This document shows, in pieces, positions 1 through 64,000 of a DNA stretch of 64,000 nt (within the stretch, counting starts at the first letter, position 1; every line of letters begins with the position of its first letter). Below the pieces are notes generated by a model that was given only the letters and a program-made list of their open reading frames with translations, was not told the DNA's origin and searched no databases. The DNA comes from Rhizobacter sp. AJA081-3 (GTDB lineage: Bacteria; Pseudomonadota; Gammaproteobacteria; Burkholderiales; Burkholderiaceae_C). The stretch covers positions 4,278,001 to 4,342,000 of the forward strand of contig NZ_CP059067.1 in assembly GCF_017795745.1 (NCBI RefSeq). The letters run 5' to 3'. A program made the position numbers and the translations under genes.

Positions 1-1172
1 GGGAAGGCGACGTTGCTGTACTCCAGCGTGTCGGCCATGCGGCCCACGCGATCGTGCGTCTTCACCAGCAGGTACTTGCTCTTGATGAGCTCGCGCGAGG
101 TCTCCTTCGGCGGCGGGTAGAAATCCTTGATGACCTTGAACACGTAGGGGTAGCTCGGCAGGTCGAACACCAGCATCACCATGCCCTTGATGCCCGGCGC
201 GATGCGGAACTTGTCGCTGCTGTGGCGCTGGTGGTAGAGCAGGTCGCGGTAGAAGATGTTCTTGCCCTGCTTCTGCAGGCCGATGGCGTTGTACAGCTCG
301 CTCTTGGGCTTGCGCGGCATCATCGAGCGCAGGAACTGCACGCAGGCCGAGGGCACTTCCATGTCGACCATGAAGTAGGCGCGCGCGAAGCTGAACAGCA
401 TCAGCAGGTCGTCCTCGCCGAACAGCGCGGCGTCGATGGCCAGCTGCCCGTGCGGCGTGTGCAGGATGGGCAGCGCGAACGGCACCTCGTTGAAGCCGTT
501 GATGATCTTGCCGACCGCGTAGGCGCCCTTGTTCCGGTAGAACAGCGACGACAGCACCTGCAGCTGGAAGTTCGCCCGCATGCGGAACTCGCCCAGCCGC
601 GAGATCACCGCCGCGAGCACATGGTCGACGTCGCGGCCGAGATCCTCGAACTCGCGCGCGAGCTGGAAGTTGTCGATCACGCGCAGCAGCGTGTCGCGCA
701 GCGTGTCCTTGGTCGGGTAGTAGGCGCGGTAGGTCGGCAACGAGGCCGGCTCGTCGTTCTCGATGTACTCGGTGCTCACCGCCGGGCGCACGAAGATGAA
801 GTCGTTGCGGAAGTAGCTGCGGTGCAGGATCTTCGTCGTCACCGAGTTGAAGAAGGTCTCGGCGAGCTCGGGCTGGTGGTGGTTGGTGAGCAGGCCGATG
901 TAGTGCAGCTTGACCTGCTGCCACACGTCCATCGGCAGGGTCGATGCCTGGAATTCCTTCTGCAGCCGCTCGGCCGCCTCGTCGACGCGCTTGTCGTAGA
1001 ACTCGATGCGCTCGCGCTGGGCGCGCTGCTGGCCGTGCCAGTCGGCCTGCTCGAAGCGGCGCTTGGCCTGCGCGCTGGTCTCGCGGAACAGCCGGTAATG
1101 GCGGTTGAAGCCGTCGAGCAGCGCCTGCGCGATGTCGAAGCCGCGTGAGTCGGTGAGGCGGGTCGGGAACAT
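1..1172 (-). CDS. aceK: Isocitrate dehydrogenase kinase/phosphatase AceK, 3' part missing at window edge
   Basis: The first 390 residues of AceK are present; the family is about 600 residues, so the C-terminal third lies beyond the window start. AceK phosphorylates and dephosphorylates isocitrate dehydrogenase and so sets flux between the TCA cycle and the glyoxylate shunt. Recognisable stretches are the regulatory-domain segment with [15 protein letters not shown] and, near the truncated end, the nucleotide-binding loop APGIKGMVM followed by [10 protein letters not shown], matching the AceK kinase fold. The start is the ATG at 1172. It follows can by 13 bp and is probably the last gene of the thioesterase-ivd-can-aceK operon behind a LiuR-type operator, a sensible place because leucine breakdown yields acetyl-CoA. 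Confidence 0.93.
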
Positions 1173-1185
1173 CGCGCGCCGTCCT

Positions 1186-1869
1186 TCAGGGCTTGCCGTT
1201 CTTGCGGATGGCGTCGTAGCGCGTCTTCAGCGCGCCCAAGGCCAGGCCGTAGGCGGCCGCCACCTCGCCGGCGTTCGCCACGGTGATCTTCAGGTCTTCC
1301 AGCAGGCCGTTGTGCAGGCCGTAGACCCAGCCGTGCACCACCACCGACTGGCCGCGCTCCCAGGCGTCCTGCACCACGGTGGTCTCGCAGACGTTGAGCG
1401 ACTGCTCGAGCACGTTCAGCTCGCACAGCGCCTTGAGCCGGAGCGTGTCGTCTTCCATGCCGTCGATCCAGGTGCGGTGCTTGTTGCGCACGTCCTGCAC
1501 GTGGCGGATCCAGTTGTCGGCCAGGCCGACGCGGCGGTTGTGCAGCGCCGCGGCCACGCCGCCGCAGCCGTAGTGGCCCACCACCATGATGTGGCGCACC
1601 TGCAGCATGTCGATGGCGAACTGCATCACCGACAACGCGTTGAGGTCGGAGTGAACCACCACGTTGGCCACGTTGCGGTGCACGAACACATCGCCCGGCA
1701 ACAGGCCGAGGATCTCGTTGGCTGGCACGCGGCTGTCGGCGCAGCCGATCCACAGGTACTGCGGCGCCTGCTGCGCCAGCAGGCTGGTGAAGAAACCCGG
1801 CGTGCGCCGCTCGGTGTCGGCGGCCCAGCGCCGGTTGCTTTCGAACAGTTCTTCGAGGGAGGTGCTCAT
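1186..1869 (-). CDS. can: Beta-class carbonic anhydrase
   Basis: A 227-residue beta-carbonic anhydrase of normal length that interconverts CO2 and bicarbonate in the cytoplasm. The zinc ligands and catalytic pair are visible: C43-A-D45-S-R47 and H99-Y-G-C102. The HRNVAN segment at about 64-69 is also typical. It lies 28 bp downstream of isovaleryl-CoA dehydrogenase and 13 bp upstream of aceK, so it is likely cotranscribed with them. Inference: placed in a leucine-catabolic operon, it may provide bicarbonate for methylcrotonyl-CoA carboxylase, whose genes are not in this window. General housekeeping function is the alternative. Confidence 0.95.
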
Positions 1870-1897
1870 GGCACGGCAGTTTACGCAGCCGCCCCGC

Positions 1898-3079
1898 TCA
1901 CATCGTCTCGGCGAACAATTCCCGACCGATCAGCATCCGCCGGATCTCGCTCGTGCCCGCGCCGATCTCGTACAGCTTGGCGTCGCGCCACAGGCGCCCG
2001 AGCGGGTACTCGTTGATGTAGCCGTTGCCGCCGAACAGCTGGATGCCTTCGCCCGCCATCCAGGTCGCCTTCTCGGCACACCACAGGATCACGCTGGCGC
2101 AGTCCTTTCGCACTTGGCGCACGTGCTCGGCGCCGAGCATGTCGAGGTTCTTGCCCACTGTGTAGCAGAAGGCGCGGCCGGCCTGCAGCACGGTGTACAT
2201 GTCGGCCACCTTGCCCTGCACGAGCTGGAACTCGCCGATGCTCTGGCCGAACTGCTTGCGGTCGTGGATGTAGGGCACCACGTTGTCCATCACCGCCTGC
2301 ATGATGCCGATCGGCCCGGCGGCAAGCACCGCGCGCTCGTAGTCGAGGCCCGACATCAGCACCTTGGCGCCGCCGTTGAGCGTGCCCAGCACGTTCTCGG
2401 CCGGCACTTCGACGTTGTTGAACACCATCTCACCGGTGTGGCTGCCGCGCATGCCCAGCTTGTCGAGCTTCTGCGCCGTGGAAAAGCCCTTCATGCCCTT
2501 CTCGACGATGAAGGCGGTGACGCCGCGCGCACCGAGCTCCGGCTCGGTCTTCGCGTAGACGACCATGGTGTCGGCGTCCGGGCCGTTGGTGATCCACATC
2601 TTGGTGCCGTTGAGCACGTAGACGCCGCCCTTCTCGACCGCCTTGAGCTTCATCGAGATGACGTCGGAGCCGGCGCCCGGCTCGCTCATGGCCAGCGCGC
2701 CGACATGCTCGCCGCTGATCAGCTTGGGCAGGTACTTCTTCTTCTGCGCCTCGCTGCCGTTGCGTTTGAGCTGGTTGACGCACAGGTTGCTGTGCGCGCC
2801 GTAGCTCAGGCCCACCGAGGCGCTGGCGCGGCTGATCTCCTCCATGGCGATCATGTGCGCCAGGTAGCCCATGCCGGCGCCGCCGTATTCCTCGGGCACG
2901 GTGATGCCGAGCACGCCGAGCTCGCCCATCTTGCGCCACAGGTCCATCGGGAACTGGTCCGACTGGTCGATCTCGCCGGCGCGCGGCGCGATCTCGGCCT
3001 GCGCGAAGTCGCGCACCGCGTCGCGCAACGCATCGATGTCTTCGCCGAGCTGGAAGTTGAGTCCGGGCAGGTCGTTCAT
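1898..3079 (-). CDS. ivd: Isovaleryl-CoA dehydrogenase
   Basis: A 393-residue acyl-CoA dehydrogenase that oxidises isovaleryl-CoA to 3-methylcrotonyl-CoA with FAD and electron transfer flavoprotein, in leucine degradation (also called liuA). Family marks include the MSEPGAGSD motif at 131-139, WITNG at 162-166, the catalytic glutamate in GLDYERAV (E248; isovaleryl-CoA dehydrogenases place the base at this internal position), and the C-terminal [10 protein letters not shown]...[11 protein letters not shown] signature. The start ATG at 3079 lies 12 bp after the thioesterase stop, so the two are almost certainly cotranscribed. A LiuR-type operator lies upstream of the pair. Substrate is inferred from overall similarity and context. 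Confidence 0.94.
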
Positions 3080-3091
3080 GGCGGGGTCTCC

Positions 3092-3544
3092 TCAGTGTTT
3101 CAGTGCCTCGCGGCCGCGCACCGTCATCACGGTGGCGGTCATGGTGGCGATCAGCTTCTCGTTGCCGCCGTCTTCGTCGTGCTGCGTCGCACGGCCGTCG
3201 ACCACGCTGATGGTGCGCCCCGGCTTGATGACCACGCCCTCGAATCGGAAGCGCGGGCCGCGCGCCGGCGCGAGCAGGTTGATCTTGAACTCGATGGTGA
3301 GCACCGCGGCGTCCTCGGGCATCAGTGAAAACGCCGCATAGCCGCAGGCCGAGTCCAGCGCCGCCGAGACGATGCCGGCATGAATGAAGCCGTGCTGCTG
3401 CGTCAGCGAATCCCGGTGCGCCATCGCCAGCACCACGCGCCCCGGATCCACCGACTCCAGCGTCGCGCCCAGTGTGACCATGGCGGCCTGGCGCGCGAAG
3501 GAATCGCGCGTGCGCTGGGCGTAGCCGGCGTCGTGGGGGTGCAT
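3092..3544 (-). CDS. PaaI-family hotdog acyl-CoA thioesterase
   Basis: A hotdog-fold thioesterase of 150 residues, first gene of the ivd operon. The core shows HGFIHAGIVSAALDSACGYAA, in which the HG and downstream aspartate of the PaaI/YbgC-like active site are seen, followed by IEFKINLLAPARG, the usual second strand signature. I chose the ATG at 3544 because it has a good ribosome site (GGAGG, 6 bases away); an in-frame ATG at 3574 would start within a few bases of the palindromic operator and has no such site. Likely role: hydrolysis of acyl-CoA that accumulates during branched-chain catabolism. The exact substrate cannot be read from sequence. Confidence 0.86.
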   Translation of the reverse strand: MHPHDAGYAQRTRDSFARQAAMVTLGATLESVDPGRVVLAMAHRDSLTQQHGFIHAGIVSAALDSACGYAAFSLMPEDAAVLTIEFKINLLAPARGPRFRFEGVVIKPGRTISVVDGRATQHDEDGGNEKLIATMTATVMTVRGREALKH

Positions 3545-3574
3545 GCAAGGCCTCCATGCGCAGCGGATGCGCAA

Positions 3575-3601
3575 TTGACGTTTACGTAAACGTCAATGAT
3601 A
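3575..3601 (-). promoter_or_regulatory. LiuR-type operator overlapping the promoter of the thioesterase-ivd operon
   Basis: Bases 3575-3596 form a perfect 22-bp palindrome beginning TTGACGTTTACG. It can be read as two overlapping 16-bp LiuR-like sites offset by 6 bp. On the minus strand a candidate -10 hexamer, TATCAT (3601-3596), abuts it, so a bound regulator would cover the transcription start. Closely related sites lie at 5037-5052 and 28999-29014. The family consensus is recalled from comparative studies of LiuR; binding here is inferred. Confidence 0.8.
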
Positions 3602-3718
3602 GCGGAGCCGGCGTTCGGCGACTGCCGGGGTCTGCCCTGATGAATCGCAATGCAGCGCGGTACCGGCGGCCTAGATTGTTCTCATGGGCCCCCGCCGCGG
3701 AGTCCCCCGGAGATCACC

Positions 3719-4000
3719 ATGAACCGATCACGTCAGCTCGCCATTCTTGCCCTGTCCGCCTCGCTGCTGGCCTTGTCAGGCTGCGCCGGCATGAGTCACC
3801 GCCACCCGGCTGGTGACGCGGCCACTGCCGGGCCGATGGGCGGCATGCACGGAATGCACGGAATGCAGGCCATGCACGAGCGCATCATGAATGCGAAGAC
3901 GACTGAAGAGCGCCAGGCGCTGATGGCCCAGCACATGAAGGACATGCCCGGGCAATGTGCCGAGATGATGGGCCCGGGCGGCAACGCACCGCCGAAATAG
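3719..4000 (+). CDS. Small Met/His-rich lipoprotein
   Basis: A 93-residue predicted lipoprotein. A hydrophobic signal peptide ends in the lipobox ALSGC (C22). The mature part has a methionine/histidine-rich run with three GMH/GMQ repeats at about residues 39-48 followed by AMHERIM, then a charged helix and a C-terminal CAEMMGPGG. Start chosen at the ATG at 3719, preceded by CGGAG; an upstream ATG at 3650 would bury the signal peptide. Met/His-rich exported peptides often bind copper or other soft metals, but no metal gene is adjacent, so function is unknown. It stands alone between the ivd operon and an unrelated membrane protein. Confidence 0.7.
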   Translation: MNRSRQLAILALSASLLALSGCAGMSHRHPAGDAATAGPMGGMHGMHGMQAMHERIMNAKTTEERQALMAQHMKDMPGQCAEMMGPGGNAPPK

Positions 4001-4040
4001 CCGTGAGCTAGCCCGGCCATCGCGCGACACTCGGGGCGTC

Positions 4041-4577
4041 ATGGACACCCTCGCGCACGGCCTGTGGGCCGCCATCGGCATCGCGGCGATGCAGCCGCGT
4101 TTCGCCGTCACGCGCACCCAGGCCGTGGCGGCTGTCTCGCTCGCCGTGGCGCCGGACTTGCTGCAGTGGCTGCCGTTGCTGGGCTGGGCCGCCGTCGGCG
4201 GCGGTCACCTGAGCGACCTGACCACCTTCGGGCTCGCGCTCCCAGGCCAGGAACCGGGTTTGCCGGAGATCGTCGCCCTGCTGACCCACCACCTGCACTG
4301 CATCATGCACAGCGCCGTGGTCGCAGGCGTCGTGACGGCGTTGGCCTGGCGCTTTCGTCGCGCGATGCTGCTGCCACTGCTGGGCTGGTGGTCGCACATC
4401 GTCATCGATGTGCCCACCCATTCGGCCGACTACTACGCGGTGCCCGTGCTGTACCCGTTCACGCAGCGCGGCTTCGACGGCTGGGCCTGGAACACACCGG
4501 CCGCGCTGGCGCTGAACTACACGGCCATCGCGGCCGCACTGGGCTGGCTGGCCTGGCGGCGGCGCCGCCGGCTCTGA
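4041..4577 (+). CDS. Membrane protein resembling YdjM/DUF457 metal-dependent hydrolases
   Basis: A 178-residue polytopic protein. It starts MDTLAHGLWAA and carries APDLLQW, HHLHCIMHS and the motif WWSHIVIDVPTHSADYY, a histidine/aspartate pattern like that of YdjM-type (DUF457) membrane-bound putative hydrolases. At least four hydrophobic segments are visible, and the protein ends in an arginine cluster facing the cytoplasm. The family has no firmly established reaction. It converges with liuR, whose stop lies 8 bp away, so no functional link to branched-chain catabolism should be assumed. Confidence 0.65.
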   Translation: MDTLAHGLWAAIGIAAMQPRFAVTRTQAVAAVSLAVAPDLLQWLPLLGWAAVGGGHLSDLTTFGLALPGQEPGLPEIVALLTHHLHCIMHSAVVAGVVTALAWRFRRAMLLPLLGWWSHIVIDVPTHSADYYAVPVLYPFTQRGFDGWAWNTPAALALNYTAIAAALGWLAWRRRRRL

Positions 4578-4584
4578 AAGCGGC

Positions 4585-5016
4585 TCAGCCGCCCTTGCGC
4601 CGCTCGCCCTCGGCGAGCAGGCGTCGCGCTTCCTTCTCGTGGGCGCGCACCTCGTCGAGCGTGGCGTCGAGGTCGGCCATCTGCTGCTCGAGCTGGGCGC
4701 GATGCGCGGCCAGCACGACTAGGAACTTCTTCAGCTGCGGCTGCGTGTCGCGCGGCGACTCGTACATGTCGACGAGTTCCTTCACCTCCGCCAGCGTGAG
4801 GCCGAGGCGCTTGCCGCGCAGCGTCAGCTTGAGCCGGGTGCGGTCGCGCGCGGTGTAGACGCGGTTGCGGCCGCTGCGCTGCGGCGTGATGAGGCCGCAA
4901 TCCTCGTAGAAGCGGATGGCGCGGGTGGTGAGATCGAACTCGCGCGCCAGTTCACCGATGGTGTAGGTGGCCCCACCGGACGAGGGCGACGCTTGGGCGA
5001 CAGCGGCTACGGACAT
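4585..5016 (-). CDS. liuR: MerR-family regulator LiuR
   Basis: A 143-residue MerR-type regulator. The winged helix-turn-helix occupies about residues 18-60 (YTIGELAREFDLTTRAIRFY, EDCGLITPQRSGRNRVYTARD), followed by a long coiled-coil dimerisation helix. It lacks the cysteine-rich metal-binding tail of metal-sensing MerR proteins. Identification as LiuR rests on the family type, on the operator in its own control region and on the matching palindrome before the nearby ivd operon. LiuR proteins control leucine/isovalerate and related acyl-CoA genes in proteobacteria (established). The gene is divergent from a metallo-hydrolase and is probably autoregulated. Confidence 0.87.
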   Translation of the reverse strand: MSVAAVAQASPSSGGATYTIGELAREFDLTTRAIRFYEDCGLITPQRSGRNRVYTARDRTRLKLTLRGKRLGLTLAEVKELVDMYESPRDTQPQLKKFLVVLAAHRAQLEQQMADLDATLDEVRAHEKEARRLLAEGERRKGG

Positions 5017-5023
5017 GGCGGCT

Positions 5024-5057
5024 TACACTGGCTCGATTGACGTTTACGTCAAGTGTA
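5024..5057. promoter_or_regulatory. Shared LiuR operator with two opposed -10 boxes
   Basis: The 16-bp near-palindrome TTGACGTTTACGTCAA occupies 5037-5052. A plus-strand -10 box TACACT (5024-5029) lies 7 bp before it and reads towards the hydrolase at 5074. A minus-strand TACACT (5057-5052) touches its other side and reads towards liuR. One bound dimer would cover both start regions, predicting joint control of both genes. Confidence 0.78.
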
Positions 5058-5073
5058 GCGAAGCCTGCCCCCC

Positions 5074-6132
5074 ATGAATCCCGACGAGCGCCACCTGCAG
5101 TACACCTTCGGCGACACCCTGCCGTCCACCGGCACCACACTGGAGGTGGCGACCGGCGTCCGCTGGCTGCGCATGCCGCTGCCCTTCGCGCTGGACCACA
5201 TCAACCTGTGGCTGCTGCGCGATCGCGACGAAGCCGGCCGCGAGGGCTGGGCGATCGTCGATTGCGGCATCGCCAACGACATCACGCGCGCCGCCTGGGA
5301 GCAAGTCTTCCAGAGCGAGCTGCAGGGCCTGCCGGTGCTGCGCGTGATCGTCACGCACATGCACCCCGACCACATCGGCCTGGCGCACTGGCTCACCGAG
5401 CGCTGGGGCGTGCGGCTGTGGATCAGCGCCACCGACTTCAACGCCGCACGCCTGGCCAGCCAGTCGACCACCGGCTTCGGCGGCGAGAGCGCGGCGGCCT
5501 TCATGGCCAGCCACGGCCTGACCGACCCCGACGCGGTGGACAAGGTGCGCAAGCGCAGCAACTACTACGCGAGCATGGTGCCGCAGGTGCCGGCACGCTT
5601 TCGCCGCCTGATGGGAGGCGACACCCTGCGCATCGGAGAGCACGACTGGGCCTGCCACGCCGGCTATGGCCACGCGCCGGAGCACATCTCGCTGCACTGC
5701 GCCGCTTTGGGCGTGCTGATCAGCGGCGACATGGTGCTGCCGCGCATCTCCACCAACGTCAGCGTGATCGACCTGGAACCCGAGGCCAACCCGTTGCCGC
5801 TGTACCTGTCCTCGATCGGCCGCATGCTGGCCTTGCCCGCCGAGACGCTGGTGCTGCCCTCGCACGGCAAGCCCTTCCGCGGCCTGCACACCCGCGTCGG
5901 GCAGCTGGTGGCGCACCACGACGAACGATTCGCCGACCTGATGGCCGCCTGCGCGCAGGCGCCGCAGACTGCGGCGAGCCTGCTGCCGGTGCTCTTCCGC
6001 CGGCCGCTGGACCTGCACCAGACCACCTTCGCGATGGGCGAGTCGATCGCCCACCTGAACGCGCTGTGGCTGCGCGGCGAACTGAAGCGCGAACTCGGCG
6101 CTGACGGCGTGCTGCGCTTCGCGCCGGCCTGA
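5074..6132 (+). CDS. Metallo-beta-lactamase fold hydrolase of the LiuR regulon
   Basis: A 352-residue single-domain metallo-hydrolase. The metal motif THMHPDH lies at 94-100, the bridging aspartate is in LISGDMVLP and a later ligand histidine is in VLPSHGKPF; a further histidine pair is in GHAPEHISLH. The extra C-terminal helical part after about residue 270 resembles large MBL-fold hydrolases often found with fatty-acid or acyl-CoA genes. It is divergent from liuR and shares its operator, so a role in thioester or lactone hydrolysis during branched-chain catabolism is likely, though the substrate is unknown. The ATG at 5074 is the first in frame after the operator. Confidence 0.85.
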   Translation: MNPDERHLQYTFGDTLPSTGTTLEVATGVRWLRMPLPFALDHINLWLLRDRDEAGREGWAIVDCGIANDITRAAWEQVFQSELQGLPVLRVIVTHMHPDHIGLAHWLTERWGVRLWISATDFNAARLASQSTTGFGGESAAAFMASHGLTDPDAVDKVRKRSNYYASMVPQVPARFRRLMGGDTLRIGEHDWACHAGYGHAPEHISLHCAALGVLISGDMVLPRISTNVSVIDLEPEANPLPLYLSSIGRMLALPAETLVLPSHGKPFRGLHTRVGQLVAHHDERFADLMAACAQAPQTAASLLPVLFRRPLDLHQTTFAMGESIAHLNALWLRGELKRELGADGVLRFAPA

Positions 6133-6136
6133 GCGC

Positions 6137-6685
6137 CTAGACGATGTAGGCGACGGCGAACACGCCGATCATCAGGAACACGAGCACCAGCTTGACAACG
6201 GTGCCGAGCAACTGGCCGACCCAGGTGGCCACGCCCACGCGGGTGGCTTGGCGGCCGGCCAGCGCATGGTCGGCCGGGCTGGCGAAGCCGCCGAGCTTGC
6301 GATGCTGGCTCCAGTACTCGCCCGCCATCGCACCCGCCAGCGGCATGAACAGCAGGCCGACGAAGCCGGTGAAGATGCCCAGCAGCGTGCCGAGGGCCGC
6401 ACCCGCCACCGCCGCCGGGCTCGCGCCGGCCTTCTTCGCGCCGAGCAGCGCCGCCACGTAGTCGGTGGCCCAGGCCAGCACGGCGAGCAGCGCGATGAAG
6501 CCGACCGTCCAGCCCGACACCTTGGCGAAGCCGTCGATCCAGGCGCCCAGCCCCACGCCGGCGAGCACGAGGATGGCGCCGGGCAGCACCGGCAGGATCG
6601 CCCCCGCCACGCCCACCGCCATCAGCGAGAGGGCCAGCAACCACCACCAGGGGTTGGCCGCGACCACCGTGACCGTTTCCAGCAT
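6137..6685 (-). CDS. DUF456 family membrane protein
   Basis: A 182-residue very hydrophobic protein with about five transmembrane segments. Glycine-rich segments such as VGVAGAILPVLPGAILVLAGVGLGAW and ALGTLLGIFTGFVGLLFMPLAGA match the small DUF456 membrane family, which has no assigned function. The start is the ATG at 6685; longer reading frames upstream run into non-coding sequence. Its stop is 4 bp from the convergent hydrolase stop. A gap of 62 bp separates it from the deacetylase upstream, so cotranscription with that cluster is possible but unproven. Confidence 0.8.
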   Translation of the reverse strand: MLETVTVVAANPWWWLLALSLMAVGVAGAILPVLPGAILVLAGVGLGAWIDGFAKVSGWTVGFIALLAVLAWATDYVAALLGAKKAGASPAAVAGAALGTLLGIFTGFVGLLFMPLAGAMAGEYWSQHRKLGGFASPADHALAGRQATRVGVATWVGQLLGTVVKLVLVFLMIGVFAVAYIV

Positions 6686-6747
6686 CGCCACACTCCAGCC
6701 GGGCAAACGTGCCCGAGGTCGCGAAGATGGTGGCGCGTCGCCGCGAT

Positions 6748-7653
6748 TCAAGCGGCCGGGCCGGCCACCGCGTCGACGATGGCCCCCGGCGTGGTGATCC
6801 ACACCTCGTGATCGGCGTGCCGAGCCACGTGCTGAAGAGCGCGCCGCAGGTGGCGCAGCCGGTAGGGCTGGCCGACCAGGTAGGGGTGCAGCGCCAGGCC
6901 CATCACCAGCGAGGGCGCGTCGTCGTTGCGCTGCGTCTGCTCGAGCATCTCGTCGAACTGGTCGACGATCATCTGCGCGAAATCCTTGCCGTCCAACTGG
7001 CGTGCCACGATCATCGGGATGTCATTGAGCTCCTGCGGATAGGGCACCGACCACAGCGTGCCCCCGCCACGCGTGCGCATCGGCACCGGCTGGTCGTCGT
7101 GGCACCAGTTCAGCGTGTAGCGGTAGCCGGTCTCGCGCAGCAGGTCGGGCGTGTGCGCGCTCTCCGAGATCCACGGCGACAGCCAGCCCTGCGGCGCACG
7201 GCCATGCGCCTGCGTCATGCGGTTGCGGCACTGCTGCAGCAGCGCGCGCTCCTGAGCCTCGGGCCAGCCGCCCTGCCGCTCGGCATTGGTGTGGCCGTGG
7301 GCGATCAGTTCGTCGCCGCGTTCGGCGAAGGCCATCACGACCTGCGGGCAGTGGTCGTACAGCGCGGTGTTGACCAGCGCGCCCACCGGCAGCGACAGGT
7401 CGTCGAACAGGTCGAGGCAGCGCCACACGCCGACGCGGTTGCCGTACTCGCGCCAGCCGTAGTTCAGCACGTCGACCGGCGCGGAAGGCGCCAGCGTCGC
7501 GCCCAGGCCCTCGCCGAAGGCGAAGTGCTCGATGTTGAAGCCGATGTAGAAGGCCAGCTTCGCGCCGCCGGGCCAGACGAAGCGCATGCGCTCACCGATG
7601 CCCGAGTAGTCGAAGCGGTCGTGGCCCGGCAGCGCACCGTAGGGTTCGCTCAT
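6748..7653 (-). CDS. PuuE-like polysaccharide-deacetylase-fold amidohydrolase
   Basis: A 301-residue NodB-fold protein resembling PuuE allantoinase rather than true sugar deacetylases: the segment YGWREYGNRVGVWRCLDLFDDL and the motif ELIAHGHTNAE (histidine pair) align with PuuE-type enzymes that open cyclic ureides or imides. The first NodB aspartate position reads FNIEHF. The ATG at 7653 overlaps the stop of the GntR regulator (ATGA), so the two are translationally coupled. Neighbouring ABC-transporter and hydantoin-racemase-like genes support a role in ureide, hydantoin or cyclic-imide catabolism. The exact substrate is undecided. Confidence 0.78.
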   Translation of the reverse strand: MSEPYGALPGHDRFDYSGIGERMRFVWPGGAKLAFYIGFNIEHFAFGEGLGATLAPSAPVDVLNYGWREYGNRVGVWRCLDLFDDLSLPVGALVNTALYDHCPQVVMAFAERGDELIAHGHTNAERQGGWPEAQERALLQQCRNRMTQAHGRAPQGWLSPWISESAHTPDLLRETGYRYTLNWCHDDQPVPMRTRGGGTLWSVPYPQELNDIPMIVARQLDGKDFAQMIVDQFDEMLEQTQRNDDAPSLVMGLALHPYLVGQPYRLRHLRRALQHVARHADHEVWITTPGAIVDAVAGPAA

Positions 7654-8360
7654 GCATCCTCCCGGTAGGGCGCGAAGACATCGCGCAGCGCAGGTGTAGC
7701 ACGGGCGGCCGGCGCGTCCAGCGAACGCTCGATCTCGTTGAGGTGGCGGCGCATCTCGGTGGCCGCGGCGGCAGCGCTGTCGGCCTCGAGCTTGCCCAGC
7801 AGCACGCGGTGGCTGTGCGCCACGCACATCGGTTCGCCCGGCGGCTTGTACAGCGCCATCAGCAGCGAGGTGGTGGGCAACAGCTCCTCGAGCATGCGCA
7901 CGAACAGCGGGTTGCCGCTCAGCCGCGCCAGCTCCACATGGAAGGCGCCGGACAGGCGGATCGCCTCCCTGTGGTCGCCCGCCTTGGTAGCCCGCTCCTC
8001 GGCATCGACGAGGCGTTTCAGGCCGGCCACCTGCGCCTTCTCCAGCGAGCCGGCCAGGCGGCGCACCACCTCGCACTCGACCACGCGGCGCGCGTCGAAC
8101 ACATGCGCGCCTTCGGCGCGCGTCGGCTCGGGCACCTGCGCTCCGCGATTGGGCCGCAGCACCACCACGCCGTCCTGGGCCAGCCGGTGCAGCGCCTGGC
8201 GCACCAGGGTGCGCGAGACGGCGAAGGTTTGCGCCAGCTCTTCCTCGCGCAGCCGCGCGCCGGGCGGCAGGCGGTGGTCGATCACCGCGGCGTAGATGGC
8301 GTCGTAGACCCGGTCGGCCGCCATCGCAGGGGCCGGAGCGTTCAGCGTGCGGCGTGGCAC
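7650..8360 (-). CDS. GntR-family (FCD-type) transcriptional regulator
   Basis: A 236-residue regulator. The N-terminal winged helix lies at about 15-75 with LREEELAQTFAVSRTLVRQALHRL, and the C-terminal all-helical FCD ligand domain at about 90-215 has the metal-type histidines in FHVELARL and VAHSHRVLL. It sits between the ABC permease genes and the PuuE-like gene, 4 bp from the former and overlapping the latter by 4 bp, so it is probably the cluster regulator. TGTATACA-like sites in the divergent promoter region at 12.43-12.63 kb fit known FCD-type operators and are its likely targets. Confidence 0.88.
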   Translation of the reverse strand: MPRRTLNAPAPAMAADRVYDAIYAAVIDHRLPPGARLREEELAQTFAVSRTLVRQALHRLAQDGVVVLRPNRGAQVPEPTRAEGAHVFDARRVVECEVVRRLAGSLEKAQVAGLKRLVDAEERATKAGDHREAIRLSGAFHVELARLSGNPLFVRMLEELLPTTSLLMALYKPPGEPMCVAHSHRVLLGKLEADSAAAAATEMRRHLNEIERSLDAPAARATPALRDVFAPYREDA

Positions 8361-8364
8361 GCGC

Positions 8365-9195
8365 TCAGCCGCCGAGGCGGCGGCGGTTGCGCCGGCCCAG
8401 CCACGCGGCGGCGCCCAGCGCCAGCGCGATGACGACCAGCGAGATCATCGTGGTCACGGTGCCCAGCGCATAGAGCACCGGCGTCGTCACGTTGGTCGTC
8501 ATGCCGTAGATTTCGAGTGGCAGCGTGTTGAAGGTGCCGGCAGTGTAGAGGCTGCGGGCGAACTCGTCGTAGGACAGCGTGAACCCGAACAAGCCGACGC
8601 CGATCAGGCTGGGCAGCAGAATGGGCACCACCACGTGCCTGATCGTCTGCCAGGAGGTGGCGCCGAGGTCGCGCGCCGCTTCCTCGTAGCGCCGGTCGAA
8701 GCGATTGAAGACGGCGAACATGATCAGCAGACCGAACGGCAGCGTCCAGGTGAGGTGGGCGCCAAAAGCGGAGCTGTACCAGGCCGGATCCCAGCCCAGG
8801 ACGCGGAACAACAGTCCGATGCCCAGGCTGATCAAGATCGAAGGAACGATCAGGCTGGCAATGGCGAGGTAGAAGATGATGCCGGATCCGCGGAAGCGCG
8901 AGAAGCGAAACGCAAGCCCGGCGGAAAACGACGCGATCACCGTCACGACCATGGTCGCGGCACCCAGCGCCATCGAGCGCTGGAAGGAGCCCGCAAAGTC
9001 GCCGACCATCTGCTTCTCGAACAGGTTCTTGAACCAGTGCAGCGACACGCCGTTCATCGGGAAGGTGAGCCCGCCGGACGGACCCTGGAACGACAGGATG
9101 AGGATGGTCAGCGTCGGCCCGTAGAGGAACAGCACGAACAGGCAGAAGAAGGCGCCGAGGATCCAGAAGGCGGGACCGCGCTTGCCGTGCTGCAC
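8365..9195 (-). CDS. ABC transporter permease, PotC type
   Basis: A 276-residue inner-membrane permease with six predicted membrane segments. The EAA loop EEAARDLGATSWQTIRHVVVPILLPSL, which contacts the ATPase, is seen at about 172-198. The N-terminus GPAFWILGAFFCLFVLFLYGPTLTILILSF is typical of PotC/PotI-like subunits of polyamine-type importers. It lies 1 bp from the PotB-type gene and 4 bp before the GntR gene. In this locus the cargo is more likely a ureide-type nitrogen compound than a polyamine, given the flanking enzymes. Confidence 0.88.
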   Translation of the reverse strand: MQHGKRGPAFWILGAFFCLFVLFLYGPTLTILILSFQGPSGGLTFPMNGVSLHWFKNLFEKQMVGDFAGSFQRSMALGAATMVVTVIASFSAGLAFRFSRFRGSGIIFYLAIASLIVPSILISLGIGLLFRVLGWDPAWYSSAFGAHLTWTLPFGLLIMFAVFNRFDRRYEEAARDLGATSWQTIRHVVVPILLPSLIGVGLFGFTLSYDEFARSLYTAGTFNTLPLEIYGMTTNVTTPVLYALGTVTTMISLVVIALALGAAAWLGRRNRRRLGG

Positions 9196-9196
9196 G

Positions 9197-10080
9197 TCAC
9201 AGCTCCTTGCGGATGTCGACGAGGCGCATCATGGCCGCGACGATGAGCAAGACGACCAACAGCAGGATCACTGCATTTGCCGCGGCGGCAGGGTACTGCA
9301 GCAGCGACATGGCGTTGGCCATCATCAGCCCGACCGACGCACTCAGCCCGCCACTCATCATGCGCACGGTGACGAAGTCGCCCATGACGATGGTGACGAT
9401 GAAGATCGAACCGATGGCGATGCCGGGCTTGCACAGCGGCAGGATGACGTTCCAAAGCGTCTGCCACCCCGAGGCGCCGGCGTCGCGCGCTGCCTCGAGC
9501 AGGCTGCGGTCGATGCGCATCATCGAGTTGAAGATCGGCACCACCATGAACAGCGTGTAGAGGTGGACATAGGCCAGCACGACCGCGAAATCCGAATAGA
9601 GCAGGAACTCCAGCGGCTGCTGGATCAGGCCCATGTTCATCAGCGTGGTGTTGGCGAGGCCGTTGCGCCCGAGGAACGGGATCCACGAGATCATGCGGAT
9701 GACGTTGGAGGTCCAGAACGGATGGTGCAGATCAGGAACAACACCGTCTGCATCGTCGGCGAGCGCACGTAGAACGCTACGAAGTAAGCGACGGCGAAGC
9801 CGATGACGAGGGTCAGCGCCCAGGTGATGAGAGCGAACTGGATGGTCTGCTGGTAGGTCCGCCAGGTGACCGGCGACAGCAGCAGTTCCTCATAGTTCTG
9901 CAGCCAGTGAAGGCCGGGATGATCTGCGTCGTAGTCGCTGGTCGGCCAGAAGCTCACCGCGCCGATCAGCAACAGCGGCGCGATGAAGAAGAACAGGAAC
10001 ACCGCCCCGAAGGGCAGTGCCTGCAGCCACGCCGGCGGACCGGCGCGAAGGCTCGTCGACTTAGGCGGCGACGAACTCAT
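9197..10080 (-). pseudogene. ABC transporter permease, PotB type, broken by one frameshift
   Basis: Two reading frames form one PotB-like permease. The N-terminal part (10080 to about 9720) contains ALPFGAVFLFFFIAPLLLIG and ends FLICTI. The C-terminal part (from about 9720 to 9197) contains the EAA loop LEAARDAGASGWQTLWNVIL. The family has FLICTIPFWTSNVIRM at the junction; here one C seems to be missing after the isoleucine codon (near 9722), moving the rest out of frame. Both halves are otherwise well conserved with no other stop. Either a recent mutation or a base-call error, which I favour because similar indels litter the next 2.5 kb. The start overlaps the binding-protein gene end by 20 bp. 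Confidence 0.8.
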
Positions 10081-11385
10081 TCCACTTCTGGACCATGTAG
10101 GTGTTCTCGTCCATCAGCGCGTTCCAGCAGGCGATGCCGCCCATGCGCTGCTCGTACGAACCCCCGTCGCGCACGCCGCCGGCCTTGTGCAGCAGGTCGC
10201 CGTTGGGCGACTTGATGTCCTTCTCGGCGGGCTTGCCTTCCATCCAGTAGGCCCACTCGTAGGGCTCCATCTTGGCTTTGGCGGTCTCGAGCACGGCGCT
10301 GTAGTAGCCCTGGCGGTTCAGGTAGGCACCGGCCCAGCCGTCGAGGAACCAGTTGATGAACTCGTAGGCGCCGTCGAGCTTCTTGCCCGACAGCGTGGCC
10401 GGCAGGCCGAAGCCGGCGGCCCAGGCGCGATAACCTTCCTTGAGCGGCTGGTAGACGCAGGGCGACGCCCTTGGCAGCGCACCGCCGAGTCACCGCCGGC
10501 GACCACATCGACTGGATCACGACCTCGCCCGAGGTCATGAGGTTCACCGACTCGTCGAAGGTCTTCCAGAAGGCGCGGAACTGTCCTTCCTTCTTGGTCT
10601 TGATCAGGAAATCGATGGTCTTGTCGATTTCCGCCTTGGTCATGTTGCCCTTGTCGCCGTACTTCACGATGCCGGCCGACTCGCAGATCATGGCGGCGTC
10701 CATGATGCCGATCGACGGGATGTTCAGGATCGACGTCTTGCCCTTGAACTTCGGGTCGAGGATGTCCTTCCAGTTCTCGATCTTGCGACCGACCAGGTCG
10801 GGCCGGATGCCCAGCGTGTCAGCATTGTAGATCGTGGGGATCATGGCTCATGAACCAGCCGGTCTGGCGACTTGGCGAACACCTTGGTCGAGCTCGGGCC
10901 CTCGACGAAGCTCACCGTGTTCGGCGCCGTGCCCTGGGCGCCTGACCGCCTGTGCAGGCTTCGAGCTTGCCGGTGGTGAACAGCGTGGTGATCTTGTCGG
11001 CGTTCTTGATCTTCTTGACGTCGATGCCCTTGAGGTTGCCGGTGGGCACGATCTTCTTCAGCGAGAAGTACTCGGTGTCGATCGATGTCGAACGCTGTTG
11101 GGCTGAGGTCACTACACGCTGCTTGGTCACCGCGTCGGTGTTGACGGCGACGTCATCTGCAGCGTGATGCCGAGTGTCGGCCTTGCACTTCTCGGCGATC
11201 TCGTTGATCGCCGTTCACCGCGGTGCCGCACTGGCGCAGCACGATGTTCTTGTTGTTCTGCGCCCATGCATCACCGGGAACAGCCGGTGATCGCGCAGGC
11301 TGCCCAGCGCCGCGCCTTGCAATACCGGCCGCACCCTTGCAGCATCCTGCGACGGCCTACGCAGTCGCATTTGATTTCCGTGCCA
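10061..11385 (-). pseudogene. Polyamine-type ABC substrate-binding protein, multiply frameshifted
   Basis: A PotD/PotF-like periplasmic binding protein that can be pieced together from several frames. The ATG at 11385 follows AAGGAGAG. After a frame break the Tat-like signal GRRRMLQGAAG appears, then WAQNNKNIVLRQCGTAV, INEIAEKCKAD, EYFSLKKIVPTGNLKGIDV, then a long intact piece from YNADTLGIRPDLVG to SGEVVIQSMWSPAV, and the end WNALMDENTYMVQKW. I see breaks near 11355, 11213, 11180, 11100, 10930, 10850 and 10480. The pieces themselves are well conserved, so sequencing error or very recent decay is likelier than an old pseudogene. The Tat signal suggests export in folded form. Confidence 0.75.
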
Positions 11386-11400
11386 TTTCGGTTCTCTCCT

Positions 11401-12419
11401 TCAATTGGATGTCCGCAGGGCAAATGCGTCCTCAGGCCGACAAAACGGACGTGAACTTCGGCGGCGTCCCAGTGCGCGCTGGCGCTGTCGACACCACGGC
11501 CGACAAGGTCTCCAGTCCTGCGACGTCGATACCAACCTGGACAGTCGATCCGAGATATTCGACGGAGCGCGCCACGCCCTGGAGCGACGATGCGCCCACG
11601 TCGGCGACGCCGCCTGCCTGCACGGTCATGCGGTCGGCACGGGATGGCCACGAGAGGCGAACTGCCGGTGCCGCGTGCCACCGCGGTCGGCAACATTGTG
11701 TCCGCCAATGAACTTGGCGACGAAGGACGAGGCCGGCCGGTTGAAGACCTGGCGGGCAGTATCGGCCTGTTCGATCTTGCCGCCGTTCATCACCACGACG
11801 AGGTCGGTAAGCGCCATCGCCTCATCCTGGCTGTGCGTCACATGGATGAAGCTGATGCCGAGCCGGGTCTGCAGGGTCTTCAGCTCTTCGCGCATCCGGA
11901 TGCGCAGGAACGGATCGAGCGCCGACAATGGCTCGTCGAGTAGCAGGACCTGCGGATCGGTGATCAGCGCGCGCGCGCCAGGGCCACGCGCTGCTGCTGG
12001 CCGCCCGAGAGTTGGGCCGGCAAGCGGCTGGCATACGGTTCCATCTGGACCCGCCCCAGCACCTCGCGGGCGCGGGCCCGGCGGGTATCCTTGTCGACGC
12101 CGCGCATTTTGAGGCTGAAGGCGACGTTGTCGGTGCAGTCGAGGTGCGGAAACAATGCGTAACTTTGGAACATCATCGCCGTGCCGCGCCGCCGGCGGCA
12201 GGTAGGTGATGTTCTCCGAACCGAGGATGACGTCGCCCTCGCTGGCGCCTCCTCGTGGCCGGCGATCATGCGCAGGGTCGTGGTCTTGCCACAGCCCGAG
12301 GGACCGAGCAGGCAGCAGTAGCTGCCGGCGGCGATCTTCAGCGCGATGCGGTCGACGGCCGTGGTCTCGCCGTACCGTTTGGTGACGTGGATGAGCTCGA
12401 GCTTCGCATCGGCGGCCAT
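11401..12419 (-). pseudogene. Polyamine-type ABC transporter ATPase, multiply frameshifted
   Basis: A PotA-like ATPase of about 340 codons, first gene of the minus-strand ABC operon. Visible in successive frames: Walker A GPSGCGKTTT, then GDVILGSENITYLPP, Q-loop [12 protein letters not shown], signature [14 protein letters not shown], Walker [13 protein letters not shown], switch HVTHSQDEAMAL, and a C-terminal TOBE-like part GVARSVEYLGSTVQVGIDV ending EDAFALRTSN just before the binding-protein ribosome site. Breaks fall near 12248, 12192, 11972 (a GC-repeat that seems two bases too long), 11690, 11490 and 11430. All functional motifs are intact inside their frames. Confidence 0.78.
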
Positions 12420-12427
12420 GGGGCCAG

Positions 12428-12435
12428 TGTATGCA
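12428..12435. promoter_or_regulatory. Candidate GntR operator before the ABC operon
   Basis: TGTATGCA, 8 bp upstream of the ATPase ATG, differs by one base from TGTATACA found at 12619-12626 in front of the divergent racemase. An ATGCAAAGCAT inverted repeat (12431-12441) overlaps it. FCD-type GntR proteins commonly bind TTGTATACAA-like sites, so this is a plausible target of the GntR protein encoded in the operon. Confidence 0.4.
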
Positions 12436-12618
12436 AAGCATGTGCCACCGCACCCCCGGGCCGCCCCGGATGGCAGGACGCCGAAAACGCACCGTGGCGC
12501 ACCACGATCTGCACCAGCACGGGCATCTCCGCAGGCGATTCGCCCGGAATTGGGGCGACGCAGCCGCCGGCGCACGGGCTCGGCTCTTGCGGTAAGGTGA
12601 GGACTTCGTTCGACGCTT

Positions 12619-12626
12619 TGTATACA
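12619..12626. promoter_or_regulatory. Candidate GntR operator before the racemase gene
   Basis: The perfect palindrome TGTATACA lies 10 bp upstream of the racemase ATG. Its near-copy at 12428-12435 faces the divergent ABC operon. The pair would let one GntR regulator control both sides of the cluster. Short palindromes can occur by chance, so this is a suggestion. Confidence 0.45.
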
Positions 12627-12636
12627 GGATGGGCCG

Positions 12637-13371
12637 ATGAAGCTGCGCGTGATCAACCCCAACACGACTGCGTCGATGACCGCGCTGATCGGTGAGGCGG
12701 CCCGCGCCGTGGCCGCGCCCGGCACGCTGATCGAGGCGGTTCAGCCGACTTTCGGCGCGCCTTCGATCGAGGGCCACCACGACGACGTGTGGGCCGCGGC
12801 CGGCGTGGCCGAGCAAGTGCGCCTGGGCGAAGCCGCCGGCGCCGACGCCCACATCATTGCCTGCTTCGGCGACCCCGGCCTGCACGGTGCGCGCGAACTG
12901 GCCCGCGGGCCGGTCATCGGCATCGCCGAGGCGGCCTTCCATGCCGCCTCGCTGCTGGCCACCGGCTTCTCGGTGGTGACGACGCTGACGCGCACCTGCG
13001 TGATCGCCGAGCACCTGGTGGTGCAGTACGGCTTCGAGCGCCGCTGCCGCGGCATCCACGGCACCGACATCGCCGTGCTCGAGCTGGAGGACCCGGCGAG
13101 CAACGCCTTCGCGCGCATCCTGGCCTGCGCCGAGCAGGCGCTGGTGAACGACCGCAGCGGTGCCATCGTGCTCGGCTGCGCCGGCATGGCGGACCTGTGC
13201 CACACGCTGCAGCAGCGGCTGGGCGTGCCGGTGGTGGACGGCGTGGCGGCCGCGGTGAAGCTGGCCGAGGGGCTGGTGTCGCTGGGGCTCGGGACGAGCA
13301 AGCGCGGCGACTATGCCTTGCCGCTGGCGAAGACCTACGCCGGGCTAGCGGCTCCCTACTCTCCTAAATGA
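12637..13371 (+). CDS. Asp/Glu/hydantoin racemase family protein
   Basis: A 244-residue racemase-fold protein. The two catalytic cysteines expected on opposite faces of the active site are C76 (ACFGDPGL) and C181 (LGCAGM), and PVVDGVAAAVK at 198-208 is typical of hydantoin/allantoin racemases. It starts MKLRVINPNT, the family hallmark. Divergent from the ABC operon that ends in a PuuE-like hydrolase, it probably racemises the cyclic substrate so that both enantiomers can be opened. Substrate choice between hydantoin, allantoin and related compounds cannot be made here. Confidence 0.88.
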   Translation: MKLRVINPNTTASMTALIGEAARAVAAPGTLIEAVQPTFGAPSIEGHHDDVWAAAGVAEQVRLGEAAGADAHIIACFGDPGLHGARELARGPVIGIAEAAFHAASLLATGFSVVTTLTRTCVIAEHLVVQYGFERRCRGIHGTDIAVLELEDPASNAFARILACAEQALVNDRSGAIVLGCAGMADLCHTLQQRLGVPVVDGVAAAVKLAEGLVSLGLGTSKRGDYALPLAKTYAGLAAPYSPK

Positions 13372-13394
13372 CTTTTGCGCTTGTTCTGCGCGCA

Positions 13395-13471
13395 GCAGCC
13401 CGCCGGTCTCGCCCGGCCGGCGAGATCCTTTCTTCTGCTGGCCCAGAAGAAAGGATCCAAAGAAGAGGGCC
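13395..13471 (+). repeat. Dispersed palindromic repeat, left copy
   Basis: A 77-bp unit that begins GCAGCCCGCCGGTC, continues with CGCCCGGCCGGCG, then an inverted repeat GATCCTTTCTTCTG...CCAGAAGAAAGGATC around CTGGC, and ends AAAGAAGAGGGCC. A similar unit lies in opposite orientation at 13637-13712. The type resembles extragenic elements common in Burkholderiales (recollection). Confidence 0.7.
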
Positions 13472-13636
13472 TGAATACGATCTGGCTGCTGCCGCTGGCT
13501 AGAACATTCGGTTGTTGAACGCCAGAGCCCATCGACCCGCTGGATCGCCCAACACGTGCTGGGTGGTGCGAGCCTGCAGATCGAGTCAACGGCCGCCTCT
13601 GGTCTGCGGCCAATTGAACCAATCGAATCGTGTTCG

Positions 13637-13712
13637 GGCCCTTTGCTTTGGTGACTTTCACTTGGGCCAGCAAATGAAAGTTACCGCCGGCCGGGCGCGA
13701 CCGGCGGGCTGC
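13637..13712 (-). repeat. Dispersed palindromic repeat, right (inverted) copy
   Basis: Read on the minus strand, this 76-bp unit begins GCAGCCCGCCGGTC, has GTAACTTTCATTTGCTGG...AAGTGAAAGTCAC as its inner hairpin and ends AAAGCAAAGGGCC. It matches the left copy closely in both outer blocks but its hairpin arms differ in a compensated way, so the stem is kept. With the left copy it frames about 165 bp without any gene between the racemase and the metallopeptidase; nothing else is seen in that stretch. Confidence 0.7.
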
Positions 13713-13723
13713 CCCGCAGAAGC

Positions 13724-14644
13724 TCAGTCGAACACCGGCAACGAATCGTCCTTGAGGCTGCCCCGAACCCGTTCGTAGTCCGGCAACACCGACCGCACCA
13801 CATCCCAGAACCTCGGGCTGTGATTCATCTCCCGCAGATGCGCCAGCTCGTGCGTCACCACGTAGTCGATCGTCGTCAACGCAAAGTGCACCAAGCGCCA
13901 GTTGAGCCGGATCGACCCGTCGGCCGACGCGCTGCCCCAGCGCGTCTGCGCCGACGACAGCGACAACCGCGTGCAGCGCACGCCGAGCTTATCGGCGAAG
14001 TGCTTCACCCGCTCCTCGAAGACGCGCTTGGCCTGCCGCTGCAGCCAGCTCTGCACCGCATCGCGGATCTGCTCAGGCGTCGCGGTGTGCGGCAGGCCGA
14101 CGTGCAGCGTCAGGCGCGGAACGCCCGGCAGCGACTGCGCATCGGTGTTGAGCATCGCGCCGGTGGCACGAGCATCCAGCACCACGATCACCGTCTCACC
14201 GAGGAAGGGCACGGCCGCACCGTCGCGCCAGTCGACCTTGGCCTGCAGCTGGCGCTGGGCACGGTCCTGCTGCTCGGCCAGCTTGCGCAGGATCCAGTCG
14301 GCCTTCTCGCGCAGCGCCGCCTCGATGTCGCCGACGCCGACCCAGCGCGGCGCATTCACCGCCAGGCCCTCGGCGCCGACGATGAAGCCGATGGTGCGCC
14401 GCCTCACCCGCCGCAGCGCGTAGGCGACCAGGTGCTCGCGCAGCCGGATCTCGCGATCGGCCTGCGGGTGGCGGAACACCGCCACGACGGACTCGCGCGG
14501 CGGGTTGGCGGACTCGGGCGTCGGGGCGGGGATCGCTGTCGGTGCGCGCGGCACGGCGCTGACGGCCTCGGGCGCCGCCGCCGGCGCCGCCACATCGAAC
14601 AGCGAGAGCTGCAGGGCTTCGGCGGTTGCGGCGCGGCGCGGCAT
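13724..14644 (-). CDS. YgjP/SprT-like (DUF45) metallopeptidase
   Basis: A 306-residue protein. The zinc motif HELAH is at 265-269 with the third ligand in NHSPRFW (H275), and SSAQTRWGSAS precedes it, all typical of the DUF45 family related to E. coli YgjP. The first 50 residues are proline/alanine-rich and probably disordered. The family is cytoplasmic; some members have been reported as nucleotide pyrophosphatases, but the fold predicts peptidase activity. It is the last gene of the corC-lnt-glyQS-gmhB-plsC operon, 11 bp after plsC. Confidence 0.85.
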   Translation of the reverse strand: MPRRAATAEALQLSLFDVAAPAAAPEAVSAVPRAPTAIPAPTPESANPPRESVVAVFRHPQADREIRLREHLVAYALRRVRRRTIGFIVGAEGLAVNAPRWVGVGDIEAALREKADWILRKLAEQQDRAQRQLQAKVDWRDGAAVPFLGETVIVVLDARATGAMLNTDAQSLPGVPRLTLHVGLPHTATPEQIRDAVQSWLQRQAKRVFEERVKHFADKLGVRCTRLSLSSAQTRWGSASADGSIRLNWRLVHFALTTIDYVVTHELAHLREMNHSPRFWDVVRSVLPDYERVRGSLKDDSLPVFD

Positions 14645-14655
14645 GGGCGCGGAGT

Positions 14656-15411
14656 TTACGTGGGCTGCGCGGCGGGCGCGCCGGCCGGCTGGTAGGCCTC
14701 GGGATCGAGCCGGCGCATCTCGGACTCGATCCAGCCTTCGACCTCGCGCATCAGTTCGTCGGGCTCACGGCCCACGGCGGGGATCGGCCGGCCGATGGAG
14801 ATGTCGACCACGCCGGGGCGCAGCACGAAGCTCTTGCGCGGCCAGCAGCGCGCCGAGGTCACCGCGATCGGTACCACCGGCACGCCGGTGGTCACCGCCA
14901 GCCGCGTCGCGCCGCTCTTGTAGGCGCCCTGGCTGCCGCGCGGCGTGCGCGTGCCCTCGGGGAACATGATGACCCAGTGGCCGTCGGCCATGAAGCGGCG
15001 GCCCTGCTCGGCGACCTTGTTCCAGGCCTCGGTGCGCCGGCTGCGGTCGATGTGGATCATGTCGAGCCGGCCCATCGCCCAGCCGAAGAACGGGATCAAG
15101 AGCAGCTCGCGCTTGAACACATAGCACAGCGGCCTGGGCATCAAGGTCGGGAAGGCGAAGGTCTCCCAGGTCGACTGGTGCTTGGGGCACAGGATGACGG
15201 CGCTGTCGGGCAGGTTCTCCCAGCCGTGGATGCGGTGGCGCACCCCGCAGATCACCTTCGAACCCCAGGTGGCCAGGCGCAGCCAGCCGGCGGTGAACCA
15301 GTACAGGCGGTCGCCGCGCACGAAGATCGACAGCGTCAGCACCGCGATCGCATAGGGCACCACCGTGACCGACAGCCACAGCACGTAGAGCGCGGAACGC
15401 AGCACGTTCAT
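14656..15411 (-). CDS. plsC: 1-acyl-sn-glycerol-3-phosphate acyltransferase
   Basis: A 251-residue membrane-associated acyltransferase that makes phosphatidic acid. The N-terminal membrane helix (about 5-30) precedes motif I KHQSTWE, which has H-x4-E in place of the canonical H-x4-D, a variant I believe is common in this bacterial group. Motif III is FPEGTRTPRG and motif IV VPIAVTS. The ATG at 15411 overlaps the gmhB stop (ATGA), giving translational coupling. Cotranscription with lnt and gmhB makes this an envelope-biogenesis operon. Confidence 0.9.
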   Translation of the reverse strand: MNVLRSALYVLWLSVTVVPYAIAVLTLSIFVRGDRLYWFTAGWLRLATWGSKVICGVRHRIHGWENLPDSAVILCPKHQSTWETFAFPTLMPRPLCYVFKRELLLIPFFGWAMGRLDMIHIDRSRRTEAWNKVAEQGRRFMADGHWVIMFPEGTRTPRGSQGAYKSGATRLAVTTGVPVVPIAVTSARCWPRKSFVLRPGVVDISIGRPIPAVGREPDELMREVEGWIESEMRRLDPEAYQPAGAPAAQPT

Positions 15412-16019
15412 GTGTCGGGCGTTCCGTAGCCCGAGGGCGGTTCGCCGGCGGCCACGCGCACGGCGCGTTCGCGCTCGATCAGCCACTCGGCGAAGGCACC
15501 GAGGTCGTCGTGCACCGTGGTGCCGGGTACCTTCGCGCACAGCTCGGCGATCTCCGCCTCGCCCATGCGCGCGGCCTTGCCGGTGCGCACGAGGTGGGGC
15601 TCGCAGCCGGCCAGCGTGCCGGCCTGCAGGTCGCGCAGCACGTCGCCGACCACCGGCACCAGGCTCAGGTCCACGCCGTAGCGCTCGCCGATCTGCTTGA
15701 ACAGGCCAGGCATCGGTTTGCGGCAATCGCAGTTGTCGGCCGGCGTGTGCGGGCAGAAGAACACCGCGTCGATGCGGCCACCATGCTTGGCCAGCATCTG
15801 GTGCATCTTCAGGTGCATCGCATTGAGTGTGGCCATGTCGAACAGGCCGCGGCCGATGCCTGACTGGTTGCTCGCCACCACGGTGTGCCAGCCTGCGTGG
15901 TTCAGCCGCGCGATCGCCTCCAGCGCGCCGGGCACGGGAATCCACTCCTCGGGCGACTTGACGTAGTCGTCGCGATCCTCGTTGATGGTGCCGTCGCGGT
16001 CGAGGATGACGAGCTTCAT
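15408..16019 (-). CDS. gmhB: D-glycero-beta-D-manno-heptose-1,7-bisphosphate 7-phosphatase
   Basis: A HAD-superfamily phosphatase of 203 residues that removes the 7-phosphate in ADP-heptose synthesis for the LPS inner core. Motif I is DRDGT at residues 7-11 (nucleophile D7, acid D9), with SNQSGIGRG at about 51 and a zinc-binding loop CPHTPADNCDCRKP near 100, diagnostic of GmhB. I start it at the ATG at 16019 so that the HAD motif is at the usual distance from the N-terminus; an in-frame ATG at 16034 would add five residues. Neither has a clear ribosome site, consistent with coupling to glyS, whose stop is at 16036. Confidence 0.92.
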   Translation of the reverse strand: MKLVILDRDGTINEDRDDYVKSPEEWIPVPGALEAIARLNHAGWHTVVASNQSGIGRGLFDMATLNAMHLKMHQMLAKHGGRIDAVFFCPHTPADNCDCRKPMPGLFKQIGERYGVDLSLVPVVGDVLRDLQAGTLAGCEPHLVRTGKAARMGEAEIAELCAKVPGTTVHDDLGAFAEWLIERERAVRVAAGEPPSGYGTPDT

Positions 16020-16035
16020 GGTGTTGTGGTGCATG

Positions 16036-18141
16036 TCAGGCCGCCAGCCGCGACAGATCGGCCACGCGGTTCATCAACGCATGCAGCCGGGCCAGCAGGC
16101 CCAGGCGATTGGCACGCAGCCGCGGGTCCTCGGCATTCACCATCACGGTGTCGAAGAAGGCATCGACCGGCGCCTTCAGCGCCGCCAGCGCCTGAAGGGA
16201 GCCGGTGTAGTCGCCGGCTGCGAAGGCGGCCTCGCTGCGCAGCGCCACCGACTCCAGCGCGTCGGCCAGTGCCCGCTCGGCGGGCTCGACGAACAGCGTG
16301 GCGTCGGTCACTGCAGCGACCTTGTCCTCGCTCTTCTTCAGGATGTTGCCCACGCGCTTGTTGGCGGCGGCCAGCGGCTGCGCCTCGGGCAGCGCCTTGA
16401 AGGCGCGCACGGCATCGAGCCGCTTGGGGAACTCGGCCCAGCGCGCCGGGCGCGCCTCGACCACGGCCTCGACGTCCTGTGTCTGGTAGCCCGCCTCGCG
16501 CAGGTAGCCGACCAGGCGCTCGCGCAGGAAGTAGCTCAGCTCGGCCTGGGCCTGGCCGTGGCCGGCCGGGAAGGCGGCGAAGGCGATCGACACCAGGTGC
16601 GCCAGCTCCAGCGGCATCTCGCGCTCGATCAGCATGCGGATCAGGCCCAGCGCATGGCGGCGCAGCGCGAAGGGGTCCTTGTCGCCGGTGGGCACCTGGC
16701 CGATGCCGAACAGGCCGGCCAGCGTCTCCAGCTTGTCGGCCAGCGCCACGGCCAGGCCGGTCGCGTTGCGCGGCAGCGCGTCGCCGGCGAAGCGCGGCTT
16801 GTAGTGATCCTCGATCGCGAAGGCGATGTCTTCGGCGAGGCCATCGTGGCGCGCGTAGTAGCCGCCCATGATGCCCTGCAGTTCGGGGAACTCGCCGACC
16901 ATGTCGGTGAGCAGGTCGGCCTTGGCGAGCAACGCGGCCTGGTCGGCCTGCTTGGCGAGCACGTCGCCGCCGATCGCGCGAGCGATCTCGGTGGCGATCT
17001 TGCGCACGCGCTCGACGCGCTCACCCATCGTGCCCAGCTTCGCGTGGTAGACCACCTTGGCCAGGCCGTCGACGCGAGAGGCGAGCGTCTTGCGACGATC
17101 CTGGTCGAAAAAGAACTTGGCGTCGGCCAGACGCGGGCGCACCACGCGCTCGTTGCCGCCGATCACCCGGCTGGCGTCGGCCGGGCGGATGTTGCTCACC
17201 ACCAGGAACTTGTTCGTCAGCCGGCCTTCCGCATCGAGCAGCGGGAAGTACTTCTGGTTCGCCTTCATCGTCAGGATGAGGCACTCCTGCGGCACGGCCA
17301 GGAAGTCGGGCTCGAACTGGCACAGCAGCACGTTCGGCCGCTCGACCAGCGCGGTGACCTCGTCGAGCAGCTCCGCGTCGTCGATCGGCGTGAGGCCTTC
17401 CTTGGCCGCGGCCACCTGCAGCTGGCGCAGCAGCTCGCCGTGCCGTGCCGCGAAGCCGGCGATCACGCCGCCCTGCTCCTCGAGCTGGCGGGCATAGTGG
17501 TCGGCGTCGAGCAGCACCACCGGGTCCATCTGCGCCTCGAAGCGGTGGCCTCGCGTCTGGCGGCCCGCCTCCAGGCCCAGCGCCGTCACCGGCACCACCT
17601 CGGCGCCGTGCAGCGCGACCAGGCCATGCGCCGGGCGCACGAAGTGCACGCTGGTCCAGCCGTCGGCGAGCTGGTACTGCATCACCTTCGGGATCGGCAG
17701 GCTGGCCAGTGCCTCGTCGAGCGCTTGCTGAAGGCCCTGCGCGAGCGGGACGCCCTCGGCCGTGCCTTCGAGAAACAGCAGCTCGGCCTTGCCATCCATC
17801 CGCCGCGTCACACGCGGCAGCGCCGATTCGTCGGCGCCGACAGCCGCCAGCTTCTTCAGCAGCGCCGGCGTGGGCTTGCCGTCGGCCGCGAGACCGACCG
17901 ACACGGGCATCAGCTTGACCGATACGGCGCGGTCGGCTGCGCGGGCGAGCACGCCAGAGACGTGCACGGCCAGGCGGCGCGGCGAAGCGAAGGGCGTGAC
18001 GGCCGACTGTTCGCTGGCCAGGCCCTGGGCGCGCAGGCCCTTGGCGAGGTCGGCGGCGAAGGCCTCGCCGAGCTTCTTCAGCGACTTGGGCGGGAGTTCC
18101 TCGACGAAAAGTTCGACGAGCAGGTTCTTGTGGTTCGACAT
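16036..18141 (-). CDS. glyS: Glycyl-tRNA synthetase beta subunit
   Basis: A 701-residue beta subunit of the alpha2beta2 bacterial glycyl-tRNA synthetase, which carries tRNA recognition and the anticodon-binding part. The N-terminus NLLVELFVEELPPKSLKKL and internal PRRLAV, QYFPLLD-like NQKYFPLLDAEG, GGNERVVRPRLADAKFF are typical. It starts at ATG 18141, 5 bp after glyQ, in the usual glyQS order. Longer frames upstream belong to glyQ shadow sequence. Confidence 0.97.
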   Translation of the reverse strand: MSNHKNLLVELFVEELPPKSLKKLGEAFAADLAKGLRAQGLASEQSAVTPFASPRRLAVHVSGVLARAADRAVSVKLMPVSVGLAADGKPTPALLKKLAAVGADESALPRVTRRMDGKAELLFLEGTAEGVPLAQGLQQALDEALASLPIPKVMQYQLADGWTSVHFVRPAHGLVALHGAEVVPVTALGLEAGRQTRGHRFEAQMDPVVLLDADHYARQLEEQGGVIAGFAARHGELLRQLQVAAAKEGLTPIDDAELLDEVTALVERPNVLLCQFEPDFLAVPQECLILTMKANQKYFPLLDAEGRLTNKFLVVSNIRPADASRVIGGNERVVRPRLADAKFFFDQDRRKTLASRVDGLAKVVYHAKLGTMGERVERVRKIATEIARAIGGDVLAKQADQAALLAKADLLTDMVGEFPELQGIMGGYYARHDGLAEDIAFAIEDHYKPRFAGDALPRNATGLAVALADKLETLAGLFGIGQVPTGDKDPFALRRHALGLIRMLIEREMPLELAHLVSIAFAAFPAGHGQAQAELSYFLRERLVGYLREAGYQTQDVEAVVEARPARWAEFPKRLDAVRAFKALPEAQPLAAANKRVGNILKKSEDKVAAVTDATLFVEPAERALADALESVALRSEAAFAAGDYTGSLQALAALKAPVDAFFDTVMVNAEDPRLRANRLGLLARLHALMNRVADLSRLAA

Positions 18142-18146
18142 GGTGC

Positions 18147-19067
18147 TCAGGCGGCCTTCTTCTGCTCGATCTGGGCGATCACTTCGTCGGCCCAGGCCTT
18201 CGGCGCCATCGGGAAACCCAGCCGCGCGCGGCTGTCGAGGTAACTCTGCGCCACGGCACGCGCCAGGTTGCGGATGCGGCCGATGTAGGCGGCGCGCTCG
18301 GTGACGCTGATCGCGCCGCGCGCATCGAGAAGGTTGAACGTGTGGCCGGCCTTGAGCAGCTGCTCGTAGGCGGGCAGCGCGAGCTGCTGCTCCATCAGGT
18401 ACTTGCTCTGCTTCTCGTGCGCGCCGAAGGCGACGAGCAGGAAGTCGACGTCGCTGTGCTCGAAGTTGTAGGTGCTCTGCTCGACCTCGTTCTGGTGGTA
18501 GACGTCGCCGTACTTCATCGACGCGGTCCACTGCAGGTCGTAGACGTTGTCGACGCCCTGCAGGTACATCGCCAGGCGCTCCAGGCCGTAGGTGATCTCG
18601 CCGGTGATCGGCTTGCAGTCGATGCCGCCGACCTGCTGGAAGTACGTGAACTGCGTCACCTCCATGCCGTTGAGCCAGACCTCCCAGCCCAGGCCCCAGC
18701 AGCCGAGCGTCGGGTTCTCCCAGTCGTCCTCGACGAAGCGGATGTCGTTGACCTTGAGGTCGAAGCCCAGCGCCTCGAGCGAGCCGAGGTAAAGCTCGAG
18801 GATGTTCGCCGGCGCGGGCTTGAGCACCACCTGGTACTGGTAGTAGTGCTGCAGTCGGTTCGGGTTCTGGCCGTAGCGGCCGTCCTTGGGCCGGCGGCTG
18901 GGCTGCACATAGGCGGCCTTCCAGGGCTCCGGGCCGATGGCGCGCAGGAAGGTCGCCGTGTGGCTCGTCCCGGCGCCGACTTCCATGTCATACGGTTGCA
19001 GCAGCGCGCAGCCCTGGGCGTCCCAGTAGTCTTGCAGGCGAAGGATGATTTGCTGGAAGGTGAGCAT
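18147..19067 (-). CDS. glyQ: Glycyl-tRNA synthetase alpha subunit
   Basis: The 306-residue catalytic subunit of glycyl-tRNA synthetase. Class II motifs are clear: [20 protein letters not shown] at the start, [45 protein letters not shown], and [25 protein letters not shown]. Length matches the family. It pairs with glyS 5 bp downstream. No T-box or other tRNA-sensing leader is seen in the 28 bp that separate it from lnt upstream. Confidence 0.97.
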
Positions 19068-19095
19068 GGCGGGCCGCGGAGATCGACCGCCGATT

Positions 19096-20604
19096 TTAGG
19101 GGGCGGCCCTGCGGCGCATCAGAAGCAGTGCGGTGACCAGCGCCAGAGCCCACAGCGGCCACAGGCCGAAGTGTGCCGCCCAGGTCGCGAAGGGCGTGTT
19201 GCCTTCGCGGCCCTGGACCAGGCCATCGAGCACGCCGCGGGTGTGCGGCTCCAGACGGTGGCTGACCACGCCGCGGTGGTCGATCACCACCGTGGCGCCG
19301 GTGTTGGTGGCGCGCAGCATCGGCCGCTGCAGTTCCAGGCTGCGCAGGCGCGAGATCTGCAGGTGCTGGCCGACAGCGATGGTCTGGCCGAACCAGCCGA
19401 TGTTGCTCAGGTTGGCCAGGATGGTCGGGGCGCCGGCCGAGTCAGCGAAGCGGGCGGCGAGTTCCTCGCCGAACAGGTCCTCGTAGCAGATGTTGGGTGC
19501 GACGCGCTCGCCCTTGACCACGAACGAGGGCGCCACCAGCGGCCCGCGCTTGAAGTCACCCAGGGGGATGTGCATCAGATCGGTGAACCAGCGGAAGTAG
19601 CGGGGAATGAACTCGCCGAAGGGCACCAGGTGCTGCTTGTCGTAGCGGTACGGCGCCTGCGACGGCGAGAAGCCGACGGCCGAGTTGGTGTAGCCCTCGG
19701 CGTCGCTGCCCAGGGGCACGCCGATCAGGGCCGCGGTCGCGCCATGCGCGAAGTGCGCCTGCAGGCGCTCCCACATGCCTTCGGGAATCTGCTGCGGCAG
19801 GAAGGGGATGGCCGTCTCGGGGGCCACGACGAGATCGCTGCGGGCCGTGCCGAGCATGCCGATGTGCCAATCCAGCGCCGCCTGCTGATGCTCGATGTCG
19901 AACTTCTCGTCCTGCGGAATGTTGCCCTGCAGCAGCGTGACCACGAGCGTGCCGGTCGGCCGGGTGAATTCGGGCGTGCCCACCGCCGCGGGGCCGATGA
20001 GCAGGACCAGCGGCAGCGCGGCGCCGCGCAACAGCGAGGCCGTCGAACGATCTGCCTGCAATGCCGGCAGCGCGGCGACGAAGGCCGCCAACGCACCCAT
20101 GCCGTACACCCCGACCCAGGGCGCCCAGGCAGCCAGCGGTCCGTCGACATGGGCATAACCGGTCGCCACCCAGGGGAAGCCGGTGAAGAGCACGCCGCGC
20201 GCGAGTTCGGCCAGCAGCCAGAGCGCGGCAAAGAGCAGCGCGTCGCCCAGCGGCCGGCCGCGGTGCCAGCGGGCAAAGCCGGCAAGCGCCGCCGCCAGGT
20301 ACAGCGACAGCACCGCCGCCAGTGCCAGCACGGCCAGCACCGCCATCCAGGCCGGCAGGCCGCCGTAGCGGTGCATGCTGATGAACAGCCACCAGGTGCC
20401 GGCGGCCACCCAGGCCGTGCCATACAGCGCGCCCATCAACGCGGCCCGACCCGGCGTGGCGTGGCGGATGCGCCAGGCGAGCGCAGCGATGCAGGCCAGT
20501 TGCAGCCACCAGGCTTGGGTGTGGACGTAGGACAGCGTCTGCAGCGCGCCCAGCGCTGCCGCCGCCAGAAGGTCCAGCGGCCAGGGCCAGGGCCGGCGAT
20601 CCAT
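19096..20604 (-). CDS. lnt: Apolipoprotein N-acyltransferase
   Basis: A 502-residue inner-membrane enzyme that adds the third acyl chain to bacterial lipoproteins. About six membrane helices fill residues 10-205, then the nitrilase-like periplasmic domain carries the triad E263 (APETAIP), K323 ([11 protein letters not shown]) and C373 (NICYEDLF). A last membrane helix lies at 480-497. The ATG overlaps the corC stop by one base. Partnership with corC upstream is a conserved arrangement. Confidence 0.95.
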
Positions 20605-21500
20605 CAGGCGCCGTCGGAGCCGAGCGCCTCTTCCGGCGCGCGGGTCACCTTGAACCAGCGCACCGCACCGCCGCGCGTGAGCATCACAGAGAACATCAAC
20701 GGCCCGACCTGCGTCGCCTCGCCGCGCCGCGGCACGTGGCCGAGCTCGTGCGCGACCAGGCCGCCGATGGTGTCGAAGTCGCCCACCGGCAGCTGCACGC
20801 CGAACACGTCGTTGACCGCCTCGATGGCGGCGTCGCCGGCAACCCGCTGGCTGCCGTCGGCCAGCGTGTACACGCCGGACTCGCCGTCCTTGTCGTCGAA
20901 CTCGTCCTCGATCTCGCCGACGATCTCTTCCAGCACGTCCTCGATGGTGATCAGGCCGGCGGTGCTGCCGAACTCGTCGATCACGATGGCCAGGTGGTTG
21001 CGGTTGGAGCGGAAGTCGCGCAGCAGGTCGTTCAGGCCCTTGGACTCGGGCACGAACACCGCCGGGCGCAGCAGCGTGCGCAGGTTCAGGTCGGGCGATC
21101 GCTGCAGCTTGAGCAGGTCCTTGGCCATCAGGATGCCGATGACGTTCTCGCGCGCGCCCTCGTAGACCGGGAAGCGCGAGTGGCCGGTGCCGATGACGGC
21201 GTGCAGCAGGTCGTCGTAGGCGGCGTCGATGTCCAGCAGGTCCATGCGCGGCGCGGCGACCATCACGTCGCCGGCGGTGAGGTCGGCCATGCGCAGCACG
21301 CCCTCGAGCATGAGGCGGGATTCAGGGGCGATCAGCTCGCGGTGCTCGGCATCGGCCAGCGTGGAGATGAGCTCGTCACGCGAGTCGGGGCCGGGCGAGA
21401 CGAATTCGACCAGCTTGCGGAACAGGGTTCGCCGCTCTGCGGCAGGGGGCGCAGGCCGCTCGCCGGAGCGCAGCGGCCTTGCTGGATGAGGGTCGGACAT
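20604..21500 (-). CDS. corC: CorC/HlyC-type CBS-domain magnesium/cobalt efflux protein
   Basis: A 298-residue cytoplasmic protein of the CorC family. A pair of CBS domains spans about 75-190 (PRMDLLDIDAAYDDLLHAVIGTGHSRFPVYEG, GILMAKDLL, LAIVIDEFGSTAGLITIEDVLEEIVGEI), followed by the C-terminal CorC/HlyC FAD-binding-like domain with GDFDTIGGLVAHELGHVPRRGE. It lacks the N-terminal DUF21 membrane domain. CorC proteins are linked to Mg2+/Co2+ efflux. It heads the seven-gene operon that runs to 13724. Confidence 0.93.
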   Translation of the reverse strand: MSDPHPARPLRSGERPAPPAAERRTLFRKLVEFVSPGPDSRDELISTLADAEHRELIAPESRLMLEGVLRMADLTAGDVMVAAPRMDLLDIDAAYDDLLHAVIGTGHSRFPVYEGARENVIGILMAKDLLKLQRSPDLNLRTLLRPAVFVPESKGLNDLLRDFRSNRNHLAIVIDEFGSTAGLITIEDVLEEIVGEIEDEFDDKDGESGVYTLADGSQRVAGDAAIEAVNDVFGVQLPVGDFDTIGGLVAHELGHVPRRGEATQVGPLMFSVMLTRGGAVRWFKVTRAPEEALGSDGA

Positions 21501-21653
21501 CGCCCAGGTGGGAGAGAAAGTGCCGGAGCGCGAAGCTTACCCGAACGCTCGCGCGCCCTGGCACGGCCTTCGCTTGACACATCTGGTACCTTGAACCAAA
21601 GTCGTCGCCCCCCACTTTCACCGATTCCCCAAACGCATTTCAAGGCAGATCCC

Positions 21654-22697
21654 ATGGCTCTCATCCCCGCCACCATCCTCACCGGCTTCCTTGGCTCGGG
21701 CAAGACGACCCTGCTCAAGCGGGTGCTCACCGAGGCGCACGGCCAGAAGATCGCGGTGATCGAGAACGAGTTCGGCGACGAGAACATCGACAACGAGATC
21801 CTCGTTCAGGACACGAAAGAACAGATCATCCAGCTCAACAACGGCTGCGTGTGCTGCACGATCCGCGAGGATCTGCGCACCACCCTGTCGGACCTGGCGG
21901 CGAAAAAGCGCAAGGGCGAACTCCAGTTCGACCGGGTGGTCATCGAGACCACCGGCCTGGCCGACCCCGGCCCGGTGGCACAGACCTTCTTCATGGACGA
22001 CGAGATCGCCGAGAGCTACCTGCTCGACTCGATCCTGACGCTGGTGGACGCCAAGCACGCCGACGGCCAGCTCGACACCCGCCAGGAGGCGCGCCGCCAG
22101 ATCGGTTTCGCCGACCAGATCTTCATCAGCAAGACCGACCTGGTCGACGACGCCACGGTCGATGCGCTGATCCACCGCGTCAAGCACATGAACCCGCGCG
22201 CGCCGCAGCGCAAGGTCAACTTCGGCGAGGTGCCCATTGCCGAGGTGTTCGACCTGCGCGGCTTCAACCTGAACGCCAAGCTGGACATCGACCCGGAGTT
22301 CCTGTCCGGCGACGGGCATGGCCACGATCACGACCATGACCATGACCATGATCACGAGCATGGCGAACACTGCGACCACCCGCACCATCATCACCATGAT
22401 GACGACGTGAAGTCCTTCGTCTTCCGCTCCGACAAGGCCTTCAACCCGGCCAAGCTGGAGGACTTCCTCGGCGCCATCGTGCAGGTCTACGGACCGAAGA
22501 TGCTGCGCTACAAGGGCGTGCTGAACATGAAGGGCAGCGACCGCAAGGTGATCTTCCAGGGCGTGCACCAGCTCATGGGCAGCGACCTGGGTCCGAAATG
22601 GGCCGCGGGCGAGAAGAAGACCAGCAAGATGGTGTTCATCGGCCTGGACCTGCCGCGCGATGTTTTCCTGCAAGGGCTGGAGCAGTGTTTGGCCTGA
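21654..22697 (+). CDS. CobW/COG0523-family GTPase (metallochaperone)
   Basis: A 347-residue G3E GTPase. P-loop GFLGSGKTT is at 11-19, the metal motif CVCC at 65-68, ETTGLADP at 98-105 and guanine-specificity SKTD at 159-162. A histidine/aspartate-rich loop spans 222-248 with more than a dozen histidines, followed by the CobW C-terminal domain. The family inserts or guards Zn, Co or Fe in client proteins; the His-rich loop favours zinc or nickel/cobalt handling. The ATG at 21654 agrees with the family start. I see no clear Zur operator in the 153 bp upstream, so its regulation is open. Confidence 0.9.
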   Translation: MALIPATILTGFLGSGKTTLLKRVLTEAHGQKIAVIENEFGDENIDNEILVQDTKEQIIQLNNGCVCCTIREDLRTTLSDLAAKKRKGELQFDRVVIETTGLADPGPVAQTFFMDDEIAESYLLDSILTLVDAKHADGQLDTRQEARRQIGFADQIFISKTDLVDDATVDALIHRVKHMNPRAPQRKVNFGEVPIAEVFDLRGFNLNAKLDIDPEFLSGDGHGHDHDHDHDHDHEHGEHCDHPHHHHHDDDVKSFVFRSDKAFNPAKLEDFLGAIVQVYGPKMLRYKGVLNMKGSDRKVIFQGVHQLMGSDLGPKWAAGEKKTSKMVFIGLDLPRDVFLQGLEQCLA

Positions 22698-22715
22698 CCG
22701 TGACGTGGCTACAAT
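22688..22715 (+). promoter_or_regulatory. Candidate sigma-70 promoter of dksA
   Basis: TTTGGC (22688-22693) and TACAAT (22710-22715) are separated by 16 bp, about 80 bp before the dksA start. The -10 box is strong, the -35 weak. It lies immediately after the CobW gene stop. Confidence 0.45.
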
Positions 22716-22793
22716 CCGCGGCGCCTGAAACCGGGCCCAGCCGTCGCCCGCGCCTTGCGGACGGGGTATAACCGTCATTGCGAGGAGACATCC

Positions 22794-23729
22794 GTGAGCA
22801 AGACACCGGCCACCAAAGCTAGTACCAAGAAGGCCGCCGCCAAGTCAGCCGCCCCCGTCGCCAAGGGCAAGCCCGCGGCCAAGGCCAAGACGGCAGCCAA
22901 GCCCGCCGCCCCCGCCAAGAAGGCTGCGGCCAAGGCCCCCGTGAAGGCGGCCCCGGCCAAGTCCGCCCCGATCAAGGCTGCGACGCCCGCCAAGGCGCTG
23001 CCGGCCAAGACCGTTCCGGCCAAGGCACCGGCCGTCAAGGCGCCGGCGCCCAAGCCCGTCGCCGTGGCGGCACCGGCTCCCCAACCAACGCCGCCGACTG
23101 CCGCGCCTGCGCCGGTGGTGCGGTCATCGCGGTCCGGCCGCAACCCGCCTCCGCCACCGGTCAGCGCCCCGCTGCCGCCGGCAACTTCCCGATTCGCCGA
23201 CCGGTTTGCACCGCCGCGGCCCCCGACCCGTCAGATGAACAACCTCGGACTCGATTCCCCCAAACCCTCCCACAAGGCCGACCCGAAGCTGGCCAACGCC
23301 TGGAAGACCAAGGCCGGCCGCGACCTCAGCGAAGCCGAGTTGATGGCCATGCCCGACTCGGAGTACATGAATGACAAGCAGCTGGACTTCTTCCGCCACA
23401 AGCTGCAGACGCTCAAGGACGACCTGCTGTCCAATGCCGGCGAGACCACCGAGCACCTGCGCGAGGACACCTCCATCGTGCCGGACCCGGCGGACCGCGC
23501 CACCATCGAGGAAGAGCATGCGCTGGAGCTGCGAACCCGTGACCGCGAGCGCAAGCTGCTCAAGAAGATTTCACAGTCGCTGGGCCGCATCGAAGCCGGT
23601 GACTACGGTTTCTGTGACGAAACCGGCGAGCCGATCGGCCTGGGGCGCCTGATTGCACGCCCCACCGCTACACTGTCCCTCGAGGCCCAGCAGCGGCGCG
23701 AGCTGAAACAGAAGATGTTCGGCGACTGA
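22794..23729 (+). CDS. dksA: RNA polymerase-binding protein DksA with histone-H1-like N-terminal tail
   Basis: A 311-residue protein, about twice the length of E. coli DksA. Residues 1 to about 105 are almost only K, A and P in AAKA/PAKA-like repeats similar to bacterial histone-H1-like tails, followed by a proline-rich linker. The DksA part begins near residue 160; the coiled-coil tip keeps DPADRAT with both aspartates needed to act in the RNA polymerase secondary channel. The zinc finger is degenerate: only one cysteine (C274 in YGFCDETGE) remains. The GTG at 22794 is preferred over an ATG at 22755 because CGAGGAG precedes it. Likely a ppGpp-linked transcription factor. Confidence 0.88.
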   Translation: MSKTPATKASTKKAAAKSAAPVAKGKPAAKAKTAAKPAAPAKKAAAKAPVKAAPAKSAPIKAATPAKALPAKTVPAKAPAVKAPAPKPVAVAAPAPQPTPPTAAPAPVVRSSRSGRNPPPPPVSAPLPPATSRFADRFAPPRPPTRQMNNLGLDSPKPSHKADPKLANAWKTKAGRDLSEAELMAMPDSEYMNDKQLDFFRHKLQTLKDDLLSNAGETTEHLREDTSIVPDPADRATIEEEHALELRTRDRERKLLKKISQSLGRIEAGDYGFCDETGEPIGLGRLIARPTATLSLEAQQRRELKQKMFGD

Positions 23730-23760
23730 GGCTGGTTCAGCCCAGTCGCGCCCTACCGTC

Positions 23761-25482
23761 ATGTCGGAACCCAAAGACACCACGAGCTTTTTTCGCAAGG
23801 TCGTCAAGTTCGTGGCCAATCCGACCACGGAATGGGCCGAGATCGGCCTGCCTGCGGACGAAGCACGCGAGACTGAGTTCGCCAAGTCCGAGCTGAAGGC
23901 GATGATCGAGCGCAAACGGCGCAACGACTTCGTCCGCAAGCGCGAGTTCGACATGCTGCGCAAGGTGCGCCGCGAGGGCCTGTCGCCCGAGCAGCTGGCG
24001 GCCCTGGGTGGTTCGTCCCGGCTCGACGATTCCGAAGGCCGCCTGCTGGTGGCCGAGAGCGGCGCCAAGCAGGACGCCGGCGTCAAGGCCAAGATCGACG
24101 AGATCGAGCAGCAGATGGTGGGCGACGGATACGGCGCCTCGCCGCCGCGGCGCGGCCCCGACTTCTACAACGCCCCGACGCAGCCGATCCCGATGGGCGG
24201 CAACGCGCCTGCGCCGAGCTCGCGCATGCCGCTGAATGGCGCCAGGGCGGAAGAGCCGCTGGCCCGGCCATCCCCGGCACCCGCGACGCCGCCCGCTGCG
24301 GCCGTGATGGGCGCCGGCCTGTCGCCCCTGTCTCCGCTGACGTTGGACAGCGGCGCAGGCGACTTCGCGCACCCGTTCGCCGTCGAGGTCAGCGAAGTCG
24401 CCCACGACCCGGAGCTCGACGAGGCGGTGATCGCCTTCGCGAATGCCGATTTCGAGCAATGCGAGCAGTCGCTGTCCGACCTGACTGGGCAGGGGGGCCA
24501 GCGCCATGCGCATGCCGAGACCTGGCTGGTGCTGTTCGACCTGTACCGTGCGATCGGCCAGCAGCACAAGTTCGAGAGCCTGGCGCTCGACTATGCACAG
24601 CAGTTCGGCTGGTCGGCGCCGCAGTGGTTCTCGATGCCGCGCATGGTGGCCGAAGCTGCCAGCGAAGACCGGCCGGCGCGCAACAGCCGCATCGAAGGCA
24701 ATGTGGGCTGGGTGTGCCCGGACTACCTCGACGCGGACGCAGTGGCCAGGTTGTCCTCGCAGAGCCTGCAGATGCCGCTGCCCTGGGTGTTCGACTGGAG
24801 CGCCCTGAAGAACATGGACGCCGAGGCGGCAGCCAAGCTGTCGGAGCTGTTCCGCAACTGGATCCGCCAGAAGCTGGACATGCGCTGGCTGGGCGGCGAG
24901 CGGCTGTTCGCCGTGCTGGCCGAAGCCGCGCCGACCGGCGTGCGCGATGCCGACCCGGCCTACTGGCAGCTGCGCCTGGATGCGCTGCGCATGACGAACC
25001 GGCCCGACCAGTTCGACGAGGCGGCGATCGACTACTGCGTCACCTACGAGGTGTCGCCGCCGTCCTGGGAGCCGGCACAGTGCGAGGTGCGCGTGAGCGG
25101 CTCGCAGTCGAGCACCACTTCGCCGCCGCTGTCGATGGTCAGCGACGTGTCGACCAGCTTCATCGAATCCCGCTTCAACGAAGACCCGACCGCGACGGTG
25201 CAGGTGGCCAGCGTCGAGCTGTCCGGCCAGCTGGTCGGCGACATCGGCCCGACGCTCAAGCGCCTCGAAGGGGAGCTCGGCGGCTCGACCATCGTCAACG
25301 TCAGCTGCTCCAGGCTCATCCGCGTCGACTTCATCGCCGCCGGTGACCTGCTGAACTGGGTGCTGGCGCGGCGCAACGAGAACCGCAGCGTCGTCTTCGT
25401 CGAATCACATCGCCTGGTGGCGCTGTTCTTCGGCGCGATGGGCATCAACGAGCATGCCCGCGTGAAAGTTCGCTCGGTCTGA
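23761..25482 (+). CDS. STAS-domain protein of unknown function
   Basis: A 573-residue soluble protein. The N-terminal 130 residues are charged and helical, residues 135-200 are proline/alanine-rich and likely disordered, and the C-terminal part (about 470-570) has a STAS-like fold pattern: VELSGQLVGDIGPTLKRLEGEL, then VNVSCSRLIRVDFIAAGDLLNWV. A central region around 215-300 looks like helical repeats. It sits between dksA and hslVU, all on the plus strand with gaps of 31 and 45 bp. STAS domains usually sense or relay signals, but no partner anti-sigma or kinase gene is nearby. Confidence 0.75.
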   Translation: MSEPKDTTSFFRKVVKFVANPTTEWAEIGLPADEARETEFAKSELKAMIERKRRNDFVRKREFDMLRKVRREGLSPEQLAALGGSSRLDDSEGRLLVAESGAKQDAGVKAKIDEIEQQMVGDGYGASPPRRGPDFYNAPTQPIPMGGNAPAPSSRMPLNGARAEEPLARPSPAPATPPAAAVMGAGLSPLSPLTLDSGAGDFAHPFAVEVSEVAHDPELDEAVIAFANADFEQCEQSLSDLTGQGGQRHAHAETWLVLFDLYRAIGQQHKFESLALDYAQQFGWSAPQWFSMPRMVAEAASEDRPARNSRIEGNVGWVCPDYLDADAVARLSSQSLQMPLPWVFDWSALKNMDAEAAAKLSELFRNWIRQKLDMRWLGGERLFAVLAEAAPTGVRDADPAYWQLRLDALRMTNRPDQFDEAAIDYCVTYEVSPPSWEPAQCEVRVSGSQSSTTSPPLSMVSDVSTSFIESRFNEDPTATVQVASVELSGQLVGDIGPTLKRLEGELGGSTIVNVSCSRLIRVDFIAAGDLLNWVLARRNENRSVVFVESHRLVALFFGAMGINEHARVKVRSV

Positions 25483-25490
25483 GCGACTGA

Positions 25491-25518
25491 CTTGAAGCGC
25501 CGCCCGGCGGCGCCATCT
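25491..25518 (+). promoter_or_regulatory. Candidate sigma-32 (heat-shock) promoter of hslVU
   Basis: CTTGAAG (25491-25497), 14 bp, then GCCATCT (25512-25518), close to the sigma-32 consensus CTTGAAA-N13-15-CCCATNT. The predicted start lies within a few bases of the hslV ATG, so this would yield a very short leader. hslVU is a classical heat-shock operon. The hsp20 gene at 49696 has a very similar site. Confidence 0.45.
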
Positions 25519-25527
25519 GGGATCTCC

Positions 25528-26064
25528 ATGGAAACCTACCACGGCACGACCATCGTCAGCGTGCGGCGCGGGCCTGTCGTCGCGCTCGGCGGCGACGGTC
25601 AGGTCACGCTCGGCACCATCGTCGTCAAGGCTTCGGCGCGCAAGGTGCGAAAGCTGCACCACGACCAGGTGCTCGCCGGCTTCGCCGGCGCGACGGCCGA
25701 CGCCTTCACGCTGTTCGAGCGCTTCGAGGCCAAGCTCGAGAAACACCAGGGCCACCTCGTGCGCGCCGCCATCGAGCTGACGAAGGACTGGCGCACCGAC
25801 CGCGTTCTGCGCCGGCTCGAGGCCATGCTCGCGGTGGCCGACAAGGAGGCCTCGCTGATCATCACCGGCAACGGCGACGTGCTCGAGCCCGAGCACGGCA
25901 TCATCGCCATCGGCTCCGGCGGCGCCTATGCCAATGCCGCCGCCCGCGCGTTGCTCGAGCACACCCAGATGGCGCCGAAGGACATCGTCAAGAAGTCGCT
26001 CGAGATCGCCGGCGACCTGTGCATCTACACCAATCAGCACCACACGATCGAGACGATCGAATGA
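25528..26064 (+). CDS. hslV: ATP-dependent protease proteolytic subunit HslV
   Basis: A 178-residue N-terminal-nucleophile peptidase, partner of HslU. The N-terminus [14 protein letters not shown] is processed before T7, which becomes the catalytic Thr1. Further family marks are [14 protein letters not shown] and [17 protein letters not shown], and [11 protein letters not shown] near 130. The ATG at 25528 is chosen over 25492 because the propeptide is normally only a few residues. The end overlaps the hslU start (ATGA). Confidence 0.97.
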
Positions 26065-27365
26065 AGTCGTCGATGACACCCCAGGAGATCGTCTCCGAAC
26101 TCGACCGCCACATCGTCGGCCAGCGCGACGCCAAGCGCTCGGTGGCCATCGCACTGCGCAACCGCTGGCGGCGCCAGCAGGTCGACGAGAAGATGCGCGC
26201 CGAGATCACGCCGAAGAACATCCTGATGATCGGGCCCACCGGCGTGGGCAAAACCGAGATCGCGCGGCGCCTGGCGAAGCTCGCCGACGCGCCCTTCATC
26301 AAGGTCGAGGCGACCAAGTTCACCGAGGTGGGCTACGTCGGCAAGGACGTCGACTCGATCATCCGCGACCTCGCCGACATGGCCGTCAAGCAGGAGCGCG
26401 AGGCAGCGATGAAGCGCCAGCGCGTGCGCGCCGAAGACGCCGCCGAGGACCGCGTCCTCGACGTGCTGGTGCCCGGCTCGTCGGCCGACAACACCGCGCG
26501 GCAGGTGATGCGCAAGCGGCTTCGCGAAGGCGCGCTGGGTGACAAGGAAATCGAGGTCGACCTGGCGGAGGCACGTGCGCCGCTGGAGATCATGAGCCCG
26601 GCCGGCATGGAAGACATGGCCGAGCAGCTCAAGGGCATGTTCGCCAACCTCGGCACCACGCCGCGCAAGACGCGAAAGCTGAAGATCGCCGAGGCGCTCA
26701 AGCTGCTCGCCGACGAAGAGGCCGCCAAGCTCGTCAACGACGAGGACGTGAAGACCGCTGCGCTGGCCAACGCCGAGCAGAACGGCATCGTCTTCATCGA
26801 CGAGATCGACAAGGTGGCCTCGCGCGGCAGCACGCAGGGCGCCGATGTGTCGCGCCAGGGCGTGCAGCGCGACCTGCTGCCGCTGGTGGAGGGCACGACG
26901 GTGAACACCAAGTACGGCATGTTGCGGACGGATCACATCCTGTTCATCGCCTCGGGGGCTTTCCACCTGAGCAAGCCCAGCGACCTGATCCCGGAGCTGC
27001 AGGGGCGCTTCCCGATCCGCGTCGAGCTGGGCGCGCTCGGCGTCGATGACTTCGAGGCGATCCTCACGCAGACGCACGCCAGCCTGGTCAAGCAATACCA
27101 GCTGCTGCTGGCCACCGAGGGCGTGACGCTGGAGCTCGCGCCGGATGCCATCCGGCGGCTGGCGCAGATCGCGTTCGACGTCAACGACCGCACCGAGAAC
27201 ATCGGCGCGCGGCGCCTGGCCACGGTGATGGAGCGGCTGCTCGACGAGATCAGCTTCGACGCGCCCAACCTGTCAGGCCGCACCATCACCATCGATGCCG
27301 CGGCGGTCGACGCGAAACTGGCCGCACTGGTGAAGAACGAGGACTTGTCGCGCTACATCCTGTAG
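26061..27365 (+). CDS. hslU: ATP-dependent protease ATPase subunit HslU
   Basis: A 434-residue AAA+ unfoldase. [17 protein letters not shown] opens the protein, Walker A is GPTGVGKTE, the GYVG pore loop is in [17 protein letters not shown], Walker B is FIDEIDKVA and sensor-2 region [16 protein letters not shown] is near the C-terminus. The I-domain (about 110-230) is of normal length. Its ATG overlaps the hslV stop, so the two subunits are made together. It converges with coaX 24 bp away. Confidence 0.97.
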
Positions 27366-27389
27366 GCGGCAACGCCCCGGCCGCTCGCG

Positions 27390-28157
27390 TCAAAGCGCCA
27401 GGCGGTGCGCCTGCAACTGCAGCAGCCCTTCGAAGATCAGCGTGTCGACCGTCTCGAACGGCAGTTGCGTGATCGGAGCGAGCTTGACGGCGGCGCCGCC
27501 GGTCATGATCAACGCCGGCTCCTGACCCGTGCGCTCGCGCAGCTTGCGATGCATGCGCTCGACCGCGCCGGCCAGGGCATCGGCACCGCCGCTCATCAGC
27601 GCATCGCTGGTGTTGGTCGGGAAGTCCACCGCCTCGCCGGTCGGGGCCTTCAGGCCGGCGGTGCCCATCTCCAGCGCCCGCAGCATCAGGCCGAAGCCCG
27701 GCAGGATCAACCCGCCGAGAAAGTTGCCCTGCACATCGAGCGCGTCCACGGTGACGGCGGTACCCACCATGACGACCAGTGCCGGCCGTGGCCCGCCCTG
27801 AGCCAGCACGCGGTGGCGTGCACCGATCATGGCCACCCAGCGGTCGACGCCCAGCCGGTTGGGATGGTCGTAGCCGTTGCTCACGCCGCAGGCCTCGCGC
27901 GACGAGACCACCCAGCGGGGCTCGAGGTCCCAGATTTCGAGCTGTTCCTCGACGCGGCGCTTGACGCCCTCGCCAGCCACCACGCAGCCGAGCATGCTGG
28001 ACGGCGGCGGCAACGCCTTCCAGTCGGTCTCGGCCAGCGAGTCGATGGTCTCCAGGAACACCGCGCCCTGCGCGAGCAGCACGGCGCCGGGCTGGGGCGA
28101 GGCGTACTGCGCCCACTTCAGGCGTGTGTTGCCCACGTCGATGGCAAGAAACGTCAT
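27390..28157 (-). CDS. coaX: Type III pantothenate kinase
   Basis: A 255-residue cytoplasmic kinase for the first step of CoA synthesis. The ASKHA-type phosphate motif [11 protein letters not shown] is at 5-15; [12 protein letters not shown] and [13 protein letters not shown] supply the pantothenate- and nucleotide-binding loops; [14 protein letters not shown] and [10 protein letters not shown] complete the fold. The second gene of a two-gene minus-strand unit, 14 bp after a hypothetical gene. Confidence 0.94.
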
Positions 28158-28171
28158 GCGGCGGGCCGGAG

Positions 28172-28828
28172 TCAGAAGTTGGAGAGCGATGAGTCGACGG
28201 GCGCGTCGATCAGGCGGCGTACGCGCCGCATGAGCTGGGTCGTCGCCAGCGTGCGGTGCGGCCGACTCAGCCGGGCCTCCACTTCGTCGATCAGCGCATC
28301 GAGTTCGTCGCGCGTGTGCGCGCGACGCAGCCGCATCAGCGTCAGCGAGCCGGCCACGGGGGCTTCGGCGCGAACGGCGCGAATCAGCAGGTCGCGCGCC
28401 TGCTCGAGCGGCGCATCGAGGTCGCCGAGGTCCGAGTAGTCGGTCTCGACCATGGTCCAGGGCTCGTAGTTGCCGATGTCGCCGTTCAGCGTCGACTCCG
28501 GCTGCAGCGTGCGCGCTGCAGGCAGCTCCGATTCGGGGGCGACATCCGGCAGCGTCACGTCCACCGGCAGCGGAGGCAGCGTCGGGTGCGGCGCCAGTTC
28601 GATCGGCAGCGTGGGCAGCGGCACGGTGATCAGGCCCATGTCGAGCAGTTCGTCGTAGACGCTGGGCGGCACACCGGCACGCTCGGCCAGCAGGCGCAGC
28701 TGCGCTTCGCTGCGGCGGCCGTCCACCAGCAGCAGCAGGGTGCGATGGCGCTGGCTGAGCTGGCGCGCCCGCGTCGCCAGTTCGGCCTGGCCGTCTGGCG
28801 TCTTGATCGGTGCGTTGCCAATGCCCAA
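28172..28828 (-). CDS. Hypothetical protein, helical, unknown function
   Basis: An unrecognised 218-residue soluble protein. Residues 10-60 ([37 protein letters not shown] and on) look like a winged-helix-type module of the sort seen in polar-signalling proteins, then a proline-rich linker (about 60-100), then a helical domain with [20 protein letters not shown] and [19 protein letters not shown]. No ATG fits; I start it at TTG 28828, which has GGAGAG six bases upstream. Upstream in-frame codons reach into the ppk2 control region. Probably cotranscribed with coaX. Confidence 0.62.
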
Positions 28829-28987
28829 GGGCTTCTCTCCAGATGACGGCGTCGTGCGCCGACTCCCAACGGGCGCGATTGTGCCGCCAAACCGGCCCGG
28901 GGGCGCCAGTGTTTTCGGTCGCGTCCGCCCGCGTAAACCCCGGGGCCGGCGCGCGGCCGCGTCAGCCTCCTGCAGGGCCCCAGGCGC

Positions 28988-29014
28988 TACACTGCCAATT
29001 GACGTATACGTCAA
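28988..29014 (+). promoter_or_regulatory. LiuR-type operator at the ppk2-icmF promoter
   Basis: TTGACGTATACGTCAA (28999-29014) is a perfect 16-bp palindrome, the same class as those at 3575 and 5037. A candidate -10 box TACACT (28988-28993) ends 5 bp before it, so a bound protein would cover the transcription start. It lies 28 bp upstream of the ppk2 ATG. Confidence 0.8.
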
Positions 29015-29042
29015 ATGCCTCCGATCATTCCAGGGAGCCCGC

Positions 29043-29888
29043 ATGGCCCGCAGCAGAGTCTCGTTGTCCGACTTCCAGCATCGCAGCGCCGGCAACGGCA
29101 AGCCGTCGGGCCGGCGCTTCGAACTCGCCCGCATCGATCCGCAGGCCAAGCCCTTCTCCAGCGGCAACAAGGCGCGCGACAAGGCGCGCACGGCCGAACT
29201 GGCGCTCGAGGTCGACCGGCTGCAGGACCTGTTCTATGCCGACCGCCGCTTCAAGCTGCTTGTGGTGCTTCAGGGCACCGACACCAGCGGCAAGGACGGC
29301 ACCATCCGCGGCGTGTTCGGACAAACCAGCGCCCTGGGCGTCCACGCCGTGCCCTGGAAGGCGCCCACCACCGACGAGCGCGCCCACGACTACCTCTGGC
29401 GCATCCATCAGCGCGTGCCGGCCGAGGGCGAGATCGTCATCTTCAACCGAAGCCACTACGAGGACGTGCTGGTGCCGGTGGTCAACGGCTGGATCACGCC
29501 CGAGCAGACGCAGCAGCGCTACGCGCAGATCAACGCCTTCGAGAAGCTGCTCGTCGAAACCGGCACGGTGATCTGCAAGTTCATGCTGCACATCTCGAAG
29601 GACGAGCAGCGCGCGCGGCTGCAGGAACGGCTGGACGACCCGACCAAACACTGGAAGTTCGCCGCCGGCGACCTCGACGTGCGCAAGCAGTGGGACCTGT
29701 ACCAGCAGGCGTACCAGGACGCCATCGCCGCCACCGGCACATCGTGGGCGCCGTGGACTGTCGTGCCTGCCGATTCGAAGACGCACCGCAACCTGATGAT
29801 CGCCCAGGCGATCGTGCAGACGCTGCAGGGCCTGAAGCTGCGCTACCCGCCGGGCAGCCCGGAACTCGCCCACATCCGCGTCGAATAG
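29043..29888 (+). CDS. ppk2: Polyphosphate kinase 2, class III type
   Basis: A 281-residue P-loop kinase that transfers phosphate from polyphosphate to nucleotides. Walker A is GTDTSGKD (78-85), Walker B region [17 protein letters not shown], and a lid with [21 protein letters not shown]. The overall pattern, notably the lid and RFELARIDP, is close to the class III PPK2 of Meiothermus, which acts on both AMP and ADP (recollection). The ATG at 29043 has GGGAG upstream. It is 22 bp before icmF and behind a LiuR-type operator, an unexpected setting for polyphosphate metabolism. Confidence 0.88.
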
Positions 29889-29910
29889 AGACCTCCAACG
29901 GAGACAAGCC

Positions 29911-32900
29911 GTGACCGACCTTTCCGCCGAATACAAGGCCCTGGCCGACTACCGCCCGACGAACAAGGTGCGCTTCGTCACCGCGGCGAGCCTGTTCGAC
30001 GGCCACGATGCCGCGATCAACATCATGCGGCGCATCCTGCAGGGCATGGGTGCGGAGGTCATCCACCTCGGACACAACCGCTCGGTCGACGAGGTCGTCA
30101 CTGCGGCACTGCAGGAAGACGTGCAGGGCATCGCGCTGAGCAGCTACCAGGGCGGCCACGTCGAGTACTTCAAGTACATGGTCGACCTGCTGCGCCAGCG
30201 TGGCGGCGCGCACATCCAGGTGTTCGGCGGCGGCGGCGGCGTGATCGTGCCGGCCGAGATCGCCGAGCTGCAGGGCTACGGTGTGGCGCGCATCTACAGC
30301 CCGGAAGACGGCCAGCGCATGGGCCTGGCCGGGATGATCGGCGAAATGGTCATGCGGAGCGATCAGGATCTGTCGCCCCATGCTCCCACCGACATCGCCG
30401 CGCTGCGCGGCCACTCGGAAGCCGCCTGGCGCGCCCTCGCCCAGTTGATCACCGCGCTCGACAACGGCCGCGCGAGCGAGTCGCTGAAGACGCAACTGCA
30501 CGCCGCGGCGAAGGCCGCCAAGGTGCCCGTGCTGGGCATCACCGGCACCGGCGGCGCCGGCAAGTCCAGCCTCACCGACGAGCTGATCCGCCGGCTGCGG
30601 CTGGACCAGGACGACGCGCTTCGCGTGGCCGTGATCAGCATCGACCCTTCGCGGCGCAAGAGCGGCGGCGCGCTGCTGGGCGACCGCATCCGCATGAACG
30701 CCATCGGGCCGTGGCGGGTGGGCCAGCGCGTGTTCATGCGCAGCCTGGCCACGCGCGACTACGGCAGCGAGATCAGCCAGGCGCTGCCCGACGTGATCGC
30801 CGCCTGCAAGGTGGCGGGCTTCGACCTGATCGTCGTCGAGACCTCGGGCATCGGCCAGGGCGACGCCGCCATCGTGCCGCTGGTCGACGTTCCCATGTAC
30901 GTGATGACGCCGGAGTTCGGCGCCGCCAGCCAGCTCGAGAAGATCGACATGCTCGACTTCGCCGAGTTCGTGGCCATCAACAAGTTCGACCGCAAGGGCT
31001 CGCTCGATGCGCTGCGCGACGTCGCCAAGCAGGTGCAGCGCAACAAGGAAGCCTGGAAAGCGAGGCCGGAGGAGATGCCGGTGTTCGGCACCATGGCCAG
31101 CCGCTTCAACGACGACGGCGTGACGGCGCTCTACCAGGCGCTGCTGCCGCGCCTGGGCGAGCTCGGCATGGCCGTGAAGACCGGCCGTCTGCCGCTGGCG
31201 GCGACGCGCCACAGCACGCATCAGGTACCCATCGTGCCGGGGGCACGCGTGCGCTACCTGGCCGACATCGCCGACACCGTGCGCGGCTACAAGCAGCATG
31301 CCCGCATGCAGGCGAGGCTGGCGCGCGAGATCCAGCAGCTGCGCGAGAGCGCGCGCATGCTGTACGAGGCCATTCCGGACAAGCACAAGGCGCGCGACGC
31401 GCTCACCGAGCAGGCGCAGATCCGCGAGGCGCGGCTCGACCCGCGTGCGAAGAAGCTGCTGGCGATGTGGCCCGACATGCAGCGCGCCTATGCCGGCGAC
31501 GAGTACGTGGTGAAGATCCGCGACAAGGAGATCCGCACCGAACTGACCCACACCACGCTGTCGGGCAGCAAGATCCGCAAGGTGGCGCTGCCGCAGTACG
31601 AGGACCACGGCGAGATCCTCAAGTGGCTGATGCTCGACAACGTGCCGGGCAGCTTCCCGTACACCGCCGGCACCTTCGCCTTCAAGCGCGAGGGCGAAGA
31701 CCCGACGCGCATGTTCGCCGGCGAGGGCGACGCCTTCCGCACCAACCGGCGTTTCAAGCTGGTCAGCGAGGGCATGCCGGCCAAGCGGCTGTCCACTGCC
31801 TTCGACTCGGTCACGCTGTACGGCAACGACCCCGACCCGCGGCCCGACATCTACGGCAAGGTCGGCAATTCGGGTGTGAGCATTGCCACGCTGGACGACC
31901 TGAAGGTGCTGTACTCGGGCTTCGACCTGTGCGACCCGGCCACCTCGGTCTCGATGACCATCAACGGCCCGGCGCCGAGCATCCTGGCGATGTTCATGAA
32001 CGCGGCCATCGACCAGCAACTGGAGAAGTTCCGCACCGACAACCGGCGCGAGCCCACCGACGACGAGGCGCAGAAGATCCGCGCCTGGACGCTGGCCAAC
32101 GTGCGCGGCACCGTGCAGGCCGACATCCTGAAGGAAGACCAAGGCCAGAACACCTGCATCTTCTCCACCGAGTTCAGCCTCAAGGTGATGGGCGACATCG
32201 CCGAGTACTTCGTGCACCACCAGGTGCGCAACTTCTACTCGGTGTCGATCTCGGGCTATCACATCGCCGAGGCGGGCGCGAACCCGATCTCGCAGCTGGC
32301 CTTCACGCTGTCCAACGGCTTCACCTTCGTGGAGGCGTACCTGGCGCGCGGCATGCACATCGACGACTTCGCACCGAACCTGAGCTTCTTCTTCAGCAAC
32401 GGCATGGACCCGGAGTACACCGTGCTCGGGCGCGTGGCGCGGCGCATCTGGGCGGTGGCGATGCGCGAGCGCTATGGCGCCAACGAGCGCAGCCAGAAGC
32501 TGAAGTACCACGTGCAGACCAGCGGCCGCTCACTGCACGCGCAGGAGATCGCCTTCAACGACATCCGCACCACGCTGCAGGCGCTGATCGCGATCTACGA
32601 CAACTGCAACTCGCTGCACACCAACGCCTACGACGAGGCGATCACCACGCCCACCGAGGAGAGCGTGCGCCGCGCGATGGCCATCCAGCTGATCATCAAT
32701 CGCGAGTGGGGCCTGGCGAAGAACGAGAACCCGAACCAGGGCGCCTTCGTGATCGACGAGCTGACCGAGCTGGTGGAGGAGGCGGTGCTCGCAGAATTCG
32801 AGAAGATTGCCGAGCGCGGCGGCGTGCTCGGCGCGATGGAGACCGGCTACCAGCGCAGCAAGATCCAGGAAGAGTCGATGCACTACGAGATGCGCAAGCA

Positions 32901-33204
32901 CACCGGCGAGTACCCCATCATCGGCGTGAACACCTTCCGCAACCCGCACGGCGACCCGACGCCGACCACGCTGGAACTGGCGCGCTCCACCGAGGACGAG
33001 AAGCAGAGCCAGCTCAAGCGCCTGCAGGACTTTCATGCCCGCCACGCCGGCGAGGCCCCGGCCACGCTGCAACGCCTTCAGAGGGCGGTGATCGACAACG
33101 GCAACGTGTTCGAGGTGCTGATGGACGCGGTGCGATGCTGCTCGCTCGGGCAGATCACCACCGCGCTTTTCGAGGTGGGCGGGCAGTACCGGCGCAGCAT
33201 GTGA
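29911..33204 (+). CDS. icmF: Fused isobutyryl-CoA mutase IcmF
   Basis: A 1097-residue three-part enzyme that interconverts isobutyryl-CoA and n-butyryl-CoA using adenosylcobalamin. B12-binding domain at about 20-150 ([15 protein letters not shown], base-off histidine H32), MeaI-like G-protein chaperone at about 200-420 (Walker [21 protein letters not shown]), linker, and the TIM-barrel mutase from about 550. F589 (TAGTFAFK) and Q746 ([10 protein letters not shown]) stand where methylmalonyl-CoA mutase has Tyr and Arg, supporting isobutyryl-CoA specificity. It starts with GTG 29911 after CGGAGA. It forms an operon with ppk2 under the LiuR-type site, fitting valine and isobutyrate catabolism. 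Confidence 0.95.
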
Positions 33205-33213
33205 GGCAGGCGC

Positions 33214-34386
33214 TCAGGCCGCCTGCAGCACGCCGAACGAGGTGTCGAGCGTGCGCGCGCGGCCGGCGTCCTTGGCACGATAGAGCGCGGCATCGGCGCG
33301 CTTGACCATTGCGTCCAGGCTGTCGCCGGCGTCGCGGCAGTGCGACACGCCGGCGCTGTAGCCGATCTCGAAGCCGAGTTCGGCCATGGCCACCTCGGAA
33401 AGGCGCCGGCGCAGGCGCTGGTCGAAGCGGCGCGCCGCCTCGTCGTCGGCCTGTGCCATCAGCACGCAGAACTCCTCGCCGCCGTAGCGGCCGACGATGT
33501 CGCCCGCACGTGCTGCGGCCTGCATCTCGCGCGCGACCAGCGCGAGCGCCCGGTCACCGGCATCATGGCCGTGGGCATCGTTGATCTGCTTGAAGTGGTC
33601 GAGGTCGATCATCAGAACCGCCATCGTGTGCCCGTAGCGAAGGCTGGCGGAAAAGCGCGCCCGGGCGAGATCGAGCCAGGCGCGGCGGTTGAACACGCCG
33701 GTCAGGCCGTCCAGGGTGGCCAGGCGCTCGAGTTCGCGGGCAGCTTCGTCGCGGTGTGCCAGCAGAATGCCCACCAGCGTCAGCATGGATGTCGCCAGCG
33801 CCACCACCGCCGAGGCATGGTTCACCGGATGCGGCGTCAGGAAACGCGGGTAGGCGTCGGTGAAGAAGGCGCCGAGCACGCCGCGCCACAGCGTCACCAC
33901 GGCCTGGGCCAGCATGCTGGCGACGACCAGCCAGCGCCAGCGCCCCACCGGCAGCGCCGGTAACCGGCCCACGGCAACGGCCACCAGGATCATCTGCATC
34001 GCCAGCAGCCCGTTGGCCCAGCCGACACGGAAGGCGTAATTCGAGAAACCCAGCGCATAGCCCAGCGGCATCAGCACGGCCAGGGCACCCAGCCAGCGGT
34101 CGTGCGTGCGCCGGCCGCACCACAGATCGAAGGCGGCGCCCAGCAAGGCCAGGCTGACGGCCATGCAAGTCATCGACGCGGAAGACAGCGCCCAGTCGAC
34201 GGCGCTGCCTCGCTCGACCAGCCCGGACAGCAGGATCAGCACCCAGCCGCCCGCCTGCAATGCGGCGGACCACTGCGCGCGCCGCGCAGGCACATTCACC
34301 CGGCCCATCACGGCGGGCAGGGCCAGCGCGATGGTGACCAGATTGATCATCAAGGCAATCAGCAGGGTTCGGATGTCGACGGTCAT
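33214..34386 (-). CDS. Membrane diguanylate cyclase (GGDEF)
   Basis: About 390 residues. Six or seven hydrophobic segments fill roughly residues 1-210, then a GGDEF domain from about 225: DGLTGVFNRRAW, IDLDHFKQINDAHGHDAGD and the active-site motif RYGGEEF. It should make cyclic di-GMP. No RxxD inhibitory site is evident just before GGEEF (the preceding stretch reads ARAGDIVGRY). The ATG at 34386 begins MTVDIRTLLIALMIN and gives a clean first membrane helix; an ATG at 34413 is possible. The stop converges with icmF 9 bp away. Confidence 0.88.
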   Translation of the reverse strand: MTVDIRTLLIALMINLVTIALALPAVMGRVNVPARRAQWSAALQAGGWVLILLSGLVERGSAVDWALSSASMTCMAVSLALLGAAFDLWCGRRTHDRWLGALAVLMPLGYALGFSNYAFRVGWANGLLAMQMILVAVAVGRLPALPVGRWRWLVVASMLAQAVVTLWRGVLGAFFTDAYPRFLTPHPVNHASAVVALATSMLTLVGILLAHRDEAARELERLATLDGLTGVFNRRAWLDLARARFSASLRYGHTMAVLMIDLDHFKQINDAHGHDAGDRALALVAREMQAAARAGDIVGRYGGEEFCVLMAQADDEAARRFDQRLRRRLSEVAMAELGFEIGYSAGVSHCRDAGDSLDAMVKRADAALYRAKDAGRARTLDTSFGVLQAA

Positions 34387-34569
34387 GGCAGTCAAGGCTC
34401 GCCCGAAGCACATTTGCGCGCGCGGGCCGAGCCATTGTCGACAGCCCGACCGCCGTCCGTTCGGCACAACAGCACGCCTTGGGGCCGCCATTTCTGCCCC
34501 CCCGTGCGGAAGTTGCCACGAATGACAACGATGTGAATGGCTCACACTTCGTAACAAATGAAGGTGGAT

Positions 34570-34591
34570 GCCCCCCTTGTTCGGGGGGGGC
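34570..34591. terminator. GC hairpin upstream of a small membrane protein gene
   Basis: GCCCCCC (34570-34576) can pair with GGGGGGC (34585-34591) across a short loop containing TTGTTC. There is no T run on either side, so it may be a weak terminator or a leader stem. It lies in the 250-bp gap between the diguanylate cyclase and a small gene; I see nothing else there. Confidence 0.3.
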
Positions 34592-34636
34592 ACATGCCAC
34601 TAAGGTTGAAACCAGCAAAAACCTGAAAGCCAGCCC

Positions 34637-34888
34637 ATGCGCCAAGAAGTCGTCGCCATCGGCCAGACCGCCCGGACCGCCAGGTTTCAAGGGGGTCCGC
34701 AGGCTGGCCTGAACTGGCGCCACGTCGCCACGGTGATGCTGTTGCTCATCACCCTGCCTGTGTTCCTGACCGCCGGACTCGCCGCGATGGTGTTGCTGCC
34801 GGTTCTGCTGGCCTTCACCGGCGCCGAGCGCCTGCGCCGGCTCGTAGCCAACGCTCCCCAGCCCTTGCCGATCCGCCGCCATCGCTGA
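34637..34888 (+). CDS. Small hypothetical membrane protein
   Basis: An 83-residue protein with a polar N-terminal 28 residues, one long or two short membrane segments (VATVMLLLITLPVFLTAGLAAMVLLPVLL within 30-58), and a basic C-terminus. No family recognised. A weak AAAGCC precedes the ATG. It is 25 bp upstream of the histidine phosphatase and may be cotranscribed with it. Codon use is like that of neighbouring genes, supporting real coding. Confidence 0.55.
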   Translation: MRQEVVAIGQTARTARFQGGPQAGLNWRHVATVMLLLITLPVFLTAGLAAMVLLPVLLAFTGAERLRRLVANAPQPLPIRRHR

Positions 34889-34913
34889 GCGGGTTGCGGC
34901 CGCCGGGCGGCCG

Positions 34914-35540
34914 ATGCGGCTGCTGCTGGTCCGGCACGGTGAAACGCCGTTGAATGCGGCTCGTGTCATGCAGCCGCCAGACACCCCCCTGAGCCCGCGA
35001 GGCCTGTTACAGGCTCGTGCCGTGGCCGAACGGCTCCGTGCCGAAGCGCTGAGCGCGCTCTGGTCCAGCGATCTGCCGCGCGCCTGGCAGACCGCCGATG
35101 CGATCGCCGGAGCCTGCGGCCTCGCAGTACTGCCGCAACCCTTGCTTCACGAACGCAACTTCGGCGATCTGCGCGGCCGTCCCTATGACAGCCTCGGCTT
35201 CGACCCTCTGGCAATGCAGGAAGCGCCGACCGGCGGCGAATCCGTACCCGACTTCGAGGCTCGCATCGACCGGGCGTTCGACGCGGCGCTGATCGCCGCG
35301 CAGGCGACCGGCGGCACGTTCGTGCTCGTCACGCACGGTCTCGTGATCCACAGCCTGCTGGCCCGCCGCGTGAGGCTGCCTCCCGGCACCACGCTGCCGG
35401 CGCGCATCGCCAATGCATCGGTCACGGAGATCGTCGCCCCCGCCGGCCCGGACACGGCACCGCGAGCCCTGCGGATCGACTGCACCGCGCACCTGAGCAG
35501 CGACCGCGCCGACGATCCGCTCGCCCTGTCCGGCGGCTGA
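34914..35540 (+). CDS. Histidine phosphatase family protein
   Basis: A 208-residue phosphoglycerate-mutase-like phosphatase. The phosphohistidine motif RHGET is at 7-11, a conserved arginine in SSDLPRAWQTA, the catalytic glutamate region in HERNFGDLRG, and the second histidine in VTHGLVIHSLL near 140. Family members act on small phosphorylated metabolites such as alpha-ribazole phosphate or sugar phosphates. With IcmF in the neighbourhood a cobalamin-salvage role (CobC) is tempting but not supported by other cob genes here. Confidence 0.85.
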   Translation: MRLLLVRHGETPLNAARVMQPPDTPLSPRGLLQARAVAERLRAEALSALWSSDLPRAWQTADAIAGACGLAVLPQPLLHERNFGDLRGRPYDSLGFDPLAMQEAPTGGESVPDFEARIDRAFDAALIAAQATGGTFVLVTHGLVIHSLLARRVRLPPGTTLPARIANASVTEIVAPAGPDTAPRALRIDCTAHLSSDRADDPLALSGG

Positions 35541-35638
35541 GGCAGCGAGCAGCCCACGAGCCGCCTCGCCTGTAAGCCGGCTGTATCGATTGCGGCGTAA
35601 CTTGCGCCCATTCCAAACCCATAGCAGGAGACATCACC

Positions 35639-36826
35639 ATGGCCCTTCCCCGCGACGTTTTCGTGGTCGGCGCAGCCCGCACCGCCATCGGCACCTTCGG
35701 CGGTGCGCTCAAGGACGTTCCGCTGTCCGACCTGGCCACGCTGGCTGTCAAGACGGCCCTGGAGCGCAGCGGCGCCGGCGCGGCGAGCGTCGGCCATCTG
35801 GCCATGGGCACGGTGATCCCGACCGAACCGCGCGATGCCTACCTCAGCCGCGTGGCCGCCATGAACGCCGGCCTGCCCAAGGAGACACCGGCCTTCAACG
35901 TCAACCGCCTGTGCGGCTCGGGCCTGCAGGCGATCATCTCGGCCTCGCAGGCGATCACGCTGGGCGACTGCGAAGTGGCGGTCGGCGCCGGCGCCGAATC
36001 CATGAGCCGCGGCGCCTACCTGCTGCCGCAGGCGCGCTGGGGCGCTCGCATGGGCGACAGCCCGATGCTCGACTTCGTGGTCGGCGCGCTGCACGACCCG
36101 TTCCACAAGATCCACATGGGCATGACGGCCGAGAACGTGGCCGAGCAGTACGGCATCAGCCGCACGATGATGGACGAGCTGTCGGTGGAGAGCCACCGGC
36201 GCGCGGCCGCCGCCATCGCCGCCGGCCGCTTCAAGGAGCAGATCGTGCCGGTGGTGATCGCCAGCAAGAAGGGCGACATCTCCTTCGACACCGACGAGCA
36301 CGTCAAGGCCAGCACGACGATGGAGACCCTGGCCAAGATGCGCGCCGCGTTCAAGAAGGACGGCTCGGTGACCGCCGGCAACGCCTCGGGCATCAACGAC
36401 GGCGCGGGCGCCGTGGTGCTGGCCAGCGCTGACGCGGTGAAGGCGCAGGGCCTCAAGCCGATCGCGCGCCTGGTGGCCTACGCCCACGCCGGCGTGGAGC
36501 CCACCATCATGGGCATCGGCCCGGTGCCGGCAACGAAGCTGGCCCTGGCCCGCGCCGGCCTGAAGGTCAGCGACCTCGACGTCATCGAGTCGAACGAAGC
36601 TTTTGCCGCGCAGGCCTGCGCGGTGGTCAAGGAACTCGCCCTCGACCCGGCCAAGGTGAACCCGAACGGCTCGGGCATCTCGCTCGGCCACCCGATCGGC
36701 GCGACCGGCGCCATCATCACCACCAAGGCGCTGTACGAGCTGCAGCGCGTGAAGGGCCGCTACGCCCTGGTGACGATGTGCATCGGCGGCGGCCAGGGCA
36801 TCGCCGCGATCTTCGAGCGCGTCTGA
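35639..36826 (+). CDS. Acetyl-CoA acetyltransferase (beta-ketothiolase, BktB-like)
   Basis: A 395-residue biosynthetic-type thiolase. Catalytic residues C92 (LCGSGLQ), H351 (GHPIGATG) and C381 (CIGGGQG) are all present. Sequence runs such as TEPRDAYLSRVAAMNAG and ARWGARMGDSPMLDFVVGALHDPFHKIHMGMTAENVA are very close to BktB of Cupriavidus, a thiolase of broad chain length used in polyhydroxyalkanoate synthesis and beta-oxidation. It has AGGAG before the ATG. It stands alone and its stop abuts the convergent Nudix gene. Acetoacetyl-CoA from leucine catabolism could be a substrate. Confidence 0.93.
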   Translation: MALPRDVFVVGAARTAIGTFGGALKDVPLSDLATLAVKTALERSGAGAASVGHLAMGTVIPTEPRDAYLSRVAAMNAGLPKETPAFNVNRLCGSGLQAIISASQAITLGDCEVAVGAGAESMSRGAYLLPQARWGARMGDSPMLDFVVGALHDPFHKIHMGMTAENVAEQYGISRTMMDELSVESHRRAAAAIAAGRFKEQIVPVVIASKKGDISFDTDEHVKASTTMETLAKMRAAFKKDGSVTAGNASGINDGAGAVVLASADAVKAQGLKPIARLVAYAHAGVEPTIMGIGPVPATKLALARAGLKVSDLDVIESNEAFAAQACAVVKELALDPAKVNPNGSGISLGHPIGATGAIITTKALYELQRVKGRYALVTMCIGGGQGIAAIFERV

Positions 36827-38464
36827 TCAGGCGGGCTGGGCGCGGCCCTCGCCGCGCAGCTTGATCAGGTGCGCCCGCAGCGAGCGCAGCGCCATCGGAT
36901 GCATGCGTTCGGGCACATCGTCATAGACGCGCGCGAGCAGCGCGGGCTCGTCCGTCGAGCCCAGCTCGCGGATCGCCGCCAGCACCTTGGCCTCGCGCTG
37001 CAGCCGGTGGGCGATGATCTTCTCGAAGGCCGCGCGCGGCCGCGCCATCAGGAACCCGTGGCCGGGCGCGAGCCAGTCCAGGTCTTCGTCACAGAGCGCG
37101 CGCAGCGAGGCGAGGTAGGCGGCCATGTCGCCGTCCGGCGGGTTGATGACCACGGTGCTGAGCTGCATGACATGGTCGCCGGTGAAGAGCGTCTTCTCCT
37201 CGTCGAACCGGTAGCACAGGTGGTTGGAGGCATGGCCAGGGGTGTGGATCGCGCTCAGCGTCACGCCCGCGTCCAGCTCGAAGCGCTCGCCTCCGACCAG
37301 AAGCCGCTCAGGCGCGAAGCTGGCGTCCTGCCACTCGGGGTGGTCGGCGATGCGGCCGTGCACGGTGGCGCCCGTGTGCTGCTGCAGCAGCGCGCAGGCC
37401 GGCGAATGATCGAGGTGCGTGTGCGTCGCGAAGATCCAGCGGATCGGCCCCGGCGCCGCAGCGAGGATCGCCTGCACATGCTGCGGGTCGGCCGGCCCCG
37501 GATCGATGGCCGCCCATTCGTTGCTCGGCCCACCGCCGACGAGATAGGTATTGGTGCCCGGGCCGGTCATCACGCTGCCGTTGTGAGCGGTGACGCGGAT
37601 CAGGTGCGCCGACAGCCGCACCGCCACGCCCGGGTTGATGTCGTAGGAGGCGAAGCCCTGGCAGCCGGGGTCGATGCGGCGCAGCTCCGCGAAGGCCGGT
37701 TCGTCCGGCGTCACCGGCCGGGTGCCGTCGCGGCCGGTGCCGATCTGCGGCTGGATCAGCGGCACCTCGCGCGGCGCGCGCGCCCAGGCCAGCAAGGCAT
37801 CGACGCTGTCGAAGCGGGCGATGGCCTCCAGCGTCTTCTGCGTCGGCGTGAGCAGCTTGAGGGGCTCGGTGCGCGTCAGCGCCGCGGTCGGGGCGAGCCA
37901 GAGTTGCTCGACGAGTTCGCCGTCGTCGTGCGCCGCCGTCTGGCCCTGCGGCGCGCGGGCAATGAAGAAGCGCGTGTCGAAGCGCTTGGGGCGGCCGACC
38001 GGCGTGACCCAGTGGCTGAAGTAGACGAGCTGGTCGACGTCCAGCGTGAGCGCTTCTTCGTGGCACAGCGCGGCCAGCGACTGCTCGCCGCGCTGCAGCG
38101 GGCCGCGCCAGGCCTGCAGGCGGGTGTCGCGCGCCGCATCGGGCGCGAGCGGCCGGCCAGCGGGGTCGCGCGCGAAGAGCAGGCCCGCCTCCTCGAAGCA
38201 TTCGCGCACCGCTGCCACCCAGTAGTCCAGCGCATGCGCGGCCACGCCCAGGCGCACATCGGCCTCAGCCGGTTCCACGCCGCGGCAGAACGGCTGCGCT
38301 GCACGGTCCGCCGCATCCACCAGCCCGCCCGGGAACACCCAGGCGCCGCTGTTGTGGTCGCCACGCTCGGCGCGGCGCAGCAGCAGCACCTCGATGCCGA
38401 CCGGGCCGTCGCGCACCACCACCACGGTGGCGGAGGGCCGCGGGGGCTTGTCGGCGATCGACAT
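36827..38464 (-). CDS. Nudix hydrolase / metallo-beta-lactamase fusion protein
   Basis: A 545-residue two-domain protein. The N-terminal Nudix domain (about 1-250) starts the box with FPGGLVDAAD and finishes with VRECFEEAGLLF, but some 30 residues are inserted between them, as in the NUDT19-type CoA diphosphatases. The C-terminal MBL domain (about 270-500) has THTHLDH, IHTPGHASNH, FTGDHVM and PGHG, like LACTB2 relatives. The ATG at 38464 overlaps the monooxygenase stop by one base. In an operon with a biotin-carrier/carboxyltransferase, a role in acyl-CoA turnover or repair is inferred; the substrate of either domain is not known. Confidence 0.85.
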   Translation of the reverse strand: MSIADKPPRPSATVVVVRDGPVGIEVLLLRRAERGDHNSGAWVFPGGLVDAADRAAQPFCRGVEPAEADVRLGVAAHALDYWVAAVRECFEEAGLLFARDPAGRPLAPDAARDTRLQAWRGPLQRGEQSLAALCHEEALTLDVDQLVYFSHWVTPVGRPKRFDTRFFIARAPQGQTAAHDDGELVEQLWLAPTAALTRTEPLKLLTPTQKTLEAIARFDSVDALLAWARAPREVPLIQPQIGTGRDGTRPVTPDEPAFAELRRIDPGCQGFASYDINPGVAVRLSAHLIRVTAHNGSVMTGPGTNTYLVGGGPSNEWAAIDPGPADPQHVQAILAAAPGPIRWIFATHTHLDHSPACALLQQHTGATVHGRIADHPEWQDASFAPERLLVGGERFELDAGVTLSAIHTPGHASNHLCYRFDEEKTLFTGDHVMQLSTVVINPPDGDMAAYLASLRALCDEDLDWLAPGHGFLMARPRAAFEKIIAHRLQREAKVLAAIRELGSTDEPALLARVYDDVPERMHPMALRSLRAHLIKLRGEGRAQPA

Positions 38465-38826
38465 CAGCGGCGGAAGCCCAGCTCCACGGTGAACCACTGC
38501 GGGTTCAGCGCGGCCAGCGGCGCCTTGAGTTTCTCGATCTGTGCTGCCGGCGCATGCACTTCGAGCTTGGTGATCTGCGCGATCTTCAGCGCTTCTTGCA
38601 GCGTGGCACCGACGTTGTCCAGGTGCGCCAGCACAGCAGCCGCATCGTCGTAGCCTTCACGGCAATGCGCCTCGTCGCCGCTGAACGAGAAGGCGTAGTG
38701 CACGCAGCCGGGCTCGGTGCGCGTGCGTGCGACGAAGGTGTCGCACAGGGCCTTGAACTCGGCCATCTTGCCGGGCGCGACCTTGAAATACGGAACCAGG
38801 GTGCAGCAGGTGTCGTTGGCGGCCAT
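38464..38826 (-). CDS. Antibiotic-biosynthesis-monooxygenase-like small protein
   Basis: A 120-residue ferredoxin-like dimeric fold protein of the ABM/quinol monooxygenase type: TLVPYFKVAPGKMAEFKALCDTFVARTRTEPGCVHYAFS covers the first strand-helix and the conserved EPGC turn, and AHLDNVGATLQEALK follows. Members include quinol monooxygenases and many proteins without known reaction. Middle gene of a three-gene operon, 71 bp after the carboxyltransferase fusion and overlapping the Nudix fusion. Confidence 0.8.
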   Translation of the reverse strand: MAANDTCCTLVPYFKVAPGKMAEFKALCDTFVARTRTEPGCVHYAFSFSGDEAHCREGYDDAAAVLAHLDNVGATLQEALKIAQITKLEVHAPAAQIEKLKAPLAALNPQWFTVELGFRR

Positions 38827-38897
38827 GTCGTGTCTCCTGTGATTGTGGGTGGGGGCTGTCGATGCTACGTCTTGCCCTCGCGCGTGTGAACCGGCGC

Positions 38898-40694
38898 CTA
38901 CCAGGGGTCGATGCCGGGAGCCATGCGCTCCCGCAGGCTCGCGCCGGACAGCCCCTGAAGCAGCCAGTCACGCGTGCGTGACGGGTCGATGACGGTATCG
39001 ATCTCCAGCGTGGCCGCCATGTTCAGCGCGCGGCCGTCGGCGACCTGGCGCTCAAGCAGCTCGCGAAAACGTGCCTCGCGAGCCTCGCCCTCGGGCAATG
39101 CCTCGAGCTCCTTGCGATAGCCCAGGCGCACCGCGCCTTCCAGTCCCATCGCGCCGAACTCGCCGCTGGGCCACGCCGCCATGCCCAGAGGCGCATGGAA
39201 GCCGCCGGCCGCCATCGCCATCGCACCCAGCCCGTAGGCCTTGCGGATCACCACGGCGAAGAAGGGCACGCGCAGGTGCGCCGCGGCAACGAACATTCGG
39301 CTGACATGCCGCACCTGCGCTCGCGCTTCGGTGTCGGGGCCGACCATGAAGCCTGGCGTGTCGATCAGCGAGACCATCGGCAGCCCGTGCGCGTTGCACA
39401 GCTGCATGAAGCGCGCCGCCTTGTCGGCCGCGTCGGCATCGATCGCGCCGCCCAGGTGCAGCGGGTTGCTGGCGATCAGCCCGACCGGCCGGCCGTGCAG
39501 CCGCGCCAGCACGGTGTGGATGCCGATGCCGAAACCGGCACGCAGCTCGAGCGCGGTGTCGCGGTCGACCAGGCCCGCGATCACGGCGCGCATGTCGTGG
39601 CTGCGCACGCGGTTCTCGGGCAGCAGCCCGCGCAGCGCGAGCGCATCGGGCGCCTCGCCGTGGCGCGGCTCGGCGTCGAAGTAGCCGAGGTATCGCTTGG
39701 CCGCCGCCACGGCCGCGGCCTCGTCGTCGACCAGCACGTCGATCACGCCGTTGGCCGACTGCTGCGCGGCCGGGCCGATGTCTTCGGGCCGGAAGCGGCC
39801 GAGCCCGCCGCCATCGATCATCGCCGGCCCGCCCATGCCGATGTTGCTGTCGCGCGTGGCAATGATCAGGTCGCAGCAACCCAGCAGCGCCGCGTTGCCG
39901 GCGAAGCAGCGGCCCGCCGCGATGCCAACCACCGGCACCTGCCCGGAGAGCTTCGCGAAACTCGCGAAGGTGGTGACGTGCAGCCCGGCGACGATGGGCA
40001 TGTCGGTGTCGCCCGGCCGGCCGCCGCCGCCTTCGGCGAAGAGCACCACGGGCAGGCGCTGGTCGAGCGCGAGCGCGAGCAGCCGGTCGGTCTTCTGGTG
40101 GTTGCGCAGGCCCTGTGTGCCGGCCAGCACGGTGGCGTCGTAGGCGAGCACGGCGCAACGACGGCCGCCCACGTTGCCGACGCCGGTGACCATGCCGTCG
40201 GCCGGCGTCTGGCGGATCAGTTCGTCGACGCTGCGGCGCTTCGTCTGCGCGGCGTAGGCGAAGCCGCCATATTCGACGAAGCTGCCGGGGTCGCACAGGT
40301 CCGCCACGTTCTCGCGCGCCGTGCGTTGTCCGTTGGCATGGCGGCGCGCCACGGCCTCGGGGCGGGCCGCATCGTGGAGCAGCGCCTCACGTTCGAAGTA
40401 TTCGCGCAGGTCGGCGCGCAGAGTGGCCGCGGGGGCCACCGGCGCTTCGGCCACTGTATTCGCGTCGCGCAACTCAACCGGCCCCAGGCGCAGCAGGCCG
40501 TCGCCCTCGCCGACCAGTTCGCCGGGCCGCGCGAGCAGCGCCAGCACGCGCGCATCGTGCGGCGCGCGCACCTCGTGCTCCATCTTCATCGCCTCGACGA
40601 TGGCCAGCAGATCGCCGGCACGCACCGCCTGCCCGGCGCTCACTGCCATCTCGACCACCGTGGCGGCCATCGGCGAACGGATCTCCTGGGTCAT
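38898..40694 (-). CDS. Biotin-carrier / acyl-CoA carboxyltransferase fusion
   Basis: A 598-residue protein. The N-terminal biotinyl domain (1-75) has the lysine in VEAMKMEHEV (K37). The rest (about 90-598) is a full carboxyltransferase with N- and C-lobes: GGRPGDTDMPI, AAGRCFAGNAALLGCCDLIIA, NIGMGGPAMIDGGGLG, then IDTPGFMVGPDTEARA and AAGGFHAPLGMAAWPSGEFGAMGLEGAV. There is no biotin carboxylase domain and no gene for one nearby, so the partner must be encoded elsewhere. Substrate is probably a short or branched acyl-CoA. It leads the operon with the ABM and Nudix-MBL genes. Confidence 0.88.
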   Translation of the reverse strand: MTQEIRSPMAATVVEMAVSAGQAVRAGDLLAIVEAMKMEHEVRAPHDARVLALLARPGELVGEGDGLLRLGPVELRDANTVAEAPVAPAATLRADLREYFEREALLHDAARPEAVARRHANGQRTARENVADLCDPGSFVEYGGFAYAAQTKRRSVDELIRQTPADGMVTGVGNVGGRRCAVLAYDATVLAGTQGLRNHQKTDRLLALALDQRLPVVLFAEGGGGRPGDTDMPIVAGLHVTTFASFAKLSGQVPVVGIAAGRCFAGNAALLGCCDLIIATRDSNIGMGGPAMIDGGGLGRFRPEDIGPAAQQSANGVIDVLVDDEAAAVAAAKRYLGYFDAEPRHGEAPDALALRGLLPENRVRSHDMRAVIAGLVDRDTALELRAGFGIGIHTVLARLHGRPVGLIASNPLHLGGAIDADAADKAARFMQLCNAHGLPMVSLIDTPGFMVGPDTEARAQVRHVSRMFVAAAHLRVPFFAVVIRKAYGLGAMAMAAGGFHAPLGMAAWPSGEFGAMGLEGAVRLGYRKELEALPEGEAREARFRELLERQVADGRALNMAATLEIDTVIDPSRTRDWLLQGLSGASLRERMAPGIDPW

Positions 40695-40709
40695 GCAATC
40701 CTCCGGCGG

Positions 40710-40741
40710 CCACTGTAGCGCCGGCGCACGCGCTACAGTGG
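40710..40741. promoter_or_regulatory. Symmetric divergent promoter between carboxyltransferase and dehydratase genes
   Basis: CCACTGTAGCGC (40710-40721) and GCGCTACAGTGG (40730-40741) are perfect 12-bp inverted arms around 8 bp. Each arm holds TACAGT, a good -10 box, reading outwards: plus-strand 40734-40739 towards the dehydratase and minus-strand 40717-40712 towards the carboxyltransferase. Their upstream parts must overlap, so the two promoters may exclude each other or share a regulator. Confidence 0.55.
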
Positions 40742-40777
40742 TCGCGCCCGGGACAACCCGCCGAGGCCCACACCGCC

Positions 40778-41746
40778 ATGCTCCAGTTCGCCGAGATCGA
40801 AGCCGCCGCCGCCCGCCTGAAGGGCGTGGCCCACCGCACCCCCGTCGTCAGCTCGCGCACGCTCGACGAGCTGCTCGGCATGCAGGTGCTGATGAAGGCC
40901 GAGAACCTTCAGCGCATGGGCGCCTTCAAGTTCCGCGGCGGCTACAACTCGGTCAACGTGCTCAGCGACGACGAACGCTCTCGCGGCGTGGTCGCCTTCT
41001 CGTCGGGCAACCATGCGCAGGCGGTGGCGCTGGCCGCGCGGCTGCACAGCTGCGCCGCCACCATCGTGATGCCGCAAGACGCGCCGGCGCTCAAGCTCGC
41101 CGCCACGCGCGGCTACGGCGCCGAGGTGATCGTCTACGACCGCTACAAGGAAGACCGCGCCGAGATCGCCGCGCGGCTGACGAAGGAGCGTGGCGCCTCG
41201 CTGATCCCGCCCTACGACCACCTGCCGGTGATGGCCGGCCAGGGCACCGCGGCGCTGGAGCTGATCGAGGATGCGGGGCCGCTCGATGCGCTGATCGTCT
41301 GCGCCGGCGGCGGCGGCTTCCTGTCGGGCTGCGCGGTGGCCGCCAAACACCTGCTGCCCGGCATCGATGTGTTCGGCGCCGAGCCGGAGCGCGGCAACGA
41401 CATGCAGCAATCGCTGCGCAGCGGCCAACTCGTGCACATCGACGTGCCGCGAACGATCTGCGACGGGCAGCAGACGCAGTCGCCAGGTAAGCACCCGTTC
41501 GAGGTGATCCAGGCCCTGGTCACCGACGTGCTCACCGTGCCCGACCCGGTGGTGGTGGAGGCGATGCGCTTCGTCTTCGAACGGATGAAGCTGGTGCTGG
41601 AACCGTCGGGCGCCTGTGGACTGGCGGCGCTGATGCACCACCGCGAACGCTTCCGCGGCCGGAGGGTGGGCGTCACGCTGTCGGGCGGCAATATCGGCAT
41701 CGACCGCTTCGTGGCGCTGCTCACTGGCGCCGAGCGGGTCGACTGA
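40778..41746 (+). CDS. Threonine/serine dehydratase, PLP-dependent
   Basis: A 322-residue fold-type II PLP enzyme of the single-domain (TdcB/serine-racemase-like) type, without a C-terminal ACT domain. The Schiff-base lysine is K51 in FKFRGGYN, SSGNHAQAVA binds the substrate carboxylate, AGGGGFLSG the phosphate, and SGGNIGID closes the site. It may make 2-oxobutyrate from threonine, or act on serine or 3-hydroxyaspartate; sequence alone does not decide. It is divergent from the carboxyltransferase operon and shares a symmetric promoter region with it. Confidence 0.87.
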   Translation: MLQFAEIEAAAARLKGVAHRTPVVSSRTLDELLGMQVLMKAENLQRMGAFKFRGGYNSVNVLSDDERSRGVVAFSSGNHAQAVALAARLHSCAATIVMPQDAPALKLAATRGYGAEVIVYDRYKEDRAEIAARLTKERGASLIPPYDHLPVMAGQGTAALELIEDAGPLDALIVCAGGGGFLSGCAVAAKHLLPGIDVFGAEPERGNDMQQSLRSGQLVHIDVPRTICDGQQTQSPGKHPFEVIQALVTDVLTVPDPVVVEAMRFVFERMKLVLEPSGACGLAALMHHRERFRGRRVGVTLSGGNIGIDRFVALLTGAERVD

Positions 41747-41752
41747 GCGGGC

Positions 41753-42814
41753 TCAGCGGCCGAAACCCTCCAGCACGTTGGCCACGTTCACGCCGACCTC
41801 GGCCACCGCATAGCCGCCCTCGAAGGTGAACACCGTGGGCAGGCCGAGCGTGGCGAGGCTCGCGCCGACCTGCAGGTAGTCGGCACTGTGCAGCTGGAAG
41901 CCGGAGATCGGGTCGCCCTCGAAAGTGTCGACGCCGAGCGCCACCACCAGGGCCTGGGCGCCGAAGGCACGCACCGCGTCGACGCCCTGTACCAGCGCAT
42001 CGTGCCAGCGGGCGAAACCGGTACCGCGCGGCAGCGGCAAGTTGAGGTTGAAGCCCTCGCCGTCAGCGGCGCCGCGCTCGTCGGCATGGCCGAGGTAGAA
42101 CGGGTACTCGGTGCGCGGGTCGCCGTGGACCGAGACGGTGAACACGTCGGCGCGCTCGTAGAAGAGGCTTTGCGTGCCGTTGCCGTGGTGGTAGTCGATG
42201 TCGAGCACCGCGACACGCGCGAAGCCGCTGTCGCGCAGCGTCTGCGCCGCCAGCGCCGCGTTGTTGAGGAAGCAGTAGCCGCCGAAGAAGTCGGCGCCGG
42301 CATGGTGGCCGGGCGGGCGGCTCAGCGCGAAGGCCGAAAGCACCGAGCCCGAGGCCACTGCCCGCGCGGCCAACACCGCGCCGTGCGCACCGGTGCGTGC
42401 GGCGAGCCACGTACCGGCGGTCAGCGGCGTGCCGGCGTCGAAGGAATACAGGCCCAGTCGCGCCGCGAAGTTGTCGGGCTCCACGTCGGAACGGAAACCG
42501 CGCACCGGCCACACGGAAGGCAATGCGTCGAGTCCGGCATTCGCCGGGTCCAGCGCTACCCAATCACTCCAGGCTCGCGCGAGGAAGTCGAGGTAGCGCG
42601 GCGCGTGCACACGCCGCAGCAGCGCCTCGAAGGCGGCATCCTCGCCCGCATGCATGTCGAGTGGCGTGAGCTGCGGCCCGATGCCGCGGCGCCGCAGTTC
42701 GGCCAGCACGTGGTCAAGCCGCTGCGGCACCTCGTGGCAAGCCACCAGTCGGCCGCGGAACATCTCGTGGCGGCCGGCGTGGCGGGCGTGCTCGGGGTTG
42801 TGGACGACCAGCAT
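41753..42814 (-). CDS. Histone-deacetylase-family (acetylpolyamine amidohydrolase-like) protein
   Basis: A 353-residue zinc amidohydrolase. The charge-relay histidines are H170-H171 (RPPGHHA), zinc ligands D207 and H209 (DIDYHHGNGTQ) and D296 (GVDTFEGDP). The insertion FYLGHADERGAADGEGFNLNLPL is typical of acetylpolyamine amidohydrolase-like bacterial members rather than eukaryotic histone deacetylases. The likely substrate is an acetylated polyamine or another small amide. I start it at ATG 42814; longer frames overlap the divergent lipid kinase gene. Its end lies 7 bp from the convergent dehydratase. Confidence 0.85.
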   Translation of the reverse strand: MLVVHNPEHARHAGRHEMFRGRLVACHEVPQRLDHVLAELRRRGIGPQLTPLDMHAGEDAAFEALLRRVHAPRYLDFLARAWSDWVALDPANAGLDALPSVWPVRGFRSDVEPDNFAARLGLYSFDAGTPLTAGTWLAARTGAHGAVLAARAVASGSVLSAFALSRPPGHHAGADFFGGYCFLNNAALAAQTLRDSGFARVAVLDIDYHHGNGTQSLFYERADVFTVSVHGDPRTEYPFYLGHADERGAADGEGFNLNLPLPRGTGFARWHDALVQGVDAVRAFGAQALVVALGVDTFEGDPISGFQLHSADYLQVGASLATLGLPTVFTFEGGYAVAEVGVNVANVLEGFGR

Positions 42815-42906
42815 GGTTCGCTCGGGGTGGAACAAGCGTGCGATTTTGCGCGGAGCAGCCAGCCAGCCGTGGAGCGCATCACAAATTGCGATAGGCTTCC
42901 CAGCCG

Positions 42907-43905
42907 ATGCTGGCCACTCCCTCGACCCGGACCGCCCAAGAGCCCGAGCCCGAGATCCTTCGTCCCGATCGGCCGACGATGGTTCTGCTGAACCCGCGCG
43001 CCGCGGGCGGGCAGGCGGCAGCGCTCGCGCAGCCGGTGCGCAGCTGGCTCGCGGCCCATGCCCCTGGTGTGGCACTGGTGGAATCCGACAGCATCGAGCG
43101 CTCGCGCGCCACGCTCCAGTGCCTGCCGCGCAGCAGCCGCGTGGTGCTGATCGGCGGTGACGGCACGCTGCACCACATGCTGCCCGTGCTGCTCACGCAC
43201 CGGCTTGCGCTCGGCGTGGTGCCGCTGGGCAGCGGCAACGACACGGCCCGCGCGCTCGGCGTCGCCGAATTGCCGTGGGCCAAGGCACTCGACCTGGCCT
43301 TGCGCGGCCCGACACGGCGCATGGATGTGGGCGAACTCGTCACGCCGCGCCAGCGCGTGCCGTTCTTCTCCAGCCTGGCCGCCGGATTCGATGCCGCCGT
43401 CGGCCGCCGCGCCATCGAGAGCCCGCGCTGGCTCAGCGGCACGTCGCGCTATGTGTGGGCGACGATGGGCGAACTGGGTTCGCTTCGAACCCACCGCGTG
43501 CGCATCGCGCTCGACGGTGCGCCGGCCCACGAAGGCGAGGTGATCTTCGCATCGGTGCTCAATACGCGCAGCTACGGCAGCGGCATGCCCGCGGTGCCGG
43601 GTGCCAGGGTGGCCGATGGCAAGCTCGACCTGCTCCTGGCGGGCCACTTCGGCCGCATCGGCACGCTGGCGATGTTGCCGAGGCTGCTCAAGGGCACCCA
43701 TCTGTCGAACACGAAGGTGCAGACCTGGAAGTTCCAGGACCTGCAGATCGAGAGCGACGACGAACTGCCGCTGGCCGCGGACGGCGAGCCGCTGGAGCCC
43801 ATGCGGCGCTTCGAGGTGCGCGTGCGCGTCGCCGCCGTCAGCGTCGTCACCACCAAGGCGCAGCGCAAGCAGTTCCCTGCCAACGCCGAGGAAGATCAGG
43901 CGTAG
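42907..43905 (+). CDS. Diacylglycerol-kinase-family lipid kinase (YegS-like)
   Basis: A 332-residue cytoplasmic kinase of the DAGK catalytic family. The nucleotide-binding motif [11 protein letters not shown] is at about 82-92, [14 protein letters not shown] near 106, and the C-terminal beta-sandwich ends with DGEPLEPM. Family members phosphorylate diacylglycerol, sphingosine-like lipids or phosphatidylglycerol. The ATG at 42907 lies 92 bp from the divergent deacetylase start. The 3' end overlaps the convergent dadA gene by 10 bp. Confidence 0.88.
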
Positions 43906-45161
43906 GCGTTCGGGTAGCGGTCGAGCGTCAGGCCGGACATGTCGATCGCCGGTGTGCGGCCGGAGATCAGGTCGGCCATCACGCGGCCCGTGCCGGCCGC
44001 CATCGTCCAGCCCAGCGTGCCGTGGCCGGTGGCCAGGTAGAGGTTGGGCAGCTTCGTGCCGCCGACCACGGGCGTGCCGTCGGGCGTCATCGGCCGCAGG
44101 CCGCACCAGAATTCGGCACGCGACACGTCGCCACCGGCCGGGAACAGGTCGGTCACCACATGCTCCAGCGTGCGCCGGCGCGGCTCGTGCAGCGCGAGGG
44201 TGTAGCCGGCCAGCTCGGCCGTGCCGCCGACGCGGATGCGATCGCCCAGGCGCGTGACGGCGACCTTGTGGGTCTCGTCCATCACGGTGGATTCGGGCGC
44301 GCCGCTCGCGTCGGTGATCGGCACGGTGATCGAGTAGCCCTTGACGGGGTACACAGGGATGCGGATGCCCAGTGGCGCGAGCAGCAGCGGCGAGTAGCTG
44401 CCCAGCGCGAGCAGATAGGCATCGGCCTTCAGCGTGCCCGCCGCAGTGACCACGCCGCTGATGCGGCCGCCCGAGGTTTCGAGCCGCTCGATCGAGGTGC
44501 CGTGGCGGAACTGCACGCCGCGTTGCGCGGCCATCGCGGCCAGGTTCTGCGTGAACTTGAAGCAGTCGCCGGTCTCGTCGCCGGGCAGCAGCAGCCCACC
44601 GACGAACTTGTCCTGTACGCGCGCCAGCGCGGGCTCGTGGCGGATGAAGCCGGCACGGTCGAGCAGTTCGTAGCGCACGCCGTAGCGCTTGAGCACCTCG
44701 ATGTCAGCGCCGGTGCCGTCGAGCTGCTTCTGGGTGCGGAACAGCTGCAGCGTGCCTTGCGAACGCTCGTCGTAGCCGATGCCGGTGCTCGAGCGCATCT
44801 CGCGCAGCACGTCGCGGCTGTATTCGGCCAGTCGCACCATGCGGCCCTTGTTGATCTCGTAGCGCGCCGCGGTGCAGTTGCGCAGCATCGACAGGCCCCA
44901 GCGCACCAGGCCCATGTCCAGGTGCGGGCGGATCACCAGCGGGCGGTGCTGCATGAGCAGCCACTTGATCGCCTTCAGCGGCACACCGGGCCCGGCCCAG
45001 GGCGCCGAATAGCCCGGCGACACCTCGCCGGCATTGGCGTAGCTGGTCTCCTTGCCGGCCGCGTCCTGGCGGTCGATCACCGTGACCTCGTGGCCGGCCT
45101 GCGCCAGAAACCACGCGCTCGTCACACCGATGACGCCGCTGCCCAGAACGATGACCTTCAT
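43896..45161 (-). CDS. dadA: D-amino acid dehydrogenase
   Basis: A 421-residue FAD enzyme that oxidises D-alanine and other D-amino acids at the inner membrane, feeding electrons to quinone. The dinucleotide motif [19 protein letters not shown] starts at residue 3; [27 protein letters not shown] and the C-terminal [15 protein letters not shown]...[12 protein letters not shown] are DadA signatures. The ATG at 45161 follows AAGGAG; an in-frame start at 45179 is less well placed. It lies divergent from amn with 200 bp between; no alanine racemase gene (dadX) is adjacent. Confidence 0.94.
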
Positions 45162-45361
45162 GCCCGCCACTCCTTGCAAAATCGATGCGTGAGCTTATCG
45201 AGGGCAGCGTGGAATAACTCGCTACAAATCTCGACGAGGCGCGAAATCGGCCGAATCTTCTTCTGCCGCCAGATATGTCAGCCGACGAACATCCAACAAG
45301 ATCGCCGCAATGCCATTCGCCGCCACAATCGGTCCGTGAACCAGCCTGAACGCCGCCACCC

Positions 45362-46861
45362 ATGAGCTCCGAACCCGCCTTCGTCGCCCCCAGCCGCTTC
45401 GACGACCCCGAGCGCGCCCTGGCCCAGGTGCGCGCCATTTATGAAGCCGGTATCGCCCACCTGCGCGACACGCTGCACCGCTTCGTCGCCGGCGAAGAGG
45501 TGGGCAGCAAGGTTCGCGCCTGCTACCCCTTCGTGCGCGTGCACACCGATACCGTGGCGCGCGCCGACTCGCGGCTGAGTTACGGCTTCGTCTCCGGCCC
45601 GGGCACCTACGAGACCACGCTGACACGGCCGGACCTGTTCTCGAACTACTACCTCGAGCAGTTCCGCCTGCTGCTGAAGAACCACCATGTGTCGCTGGAG
45701 ATCGGCACCGGCACGCAGCCCATCCCGGTGCACTTCTCGTTTGCCGAGGGCGACCACGTCGAAGGCAGCCTGAGCGCGGAGCGCCGCCAGCGCATGCGCG
45801 ACGTGTTCGACCTGCCCGACCTCGGTGCGATGGACGACGGCATCGCCAACGGCACGCACGAGCCGCGGCGCGGCGAGGCGCACCCGCTGTCGCTGTTCAC
45901 GGCGCCGCGCGTCGACTATTCGCTGCACCGCCTGCGCCACTACACCGGCACGGCGCCGGAGCATTTCCAGAACTTCGTGCTGTTCACGAACTACCAGTTC
46001 TACATCGACGAGTTCGTGCGCCTGGGCCACGAGACCATGGCCAGCAGCGCGCACGCGCAGGACTACGTGGCCTTCGTCGAACCGGGCAACGTGGTGACGC
46101 GGCGCGCCGGCCTGCCCGCGCGGCCGGGCGACGAGCTCGGCACCGCGCCGCCGCGGCTGCCCCAGATGCCGGCCTACCACCTGGTGCGGCCCGACAACGC
46201 CGGCATCACCATGGTCAACATCGGCGTGGGCCCCGCCAACGCCAAGACGATCACCGACCACATCGCGGTGCTGCGCCCGCATGCGTGGATCATGCTCGGC
46301 CACTGCGCCGGCCTGCGCAACACGCAGCAGCTCGGCGACTACGTGCTCGCCCACGGCTATGTGCGCGAGGACCACGTGCTCGACGAGGAGCTGCCGCTGT
46401 GGGTGCCGATCCCGCCGCTGGCTGAGGTGCAGGTGGCGATCGAATCGGCGGTGGCCGAGATCACGCAGTTGAAGGGCTACGAGCTCAAGCGGCTGATGCG
46501 CACCGGCACGGTGGCCAGCACCGACAACCGCAACTGGGAACTGCTGCCCTCGCGCAACGTGCCGACGACGCCGGAGCGACGCTTCTCGCAGTCACGCGCG
46601 ATCGCGCTCGACATGGAAAGCGCGACCATCGCCGCCAACGGCTTCCGCTTCCGCGTGCCCTACGGCACGCTGCTGTGCGTGAGCGACAAGCCGCTGCACG
46701 GCGAGATCAAGCTGCCGGGCATGGCCAACACCTTCTACCGCGAGCGGGTCGACCAGCACCTGCGCATTGGCATCCGTGCCATCGAGAAGCTGCGCGATCA
46801 GGGCGTCGACCAGTTGCACAGCCGCAAGCTGCGCAGCTTCGCCGAGGTGGCGTTCCAGTAG
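45362..46861 (+). CDS. amn: AMP nucleosidase
   Basis: A 499-residue enzyme that splits AMP into adenine and ribose 5-phosphate, with a role in adenylate control. The N-terminal regulatory domain (1-180) includes SYGFVSGPGTYETTLTRPDLF and HHVSLEIGTGTQPIPVHF. The C-terminal nucleoside-phosphorylase-like domain has NIGVGPANAKTITDHIAVLRP, MLGHCAGLR and ALDMESATIAANGFR. Length is normal for long proteobacterial AMN. It stands alone on the plus strand. Confidence 0.96.
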   Translation: MSSEPAFVAPSRFDDPERALAQVRAIYEAGIAHLRDTLHRFVAGEEVGSKVRACYPFVRVHTDTVARADSRLSYGFVSGPGTYETTLTRPDLFSNYYLEQFRLLLKNHHVSLEIGTGTQPIPVHFSFAEGDHVEGSLSAERRQRMRDVFDLPDLGAMDDGIANGTHEPRRGEAHPLSLFTAPRVDYSLHRLRHYTGTAPEHFQNFVLFTNYQFYIDEFVRLGHETMASSAHAQDYVAFVEPGNVVTRRAGLPARPGDELGTAPPRLPQMPAYHLVRPDNAGITMVNIGVGPANAKTITDHIAVLRPHAWIMLGHCAGLRNTQQLGDYVLAHGYVREDHVLDEELPLWVPIPPLAEVQVAIESAVAEITQLKGYELKRLMRTGTVASTDNRNWELLPSRNVPTTPERRFSQSRAIALDMESATIAANGFRFRVPYGTLLCVSDKPLHGEIKLPGMANTFYRERVDQHLRIGIRAIEKLRDQGVDQLHSRKLRSFAEVAFQ

Positions 46862-46880
46862 CGAAGTCCCGAGCGGGAGT

Positions 46881-47141
46881 TCAGCGGTCGTACGCGGCGA
46901 CGGATTCGGCCGGCGTGATGTTCGCGGTCTGGACCTTGCTCCAGTCGACCTGCTCCGACGACACGATCGCCTGCGACGGCAGCGCGATGACGGCGCCGGC
47001 AGCCGACTGCTCGGCGGTGCGCGTGACGGCGCCGGCGTTCGACATCACGGCGGCGATCGCCACGCTGGCGAAGCCGACGGCGATCCAGACGCGCGCGGCG
47101 CGGGCGGGAGAAGACTGGGCGGTGGTGGCGGTGTGATCCAT
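46881..47141 (-). CDS. Small hypothetical protein with one membrane anchor
   Basis: An 86-residue protein. Residues 16-38 (RVWIAVGFASVAIAAVMSNAGAV) form a signal anchor or signal peptide; the rest is short and polar with a tail SSEQVDWSKVQTANITPAESVAAYDR. It starts at ATG 47141 after AAGGAA; longer frames upstream lack coding character. No family recognised. It may be a small periplasmic protein. It is convergent with amn (19 bp) and divergent from the EF-G-like gene. Confidence 0.5.
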   Translation of the reverse strand: MDHTATTAQSSPARAARVWIAVGFASVAIAAVMSNAGAVTRTAEQSAAGAVIALPSQAIVSSEQVDWSKVQTANITPAESVAAYDR

Positions 47142-47507
47142 GGCGACGTTCCTTATGTGATCTTGGCCTCGTCGGGCCGGGGGCGGATTCGAATCCGTGA
47201 CGGCATTGAACGAGTTCTGAGGCGGCCTCTGTGGGGCATCCTTCACACGCAGCAAGGCGCCGCCGCACGAACCCCTTGAACGCGGGGGTGCGCTGCGTGC
47301 GGAGATCACTTGCCGGCGAAAGCGGCCGCTATCGGTATCTTGCGGCGCAGTTCACAGGCGTTGCCCGGCCGTGGCACATGTCACGGCAGCCTGATCCGGC
47401 CCGCACTTGACGGCAAGGCTTGCCGGGCACGCCGCATTGATTTACGCTGGTCTGAACCTTCCCGCCCACCCCTGGCGCAGGAGACGCGCCTCAACAAGGA
47501 GCGCGTC
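47142..47507. other. Intergenic region before the EF-G-like gene
   Basis: 366 bp without a convincing gene. It contains the control regions of the small minus-strand gene and of the EF-G-like gene. A weak TTGCCG (47420-47425) with TTTACG about 16 bp later could serve the latter. GGATTCGAATCC near 47190 mimics a tRNA T-arm but no tRNA fits. Nothing else is seen. Confidence 0.5.
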
Positions 47508-49571
47508 ATGCCCGCCACGACCCCCACCCCCGACACCGGCGCCATCGAGCGCATCCGCACCCTGGCGCTGGTCGGCCAGACAGCGTCGGGCAAGACCAGC
47601 CTGGCCGAAGCCCTGCTGCACCGCGCGGGCGCCCTCGGCGCGCCGGGCAGCCTGGAGCGCGGCACCACGGTCAGCGATTTCGACCCGATGGAGCGGCGTG
47701 CGCAGCACTCGCTGAACTCGGCTGTGATGCACCTGGAGCACCACAACACGCGCATCCACTTGATCGACACGCCGGGGTACCCTGACTTCGTCGGCCAGTC
47801 GATGACGGCGCTGGAGGCGGTGGAAACCGCCGCCGTGGTCATCAATGCCACCTCGGGCATCGAGATGATGAGCGCACGCATGATGGAATGGGCGCAGGGC
47901 CGTGGCCTGGACCGCATGGTGATCGTCAACAAGATCGATGCGCAGGGCGTCGACCTGCCGGGCCTGCTGGAGCAGATCCGCGCTGCCTTCGGCAAGGAAT
48001 GCCTGCCGCTGAACCTGCCGGCCGGCGGCGGCACGAAGGTGGTGGACTGCTTCTTCAACACCGAAGGGCAGAGCGACTTCGGATCGGTGGCCGCCGCGCA
48101 CCGCGCGCTGGTGGAGCAGGTCGTCGAGGTCGATCCGGCCTTCGTCGACCGCTACCTCAACGACGGCGATGTCGACCCGCGCGAACTGCACGCGCCACTG
48201 GAGCAGGCGCTGCGCGAAGGGCACCTGATCCCGGTGTGCTTCGTGTCGGCGCGCAACGGCGCCGGCGTGGCCGAACTGCTCGACGTGATCGAGCGCCTGC
48301 TGCCCCACCCCGGCGAGGGCAACCCGCCGCAGTTCTACAGAGGCGAAGGCGAAACCGCCGCCGAACTGCATGCCGACCCCGACCCGGCCAAGCACGTCAT
48401 CGCCCACGTGTTCAAGGTGACGGTGGACCCGTACGTGGGCCGCATGGGCATCTTCCGCATCCACCAGGGCACGGTGACGAAGGACAGCCAGCTGTACATC
48501 GGCGACGGCCGCAAGCCCTTCAAGGTGGGCCACCTGTTCATGCTGCAAGGCAAGGAGCATGTCGAAGTGCCCTGCGGCCTGCCGGGCGACATCTGCGCGG
48601 TGGCCAAGATCGACGAGATGCACTTCGACGCGGTGCTGCACGATGCTGCCGAAGACGACCACCTGCACCTGAAAGCCCTGCCTTTCCCGGTGCCGGTGCA
48701 CGGCCTGGCGATCGAGCCCAAGCGCCGCGGCGACGAGCAGCGCATGTGGGAAATCCTGCAGAAACTGGTCGACGAGGATCCGTGCCTGAAGGTCGAGCAT
48801 GTGGCGGTGACCAACGAGACGGTGGTCTACGGCCTGGGCGAGTTGCACCTGCGCACCCTGCTCGAGCGCATGACCGAGGTCTACAAGTGCGAGGTCAACA
48901 CGCGGCCGCCGCGCATCGCCTACCGCGAGACCATCACCGCGCCAGCCGAAGGGCACCACCGGCACAAGAAGCAGAGCGGCGGCGCCGGGCAGTTCGGTGA
49001 AGTCTTCCTGAAGATCGAGCCGCTGCCGCGCGGCGCCGGATTCGAGTTCGTCGACCAGGTCAAAGGCGGCACCATCCCCACGCAATTCATCCCCGCGGTC
49101 GAGAAGGGCGTACGCCACGCGCTCGACGCCGGCGTGGTGGCCGGCTACCCGGTCAAGGACGTGCGCGTGATCGTCTACGACGGCAAGTCGCACAGCGTCG
49201 ACTCGAAGGACATCGCCTTCGCCACCGCCGGCCGCAAAGCCTTCATCGACGCCGTGCTGAAAGCCCGGCCGATCGTGCTGGAGCCCATCGTCAAGGTGGA
49301 GATCTCCGCGCCCGAGCATGCGATGGGCGACATCACCGGCGACCTGTCGGCCAAGCGCGGGCAGGTCAGCGGCACGCAGTCGCTGACGGGGGGCTCGATC
49401 GTCGTCAACGGACAGGTGCCGCTGTCGGAGTTGAACGGCTACCAGGCGCGGCTGAACGGCATGACCGGCGGCCAGGGCCGCTACGCGCTGGCGCTGAGCC
49501 ACTACGAGCCGGTGCCGCCGACCCTGCAGGCGCAGCTGGCCAGCCAGTACAAGCTGAAGGACGACGAGTGA
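47508..49571 (+). CDS. Elongation factor G-like translational GTPase
   Basis: A 687-residue EF-G paralogue. P-loop GQTASGKTS (23-31), IDTPGYPDF and NKID mark the GTPase domain, but where true EF-G has the switch I sequence ending ERGITI this protein has SDFDPMERRAQHSLNSAV, the pattern of the EF-G-like/EF-G2 subfamily. Domains II-V are complete: HKKQSGGAGQFGEVFLKIEP and the domain IV-V part ending GGQGRYALALSHYEPVP. ATG 47508 follows AAGGAG. It is far from rps/tuf genes, so it is not the main EF-G. Function of the subfamily is not settled. Confidence 0.88.
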   Translation: MPATTPTPDTGAIERIRTLALVGQTASGKTSLAEALLHRAGALGAPGSLERGTTVSDFDPMERRAQHSLNSAVMHLEHHNTRIHLIDTPGYPDFVGQSMTALEAVETAAVVINATSGIEMMSARMMEWAQGRGLDRMVIVNKIDAQGVDLPGLLEQIRAAFGKECLPLNLPAGGGTKVVDCFFNTEGQSDFGSVAAAHRALVEQVVEVDPAFVDRYLNDGDVDPRELHAPLEQALREGHLIPVCFVSARNGAGVAELLDVIERLLPHPGEGNPPQFYRGEGETAAELHADPDPAKHVIAHVFKVTVDPYVGRMGIFRIHQGTVTKDSQLYIGDGRKPFKVGHLFMLQGKEHVEVPCGLPGDICAVAKIDEMHFDAVLHDAAEDDHLHLKALPFPVPVHGLAIEPKRRGDEQRMWEILQKLVDEDPCLKVEHVAVTNETVVYGLGELHLRTLLERMTEVYKCEVNTRPPRIAYRETITAPAEGHHRHKKQSGGAGQFGEVFLKIEPLPRGAGFEFVDQVKGGTIPTQFIPAVEKGVRHALDAGVVAGYPVKDVRVIVYDGKSHSVDSKDIAFATAGRKAFIDAVLKARPIVLEPIVKVEISAPEHAMGDITGDLSAKRGQVSGTQSLTGGSIVVNGQVPLSELNGYQARLNGMTGGQGRYALALSHYEPVPPTLQAQLASQYKLKDDE

Positions 49572-49616
49572 GTGCGCGGGTCGTTTTGACGCGGCTCAGA
49601 GGATCGCGACAACCCC

Positions 49617-49645
49617 CTTGAAGCGGCGCTGGCGGTGCCCCATGT
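49617..49645 (+). promoter_or_regulatory. Sigma-32 (heat-shock) promoter of hsp20
   Basis: CTTGAAG (49617-49623), 15 bp, CCCATGT (49639-49645): one mismatch to CTTGAAA-N13-15-CCCATNT. The predicted start at about 49652 leaves a leader of about 45 bases to the hsp20 ATG. Function of the gene and fit to consensus agree. Confidence 0.72.
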
Positions 49646-49695
49646 TGTGAATGTCGGTGGCAACAGGCCGCCTCGTTCAGCCAAGGAGGTTCACC

Positions 49696-50139
49696 ATGTT
49701 CTCTGTCCTGCAACGTCCCACTTCGCAAGTCACGCCCGCTTCGCGCGACCCGTTCAGCCTGGTCGACGCGATGTTTTCCGACTGGGTCGGCAACCGCGCC
49801 GCGCAGTCCCTGGTGTCGCGCGCCCGGCTCGAGGTGACCGAGCGCAACGGCAACTACGAAGTGCGCGCCGAACTGCCCGGCGCGAAGAAAGAAGACATCG
49901 CCATCGACATCGACGGCGCCTACGTGTCCATCTCGGCCAAGGTCAACAATCAGGTCGAACGCAAGTCCGGCGAGCGCGTGCTCTATACCGAGCGCAGCTA
50001 CGAGTCCTATGCACGCTCCTTCGAGCTGCCGCAGGCGGTGGATTCCGGCTCGGCCGACGCAAAGTTCGAGGACGGCGTGCTGACGCTGACCTTGCCGAAG
50101 AAGGACGCGCCGAAGACGACTCGCCTGTCGGTGCGCTGA
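49696..50139 (+). CDS. Hsp20/alpha-crystallin small heat-shock protein
   Basis: A 147-residue small heat-shock chaperone. The alpha-crystallin domain spans about 45-140: RLEVTERNGNYEVRAELPGAKKEDIAIDIDGAYVSISAKV, then SYARSFELPQAVD and the end motif FEDGVLTLTLPKKD. It lacks a clear C-terminal IXI motif, although the tail reads TTRLSVR. ATG 49696 has a strong AAGGAGG. It holds unfolded proteins in the cytoplasm under stress, and the sigma-32 site upstream predicts heat induction. Confidence 0.93.
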   Translation: MFSVLQRPTSQVTPASRDPFSLVDAMFSDWVGNRAAQSLVSRARLEVTERNGNYEVRAELPGAKKEDIAIDIDGAYVSISAKVNNQVERKSGERVLYTERSYESYARSFELPQAVDSGSADAKFEDGVLTLTLPKKDAPKTTRLSVR

Positions 50140-50143
50140 ATAT

Positions 50144-50551
50144 TCAGAGGTCGCCCAGCGGCATCGTCGCCGGGAAGCCGTAGCCGGTATCGGTGTGCGG
50201 CTGCCCGGCGGCTGCGCTGGTCTTCACACGCAGCTTGTCGAGTTCGTCATAGGCATCGCCAAGGTGCTTGGCGAGCTTCTCGGTTTCGGCGCGGTGTTCG
50301 GCGGTGAGTCGCTCGACGCGACTGGCCATCTCGGCCTGCAACGCCGCGACATCGCGACTGGCTTGGGCTGCTGCGGCGGCGATGGCCGCCTGGGCACGTG
50401 CAGCCTCCTCCTTGAGCACCCGCTCGGCCTTTTCGGCGCGTGCGAGTTGCTCAGCGGCGCCACGCGAGCGCGCCAATCCCCAGCCGATCGCAACGCCGAG
50501 CATCAGCGCGATGGTGGCCAAGCCGATCCAGAGTGTGGCGTTCACTTGCAT
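50144..50551 (-). CDS. Hypothetical membrane-anchored coiled-coil protein
   Basis: A 135-residue protein with an N-terminal membrane helix (about 6-26, LWIGLATIALMLGVAIGWGLA) followed by a long alanine/glutamate/arginine-rich coiled coil (about 30-108) and a short polar tail. No family recognised beyond this layout. It converges with hsp20, whose stop is 4 bp away. Upstream, 113 bp before purT hold no other gene. Confidence 0.6.
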   Translation of the reverse strand: MQVNATLWIGLATIALMLGVAIGWGLARSRGAAEQLARAEKAERVLKEEAARAQAAIAAAAAQASRDVAALQAEMASRVERLTAEHRAETEKLAKHLGDAYDELDKLRVKTSAAAGQPHTDTGYGFPATMPLGDL

Positions 50552-50664
50552 GTCCCTCTCGTTCTGACGACAGGTTAACCAAATGCCCGCCCATTTCTGA
50601 CGCCACCCGTCTCGAACGTGACGAAATTCTGCCGGCTAGCACCGAAAGCGACAGACCCGGAGCG

Positions 50665-51876
50665 TCAGCTGCCCTGAACGGCCCGGGGCCGCACGCAGGC
50701 CGCCGCCTGTTTGGCACGCTGGCGCGCCACCTCGACATCGTCATGCCGCGCCAGCGCCACGCCCATGCGACGCTTGACGAAGCTCTCCGGCTTACCGAAC
50801 AGGCGCAGTTCCGTTCCCGGCACGCGCAACGCCGCGTCGACGCCGTCGAACACGATGCCCTGAGCGTCGACACCGCCATAGATCACCGCGCTCGCGCCCG
50901 GGCTCTTCAGCGTGGTGTCCACCGGCAGGCCCAGGATGGCGCGAGCGTGCAGCTCGAACTCGTTCTGCCACTGGGTGGCCATCGTCACCATGCCGGTGTC
51001 GTGCGGTCGCGGCGAGACCTCGCTGAACCAGACCTTGTCGCCCTTGACGAACAGTTCGACGCCGAAGAGGCCCAGGCCGCCGAGGTCGTCGGTCACCGCT
51101 TCGGCGATCAGGCGTGCGCGCTCCAGCGCCGCCTCGTTCATCGGCTGCGGCTGCCAGCTCTCGACGTAGTCGCCGCTGACCTGCACGTGCCCGATCGGTT
51201 CGCAGAACTGCGTCTGCACGCCGCCGCGCTCGTCCATCGCGCGCACGGTCAGCAGCGTGATCTCGTAGTCGAAGTCGATGAAGCCCTCGACGATGACCCG
51301 CCCCTTGGCGACGCGGCCGCCGGCCATCGCGTAGTCCCAGGCCTTCTTCACGTCGGCCGGGCCGTCGATCTTGCTCTGGCCCTTGCCCGAGCTGCTCATC
51401 ACCGGCTTGACGATGCAGGGGTAGCCGATGCCTTCGTCGATGGCCGTCTGGAGTTCCTCCAGCGAGTCGCAGAAGCGGTACGGGCTGGTCGGCAGGCGCA
51501 GCGTTTCGGCGGCCAGGCGGCGGATGCCTTCGCGGTCCATGGTCAGGCGAGCAGCCCGCGCCGTCGGAATGACGCGCACGAGACCGCTGGCCTCGAGCTG
51601 CTCGAGCATCGGCGTGGCGATGGCCTCGATCTCGGGCACCACCAGCATCGGCCGCTCGGCCTCGATCAGCGCCTTCAACTGCGCCGGGTCGCTCATCACG
51701 ATGGTGCGCGCGTGGTGCGCCACCTGCTGGCCGGGCGCGTTCTCGTAGCGATCCACCGCGATCGTCTCGACGCCCAGGCGCTGCAGCGCGATCAGCACTT
51801 CCTTGCCCAGCTCGCCGCTGCCCAGCAGCATGACTTTGGTGGCGGTGGGCGAGAGCGGGGTGCCGAGCGTGGTCAT
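50665..51876 (-). CDS. purT: Formate-dependent phosphoribosylglycinamide formyltransferase
   Basis: A 403-residue ATP-grasp enzyme that formylates GAR with formate and ATP in purine synthesis, bypassing folate. [31 protein letters not shown] opens the biotin-carboxylase-like N-domain; [17 protein letters not shown] is the ATP-grasp loop; [17 protein letters not shown] carries Mg-binding residues; the C-domain ends with [19 protein letters not shown] 51876 gives the standard N-terminus [17 protein letters not shown]. It is divergent from the HTH-like gene at 51960. Confidence 0.95.
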
Positions 51877-51959
51877 CGTGAGCCTTCGAAGTGGTGCCGT
51901 TGCGGTGCGGCGAGGATTGTCCCCCGCTGACCTGCTCAAGCAGCCTTTATCATCCGGGC

Positions 51960-52511
51960 ATGACCCCTGGTGTGCGCGACGTCGCCCAGATCCGCCTCGA
52001 CAACGCCCTGCTGCTGTTCGACGAGTTCGTCCACGCCACCGTCAAGCACCCGGATGCGGCCACGCTGCGCGGCCTGGAACGGCGCTTCGCCGAGCGGCTG
52101 CAGATCCAGCCCAGCTACTGGAGCCAGATCAAGAGCCGCTCGCGGCAGATCGGCGAGCGGCTGGCCCGGCAGTTCGAGGTGCTGTGCCACAAGCCGCCGG
52201 GCTGGATGGACCAACCGCACGGCGAAGCGGCATCGAAGGGCGGCCCCGACCCCGAGGAACCGCCGCACAACGTGCCACAGGACGACGACGAACGTTTCAT
52301 CGTCGGCCTGGTGCTGACCTACTACCGGCGCCACCCTCAGCGCGCCCGCACACGCCTGCTCGACCTGCTCGGCGAGGTGCTGTCCGCCGCGGCACCGACG
52401 CCGCCGGCGGCGCCAACCCCGGGCAAGCCACCGGCACGGCCGGGCGACGACGGCACCGACTTGTGGATGCGCACCCAGACCGGTGTGGCGCCGCTCAAAC
52501 GCAAGCGCTAG
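51960..52511 (+). CDS. HTH/XRE-like DNA-binding protein, possibly leaderless
   Basis: A 183-residue protein of unknown family. Residues 25-80 ([21 protein letters not shown], then [23 protein letters not shown]) look like a lambda-repressor-type helix-turn-helix including the PGWMD ending common in XRE proteins. Residues 95-135 are acidic then helical, and the tail is proline-rich and basic. There is no ribosome site; a TATCAT box (51948-51953) ends 6 bp before the ATG, so the message may be leaderless. The 11-mer CCTTTATCATC at its promoter recurs after the gene, suggesting it controls itself and the small-protein locus downstream. Confidence 0.6.
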
Positions 52512-52529
52512 ATGCTTGCGCAAAAGGGC

Positions 52530-52557
52530 TTGCCAAAGATAATCAATCCTTTATCAT
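52530..52557 (+). promoter_or_regulatory. Promoter of the leader-ORF/small-protein locus
   Basis: TTGCCA (52530-52535), 16 bp, TATCAT (52552-52557). The -10 is part of CCTTTATCATC (52548-52558), identical to 51944-51954 before the HTH-like gene. A GATAA (52538-52542) mirrors the TTATC in the -10, a possible operator. Predicted start near 52564. Confidence 0.5.
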
Positions 52558-52621
52558 CTGCGCAAGCCGCGCCGAAGGCCGCTGCGCAGCGACACCCTCC
52601 GATCCACCCATTCCGCGCCCG

Positions 52622-52738
52622 ATGACCCGTCCGATGTTCCTCAGCTCGATGTGCCCGCGCCGCCTTGGCGATGCGCAGCCGTCGTCGCGTCGAACCCTCG
52701 GTTCGTGCATGGTGCGTTCCGGACCCGCTCCGGGCTGA
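52622..52738 (+). CDS. Putative 38-residue leader peptide
   Basis: A short open frame beginning MTRPMFLSSMCPRRLGD and ending VRSGPAPG. It lies between a good promoter and a pair of alternative RNA stems, the usual place of a leader ORF that senses translation. It has no strong ribosome site and is rich in Arg, Ser and Pro; the last residues GPAPG are of a sort that can slow ribosomes. Existence as a translated peptide is inferred only from layout. Confidence 0.35.
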   Translation: MTRPMFLSSMCPRRLGDAQPSSRRTLGSCMVRSGPAPG

Positions 52739-52762
52739 GCTGCCTCACCGGCAACACCAGCC

Positions 52763-52816
52763 CTCACGGCCCGGGATGCGCAAGCACCCGGGCCGTTGTG
52801 CTTTCCGGGCCGTGAG
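52763..52816 (+). promoter_or_regulatory. Mutually exclusive RNA stems (candidate attenuator)
   Basis: ACGGCCCGGG (52766-52775) pairs perfectly with CCCGGGCCGT (52787-52796) over an 11-base loop. The overlapping segment CTCACGGCCCGG (52763-52774) pairs perfectly with CCGGGCCGTGAG (52805-52816). Both stems use the same left arm and cannot form together. The second right arm ends 12 bases before the AAGGAG of the next gene. The first stem is followed by TTGTGCTTT, a weak T-rich stretch. Confidence 0.55.
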
Positions 52817-52842
52817 AGGCCCCGACCGAAGGAGACCCGCTC

Positions 52843-53004
52843 ATGAAGATCGCCCTGAAGACCCTCAAGCCCCGCAATCCGCTGGTGGCGCCCGCCCACT
52901 TCCGCCGTGCCGGCACGCACCGGCCCGGCACCCGCTTCATGCGGCAGGAAGGCCGGCGCGCGCTGCAGCGCGAACTGAACCAGATGAAACACAGCCCCCC
53001 CTGA
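52843..53004 (+). CDS. Small basic protein, unknown
   Basis: A 53-residue basic protein starting MKIALKTLKPRNPLVAPA and ending LNQMKHSPP, with many Arg, Lys and His. AAGGAG (52829-52834) lies 8 bases before the ATG, a strong ribosome site that supports translation. A helical basic segment RRALQRELNQMK is at the C-terminus. No family recognised; such proteins often bind RNA or ribosomes. It is 36 bp upstream of a second small gene and lies behind the alternative stems. Confidence 0.6.
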   Translation: MKIALKTLKPRNPLVAPAHFRRAGTHRPGTRFMRQEGRRALQRELNQMKHSPP

Positions 53005-53040
53005 AAGACGCGCGGTGAGCGCCGCGCCAAGGAGAGACCG

Positions 53041-53298
53041 ATGAGTCCGAAAGCCCCCCGCTGGAGCCTGGCCCCCGAACGGGAACCCGCCTCCACTGTC
53101 GCCCGCCACGCCGCGGCCGGCGCCCTGCGCAGTGCCAGTGCCGTGCTGGCCCGGCTGGCCCGCCGCCTGGCCATGAGCCGCACGCGGCAGCGCACCGACC
53201 CTCGGCTGGAGTTCTACGCCGAGGCCGGCGCCCCGGAAGGCGCGCTCTACCTCGACGGCCAGCTGGTCGGCTGGCTGAGCGGCGTGAAGCGCCTGTGA
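53041..53298 (+). CDS. Small basic protein with aromatic/GALYLDG tail, unknown
   Basis: An 85-residue protein. The first 55 residues are basic and helical with ARLARRLAMSRTRQR; the C-terminal 30 (LEFYAEAGAPEGALYLDGQLVGWLSGVKRL) look like a compact beta-hairpin module. CAAGGAGAG precedes the ATG. It follows the 53-residue gene closely and ends just before a terminator-like stem, so both form a small operon. No function assigned. Confidence 0.6.
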   Translation: MSPKAPRWSLAPEREPASTVARHAAAGALRSASAVLARLARRLAMSRTRQRTDPRLEFYAEAGAPEGALYLDGQLVGWLSGVKRL

Positions 53299-53308
53299 CC
53301 GCAACCGT

Positions 53309-53338
53309 ACGCCCCGGCAGCCCGGCTGCCCGGGGCGT
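53309..53338 (+). terminator. Terminator-like hairpin after the small-protein operon
   Basis: ACGCCCCGG (53309-53317 region) pairs with CCGGGGCGT (53330-53338), extended inside by CAG/CTG pairs, followed by GCCCTTTGG. Position between convergent genes favours termination of either. The T run is short. Confidence 0.5.
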
Positions 53339-53356
53339 GCCCTTTGGCACGTCGAT

Positions 53357-54211
53357 TCAGCTCATCGCCAGCGCCGTCTTCGCGCGCGGCGGAGGGAAGC
53401 GCCGGTCGATCGCCGCCAGGTCCTCGGCGGACAACTGCAGCGCCGCCGACGCGAAGTTCTCGCGCAGGTGCGCCTCGCGCACCGCCTTCGGGATCGCCAT
53501 CACGCCGCGCTGCTGCATCACCCAGGCCAGCGCCACCTGCGTAGCGGTGGCGCCATGCCGCTCGGCCACCTTCTTCAGCGCCGCATCGCCGGCGATGCGG
53601 CCGCGGTCGAGCGGGCAGTAGGCCATCAGCGGCATCGAATGCCGCTGCAGCCAGGGCAGCAGGTCGAAGCCGGCGCCGCGCTCGCCGAGCGAGTAGTAGA
53701 CCTGGTTGGCCGCACAGGCCGCACCGCCCGGCACGCCCAGCAGCTCCTGCATGTCGTCGACATCGAAGTTACTCACGCCCCAGCGCGCGATGTGGCCGTG
53801 CTCGATGATCGTCTCGAATCCGGCCACGGTGTCGGCCAGCCGGTGTGCGCCGCGCCAGTGCAGCAGGTACAAGTCGATGCGATCCAGCCCCATGCGGCGC
53901 CGGCTGCGATCGCAGGCGTCGCGCACGCCCTGCCGGCTGGCGTTGTGCGGATAGACCTTGCTGACGACGAAGACCTCGTCCCGCGTCACCACGCCGGCGC
54001 GCATCGCCTCGGCGAGCGCCTGGCCGACGACCTCTTCCGCGCCACCCTCGCCGTACATCTCGGCGGTGTCGATGACGCGGTAGCCGATCTCCAGCGCGAG
54101 GCGCACGGCGGCCACCTCGGCCGCACGCTCACGCTTCGATTCGCCCATTCGCCAAGTGCCCAGGCCGAGCGCGGGGCAGGTGCTGCCATCGGGAAAGCTG
54201 AGGTGCTGCAT
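53357..54211 (-). CDS. Aldo/keto reductase
   Basis: A 284-residue TIM-barrel NADPH-dependent reductase. The catalytic tetrad is visible: D and Y in DTAEMYGEGG, K in FVVSKVYP and H in LLHWRG. WGVSNFDVDDM and CPLDRG follow in usual order, and IPKAVREAHLREN binds the cofactor phosphate. The ATG at 54211 gives the standard start with FPDGSTCPALGLGTWRMGE. Substrate unknown; it may reduce small aldehydes. Divergent from the DUF2855 gene by 83 bp. Confidence 0.9.
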   Translation of the reverse strand: MQHLSFPDGSTCPALGLGTWRMGESKRERAAEVAAVRLALEIGYRVIDTAEMYGEGGAEEVVGQALAEAMRAGVVTRDEVFVVSKVYPHNASRQGVRDACDRSRRRMGLDRIDLYLLHWRGAHRLADTVAGFETIIEHGHIARWGVSNFDVDDMQELLGVPGGAACAANQVYYSLGERGAGFDLLPWLQRHSMPLMAYCPLDRGRIAGDAALKKVAERHGATATQVALAWVMQQRGVMAIPKAVREAHLRENFASAALQLSAEDLAAIDRRFPPPRAKTALAMS

Positions 54212-54294
54212 GGGTCGAGGCTTCTGACGCGATACTGCATGGTAGGCGCCCTGCGCCGCCCCCACTGACGACGAGCCCGCCCGGAGGAACCGAC

Positions 54295-55407
54295 ATGACG
54301 CTTCGCATGCTGATCGACCGCCATGACCTGCGCAGCACGCGCTGGGACGACACCCCGGCGCGCGCGCTTGCCGACGGCGAAGTGCGCTTTCGCGTCGACC
54401 ACTTCGCACTCACCGCGAACAACATCACCTACGCGGCCTTCGGCGACGCGATGCACTACTGGGACTTCTTCCCCAGCGGCGACCCGGCCACCGGCTGCCT
54501 GCCGGTTTGGGGCTTCGGCACGGCGACCGAATCGCGCCACCCGGACGTGGCGGTCGGTGAACACGTCTACGGCTACTGGCCGATCGCCGACGAGCTGATC
54601 GTGCAGCCGGCACGCGCCAATGCGGCGGGGTTCCTCGACGGCGCCGAGCACCGCCGCGCACTGCACACCATCTACAACCACTACGTGCGTTGCGCCGCCG
54701 ACCCCGGCTACCGCGCCGAGCGCGAGGCCGAGCAGGCGCTGCTGCGGCCGCTGTTCACCACCTCGTTCCTGATCGACGACTTCGTGGCCGACAACGCCGG
54801 CTTCGGCGCGCAGCAGGTGCTGCTGTCCAGCGCCTCGAGCAAGACGGCCTACGGCACCGCCTTCTGCCTCGCGCAGCGGCGCGGCCAGAGCGGTGCGCTG
54901 CGCGTTGTCGGCCTGACGTCGCCGGCCAACCTCGCGTTCACGCGCTCGCTGGGCTGCTACGACGAGGTACTCACCTACGACGAGCTGGCCAAGCTCGACC
55001 GCGGCTCGCCAGCGGTCTACATCGACTTCAGCGGCAGCGCCGGCTTGCGCCGGCAGATCCACGAGGCCTTCGACACGGCGCTGATGCACAGCTGCTCGGT
55101 GGGCGGCACGCACTGGGACGAGCTCGGTGCCAAGGGCGCCAACCGCGACCTGCCCGGGCCGCGGCCGACGCTGTTCTTCGCGCCGGCGCAGGCGAGCAAG
55201 CGCATCGAACAATGGGGCGCGGCCGGCCTGCAGCAACGCCTGGCCGCGGCCTGGGTCGCCTTCATGCAGCCCGTCACGAGCGCGCAGACGCCCTGGCTGA
55301 AGGTCGTGTCAGGCCAGGGCCGGCAGGCGGTGGAGGCGGTCTACCGCGAGCTGCTCGACGGCCGCACCGCACCGCAGGACGGCCACGTGCTGTCTCTCGC
55401 GGCATGA
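54295..55407 (+). CDS. DUF2855 family protein
   Basis: A 370-residue protein of the DUF2855 family, which resembles medium-chain dehydrogenases without being characterised. FRVDHFALTANNITYAAFGDAMHYWDFFP is GroES-like, and VLLSSASSKTAYGTAFCLAQRRG marks the Rossmann half. It ends ATGA-overlapped with the ABC ATPase gene, so it is translationally coupled to an NMT1-type importer. This suggests it acts on the imported compound. GGAGG precedes its ATG. Confidence 0.83.
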   Translation: MTLRMLIDRHDLRSTRWDDTPARALADGEVRFRVDHFALTANNITYAAFGDAMHYWDFFPSGDPATGCLPVWGFGTATESRHPDVAVGEHVYGYWPIADELIVQPARANAAGFLDGAEHRRALHTIYNHYVRCAADPGYRAEREAEQALLRPLFTTSFLIDDFVADNAGFGAQQVLLSSASSKTAYGTAFCLAQRRGQSGALRVVGLTSPANLAFTRSLGCYDEVLTYDELAKLDRGSPAVYIDFSGSAGLRRQIHEAFDTALMHSCSVGGTHWDELGAKGANRDLPGPRPTLFFAPAQASKRIEQWGAAGLQQRLAAAWVAFMQPVTSAQTPWLKVVSGQGRQAVEAVYRELLDGRTAPQDGHVLSLAA

Positions 55408-56165
55408 TCGACGCGATCGTCTCGCTCGAGGGAGTCGACAAGCGTTTTGCCAGCGGGCTGCTGGCCTTGTCAGGCACCAGCCTGCAGGTGGCGCCGGGCG
55501 AGTTCGTCACGCTGATCGGCCCCTCCGGTTGCGGCAAGAGCACGGTGCTGCGCCTGGCCGCCGGGCTCGATGTGCCGAGCGCCGGCCGCATCGATGCACC
55601 GGCGCTGACAAGCGAAGCGGCGCAGACGGCCTTCGTCTTCCAGGAACCGACATTGATGCCCTGGGCCAGCGTGTTCGACAACGTCTGGCTGCCGTTGCGT
55701 CTGGCCGGCGCGAGCCGCGCGGCCGCGCGGGCGCGCGTCGAGGCGGTGCTGGCCGCCGTGGGGCTGGGCGAGTTCGCCGCCGCGTTCCCGAACGAACTGT
55801 CGGGTGGCATGAAGATGCGCGTGTCGATCGCGCGCGCGCTGATCACTCGGCCGCAACTGCTGCTGATGGACGAGCCCTTCGCCGCACTCGACGAGTTCAC
55901 GCGGCAGAAACTCAACAGCGACCTGCTCGAGGCGTGGCAGGCGCAGTCGCTGGCGGTGATGTTCGTCACCCACAGCATCTACGAGGCCGTTTTCCTCAGC
56001 CAGCGCGTGCTGGTGATGAGCGGCCGGCCGGGGCGCGTGGTCGCCGAGGTGGCCATCGATGCGCCTTACCCACGGCTGCCGGCATTCCGCACCTCGCAGG
56101 CCTACCTGCAGGCCTGCGCTGCGCTGACGCAGGCGCTGGAAGCGTCGCACGCACCGGCGGCATGA
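55404..56165 (+). CDS. ABC transporter ATPase (nitrate/sulfonate/taurine-type)
   Basis: A 253-residue ATPase of the SsuB/TauB/ThiZ type. Walker A GPSGCGKST, Q-loop VFQEPTLMPWASV, signature LSGGMKMRVSIARAL, Walker B LLLMDEPFAALD and switch VTHSIYEAVFLS are all intact. It overlaps DUF2855 by ATGA and the permease by ATGA. Energises uptake by the permease and the binding protein at 56940. Confidence 0.92.
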   Translation: MIDAIVSLEGVDKRFASGLLALSGTSLQVAPGEFVTLIGPSGCGKSTVLRLAAGLDVPSAGRIDAPALTSEAAQTAFVFQEPTLMPWASVFDNVWLPLRLAGASRAAARARVEAVLAAVGLGEFAAAFPNELSGGMKMRVSIARALITRPQLLLMDEPFAALDEFTRQKLNSDLLEAWQAQSLAVMFVTHSIYEAVFLSQRVLVMSGRPGRVVAEVAIDAPYPRLPAFRTSQAYLQACAALTQALEASHAPAA

Positions 56166-56929
56166 ATCGCCGAGCGCTGCCGCTGCTGACGCTCGTCGCC
56201 CTGCTGCTGGGCTGGGAGGCGCTGGTGCGCATCGCGCAGATCCCGCACTACACGCTGCCCGCGCCCTCGCTGGTGCTGCAGACGCTGGCGGCGAACTTCG
56301 GCTCGCTGGCCGGCAGCTGGTGGTTCACGCTGAAGATCACCTTCGGCGCGCTGGCGCTGGCCTGTGCCGGCGGCGTGCTGATCGCCTCGGTGTTCGCGCT
56401 GTCGCGCACCGCCGAGGCCGCACTGTTCCCGATCGCGGTGGTGCTGCAGGTCACGCCGATCGTCGCGATCGCGCCGCTGATCCTGATCTACGTGGAGAGC
56501 ACCACCGCCGCGCTGCTGCTGTGCGCCTGGATCGTGGCCTTCTTCCCGATCCTGTCGAACACGGTGATCGGGTTGCGCGCCGCCGACCCGAACCTGCGCG
56601 ACCTGTACCGCCTGTACCGCGCCACGCCGTGGCAGCGCCTGCGCCTGCTGCTCGTGCCCAGCGCACTGCCCTACTTCGTGGCCGGGCTGAAGGTATCGGG
56701 CGGGCTGAGCCTGATCGGCGCCGTCACCGCCGAGATGGTGGCCGGCGCGGCGGGGCGCGAGACGGGCCTGGCCTCGCGCATCCTCGAGGCGAGCTTTCGC
56801 ACGGAGACGCCGAAGATGTTCGCCGCGCTGCTGCTGCTCGTGCTCACCGGCGTGCTGATCTTCTGGTCATTCGAGGCACTCTCGCGCGCACTGCTCGGTC
56901 GATGGCATGCTAGCGAGCAACATGACTGA
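56162..56929 (+). CDS. ABC transporter permease (nitrate/sulfonate/taurine-type)
   Basis: A 255-residue inner-membrane permease with five or six membrane helices. The cytoplasmic loop DLYRLYRATPWQRLRLLLVPSALPYFVAGLKV is the EAA-type ATPase contact, and AVTAEMVAGAAGRETGLASRI is typical of SsuC/TauC/ThiX. ATG 56162 overlaps the ATPase stop. The binding-protein gene follows at 10 bp. Confidence 0.92.
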   Translation: MNRRALPLLTLVALLLGWEALVRIAQIPHYTLPAPSLVLQTLAANFGSLAGSWWFTLKITFGALALACAGGVLIASVFALSRTAEAALFPIAVVLQVTPIVAIAPLILIYVESTTAALLLCAWIVAFFPILSNTVIGLRAADPNLRDLYRLYRATPWQRLRLLLVPSALPYFVAGLKVSGGLSLIGAVTAEMVAGAAGRETGLASRILEASFRTETPKMFAALLLLVLTGVLIFWSFEALSRALLGRWHASEQHD

Positions 56930-56939
56930 GGAACGGGCC

Positions 56940-57959
56940 ATGACCAATCGCTCATCGACGATGCTCGTCGCCATGCTCACCGCACTTGCCGCGGCGCCTG
57001 CGCTGGCGCAGGACAAGGTGACCTTCGCCACCAACTGGAAGGCGCAGGCCGCGCACGGCGGCTTCTACCAGGCAGTGGCCGATGGCACGTACAAGAAGTA
57101 CGGCCTGGACGTGACCATCCAGCCCGGCGGGCCGCAGGTCAACAACCGGCCGCTGCTGCCCGCGGGCCGCATCGACTTCCTGATGACCGGCAACCTGCTG
57201 CACAACTTCGACAACGTGAAGAACGGCGTGCCCACGGTCGTCGTCGCGGCGATGTTCCAGAAGGACCCGCAGGCGCTGATCGCGCATCCCGGCCAGGGCT
57301 ACGAGAACTTCGAGGCGATGAAGAACGCGCCGGTGGCGCTGATCGCCAAGGACGGCCAGTTCAGCTGGTGGCAATGGCTGAAGGTGACGCACGGCTTCAA
57401 GGACGAGGCGCTCAAGCCGTACAACTACAACCTCGGGCCCTTCCTGGCCAACCCGAAGGCGATCCAGCAGGGCTACTCGGTGGCCGAGCCGATCTACGTC
57501 GAGAACCAGGGCCAGTTCAAGCCGGTGGTGCACCTGTTGGCCGACCACGGCTTCTCGACCTACTCGACCGTGATCGAGACGCGCACCGACACCGTGAAGA
57601 ACAAGCCCGAACTGGTGCAGCGCTTCGTCGACGCTTCCATCCTCGGCTGGGTGAACTATCTTTACGGCAACCGCCGGGCCGCCAACGCGCTGATGATCAA
57701 GGACAACCCCGAGATGACCGAGGCCGAACTCGAGGCTTCCACCGCGCTGATGAAGCAGCAAGGCATCGTCGATTCGGGCGAGTCGCTGGCCGGCGGCATC
57801 GGCGCGATGAGCGAAGGCCGCATCAAGGACTTCCACGCGCAGATGGTCAAGGCCGGCCTGTACAAGCCCGGCGAGGTGGACTTGTCCAAGGTGGCGACCT
57901 TCCAGTTCGTCAACAGGAAGGTCGGCCTGGACGTGAAGGCGAAACTGGGCGGCAAGTGA
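56940..57959 (+). CDS. NMT1/THI5-like ABC substrate-binding protein
   Basis: A 339-residue exported protein. Signal peptide at 1-23 ends ALAAAPALAQ. The fold begins VTFATNWKAQAAHGGFYQAVADGTYKKYGLDVTIQPGGPQVNNRPLLPAGRIDFLMTG in pieces typical of NMT1-like periplasmic proteins that bind pyrimidine precursors, nitriles or sulfonates. WYQW-like FSWWQWLKV may contact the ligand. ATG 56940 follows GAGGAA. The DUF2855-ABC operon ends here. Confidence 0.9.
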   Translation: MTNRSSTMLVAMLTALAAAPALAQDKVTFATNWKAQAAHGGFYQAVADGTYKKYGLDVTIQPGGPQVNNRPLLPAGRIDFLMTGNLLHNFDNVKNGVPTVVVAAMFQKDPQALIAHPGQGYENFEAMKNAPVALIAKDGQFSWWQWLKVTHGFKDEALKPYNYNLGPFLANPKAIQQGYSVAEPIYVENQGQFKPVVHLLADHGFSTYSTVIETRTDTVKNKPELVQRFVDASILGWVNYLYGNRRAANALMIKDNPEMTEAELEASTALMKQQGIVDSGESLAGGIGAMSEGRIKDFHAQMVKAGLYKPGEVDLSKVATFQFVNRKVGLDVKAKLGGK

Positions 57960-58023
57960 GCGCTCTCAAGCCTCGCGCGGCCCGGCCGATAACGAAGCAC
58001 GATCACTGAACTCGGGGTTCGCC

Positions 58024-58863
58024 ATGCCGGACCTGAATGCCGAACTGACGAAGCCACTGCGCGACCTGTCCGCCTGGACCGAGCACTTCCGCCGTGCCGA
58101 GATCCCGGTGCTCGCGCAGACCGCCGAGGCCATCGAGGCCATGCGCGAGAACGAGGATGCCGTCGACGCCAACGCGATCGGCGAAATGGTGTCCAACGAC
58201 CCGTTGATGACGCTGAAGGTGCTGGCCTACGCCGCCACGCACCGGCCGGCGCGCGTGGTGACCGACACCGAGACCGTCACCGCCACGCTGGTGATGATGG
58301 GCATCTCGCCGTTCTTCCGCGTCTTCGGCCCGCAGCCCACCACGGCGCAGCGGCTGGCCGCCCACCCGGAAGCGATGGACGGGTTGGAAGAAGTGATCCG
58401 CCGCGCGCACCGTGGCGCCAACTTCGCCCTCGGCTTCGCCGTGCACCGCATGGACCCGGACGCTCCGGTGATCCACGAGGCCGCGCTGCTGCACGACTTC
58501 GCCGAAATGCTGCTGTGGTGCCACGCCCCCTCGCTGGCCCTGCGGATCCGGCAGGCGCAGCGTGCCGACCCGACGCTGCGCTCGGCCGCCATCCAGCAGG
58601 AAGTGCTCGGCATCCACCTCGCCGATCTGCAGCAGGCGCTGATGAAGGCCTGGAGGCTGCCGGAGTTGCTGATCCGCATCAGCGACGATCACCATGCCGA
58701 ACGAGCGAGCGTGCGCAACGTCCTGCTCGCGGTGCGCCTGGCGCGCCACACCGCCGGCGGCTGGGACAACGCCGCGATCCCCGACGACGTGGCCGACATC
58801 GCCGCGCTGCTGAATCTCTCGGCGGGCGCCGCACTGCAACTCGTGCGCAGCATCGAGACCTGA
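58024..58863 (+). CDS. HDOD-domain protein
   Basis: A 279-residue HDOD protein (a metal-poor relative of HD hydrolases used in signalling). SNDPLMTLKVLAYAATHRP and VTATLVMMGISPFFRVF form the first half, and VIHEAALLHDFAEMLLWCHAP with QQALMKAWRLPELLIRISDDHH the second. No GGDEF, EAL or receiver domain is attached. Such proteins link to motility or stress signalling. It starts 64 bp after the binding protein and may be a separate unit. Confidence 0.82.
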   Translation: MPDLNAELTKPLRDLSAWTEHFRRAEIPVLAQTAEAIEAMRENEDAVDANAIGEMVSNDPLMTLKVLAYAATHRPARVVTDTETVTATLVMMGISPFFRVFGPQPTTAQRLAAHPEAMDGLEEVIRRAHRGANFALGFAVHRMDPDAPVIHEAALLHDFAEMLLWCHAPSLALRIRQAQRADPTLRSAAIQQEVLGIHLADLQQALMKAWRLPELLIRISDDHHAERASVRNVLLAVRLARHTAGGWDNAAIPDDVADIAALLNLSAGAALQLVRSIET

Positions 58864-59031
58864 ATCCTTCCGCAGGCTGTCGCGCTGCGGCGCCGGCAGC
58901 GTGAAGTTGTCACGCCAGCGCACCGATGCCGCTGGCGCCGCTTCGACCCTCTGGTCACAGTCCACCCTCGTTCACGAACATGAGCCGCAGCCTCGATGCA
59001 CAGCGGCCGTCACTCACGAGGAGAGATGAAG

Positions 59032-59718
59032 ATGAAGGCAACGATCGCAGAGTTTTTCGGCACGTTCTGGCTGGTGCTCGGTGGGTGCGGCAGCGCCGTG
59101 CTGGCCGCGGCCTTCCCCGAGGTGGGCATCGGCCTGACCGGTGTCTCGCTGGCCTTCGGCCTGACCGTGGTGACCATGGCCTACGGCATCGGCCACATCT
59201 CGGGCTGCCACCTCAACCCGGCGGTGTCGATCGGCCTGTGGGCCGGCGGCCGCTTCGAGGCGAACAAGCTGCTGCCCTACATCGCTGCGCAGGTGCTGGG
59301 CGCCATCGTCGCCGGCGGCGTGCTGTATCTCATCGCCAGCGGCAAGGCCGGCTTCGACGTGTCGGCGGGTTTCGCCTCCAACGGCTTCGGCGAGCACTCG
59401 CCGGGCAAGTACTCGCTGCTGTCGGCACTGGTCACCGAGGTCGTGATGACGATGATGTTCCTGCTCGTCATCCTGGGCTCTACCGACAAGCGCGCGCCGG
59501 CCGGCTTCGCGCCGCTGGCCATCGGCCTGTGCCTCACGCTGATCCACCTGATCAGCATCCCCGTCACCAACACCTCGGTGAACCCGGCGCGCAGCACCGG
59601 CGTGGCGGTGTTCGTCGGCGACTGGGCGATTGCGCAGTTGTGGTTGTTCTGGGTCGCGCCGATCGTCGGCGCCGTGCTCGGCGCGCTGGCCTACCGGGTC
59701 ATCGGCACAGACGACTGA
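59032..59718 (+). CDS. aqpZ: Aquaporin Z
   Basis: A 228-residue water channel with six membrane helices and two half-helices. NPA motifs are in [11 protein letters not shown] and [12 protein letters not shown], the selectivity arginine follows the second. It lacks the longer loops of glycerol channels, favouring AqpZ. Two ATGs, 59026 and 59032, are possible; the latter is 8 bases from GAGGAG and preferred. Stands alone. Confidence 0.95.
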
Positions 59719-59772
59719 GGCGGGCCGAGCGCCGGGCCGCTCCCAAGCCGGCCCGCATCCCCTTGGGGGATC

Positions 59773-59792
59773 GGCCGGCGTAACCGCCGGCC
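59773..59792. terminator. Bidirectional terminator-like hairpin between aqpZ and the AsnC regulator
   Basis: GGCCGGCG (59773-59780) and CGCCGGCC (59785-59792) around TAAC form a very stable 8-bp stem, flanked by CCCC on the left and GGGG on the right. It sits between two convergent genes. No T run is adjacent. Confidence 0.55.
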
Positions 59793-59800
59793 GAGGGGCT

Positions 59801-60283
59801 TCATACAGGCAGCGCAGTGGTGTTCTTGACGCGGTCGAGTACGAAGCTCGTCTTGCAGTCCTCCACGCTCGGGTGGCGCAGCAGCGTGTCCATCACGAAG
59901 CGCGAGTAGTGCGCCATGTCTTCCACGACCACGCGCAGCAGGTAGTCCATCTCGCCGGTCAGCGCGGCGCACTCCACCACTTCGGGCCAGGTCTGCACTG
60001 CGGCGCGGAACAGGTCCATCGGATTGCGCTTGTGCACCTCGGCGTGCTTTTCCAGGCGCACGTTCAGGTAGGCCGTGAGGCCGAGCCCGACGCGCTCGGG
60101 CGCAACCAGCGCCACGTAGGACGAGATCACGCCCGCTTCCTCGAGCCGCTTGACGCGGCGCAGCGCCGCCGACGGCGACAGGCTGACCTGCGTGGCCAGC
60201 ACGTCGTAGGTGACGCGGCCGTCGGCCTGCAGCGCGCGAAGGATGCGCCGATCGATCGCATCGAGCGGGATTGCGTTTTCCAT
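59801..60283 (-). CDS. Lrp/AsnC-family regulator
   Basis: A 160-residue regulator. Helix-turn-helix at 9-50 (LDAIDRRILRALQADGRVTYDVLATQVSLSPSAALRRVKRLE) and a RAM ligand domain to the end, with VVECAALTGEMDYLLRVVVED. The ATG at 60283 fits the family. It is divergent from hpd-phhA with a Lrp-like inverted repeat between, so it most likely controls tyrosine/phenylalanine catabolism in response to an aromatic amino acid. Confidence 0.9.
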   Translation of the reverse strand: MENAIPLDAIDRRILRALQADGRVTYDVLATQVSLSPSAALRRVKRLEEAGVISSYVALVAPERVGLGLTAYLNVRLEKHAEVHKRNPMDLFRAAVQTWPEVVECAALTGEMDYLLRVVVEDMAHYSRFVMDTLLRHPSVEDCKTSFVLDRVKNTTALPV

Positions 60284-60292
60284 TAGCGCGAT

Positions 60293-60343
60293 TTTGCAGC
60301 TTTCCTGTGCTAGCGCCCACCTGCGCGCTGAAAGTTGCACAAA
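60293..60343. promoter_or_regulatory. Candidate AsnC/Lrp operator between the regulator and hpd
   Basis: TTTGCAGCTTTC (60293-60304) and GAAAGTTGCACAAA (60330-60343) are near-inverted arms 25 bp apart. A TACAGT -10 (60363-60368) for hpd follows. Lrp-type octamers often bind such spaced arms. Binding is inferred. Confidence 0.45.
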
Positions 60344-60418
60344 TCCTGCGCGGCTAGGCCTCTACAGTGCGATCCAGCGTTGAGACAGATCAAACGCACC
60401 CGACCACAGGAGCGCCGC

Positions 60419-61531
60419 ATGCAATTCACCCCCTGGGACAACCCGATGGGCACCGACGGATTCGAGTTCATCGAGTACGCGGCGCCGGACCCGGCGGCGC
60501 TGGGCAAGCTCTTCGAGACACTGGGCTTTCGCGCGATCGCAAGGCACCGCACGAAGAACGTGTTCCTCTACCGCCAGGGCGAGGTGAACTTCGTCATCAA
60601 CGCCGAGCCGGATTCCTTCGCGCAGCGCTTCGCGCGCCTGCACGGGCCGAGCGTCTGCGCGATGGCTTTCCGCGTGAAGGACGCGAAGCTCGCCTACGAA
60701 CGCGCGCTCTCGCTGGGCGCCTGGGGCTTCGACAACAAGACCGGACCGATGGAGCTGAACGTGCCGGCCATCAAGGGCATCGGCGACAGCCTGATCTACT
60801 TCGTCGACCGCTGGCACGGCAAGGACGGCGCGAAACCCGGCGCGATCGGCAACATCAGCATCTGGGACGTGGACTTCGTGCCGATGGACGGCTCGGAAGC
60901 TTCGGTGGCGGGCCATGGCTTGACCTACATCGACCACCTCACGCACAACGTGCACCGCGGCCGGATGAAGGAATGGGCCGAGTTCTACGAGCGGCTCTTC
61001 AATTTCCGCGAGATCCGCTACTTCGACATCGAGGGCAAGCTGACCGGCCTCAAGTCCAAGGCGATGACCAGCCCCTGCGGCAAGATCTGCATCCCGATCA
61101 ACGAAAGCTCCGACGACAAGTCGCAGATCCAAGAATACCTTTCCGCCTATCACGGCGAGGGCATCCAGCACATCGCGCTCGGCACCGGCGACATCTACGA
61201 GTCGGTCGAGGCACTCAAGCTCAAGGGCGTGCCGCTTCCAGGATGTGCCATCGACACCTATTACGAACAGGTCGATACAGCGCCTGCCGGGCCATGGCGA
61301 GAACGTTCAACGGATGTCCGCCGATCGCATCCTTATCGACGGCGCGCCGACCAAGGGCGGTGGCCTATTGCTGCAGATCTTCACCCAGACCGTGATCGGC
61401 CCGATCTTCTTCGAGATCATTCAGCGCCGCGGCAACAGGGTTTCGGCGAGGGCAACTTCCGCGCGCTGTTCGAGAGCATCGAACTCGACCAGATCCGCCG
61501 CGGCGTGCTGCAGGACAAGTCGGCGGCCTGA
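60419..61531 (+). CDS. hpd: 4-hydroxyphenylpyruvate dioxygenase, out of frame in its C-terminal part
   Basis: An open frame of 370 residues for HPPD, which turns 4-hydroxyphenylpyruvate into homogentisate. The iron ligands H173 (YIDHLTHNV) and H251 (IQHIALGTG) are present. From about residue 287 to 339 the frame encodes nonsense, while the +1 frame reads RLPGHGENVQRMSADRIL...FFEIIQRRGN, holding the third ligand (Glu, codon 61413). The normal frame resumes as QGFGEGNFRALFESIEL. An extra A near 61278 and a missing C near 61436 explain this; a smaller paired shift appears at 61229-61250. As written the product would lack its Glu ligand. ATG 60419 follows AGGAG. Confidence 0.88.
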   Translation: MQFTPWDNPMGTDGFEFIEYAAPDPAALGKLFETLGFRAIARHRTKNVFLYRQGEVNFVINAEPDSFAQRFARLHGPSVCAMAFRVKDAKLAYERALSLGAWGFDNKTGPMELNVPAIKGIGDSLIYFVDRWHGKDGAKPGAIGNISIWDVDFVPMDGSEASVAGHGLTYIDHLTHNVHRGRMKEWAEFYERLFNFREIRYFDIEGKLTGLKSKAMTSPCGKICIPINESSDDKSQIQEYLSAYHGEGIQHIALGTGDIYESVEALKLKGVPLPGCAIDTYYEQVDTAPAGPWRERSTDVRRSHPYRRRADQGRWPIAADLHPDRDRPDLLRDHSAPRQQGFGEGNFRALFESIELDQIRRGVLQDKSAA

Positions 61532-61544
61532 AGGAGCGCGAGCA

Positions 61545-62426
61545 ATGAACGCCCAGCCCGATTTCCATTCCGGCATCAACCAGGGCGTGGCCCCGGTCAC
61601 CTACGGCCAGGGCGATCGGCCGCCACGCGGCGACTACGCGCAGGCCAAGGCCGACTACACCTGCGATCAGCAGTGGGAGCGCTACAGCGCGGCCGACCAT
61701 GACCTGTACCGGCGCCTCTACGAGCGCCAGGCTGCGCAGTTGCCGGGCCTGGCCTGCGAGGAGTTCATCGCCGCCGTGGCACATCTGGGCGCGCCCGATC
61801 GCATTCCGCGCTTCGATCAGCTGAGCGAGCGGCTGCAGCGGACAACGGGCTGGGAAGTGGTGGCCGTACCCGGGCTGATCCCGGAAGAAGCCTTCTTCGC
61901 GCTGCTCGCGCAACGCCGCTTCCCGGTGACGGGCTGGATCCGCAAGCCCGAGGAATTCGACTACGTGGTCGAGCCCGACGTCTTCCACGACCTTTTCGGG
62001 CATGTGCCGCTGCTGTTCAACCCGATGTTCGCCGACTACATGCAGGCCTACGGCGCCGGCGGCCTGAAGGCAAGCCGGCTCGAGGCCTGCGAGTCGCTCG
62101 CGCGCCTGTACTGGTACACGGTGGAGTTCGGATTGATCGCCACGCCGGCGGGCCTGCGCGCCTACGGGGCGGGCATCCTGTCGTCGGCCGGCGAACTGCG
62201 CCACAGCGTGACGCGCGGCGAACCGCAGCGCATCGGTTTCGATCTCGAACGCATCATGCGCACCCGCTACCGGATCGACTCGTACCAGTCCACCTACTTC
62301 GTGATCGACAGCTTCTCCCAGCTGTTCGATGCGACGGCGCCCGACTTCACGCCGATCTACCGCCGCGTGGCCACGGCCGGCGAACTCGACGCCGACCAGC
62401 GCCTGCCGACCGACCGCATGTTCTGA
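61545..62426 (+). CDS. phhA: Phenylalanine 4-monooxygenase
   Basis: A 293-residue bacterial phenylalanine hydroxylase, pterin- and iron-dependent, making tyrosine. Iron ligands are H148 and H153 (PDVFHDLFGHVPLL) and E194 (TVEFGL). It is the catalytic domain only, as usual in bacteria, with a 30-residue tail. AAGGAG precedes ATG 61545. It forms an operon with hpd, 13 bp upstream; the pterin recycling gene (phhB) is not in the window. Confidence 0.96.
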   Translation: MNAQPDFHSGINQGVAPVTYGQGDRPPRGDYAQAKADYTCDQQWERYSAADHDLYRRLYERQAAQLPGLACEEFIAAVAHLGAPDRIPRFDQLSERLQRTTGWEVVAVPGLIPEEAFFALLAQRRFPVTGWIRKPEEFDYVVEPDVFHDLFGHVPLLFNPMFADYMQAYGAGGLKASRLEACESLARLYWYTVEFGLIATPAGLRAYGAGILSSAGELRHSVTRGEPQRIGFDLERIMRTRYRIDSYQSTYFVIDSFSQLFDATAPDFTPIYRRVATAGELDADQRLPTDRMF

Positions 62427-62532
62427 CCCGGCACTCGCCGAGGCCCCCTTCGGGGCGATTGCCCGTGCCGTGACCCGCGCCGACACTGCTCGGCGTGACG
62501 TCTCTTCCCTTCCCCCCTGCTGAGTTCACGCC

Positions 62533-63348
62533 GTGAGCGAGCCGCTGAGCCGCCGCTGTGCACTGACCCTGCTCCTGGCCATGGCGGTGGCGAGCATGGC
62601 CGGTCTGCTCGCCTGGGGCCCCGTGCTGCTCTCCCCCGATGCGCATGTCTACGCGGACGATCGCGCCTGGGGCGGCCTGAGCAACGCCGCCAACGTTCTG
62701 GCCAGCCTGCCGTTGCTGGCCGCTGCCCTCTGGGGCATCGTCGCCACGCGGGCGAGTGGCTGGAGTGATGAACTGCGCCGGCCATGGGTGGCGTTTCACC
62801 TCTGCGCCGGTGCCGCCGCCAGCGTGGCTGCGGCCTATCACGCGGCGCCCGGCGATGCATCTTTCGTACTGGCCCATGCCCTGAGCGCCGCCGGATTCGT
62901 GTTTCTCGCCCAGGGCGTGCTGGCCGAGCGGGTGCATCCGGCGTTCGGCTCGACCCGGGCGCTGCTCGGTGCCGGCCTGCTGGCGGCGCTCGCCTGCGCC
63001 ATGGTGCTCGCAGGCGCAGCGCTGGGACGCGGCATCGACATGCGCCCGCTCATGCTGCTGGAGTTGCTGCCGGTGCTGCTGATTCCGGCGGGTGCGCTGT
63101 GGCTGCCCGGCGCTCACACCCGGGCCACCGACTGGATCATCATGCTGGTGGCCTACGGGGTTGCCAAGGGTTTCGACGCGGCCGATTCGGCCGTGCTCAG
63201 CGCCACCGGCTGGATCAGCGGCCACGGGCTCATGCACCTGTGCCTGGCCGCCGTGGCCGGATGGCTCGCCTACTGCGCGGCGAGTGCGCGCTCGGGAGCC
63301 GAGGCGCCGGACACCCGGCGCCAGACCTCGCTGAACACCTCCGGCTGA
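62533..63348 (+). CDS. Hypothetical polytopic membrane protein, ceramidase/CREST-like layout
   Basis: A 271-residue protein with about seven membrane segments. Scattered polar residues within helices (GLSNAANVLASLP, AYHAAPGDASFVLAHALSAAG, ISGHGLMHLCLAAVAGW) recall the metal-dependent CREST/ceramidase superfamily, which places His, Asp and Ser in such spots. Starts with GTG 62533; ribosome site is weak. The last 79 bp overlap the convergent lipase-like gene. Family assignment is tentative. Confidence 0.6.
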   Translation: MSEPLSRRCALTLLLAMAVASMAGLLAWGPVLLSPDAHVYADDRAWGGLSNAANVLASLPLLAAALWGIVATRASGWSDELRRPWVAFHLCAGAAASVAAAYHAAPGDASFVLAHALSAAGFVFLAQGVLAERVHPAFGSTRALLGAGLLAALACAMVLAGAALGRGIDMRPLMLLELLPVLLIPAGALWLPGAHTRATDWIIMLVAYGVAKGFDAADSAVLSATGWISGHGLMHLCLAAVAGWLAYCAASARSGAEAPDTRRQTSLNTSG

Positions 63349-64000
63349 AACGCCAGGTGCACATGGGCGCTGCCTGGCACATGCCGGTTGTCGGCGCCGG
63401 GCAGGGTGGCGGTCGACGGCGGGAAGACGATGTTGTCGCAGTGGCTGTAGAGGCAGGTGAATCCGGCGTAGGGCTGCGGTTCGCGACGCCGTTCGGCGTC
63501 TGAGAGTTCCTGCAGCCAGTCGTTGGCGCGCCGCATCTGCAGGCCATTGGGCGAGATGCCGAATCTCGCCAACCAGGTGCCGCCGTGCGGCGAGCCGATG
63601 GTGACGACATGCTCGACCGCATCGCCAGGCGGGCAGCGCGACAGCCACGCACGAACGGCCAGCCCGCCCATGCTGTGCGCCACGACGAGTGGCGGGCGTC
63701 CTGTCACGTCGCGCATGCGACGCACCGCGGCGTCGACGATCTGCACGTACTCGTCGATGCCACCGAAAACAGGCTCCAGGTTGACGGCGACATGCGGAAC
63801 ATCGGCTGTGCGCAGGCGCCGCAACCAAGGGTTCCAGAAGCCGCGATTGCAGACGAAACCGTGCACGAACACGACACCCAGGCGGCCCGCATGCGCGGGC
63901 TCGAGCCAGTCCGGCTCGGCGTTGGCGCGAAAGGGTTGCCGCCAGCAGAACACACGCGGCGCCGACAGCACCTCGCCCCACCAGGCCTGCAGCAACTGGG
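63270..64000 (-). CDS. Alpha/beta hydrolase (lipase-like), 5' end beyond the window
   Basis: At least 242 residues of a lipase-type hydrolase; the frame is open to the window edge. Oxyanion motif FVHGFVCNRGFWNPWL, nucleophile elbow VAHSMGGLAVRAWL, TIGSPHGGTWLARFG after the nucleophile, and the catalytic His in GSAHVHLAFQPEV near the C-terminus. Resembles triacylglycerol lipase/PGAP1-like esterases. A TTG at 63995 could be a start, but codons continue upstream so a longer N-terminus is likely. The 3' end overlaps the membrane protein gene. Confidence 0.78.
   Translation of the reverse strand, partial: QLLQAWWGEVLSAPRVFCWRQPFRANAEPDWLEPAHAGRLGVVFVHGFVCNRGFWNPWLRRLRTADVPHVAVNLEPVFGGIDEYVQIVDAAVRRMRDVTGRPPLVVAHSMGGLAVRAWLSRCPPGDAVEHVVTIGSPHGGTWLARFGISPNGLQMRRANDWLQELSDAERRREPQPYAGFTCLYSHCDNIVFPPSTATLPGADNRHVPGSAHVHLAFQPEVFSEVWRRVSGASAPERALAAQ

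Follow-up and report, generated by a model that had tools for sequence, protein, structure and literature searches.

The LiuR regulon of Proteobacteria is reportedly described in RegPrecise and by Kazakov et al. (2009). In the canonical MerR layout, the operator lies between the −35 and −10 promoter elements, as it does for the metal-sensing activators CueR and MerR, which belong to the same fold family as LiuR (Pfam, PDB sequence match). LiuR itself is treated, in the part of PMC3223726 that deals with it, as a MerR-family repressor of isoleucine, leucine, and valine utilization, and Table 1 of PMC5343134 lists 103 genomes and 671 sites for LiuR. In Rhodospirillum rubrum, the relevant sections of PMC7238569 report an ILV box upstream of liuR and of the liu and ivd clusters, and judge an isobutyryl-CoA mutase unlikely. 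In Pseudomonas aeruginosa, liuRABCDE forms one cluster, and the LiuR section of the review PMC8871633 names no acyl-CoA as the direct effector.

Within a stretch of 64,000 nucleotides from a Piscinibacter-like bacterium (hereafter the window), we analyzed three palindromes. Their predicted regulon is in type the known LiuR regulon of Proteobacteria, which it resembles in its MerR-family regulator, its liu targets, its predicted repression, and its operator, palindromic as that of the known regulon is said to be. Comparison with the systems above revealed that (i) ppk2-icmF, an MBL-fold hydrolase gene, can, and aceK are included here; (ii) icmF is a predicted target, in contrast to the judgement on R. 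rubrum; (iii) the regulon is distributed among five sites, in contrast to the single P. aeruginosa cluster; and (iv) the operators lie downstream of the −10 element, unlike those of CueR and MerR. The less familiar parts are IcmF (at times with PPK2), the divergent MBL-fold hydrolase, and two lineage-tracking operator forms. The genes and predicted operators are as follows.

1..1172, minus strand: 5′ part of aceK, as named in the preliminary description (open reading frame only; it leaves the window start, whole frame at L059:3388-5172)
1186..1869, minus strand: carbonic anhydrase, can (NF007756, 258 bits, cut-off 251)
1898..3079, minus strand: isovaleryl-CoA dehydrogenase LiuA (top PDB matches: the isovaleryl-CoA dehydrogenases 4kto, 600 bits, and 1ivh, 527 bits)
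3092..3544, minus strand: hotdog-fold (4HBT) thioesterase (PF03061 and TIGR00369 above cut-off)
3575-3596: predicted LiuR operator 1, TTGACGTTTACGTAAACGTCAA, a perfect 22-bp palindrome upstream of thioesterase-liuA-can-aceK
4585..5016, minus strand: liuR, MerR-family regulator of 143 amino acids (PF13411, 58.8 bits; PF09278, 58.0 bits; PF00376, 40.6 bits; above cut-off)
5037-5052: predicted LiuR operator 2, TTGACGTTTACGTCAA, common to liuR (minus strand) and the MBL gene (plus strand)
5074..6132, plus strand: MBL-fold hydrolase, divergent from liuR (PF00753 and PF21221 above cut-off)
28999-29014: predicted LiuR operator 3, TTGACGTATACGTCAA, upstream of ppk2-icmF
29043..29888, plus strand: ppk2, polyphosphate kinase 2 family (PF03976, 237 bits)
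29911..33204, plus strand: icmF, fused isobutyryl-CoA mutase/GTPase (NF045497, 1948 bits, cut-off 1500; IcmF 4xc6, 1883 bits)
L016:9603-9624, same genome: predicted operator of the liuB...HMG-CoA lyase operon

The protein LiuR contains a MerR-type helix-turn-helix and a MerR-DNA-bind domain, and its gene adjoins leucine-degradation genes, the thioesterase-liuA genes at a distance of 1 kb and the liuB operon at 14 kb. For the thioesterase, 3544 is the most likely start, and the open reading frame window_3092_3574 served as the query for its matches in relatives. The ppk2 gene starts at 29043, an ATG at 29015 being out of frame. The nearest solved relatives of PPK2 are polyphosphate:AMP phosphotransferases; close solved relatives of the MBL hydrolase bear no more specific names than beta-lactamase domain protein or Zn-dependent hydrolase (6ao1, 474 bits).

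The three palindromes, very probably docking sites of LiuR as far as sequence comparison can tell, match the preliminary description letter for letter in position, including the exact site upstream of liuR itself (5037-5052). The common TTGACGT...ACGTCAA form given there fits the 16-bp sites at 5037 and 28999; the site at 3575 is instead composed of two overlapping 16-mers, 6 bp apart and each one mismatch from TTGACGTNNACGTCAA, and thus has three ACGT steps with a 6-bp period. The motif TTNACGTNNACGTNAA occurs at 5 places in the 5.4-Mb genome, 3 of them in the window, whereas an order-1 Markov model predicts 0.034. At up to 3 mismatches, the window holds 9 matches, whereas 100 shuffles gave 1.3 on average and never more than 4; 4 of the 9 represent the three operators (operator 1 twice), and 5 are scattered elsewhere.

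The regulon had been proposed to lie inside one window, and a genome-wide scan had been called for. The scan placed two further exact operators outside the window, one before an mccB/HMG-CoA-lyase-type operon 9.4 kb ahead of it and the other before etfBA-acyl-CoA dehydrogenase about 2 Mb away. The single-window limit is thereby lifted, and the forecast that mcc and hmgL carry the motif is borne out; both the liuA unit (operator 1) and the liuB/mcc/hmgL unit (L016:9603-9624) have an operator upstream. HMG-CoA lyase scored above its curated cut-off, the mcc subunits were named by a below-cut-off best hit together with gene order, and the ETF gene names are likewise best hits under curated cut-offs. 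The grouping of thioesterase-ivd-can-aceK, liuR, the MBL gene, and ppk2-icmF into one predicted regulon is also supported by the genome scan, and comparative footprinting ties the motif to LiuR. A degenerate half-site scan of the genome (TTKACGTNNACGT) gave just 3 places besides the five operators: 3595443 (L004) and 2918546 (L117), both rejected as operators because they lie within coding-like frames, and 5016948. An SDR gene carries an operator in relatives; its ortholog here (84% identical, C1:1948411) has no nearby site: at a limit of 3 mismatches, its 3.8-kb locus gave a single match, which has 3 mismatches and lies ~1.3 kb upstream. This target thus seems to be absent from the genome.

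The motif is conserved together with the regulator. LiuR matches were found in 49 of 59 other genomes of the family (E ≤ 1e-25), and in 77 of 79 named loci the region upstream of liuR carries a site with no more than 1 mismatch (73 exact, as is the site in our genome), compared with 0 of 79 in a gene-interior control, a conservation that points to autoregulation. No site was found before liuR within 3 mismatches in Piscinibacter sakaiensis, or at up to 1 mismatch in Limnohabitans L159. Ten LiuR-bearing relatives hold 40 exact operators, at least 2 in every genome, and 39 of the 40 have a plausible target, counted as liuR/MBL, acyl-CoA genes, ppk2/icmF, or SDR genes (4/5 SDR scanned). Operators accompany liuR, liuA, liuB, etf, and (ppk2-)icmF in 5 to 8 of these ten relatives each. 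For distant LiuR homologs elsewhere in the class (41–57% identity), 16 loci were fetched, of which 12 carry an upstream site within 1 mismatch and 4 have none at that threshold; within the 8-kb loci, liuA or liuB is nearby in 7 of the 16 and IcmF in 3 others.

The two-step and three-step ACGT operator forms track lineage in the sequences compared. Among 77 operator-bearing loci, a long DNA-binding wing accompanies three steps in 49 and a short wing accompanies two steps in 19; 5 break the rule (3 long with two steps, 1 short with three steps, and 1 short with a single intact ACGT), and the remaining 4 fall outside this scoring scheme. By eye, the residue after RFYED (Cys or Met) tracks the operator form better. 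Because wing length and this residue mainly mark two clades, we claim no mechanism.

The −10-like hexamers TATCAT, TACACT, and TACACT of the preliminary description were found as given, and the predicted promoters of the window are arranged as follows.

3596..3601, minus strand: TATCAT, thioesterase operon; the final T doubles as base 1 of operator 1
5052..5057, minus strand: TACACT, liuR; the final T doubles as base 1 of operator 2
5024..5029, plus strand: TACACT, MBL gene, 7 bp before operator 2
28988..28993, plus strand: TACACT, ppk2, 5 bp before operator 3

The repression geometry, described as the same at each site, is therefore shared in kind and differs in exact spacing (a one-T overlap for the thioesterase operon and liuR, 5 bp for ppk2, and 7 bp for the MBL gene). 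Of 31 single-target operators across the genomes, 30 have a −10 hexamer (score ≥5) on the target side and 4 have one on the opposite side. This count excluded 14 of 45 operators as two-sided or unassigned, among them our operators 1 and 2, which have genes assigned on both sides, and kept L108:5457 as a failure, where an over-long open reading frame gave the wrong strand. By approximate weight matrices, only 3 of the 31 have a −35 hexamer scoring ≥4 ahead of the −10. Because the −10 element on the target side lies ahead of the operator or touches it, the most likely mode of action of LiuR, despite its membership in the MerR family, is repression through occlusion of the start site. A classical MerR activator acting within a 19–20 bp promoter spacer whose −35 element is the operator's own TTGACG is very unlikely: TTGACG does fit the −35 consensus, and TGTAAG follows 19 bp further on in the case of liuR, but a −10 element 18–20 bp downstream of the operator TTNAC was no more frequent on the target strand (3/31) than on the opposite one (2/31, p = 0.78, approximate matrices), and it is the upstream −10 that is strongly asymmetric. 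The −10 thus lies upstream of the operator, which is not enclosed between −35 and −10.

We consider it highly probable, on comparative sequence grounds, that the palindromes are operators through which LiuR (4585-5016) represses genes of acyl-CoA breakdown, presumably until an effector releases it. LiuR, a small protein presumably dimeric like its family, would bind TTKACGT-N2-ACGTMAA, and sites with three ACGT steps would offer it two overlapping registers. With the operators placed at the −10 elements or shortly after them, LiuR on the DNA would be expected to obstruct RNA polymerase at the start sites of its targets and of its own gene, the latter providing negative feedback. Accumulating branched-chain acyl-CoA intermediates would supply the effector, which we infer from the nature of the targets alone to be isovaleryl-CoA or a relative. 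Release of LiuR would then switch on the breakdown of leucine and related acyl-CoAs together, through thioesterase-liuA-can-aceK, the liuB...HMG-CoA lyase operon, etfBA, ppk2-icmF, and the MBL hydrolase. In this scheme the sites, where they lie, how they are conserved, and their co-occurrence with LiuR are observed, and binding, repression, effector, and operon structure are predicted.

Real operators might instead be bound mainly by another regulator, such as a LiuR paralog or an unrelated TetR-type protein. A paralog 42% identical to LiuR (G000:C1:1479329), a MerR protein beside an acyl-CoA dehydrogenase, could compete; a two-mismatch LiuR-like site (ATGACGTTAACGTAAG) stands just before an SDR gene near it, and paralog-like loci elsewhere (L229, L232, and L234) have the same operator type. 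LiuQ and FadP are also stated, in the portion of PMC5343134 on betaproteobacteria, to replace LiuR. Exact sites occur in 3 of 10 genomes lacking a LiuR match at E ≤ 1e-25, and in a second, looser search at E ≤ 1e-12 that covered six of the ten, two of these three, G016 (a 94% complete draft) and G056, still gave no match despite their sites, one of which lies before etfB. The other 7 of the 10 have no exact site, in contrast to all 10 LiuR-bearing relatives, and the position of the site before liuR itself in nearly all named loci speaks for LiuR; we regard a different main regulator as improbable. The view that the palindromes arose by chance or are structural repeats without any function in regulation is in practice refuted by the comparative data and can be given hardly any weight. 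Near matches do arise, as seven non-operator places with one mismatch, all within open frames of high third-position GC; by this crude coding-frame test, 4 of the 5 operators fall outside such frames, and operator 3 is spanned by two of them, one being the ppk2 frame extended upstream. Five exact sites stand against the expected 0.034, all of them preceding related genes, with conservation across genera.

The broader proposition that the LiuR regulon regularly includes IcmF, in some cases along with PPK2, both throughout Burkholderiales and outside them, and that LiuR, a MerR protein, has become a start-site repressor recognizing two or three ACGT steps in a 6-bp ladder, seems to us evenly balanced. 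If true, the B12 mutase IcmF would belong to the catabolism of leucine and branched acyl-CoAs instead of standing alone, acting in isovaleryl-CoA/pivalyl-CoA or isobutyryl-CoA traffic, with PPK2 perhaps supplying nucleotide for the IcmF GTPase chaperone. A motif found by eye becomes a testable five-site predicted regulon in a Piscinibacter-like bacterium and provides a physiological setting for IcmF, and the conserved operator offers a handle on the question whether MerR-family proteins can serve as plain start-site repressors and on the roles of the linked MBL hydrolase and PPK2. Activity of IcmF on isovaleryl-CoA, pivalyl-CoA, and isobutyryl-CoA is reported in the pertinent part of PMC10481361. 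Isovaleryl-CoA is also the substrate of LiuA, a further predicted target of this type of operator.

The three palindromes of the window and the -10 hexamers adjoining them, which the preliminary description had proposed as LiuR operators, were confirmed in the sequence. All three share the form TTKACGT-N2-ACGTMAA, and the 22-mer of operator 1 consists of two copies of this form offset by 6 bp. With up to 3 mismatches, the window contained 9 matches (4 from the operators and 5 others), and 100 shuffles of the window averaged 1.3 matches and never gave more than 4. The exact pattern TTNACGTNNACGTNAA occurs at five places in the 5.40-Mb, single-contig (C1) genome, three of them in the window, which spans C1:4278001-4342000:

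Operator 1, window 3575-3596: 22 bp, perfectly palindromic, three ACGT steps spaced 6 bp apart
Operator 2, window 5037-5052: 16 bp, two ACGT steps
Operator 3, window 28999-29014: 16 bp, two ACGT steps
Fourth place, C1:4268603-4268624: second copy of the 22-mer
Fifth place, C1:2257795-2257810

The chance expectation was 0.034 (Poisson P for at least 5, 3.5e-10) under an order-1 Markov model built on 112 kb of this genome, and four of the five operators are held within 38.4 kb. At no more than 1 mismatch, the real pattern gave 14 matches genome-wide (7 exact with overlaps counted) and the reversed-pattern control 9, exact and one-mismatch pooled. All 7 one-mismatch places were inside open frames with high third-position GC; among the five operators, such frames span operator 3 alone. 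A site at the mcc and hmgL genes had been forecast, and the scan returned one: the fourth operator fronts an mccB/liuB-type carboxyltransferase gene followed by enoyl-CoA hydratase, biotin carboxylase, and hydroxymethylglutaryl-CoA lyase genes. The fifth fronts etfB-etfA-acyl-CoA dehydrogenase. The lyase passed its curated cut-off; for mcc and etf, the names derive from best hits below cut-off together with gene order.

Judging from solved relatives, LiuA is isovaleryl-CoA dehydrogenase; Can is carbonic anhydrase, and IcmF is a fused isobutyryl-CoA mutase. The nearest relatives of PPK2 are polyphosphate:AMP phosphotransferases, and the MBL protein is one of a group for which structures have been solved but carry no functional name. 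The putative aceK, named in the preliminary description, is an ORF read in the sequence, with a 70-80% identical counterpart behind liuA in 5 of 10 relatives' loci. Two plus-strand ORFs separate liuR from the thioesterase operon (window 3650-4577); one ORF there, of 116 codons, is lipoprotein-like by eye, and a 178-aa ORF had no Pfam match at 1e-6. The thioesterase operon is directly behind liuR in 4 of 10 relatives (L082, L085, L087, and L102), and the two ORFs resemble an insertion that broke up the operon.

LiuR was present in 50 of 60 family genomes, our own counted (E<=1e-25); its closest named relatives are from Piscinibacter and Rhizobacter, at 99% in one Piscinibacter MAG. An exact site was found somewhere in the liuR locus of 28 of 29 relatives (fetched loci of 2-3.4 kb). 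Upstream of liuR, a site with at most 1 mismatch was present in 77 of 79 named loci (73 exact), compared with 0/79 in the gene-interior control; every locus counted had 150 bp or more of upstream sequence, 1 of 80 being dropped for its short flank. Such a site was missing from L152, of Piscinibacter sakaiensis, and from L159, of a Limnohabitans. In P. sakaiensis 201-F6 (L152; L095 of G053, judged to be the same genome), the 10-kb liuR locus yielded no site within 3 mismatches, while operators remain in front of liuA and liuB (L100), which suggests that autoregulation of liuR may have been lost there.

The exact pattern identified 40 operators in 10 LiuR-bearing relatives, located before (i) liuR in 8; (ii) thioesterase/liuA, separate from liuR, in 6; (iii) liuB in 6; (iv) etfBA in 5; and (v) ppk2 and/or icmF in 7, with both genes in 3, icmF without ppk2 in 3, and ppk2 with no icmF seen in 1. 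Five further cases precede an SDR gene (four scanned, the fifth, L110, named from size and position), and one of these SDRs, compared with the PDB, was nearest to 3-hydroxyacyl-CoA dehydrogenases. Of the remainder, one precedes an acyl-CoA dehydrogenase gene, one is flanked on both sides by enoyl-CoA hydratase genes, and one of the 40 (L114 of G045) had no recognised target. The LiuR regulon is real and well conserved, and its type is already known: the control of branched-chain amino acid breakdown is an established role of LiuR, a MerR-family protein (PMC5343134, PMC3223726, PMC7238569, PMC8871633, and PMC3858670). Since PMC3858670 assigns etf genes to the leucine pathway, etf is an unsurprising target. 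PMC10481361 gives isobutyryl-, isovaleryl-, and pivalyl-CoA as IcmF substrates. In the literature searched, with RegPrecise and subscription papers outside its scope, only PMC7238569 paired LiuR with the mutase, and it judges isobutyryl-CoA mutase unlikely in its species; among the matches listed, LiuR and ETF were found together, and LiuR and aceK were not. Worth testing are the connection of the regulon to ppk2-icmF and the MBL gene and the start-site geometry of a MerR-family repressor.

The two flanks of each palindrome provided a built-in control for that geometry: the target side could be compared with the other in 31 of 45 operators (5 own and 40 from relatives), those with a single-sided target; 11 were two-sided, and 3 had a gene on neither side. 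Using approximate -10/-35 matrices, the target side had the higher best -10 score in 29 of the 31 (Wilcoxon p = 1e-5, only a guide because rows share ancestry), and scores of at least 5 occurred on 30/31 target sides versus 4/31 other sides. In 20 of these 30, hexamer and operator overlap by one T, the last of the former and the first of the latter. The canonical MerR arrangement was not enriched (3/31 target side versus 2/31 other side), and this result together with the -10 asymmetry favours start-site repression; the best reading is that LiuR would repress at the transcription start site. A -35 scoring at least 4 occurred in 3/31 only, so that the promoters may be weak or a second activator may act. 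When 12 liuR/MBL gaps were aligned, TACACT was present on the liuR side in 11 rows and on the MBL side in 7; the twelfth row (L153) is misplaced, its LiuR match starting late.

Both operator forms are present in our genome (window 3575-5052; compared with L082, L105, and L112). The four closest relatives scanned have two-step operators, mostly TTGACGTATACGTCAA, and the three-step 22-mer predominates in other Comamonadaceae. Operator form follows clade; it also follows LiuR wing length and a Cys/Met residue, though not without exceptions.

The exact site was absent from 7 of the 10 family genomes without LiuR at E<=1e-25 and present in G016, G033, and G056. G033 carries a diverged LiuR (36%) adjoining liuB, plus a site; G016 and G056 had no LiuR match at E<=1e-12, a search covering 6 of the 10, despite their sites. 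G016 has one site before etfB and one more. The single exact site of G056, TTGACGTCTACGTCAA (L235:4018-4033), is outside any coding-like frame.

Class-wide, 14 of 143 sampled genomes, our own counted, had a LiuR match (E<=1e-18). Of 16 distant LiuR-like loci (12 genomes; 41-57% identity), 12 had a site with at most 1 mismatch upstream and 4 did not; liuA or liuB was within the locus in 7 and IcmF in 3 (L222, L224, and L226), 4 loci fall into a thiolase/acyl-CoA dehydrogenase paralog group, and 2 contained none of the reference genes. In L229, L230, L232, and L234, genes for a thiolase and for a relative of acyl-CoA dehydrogenase lie behind that of the LiuR-like regulator, and 3 of the 4 have a LiuR-type site upstream (at most 1 mismatch); these would form a paralogous regulon, perhaps for other acyl-CoAs. 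Our genome also has a gene for a 42% identical LiuR paralog (G000:C1:1479329-1479724; L060:3303-3755), with an acyl-CoA dehydrogenase gene downstream of it. The paralog may be another acyl-CoA regulator, one that has a related operator and could engage in cross-talk. Near it, a LiuR-like site, ATGACGTTAACGTAAG (L060:4144-4159), is located 10 bp before a plus-strand SDR gene.
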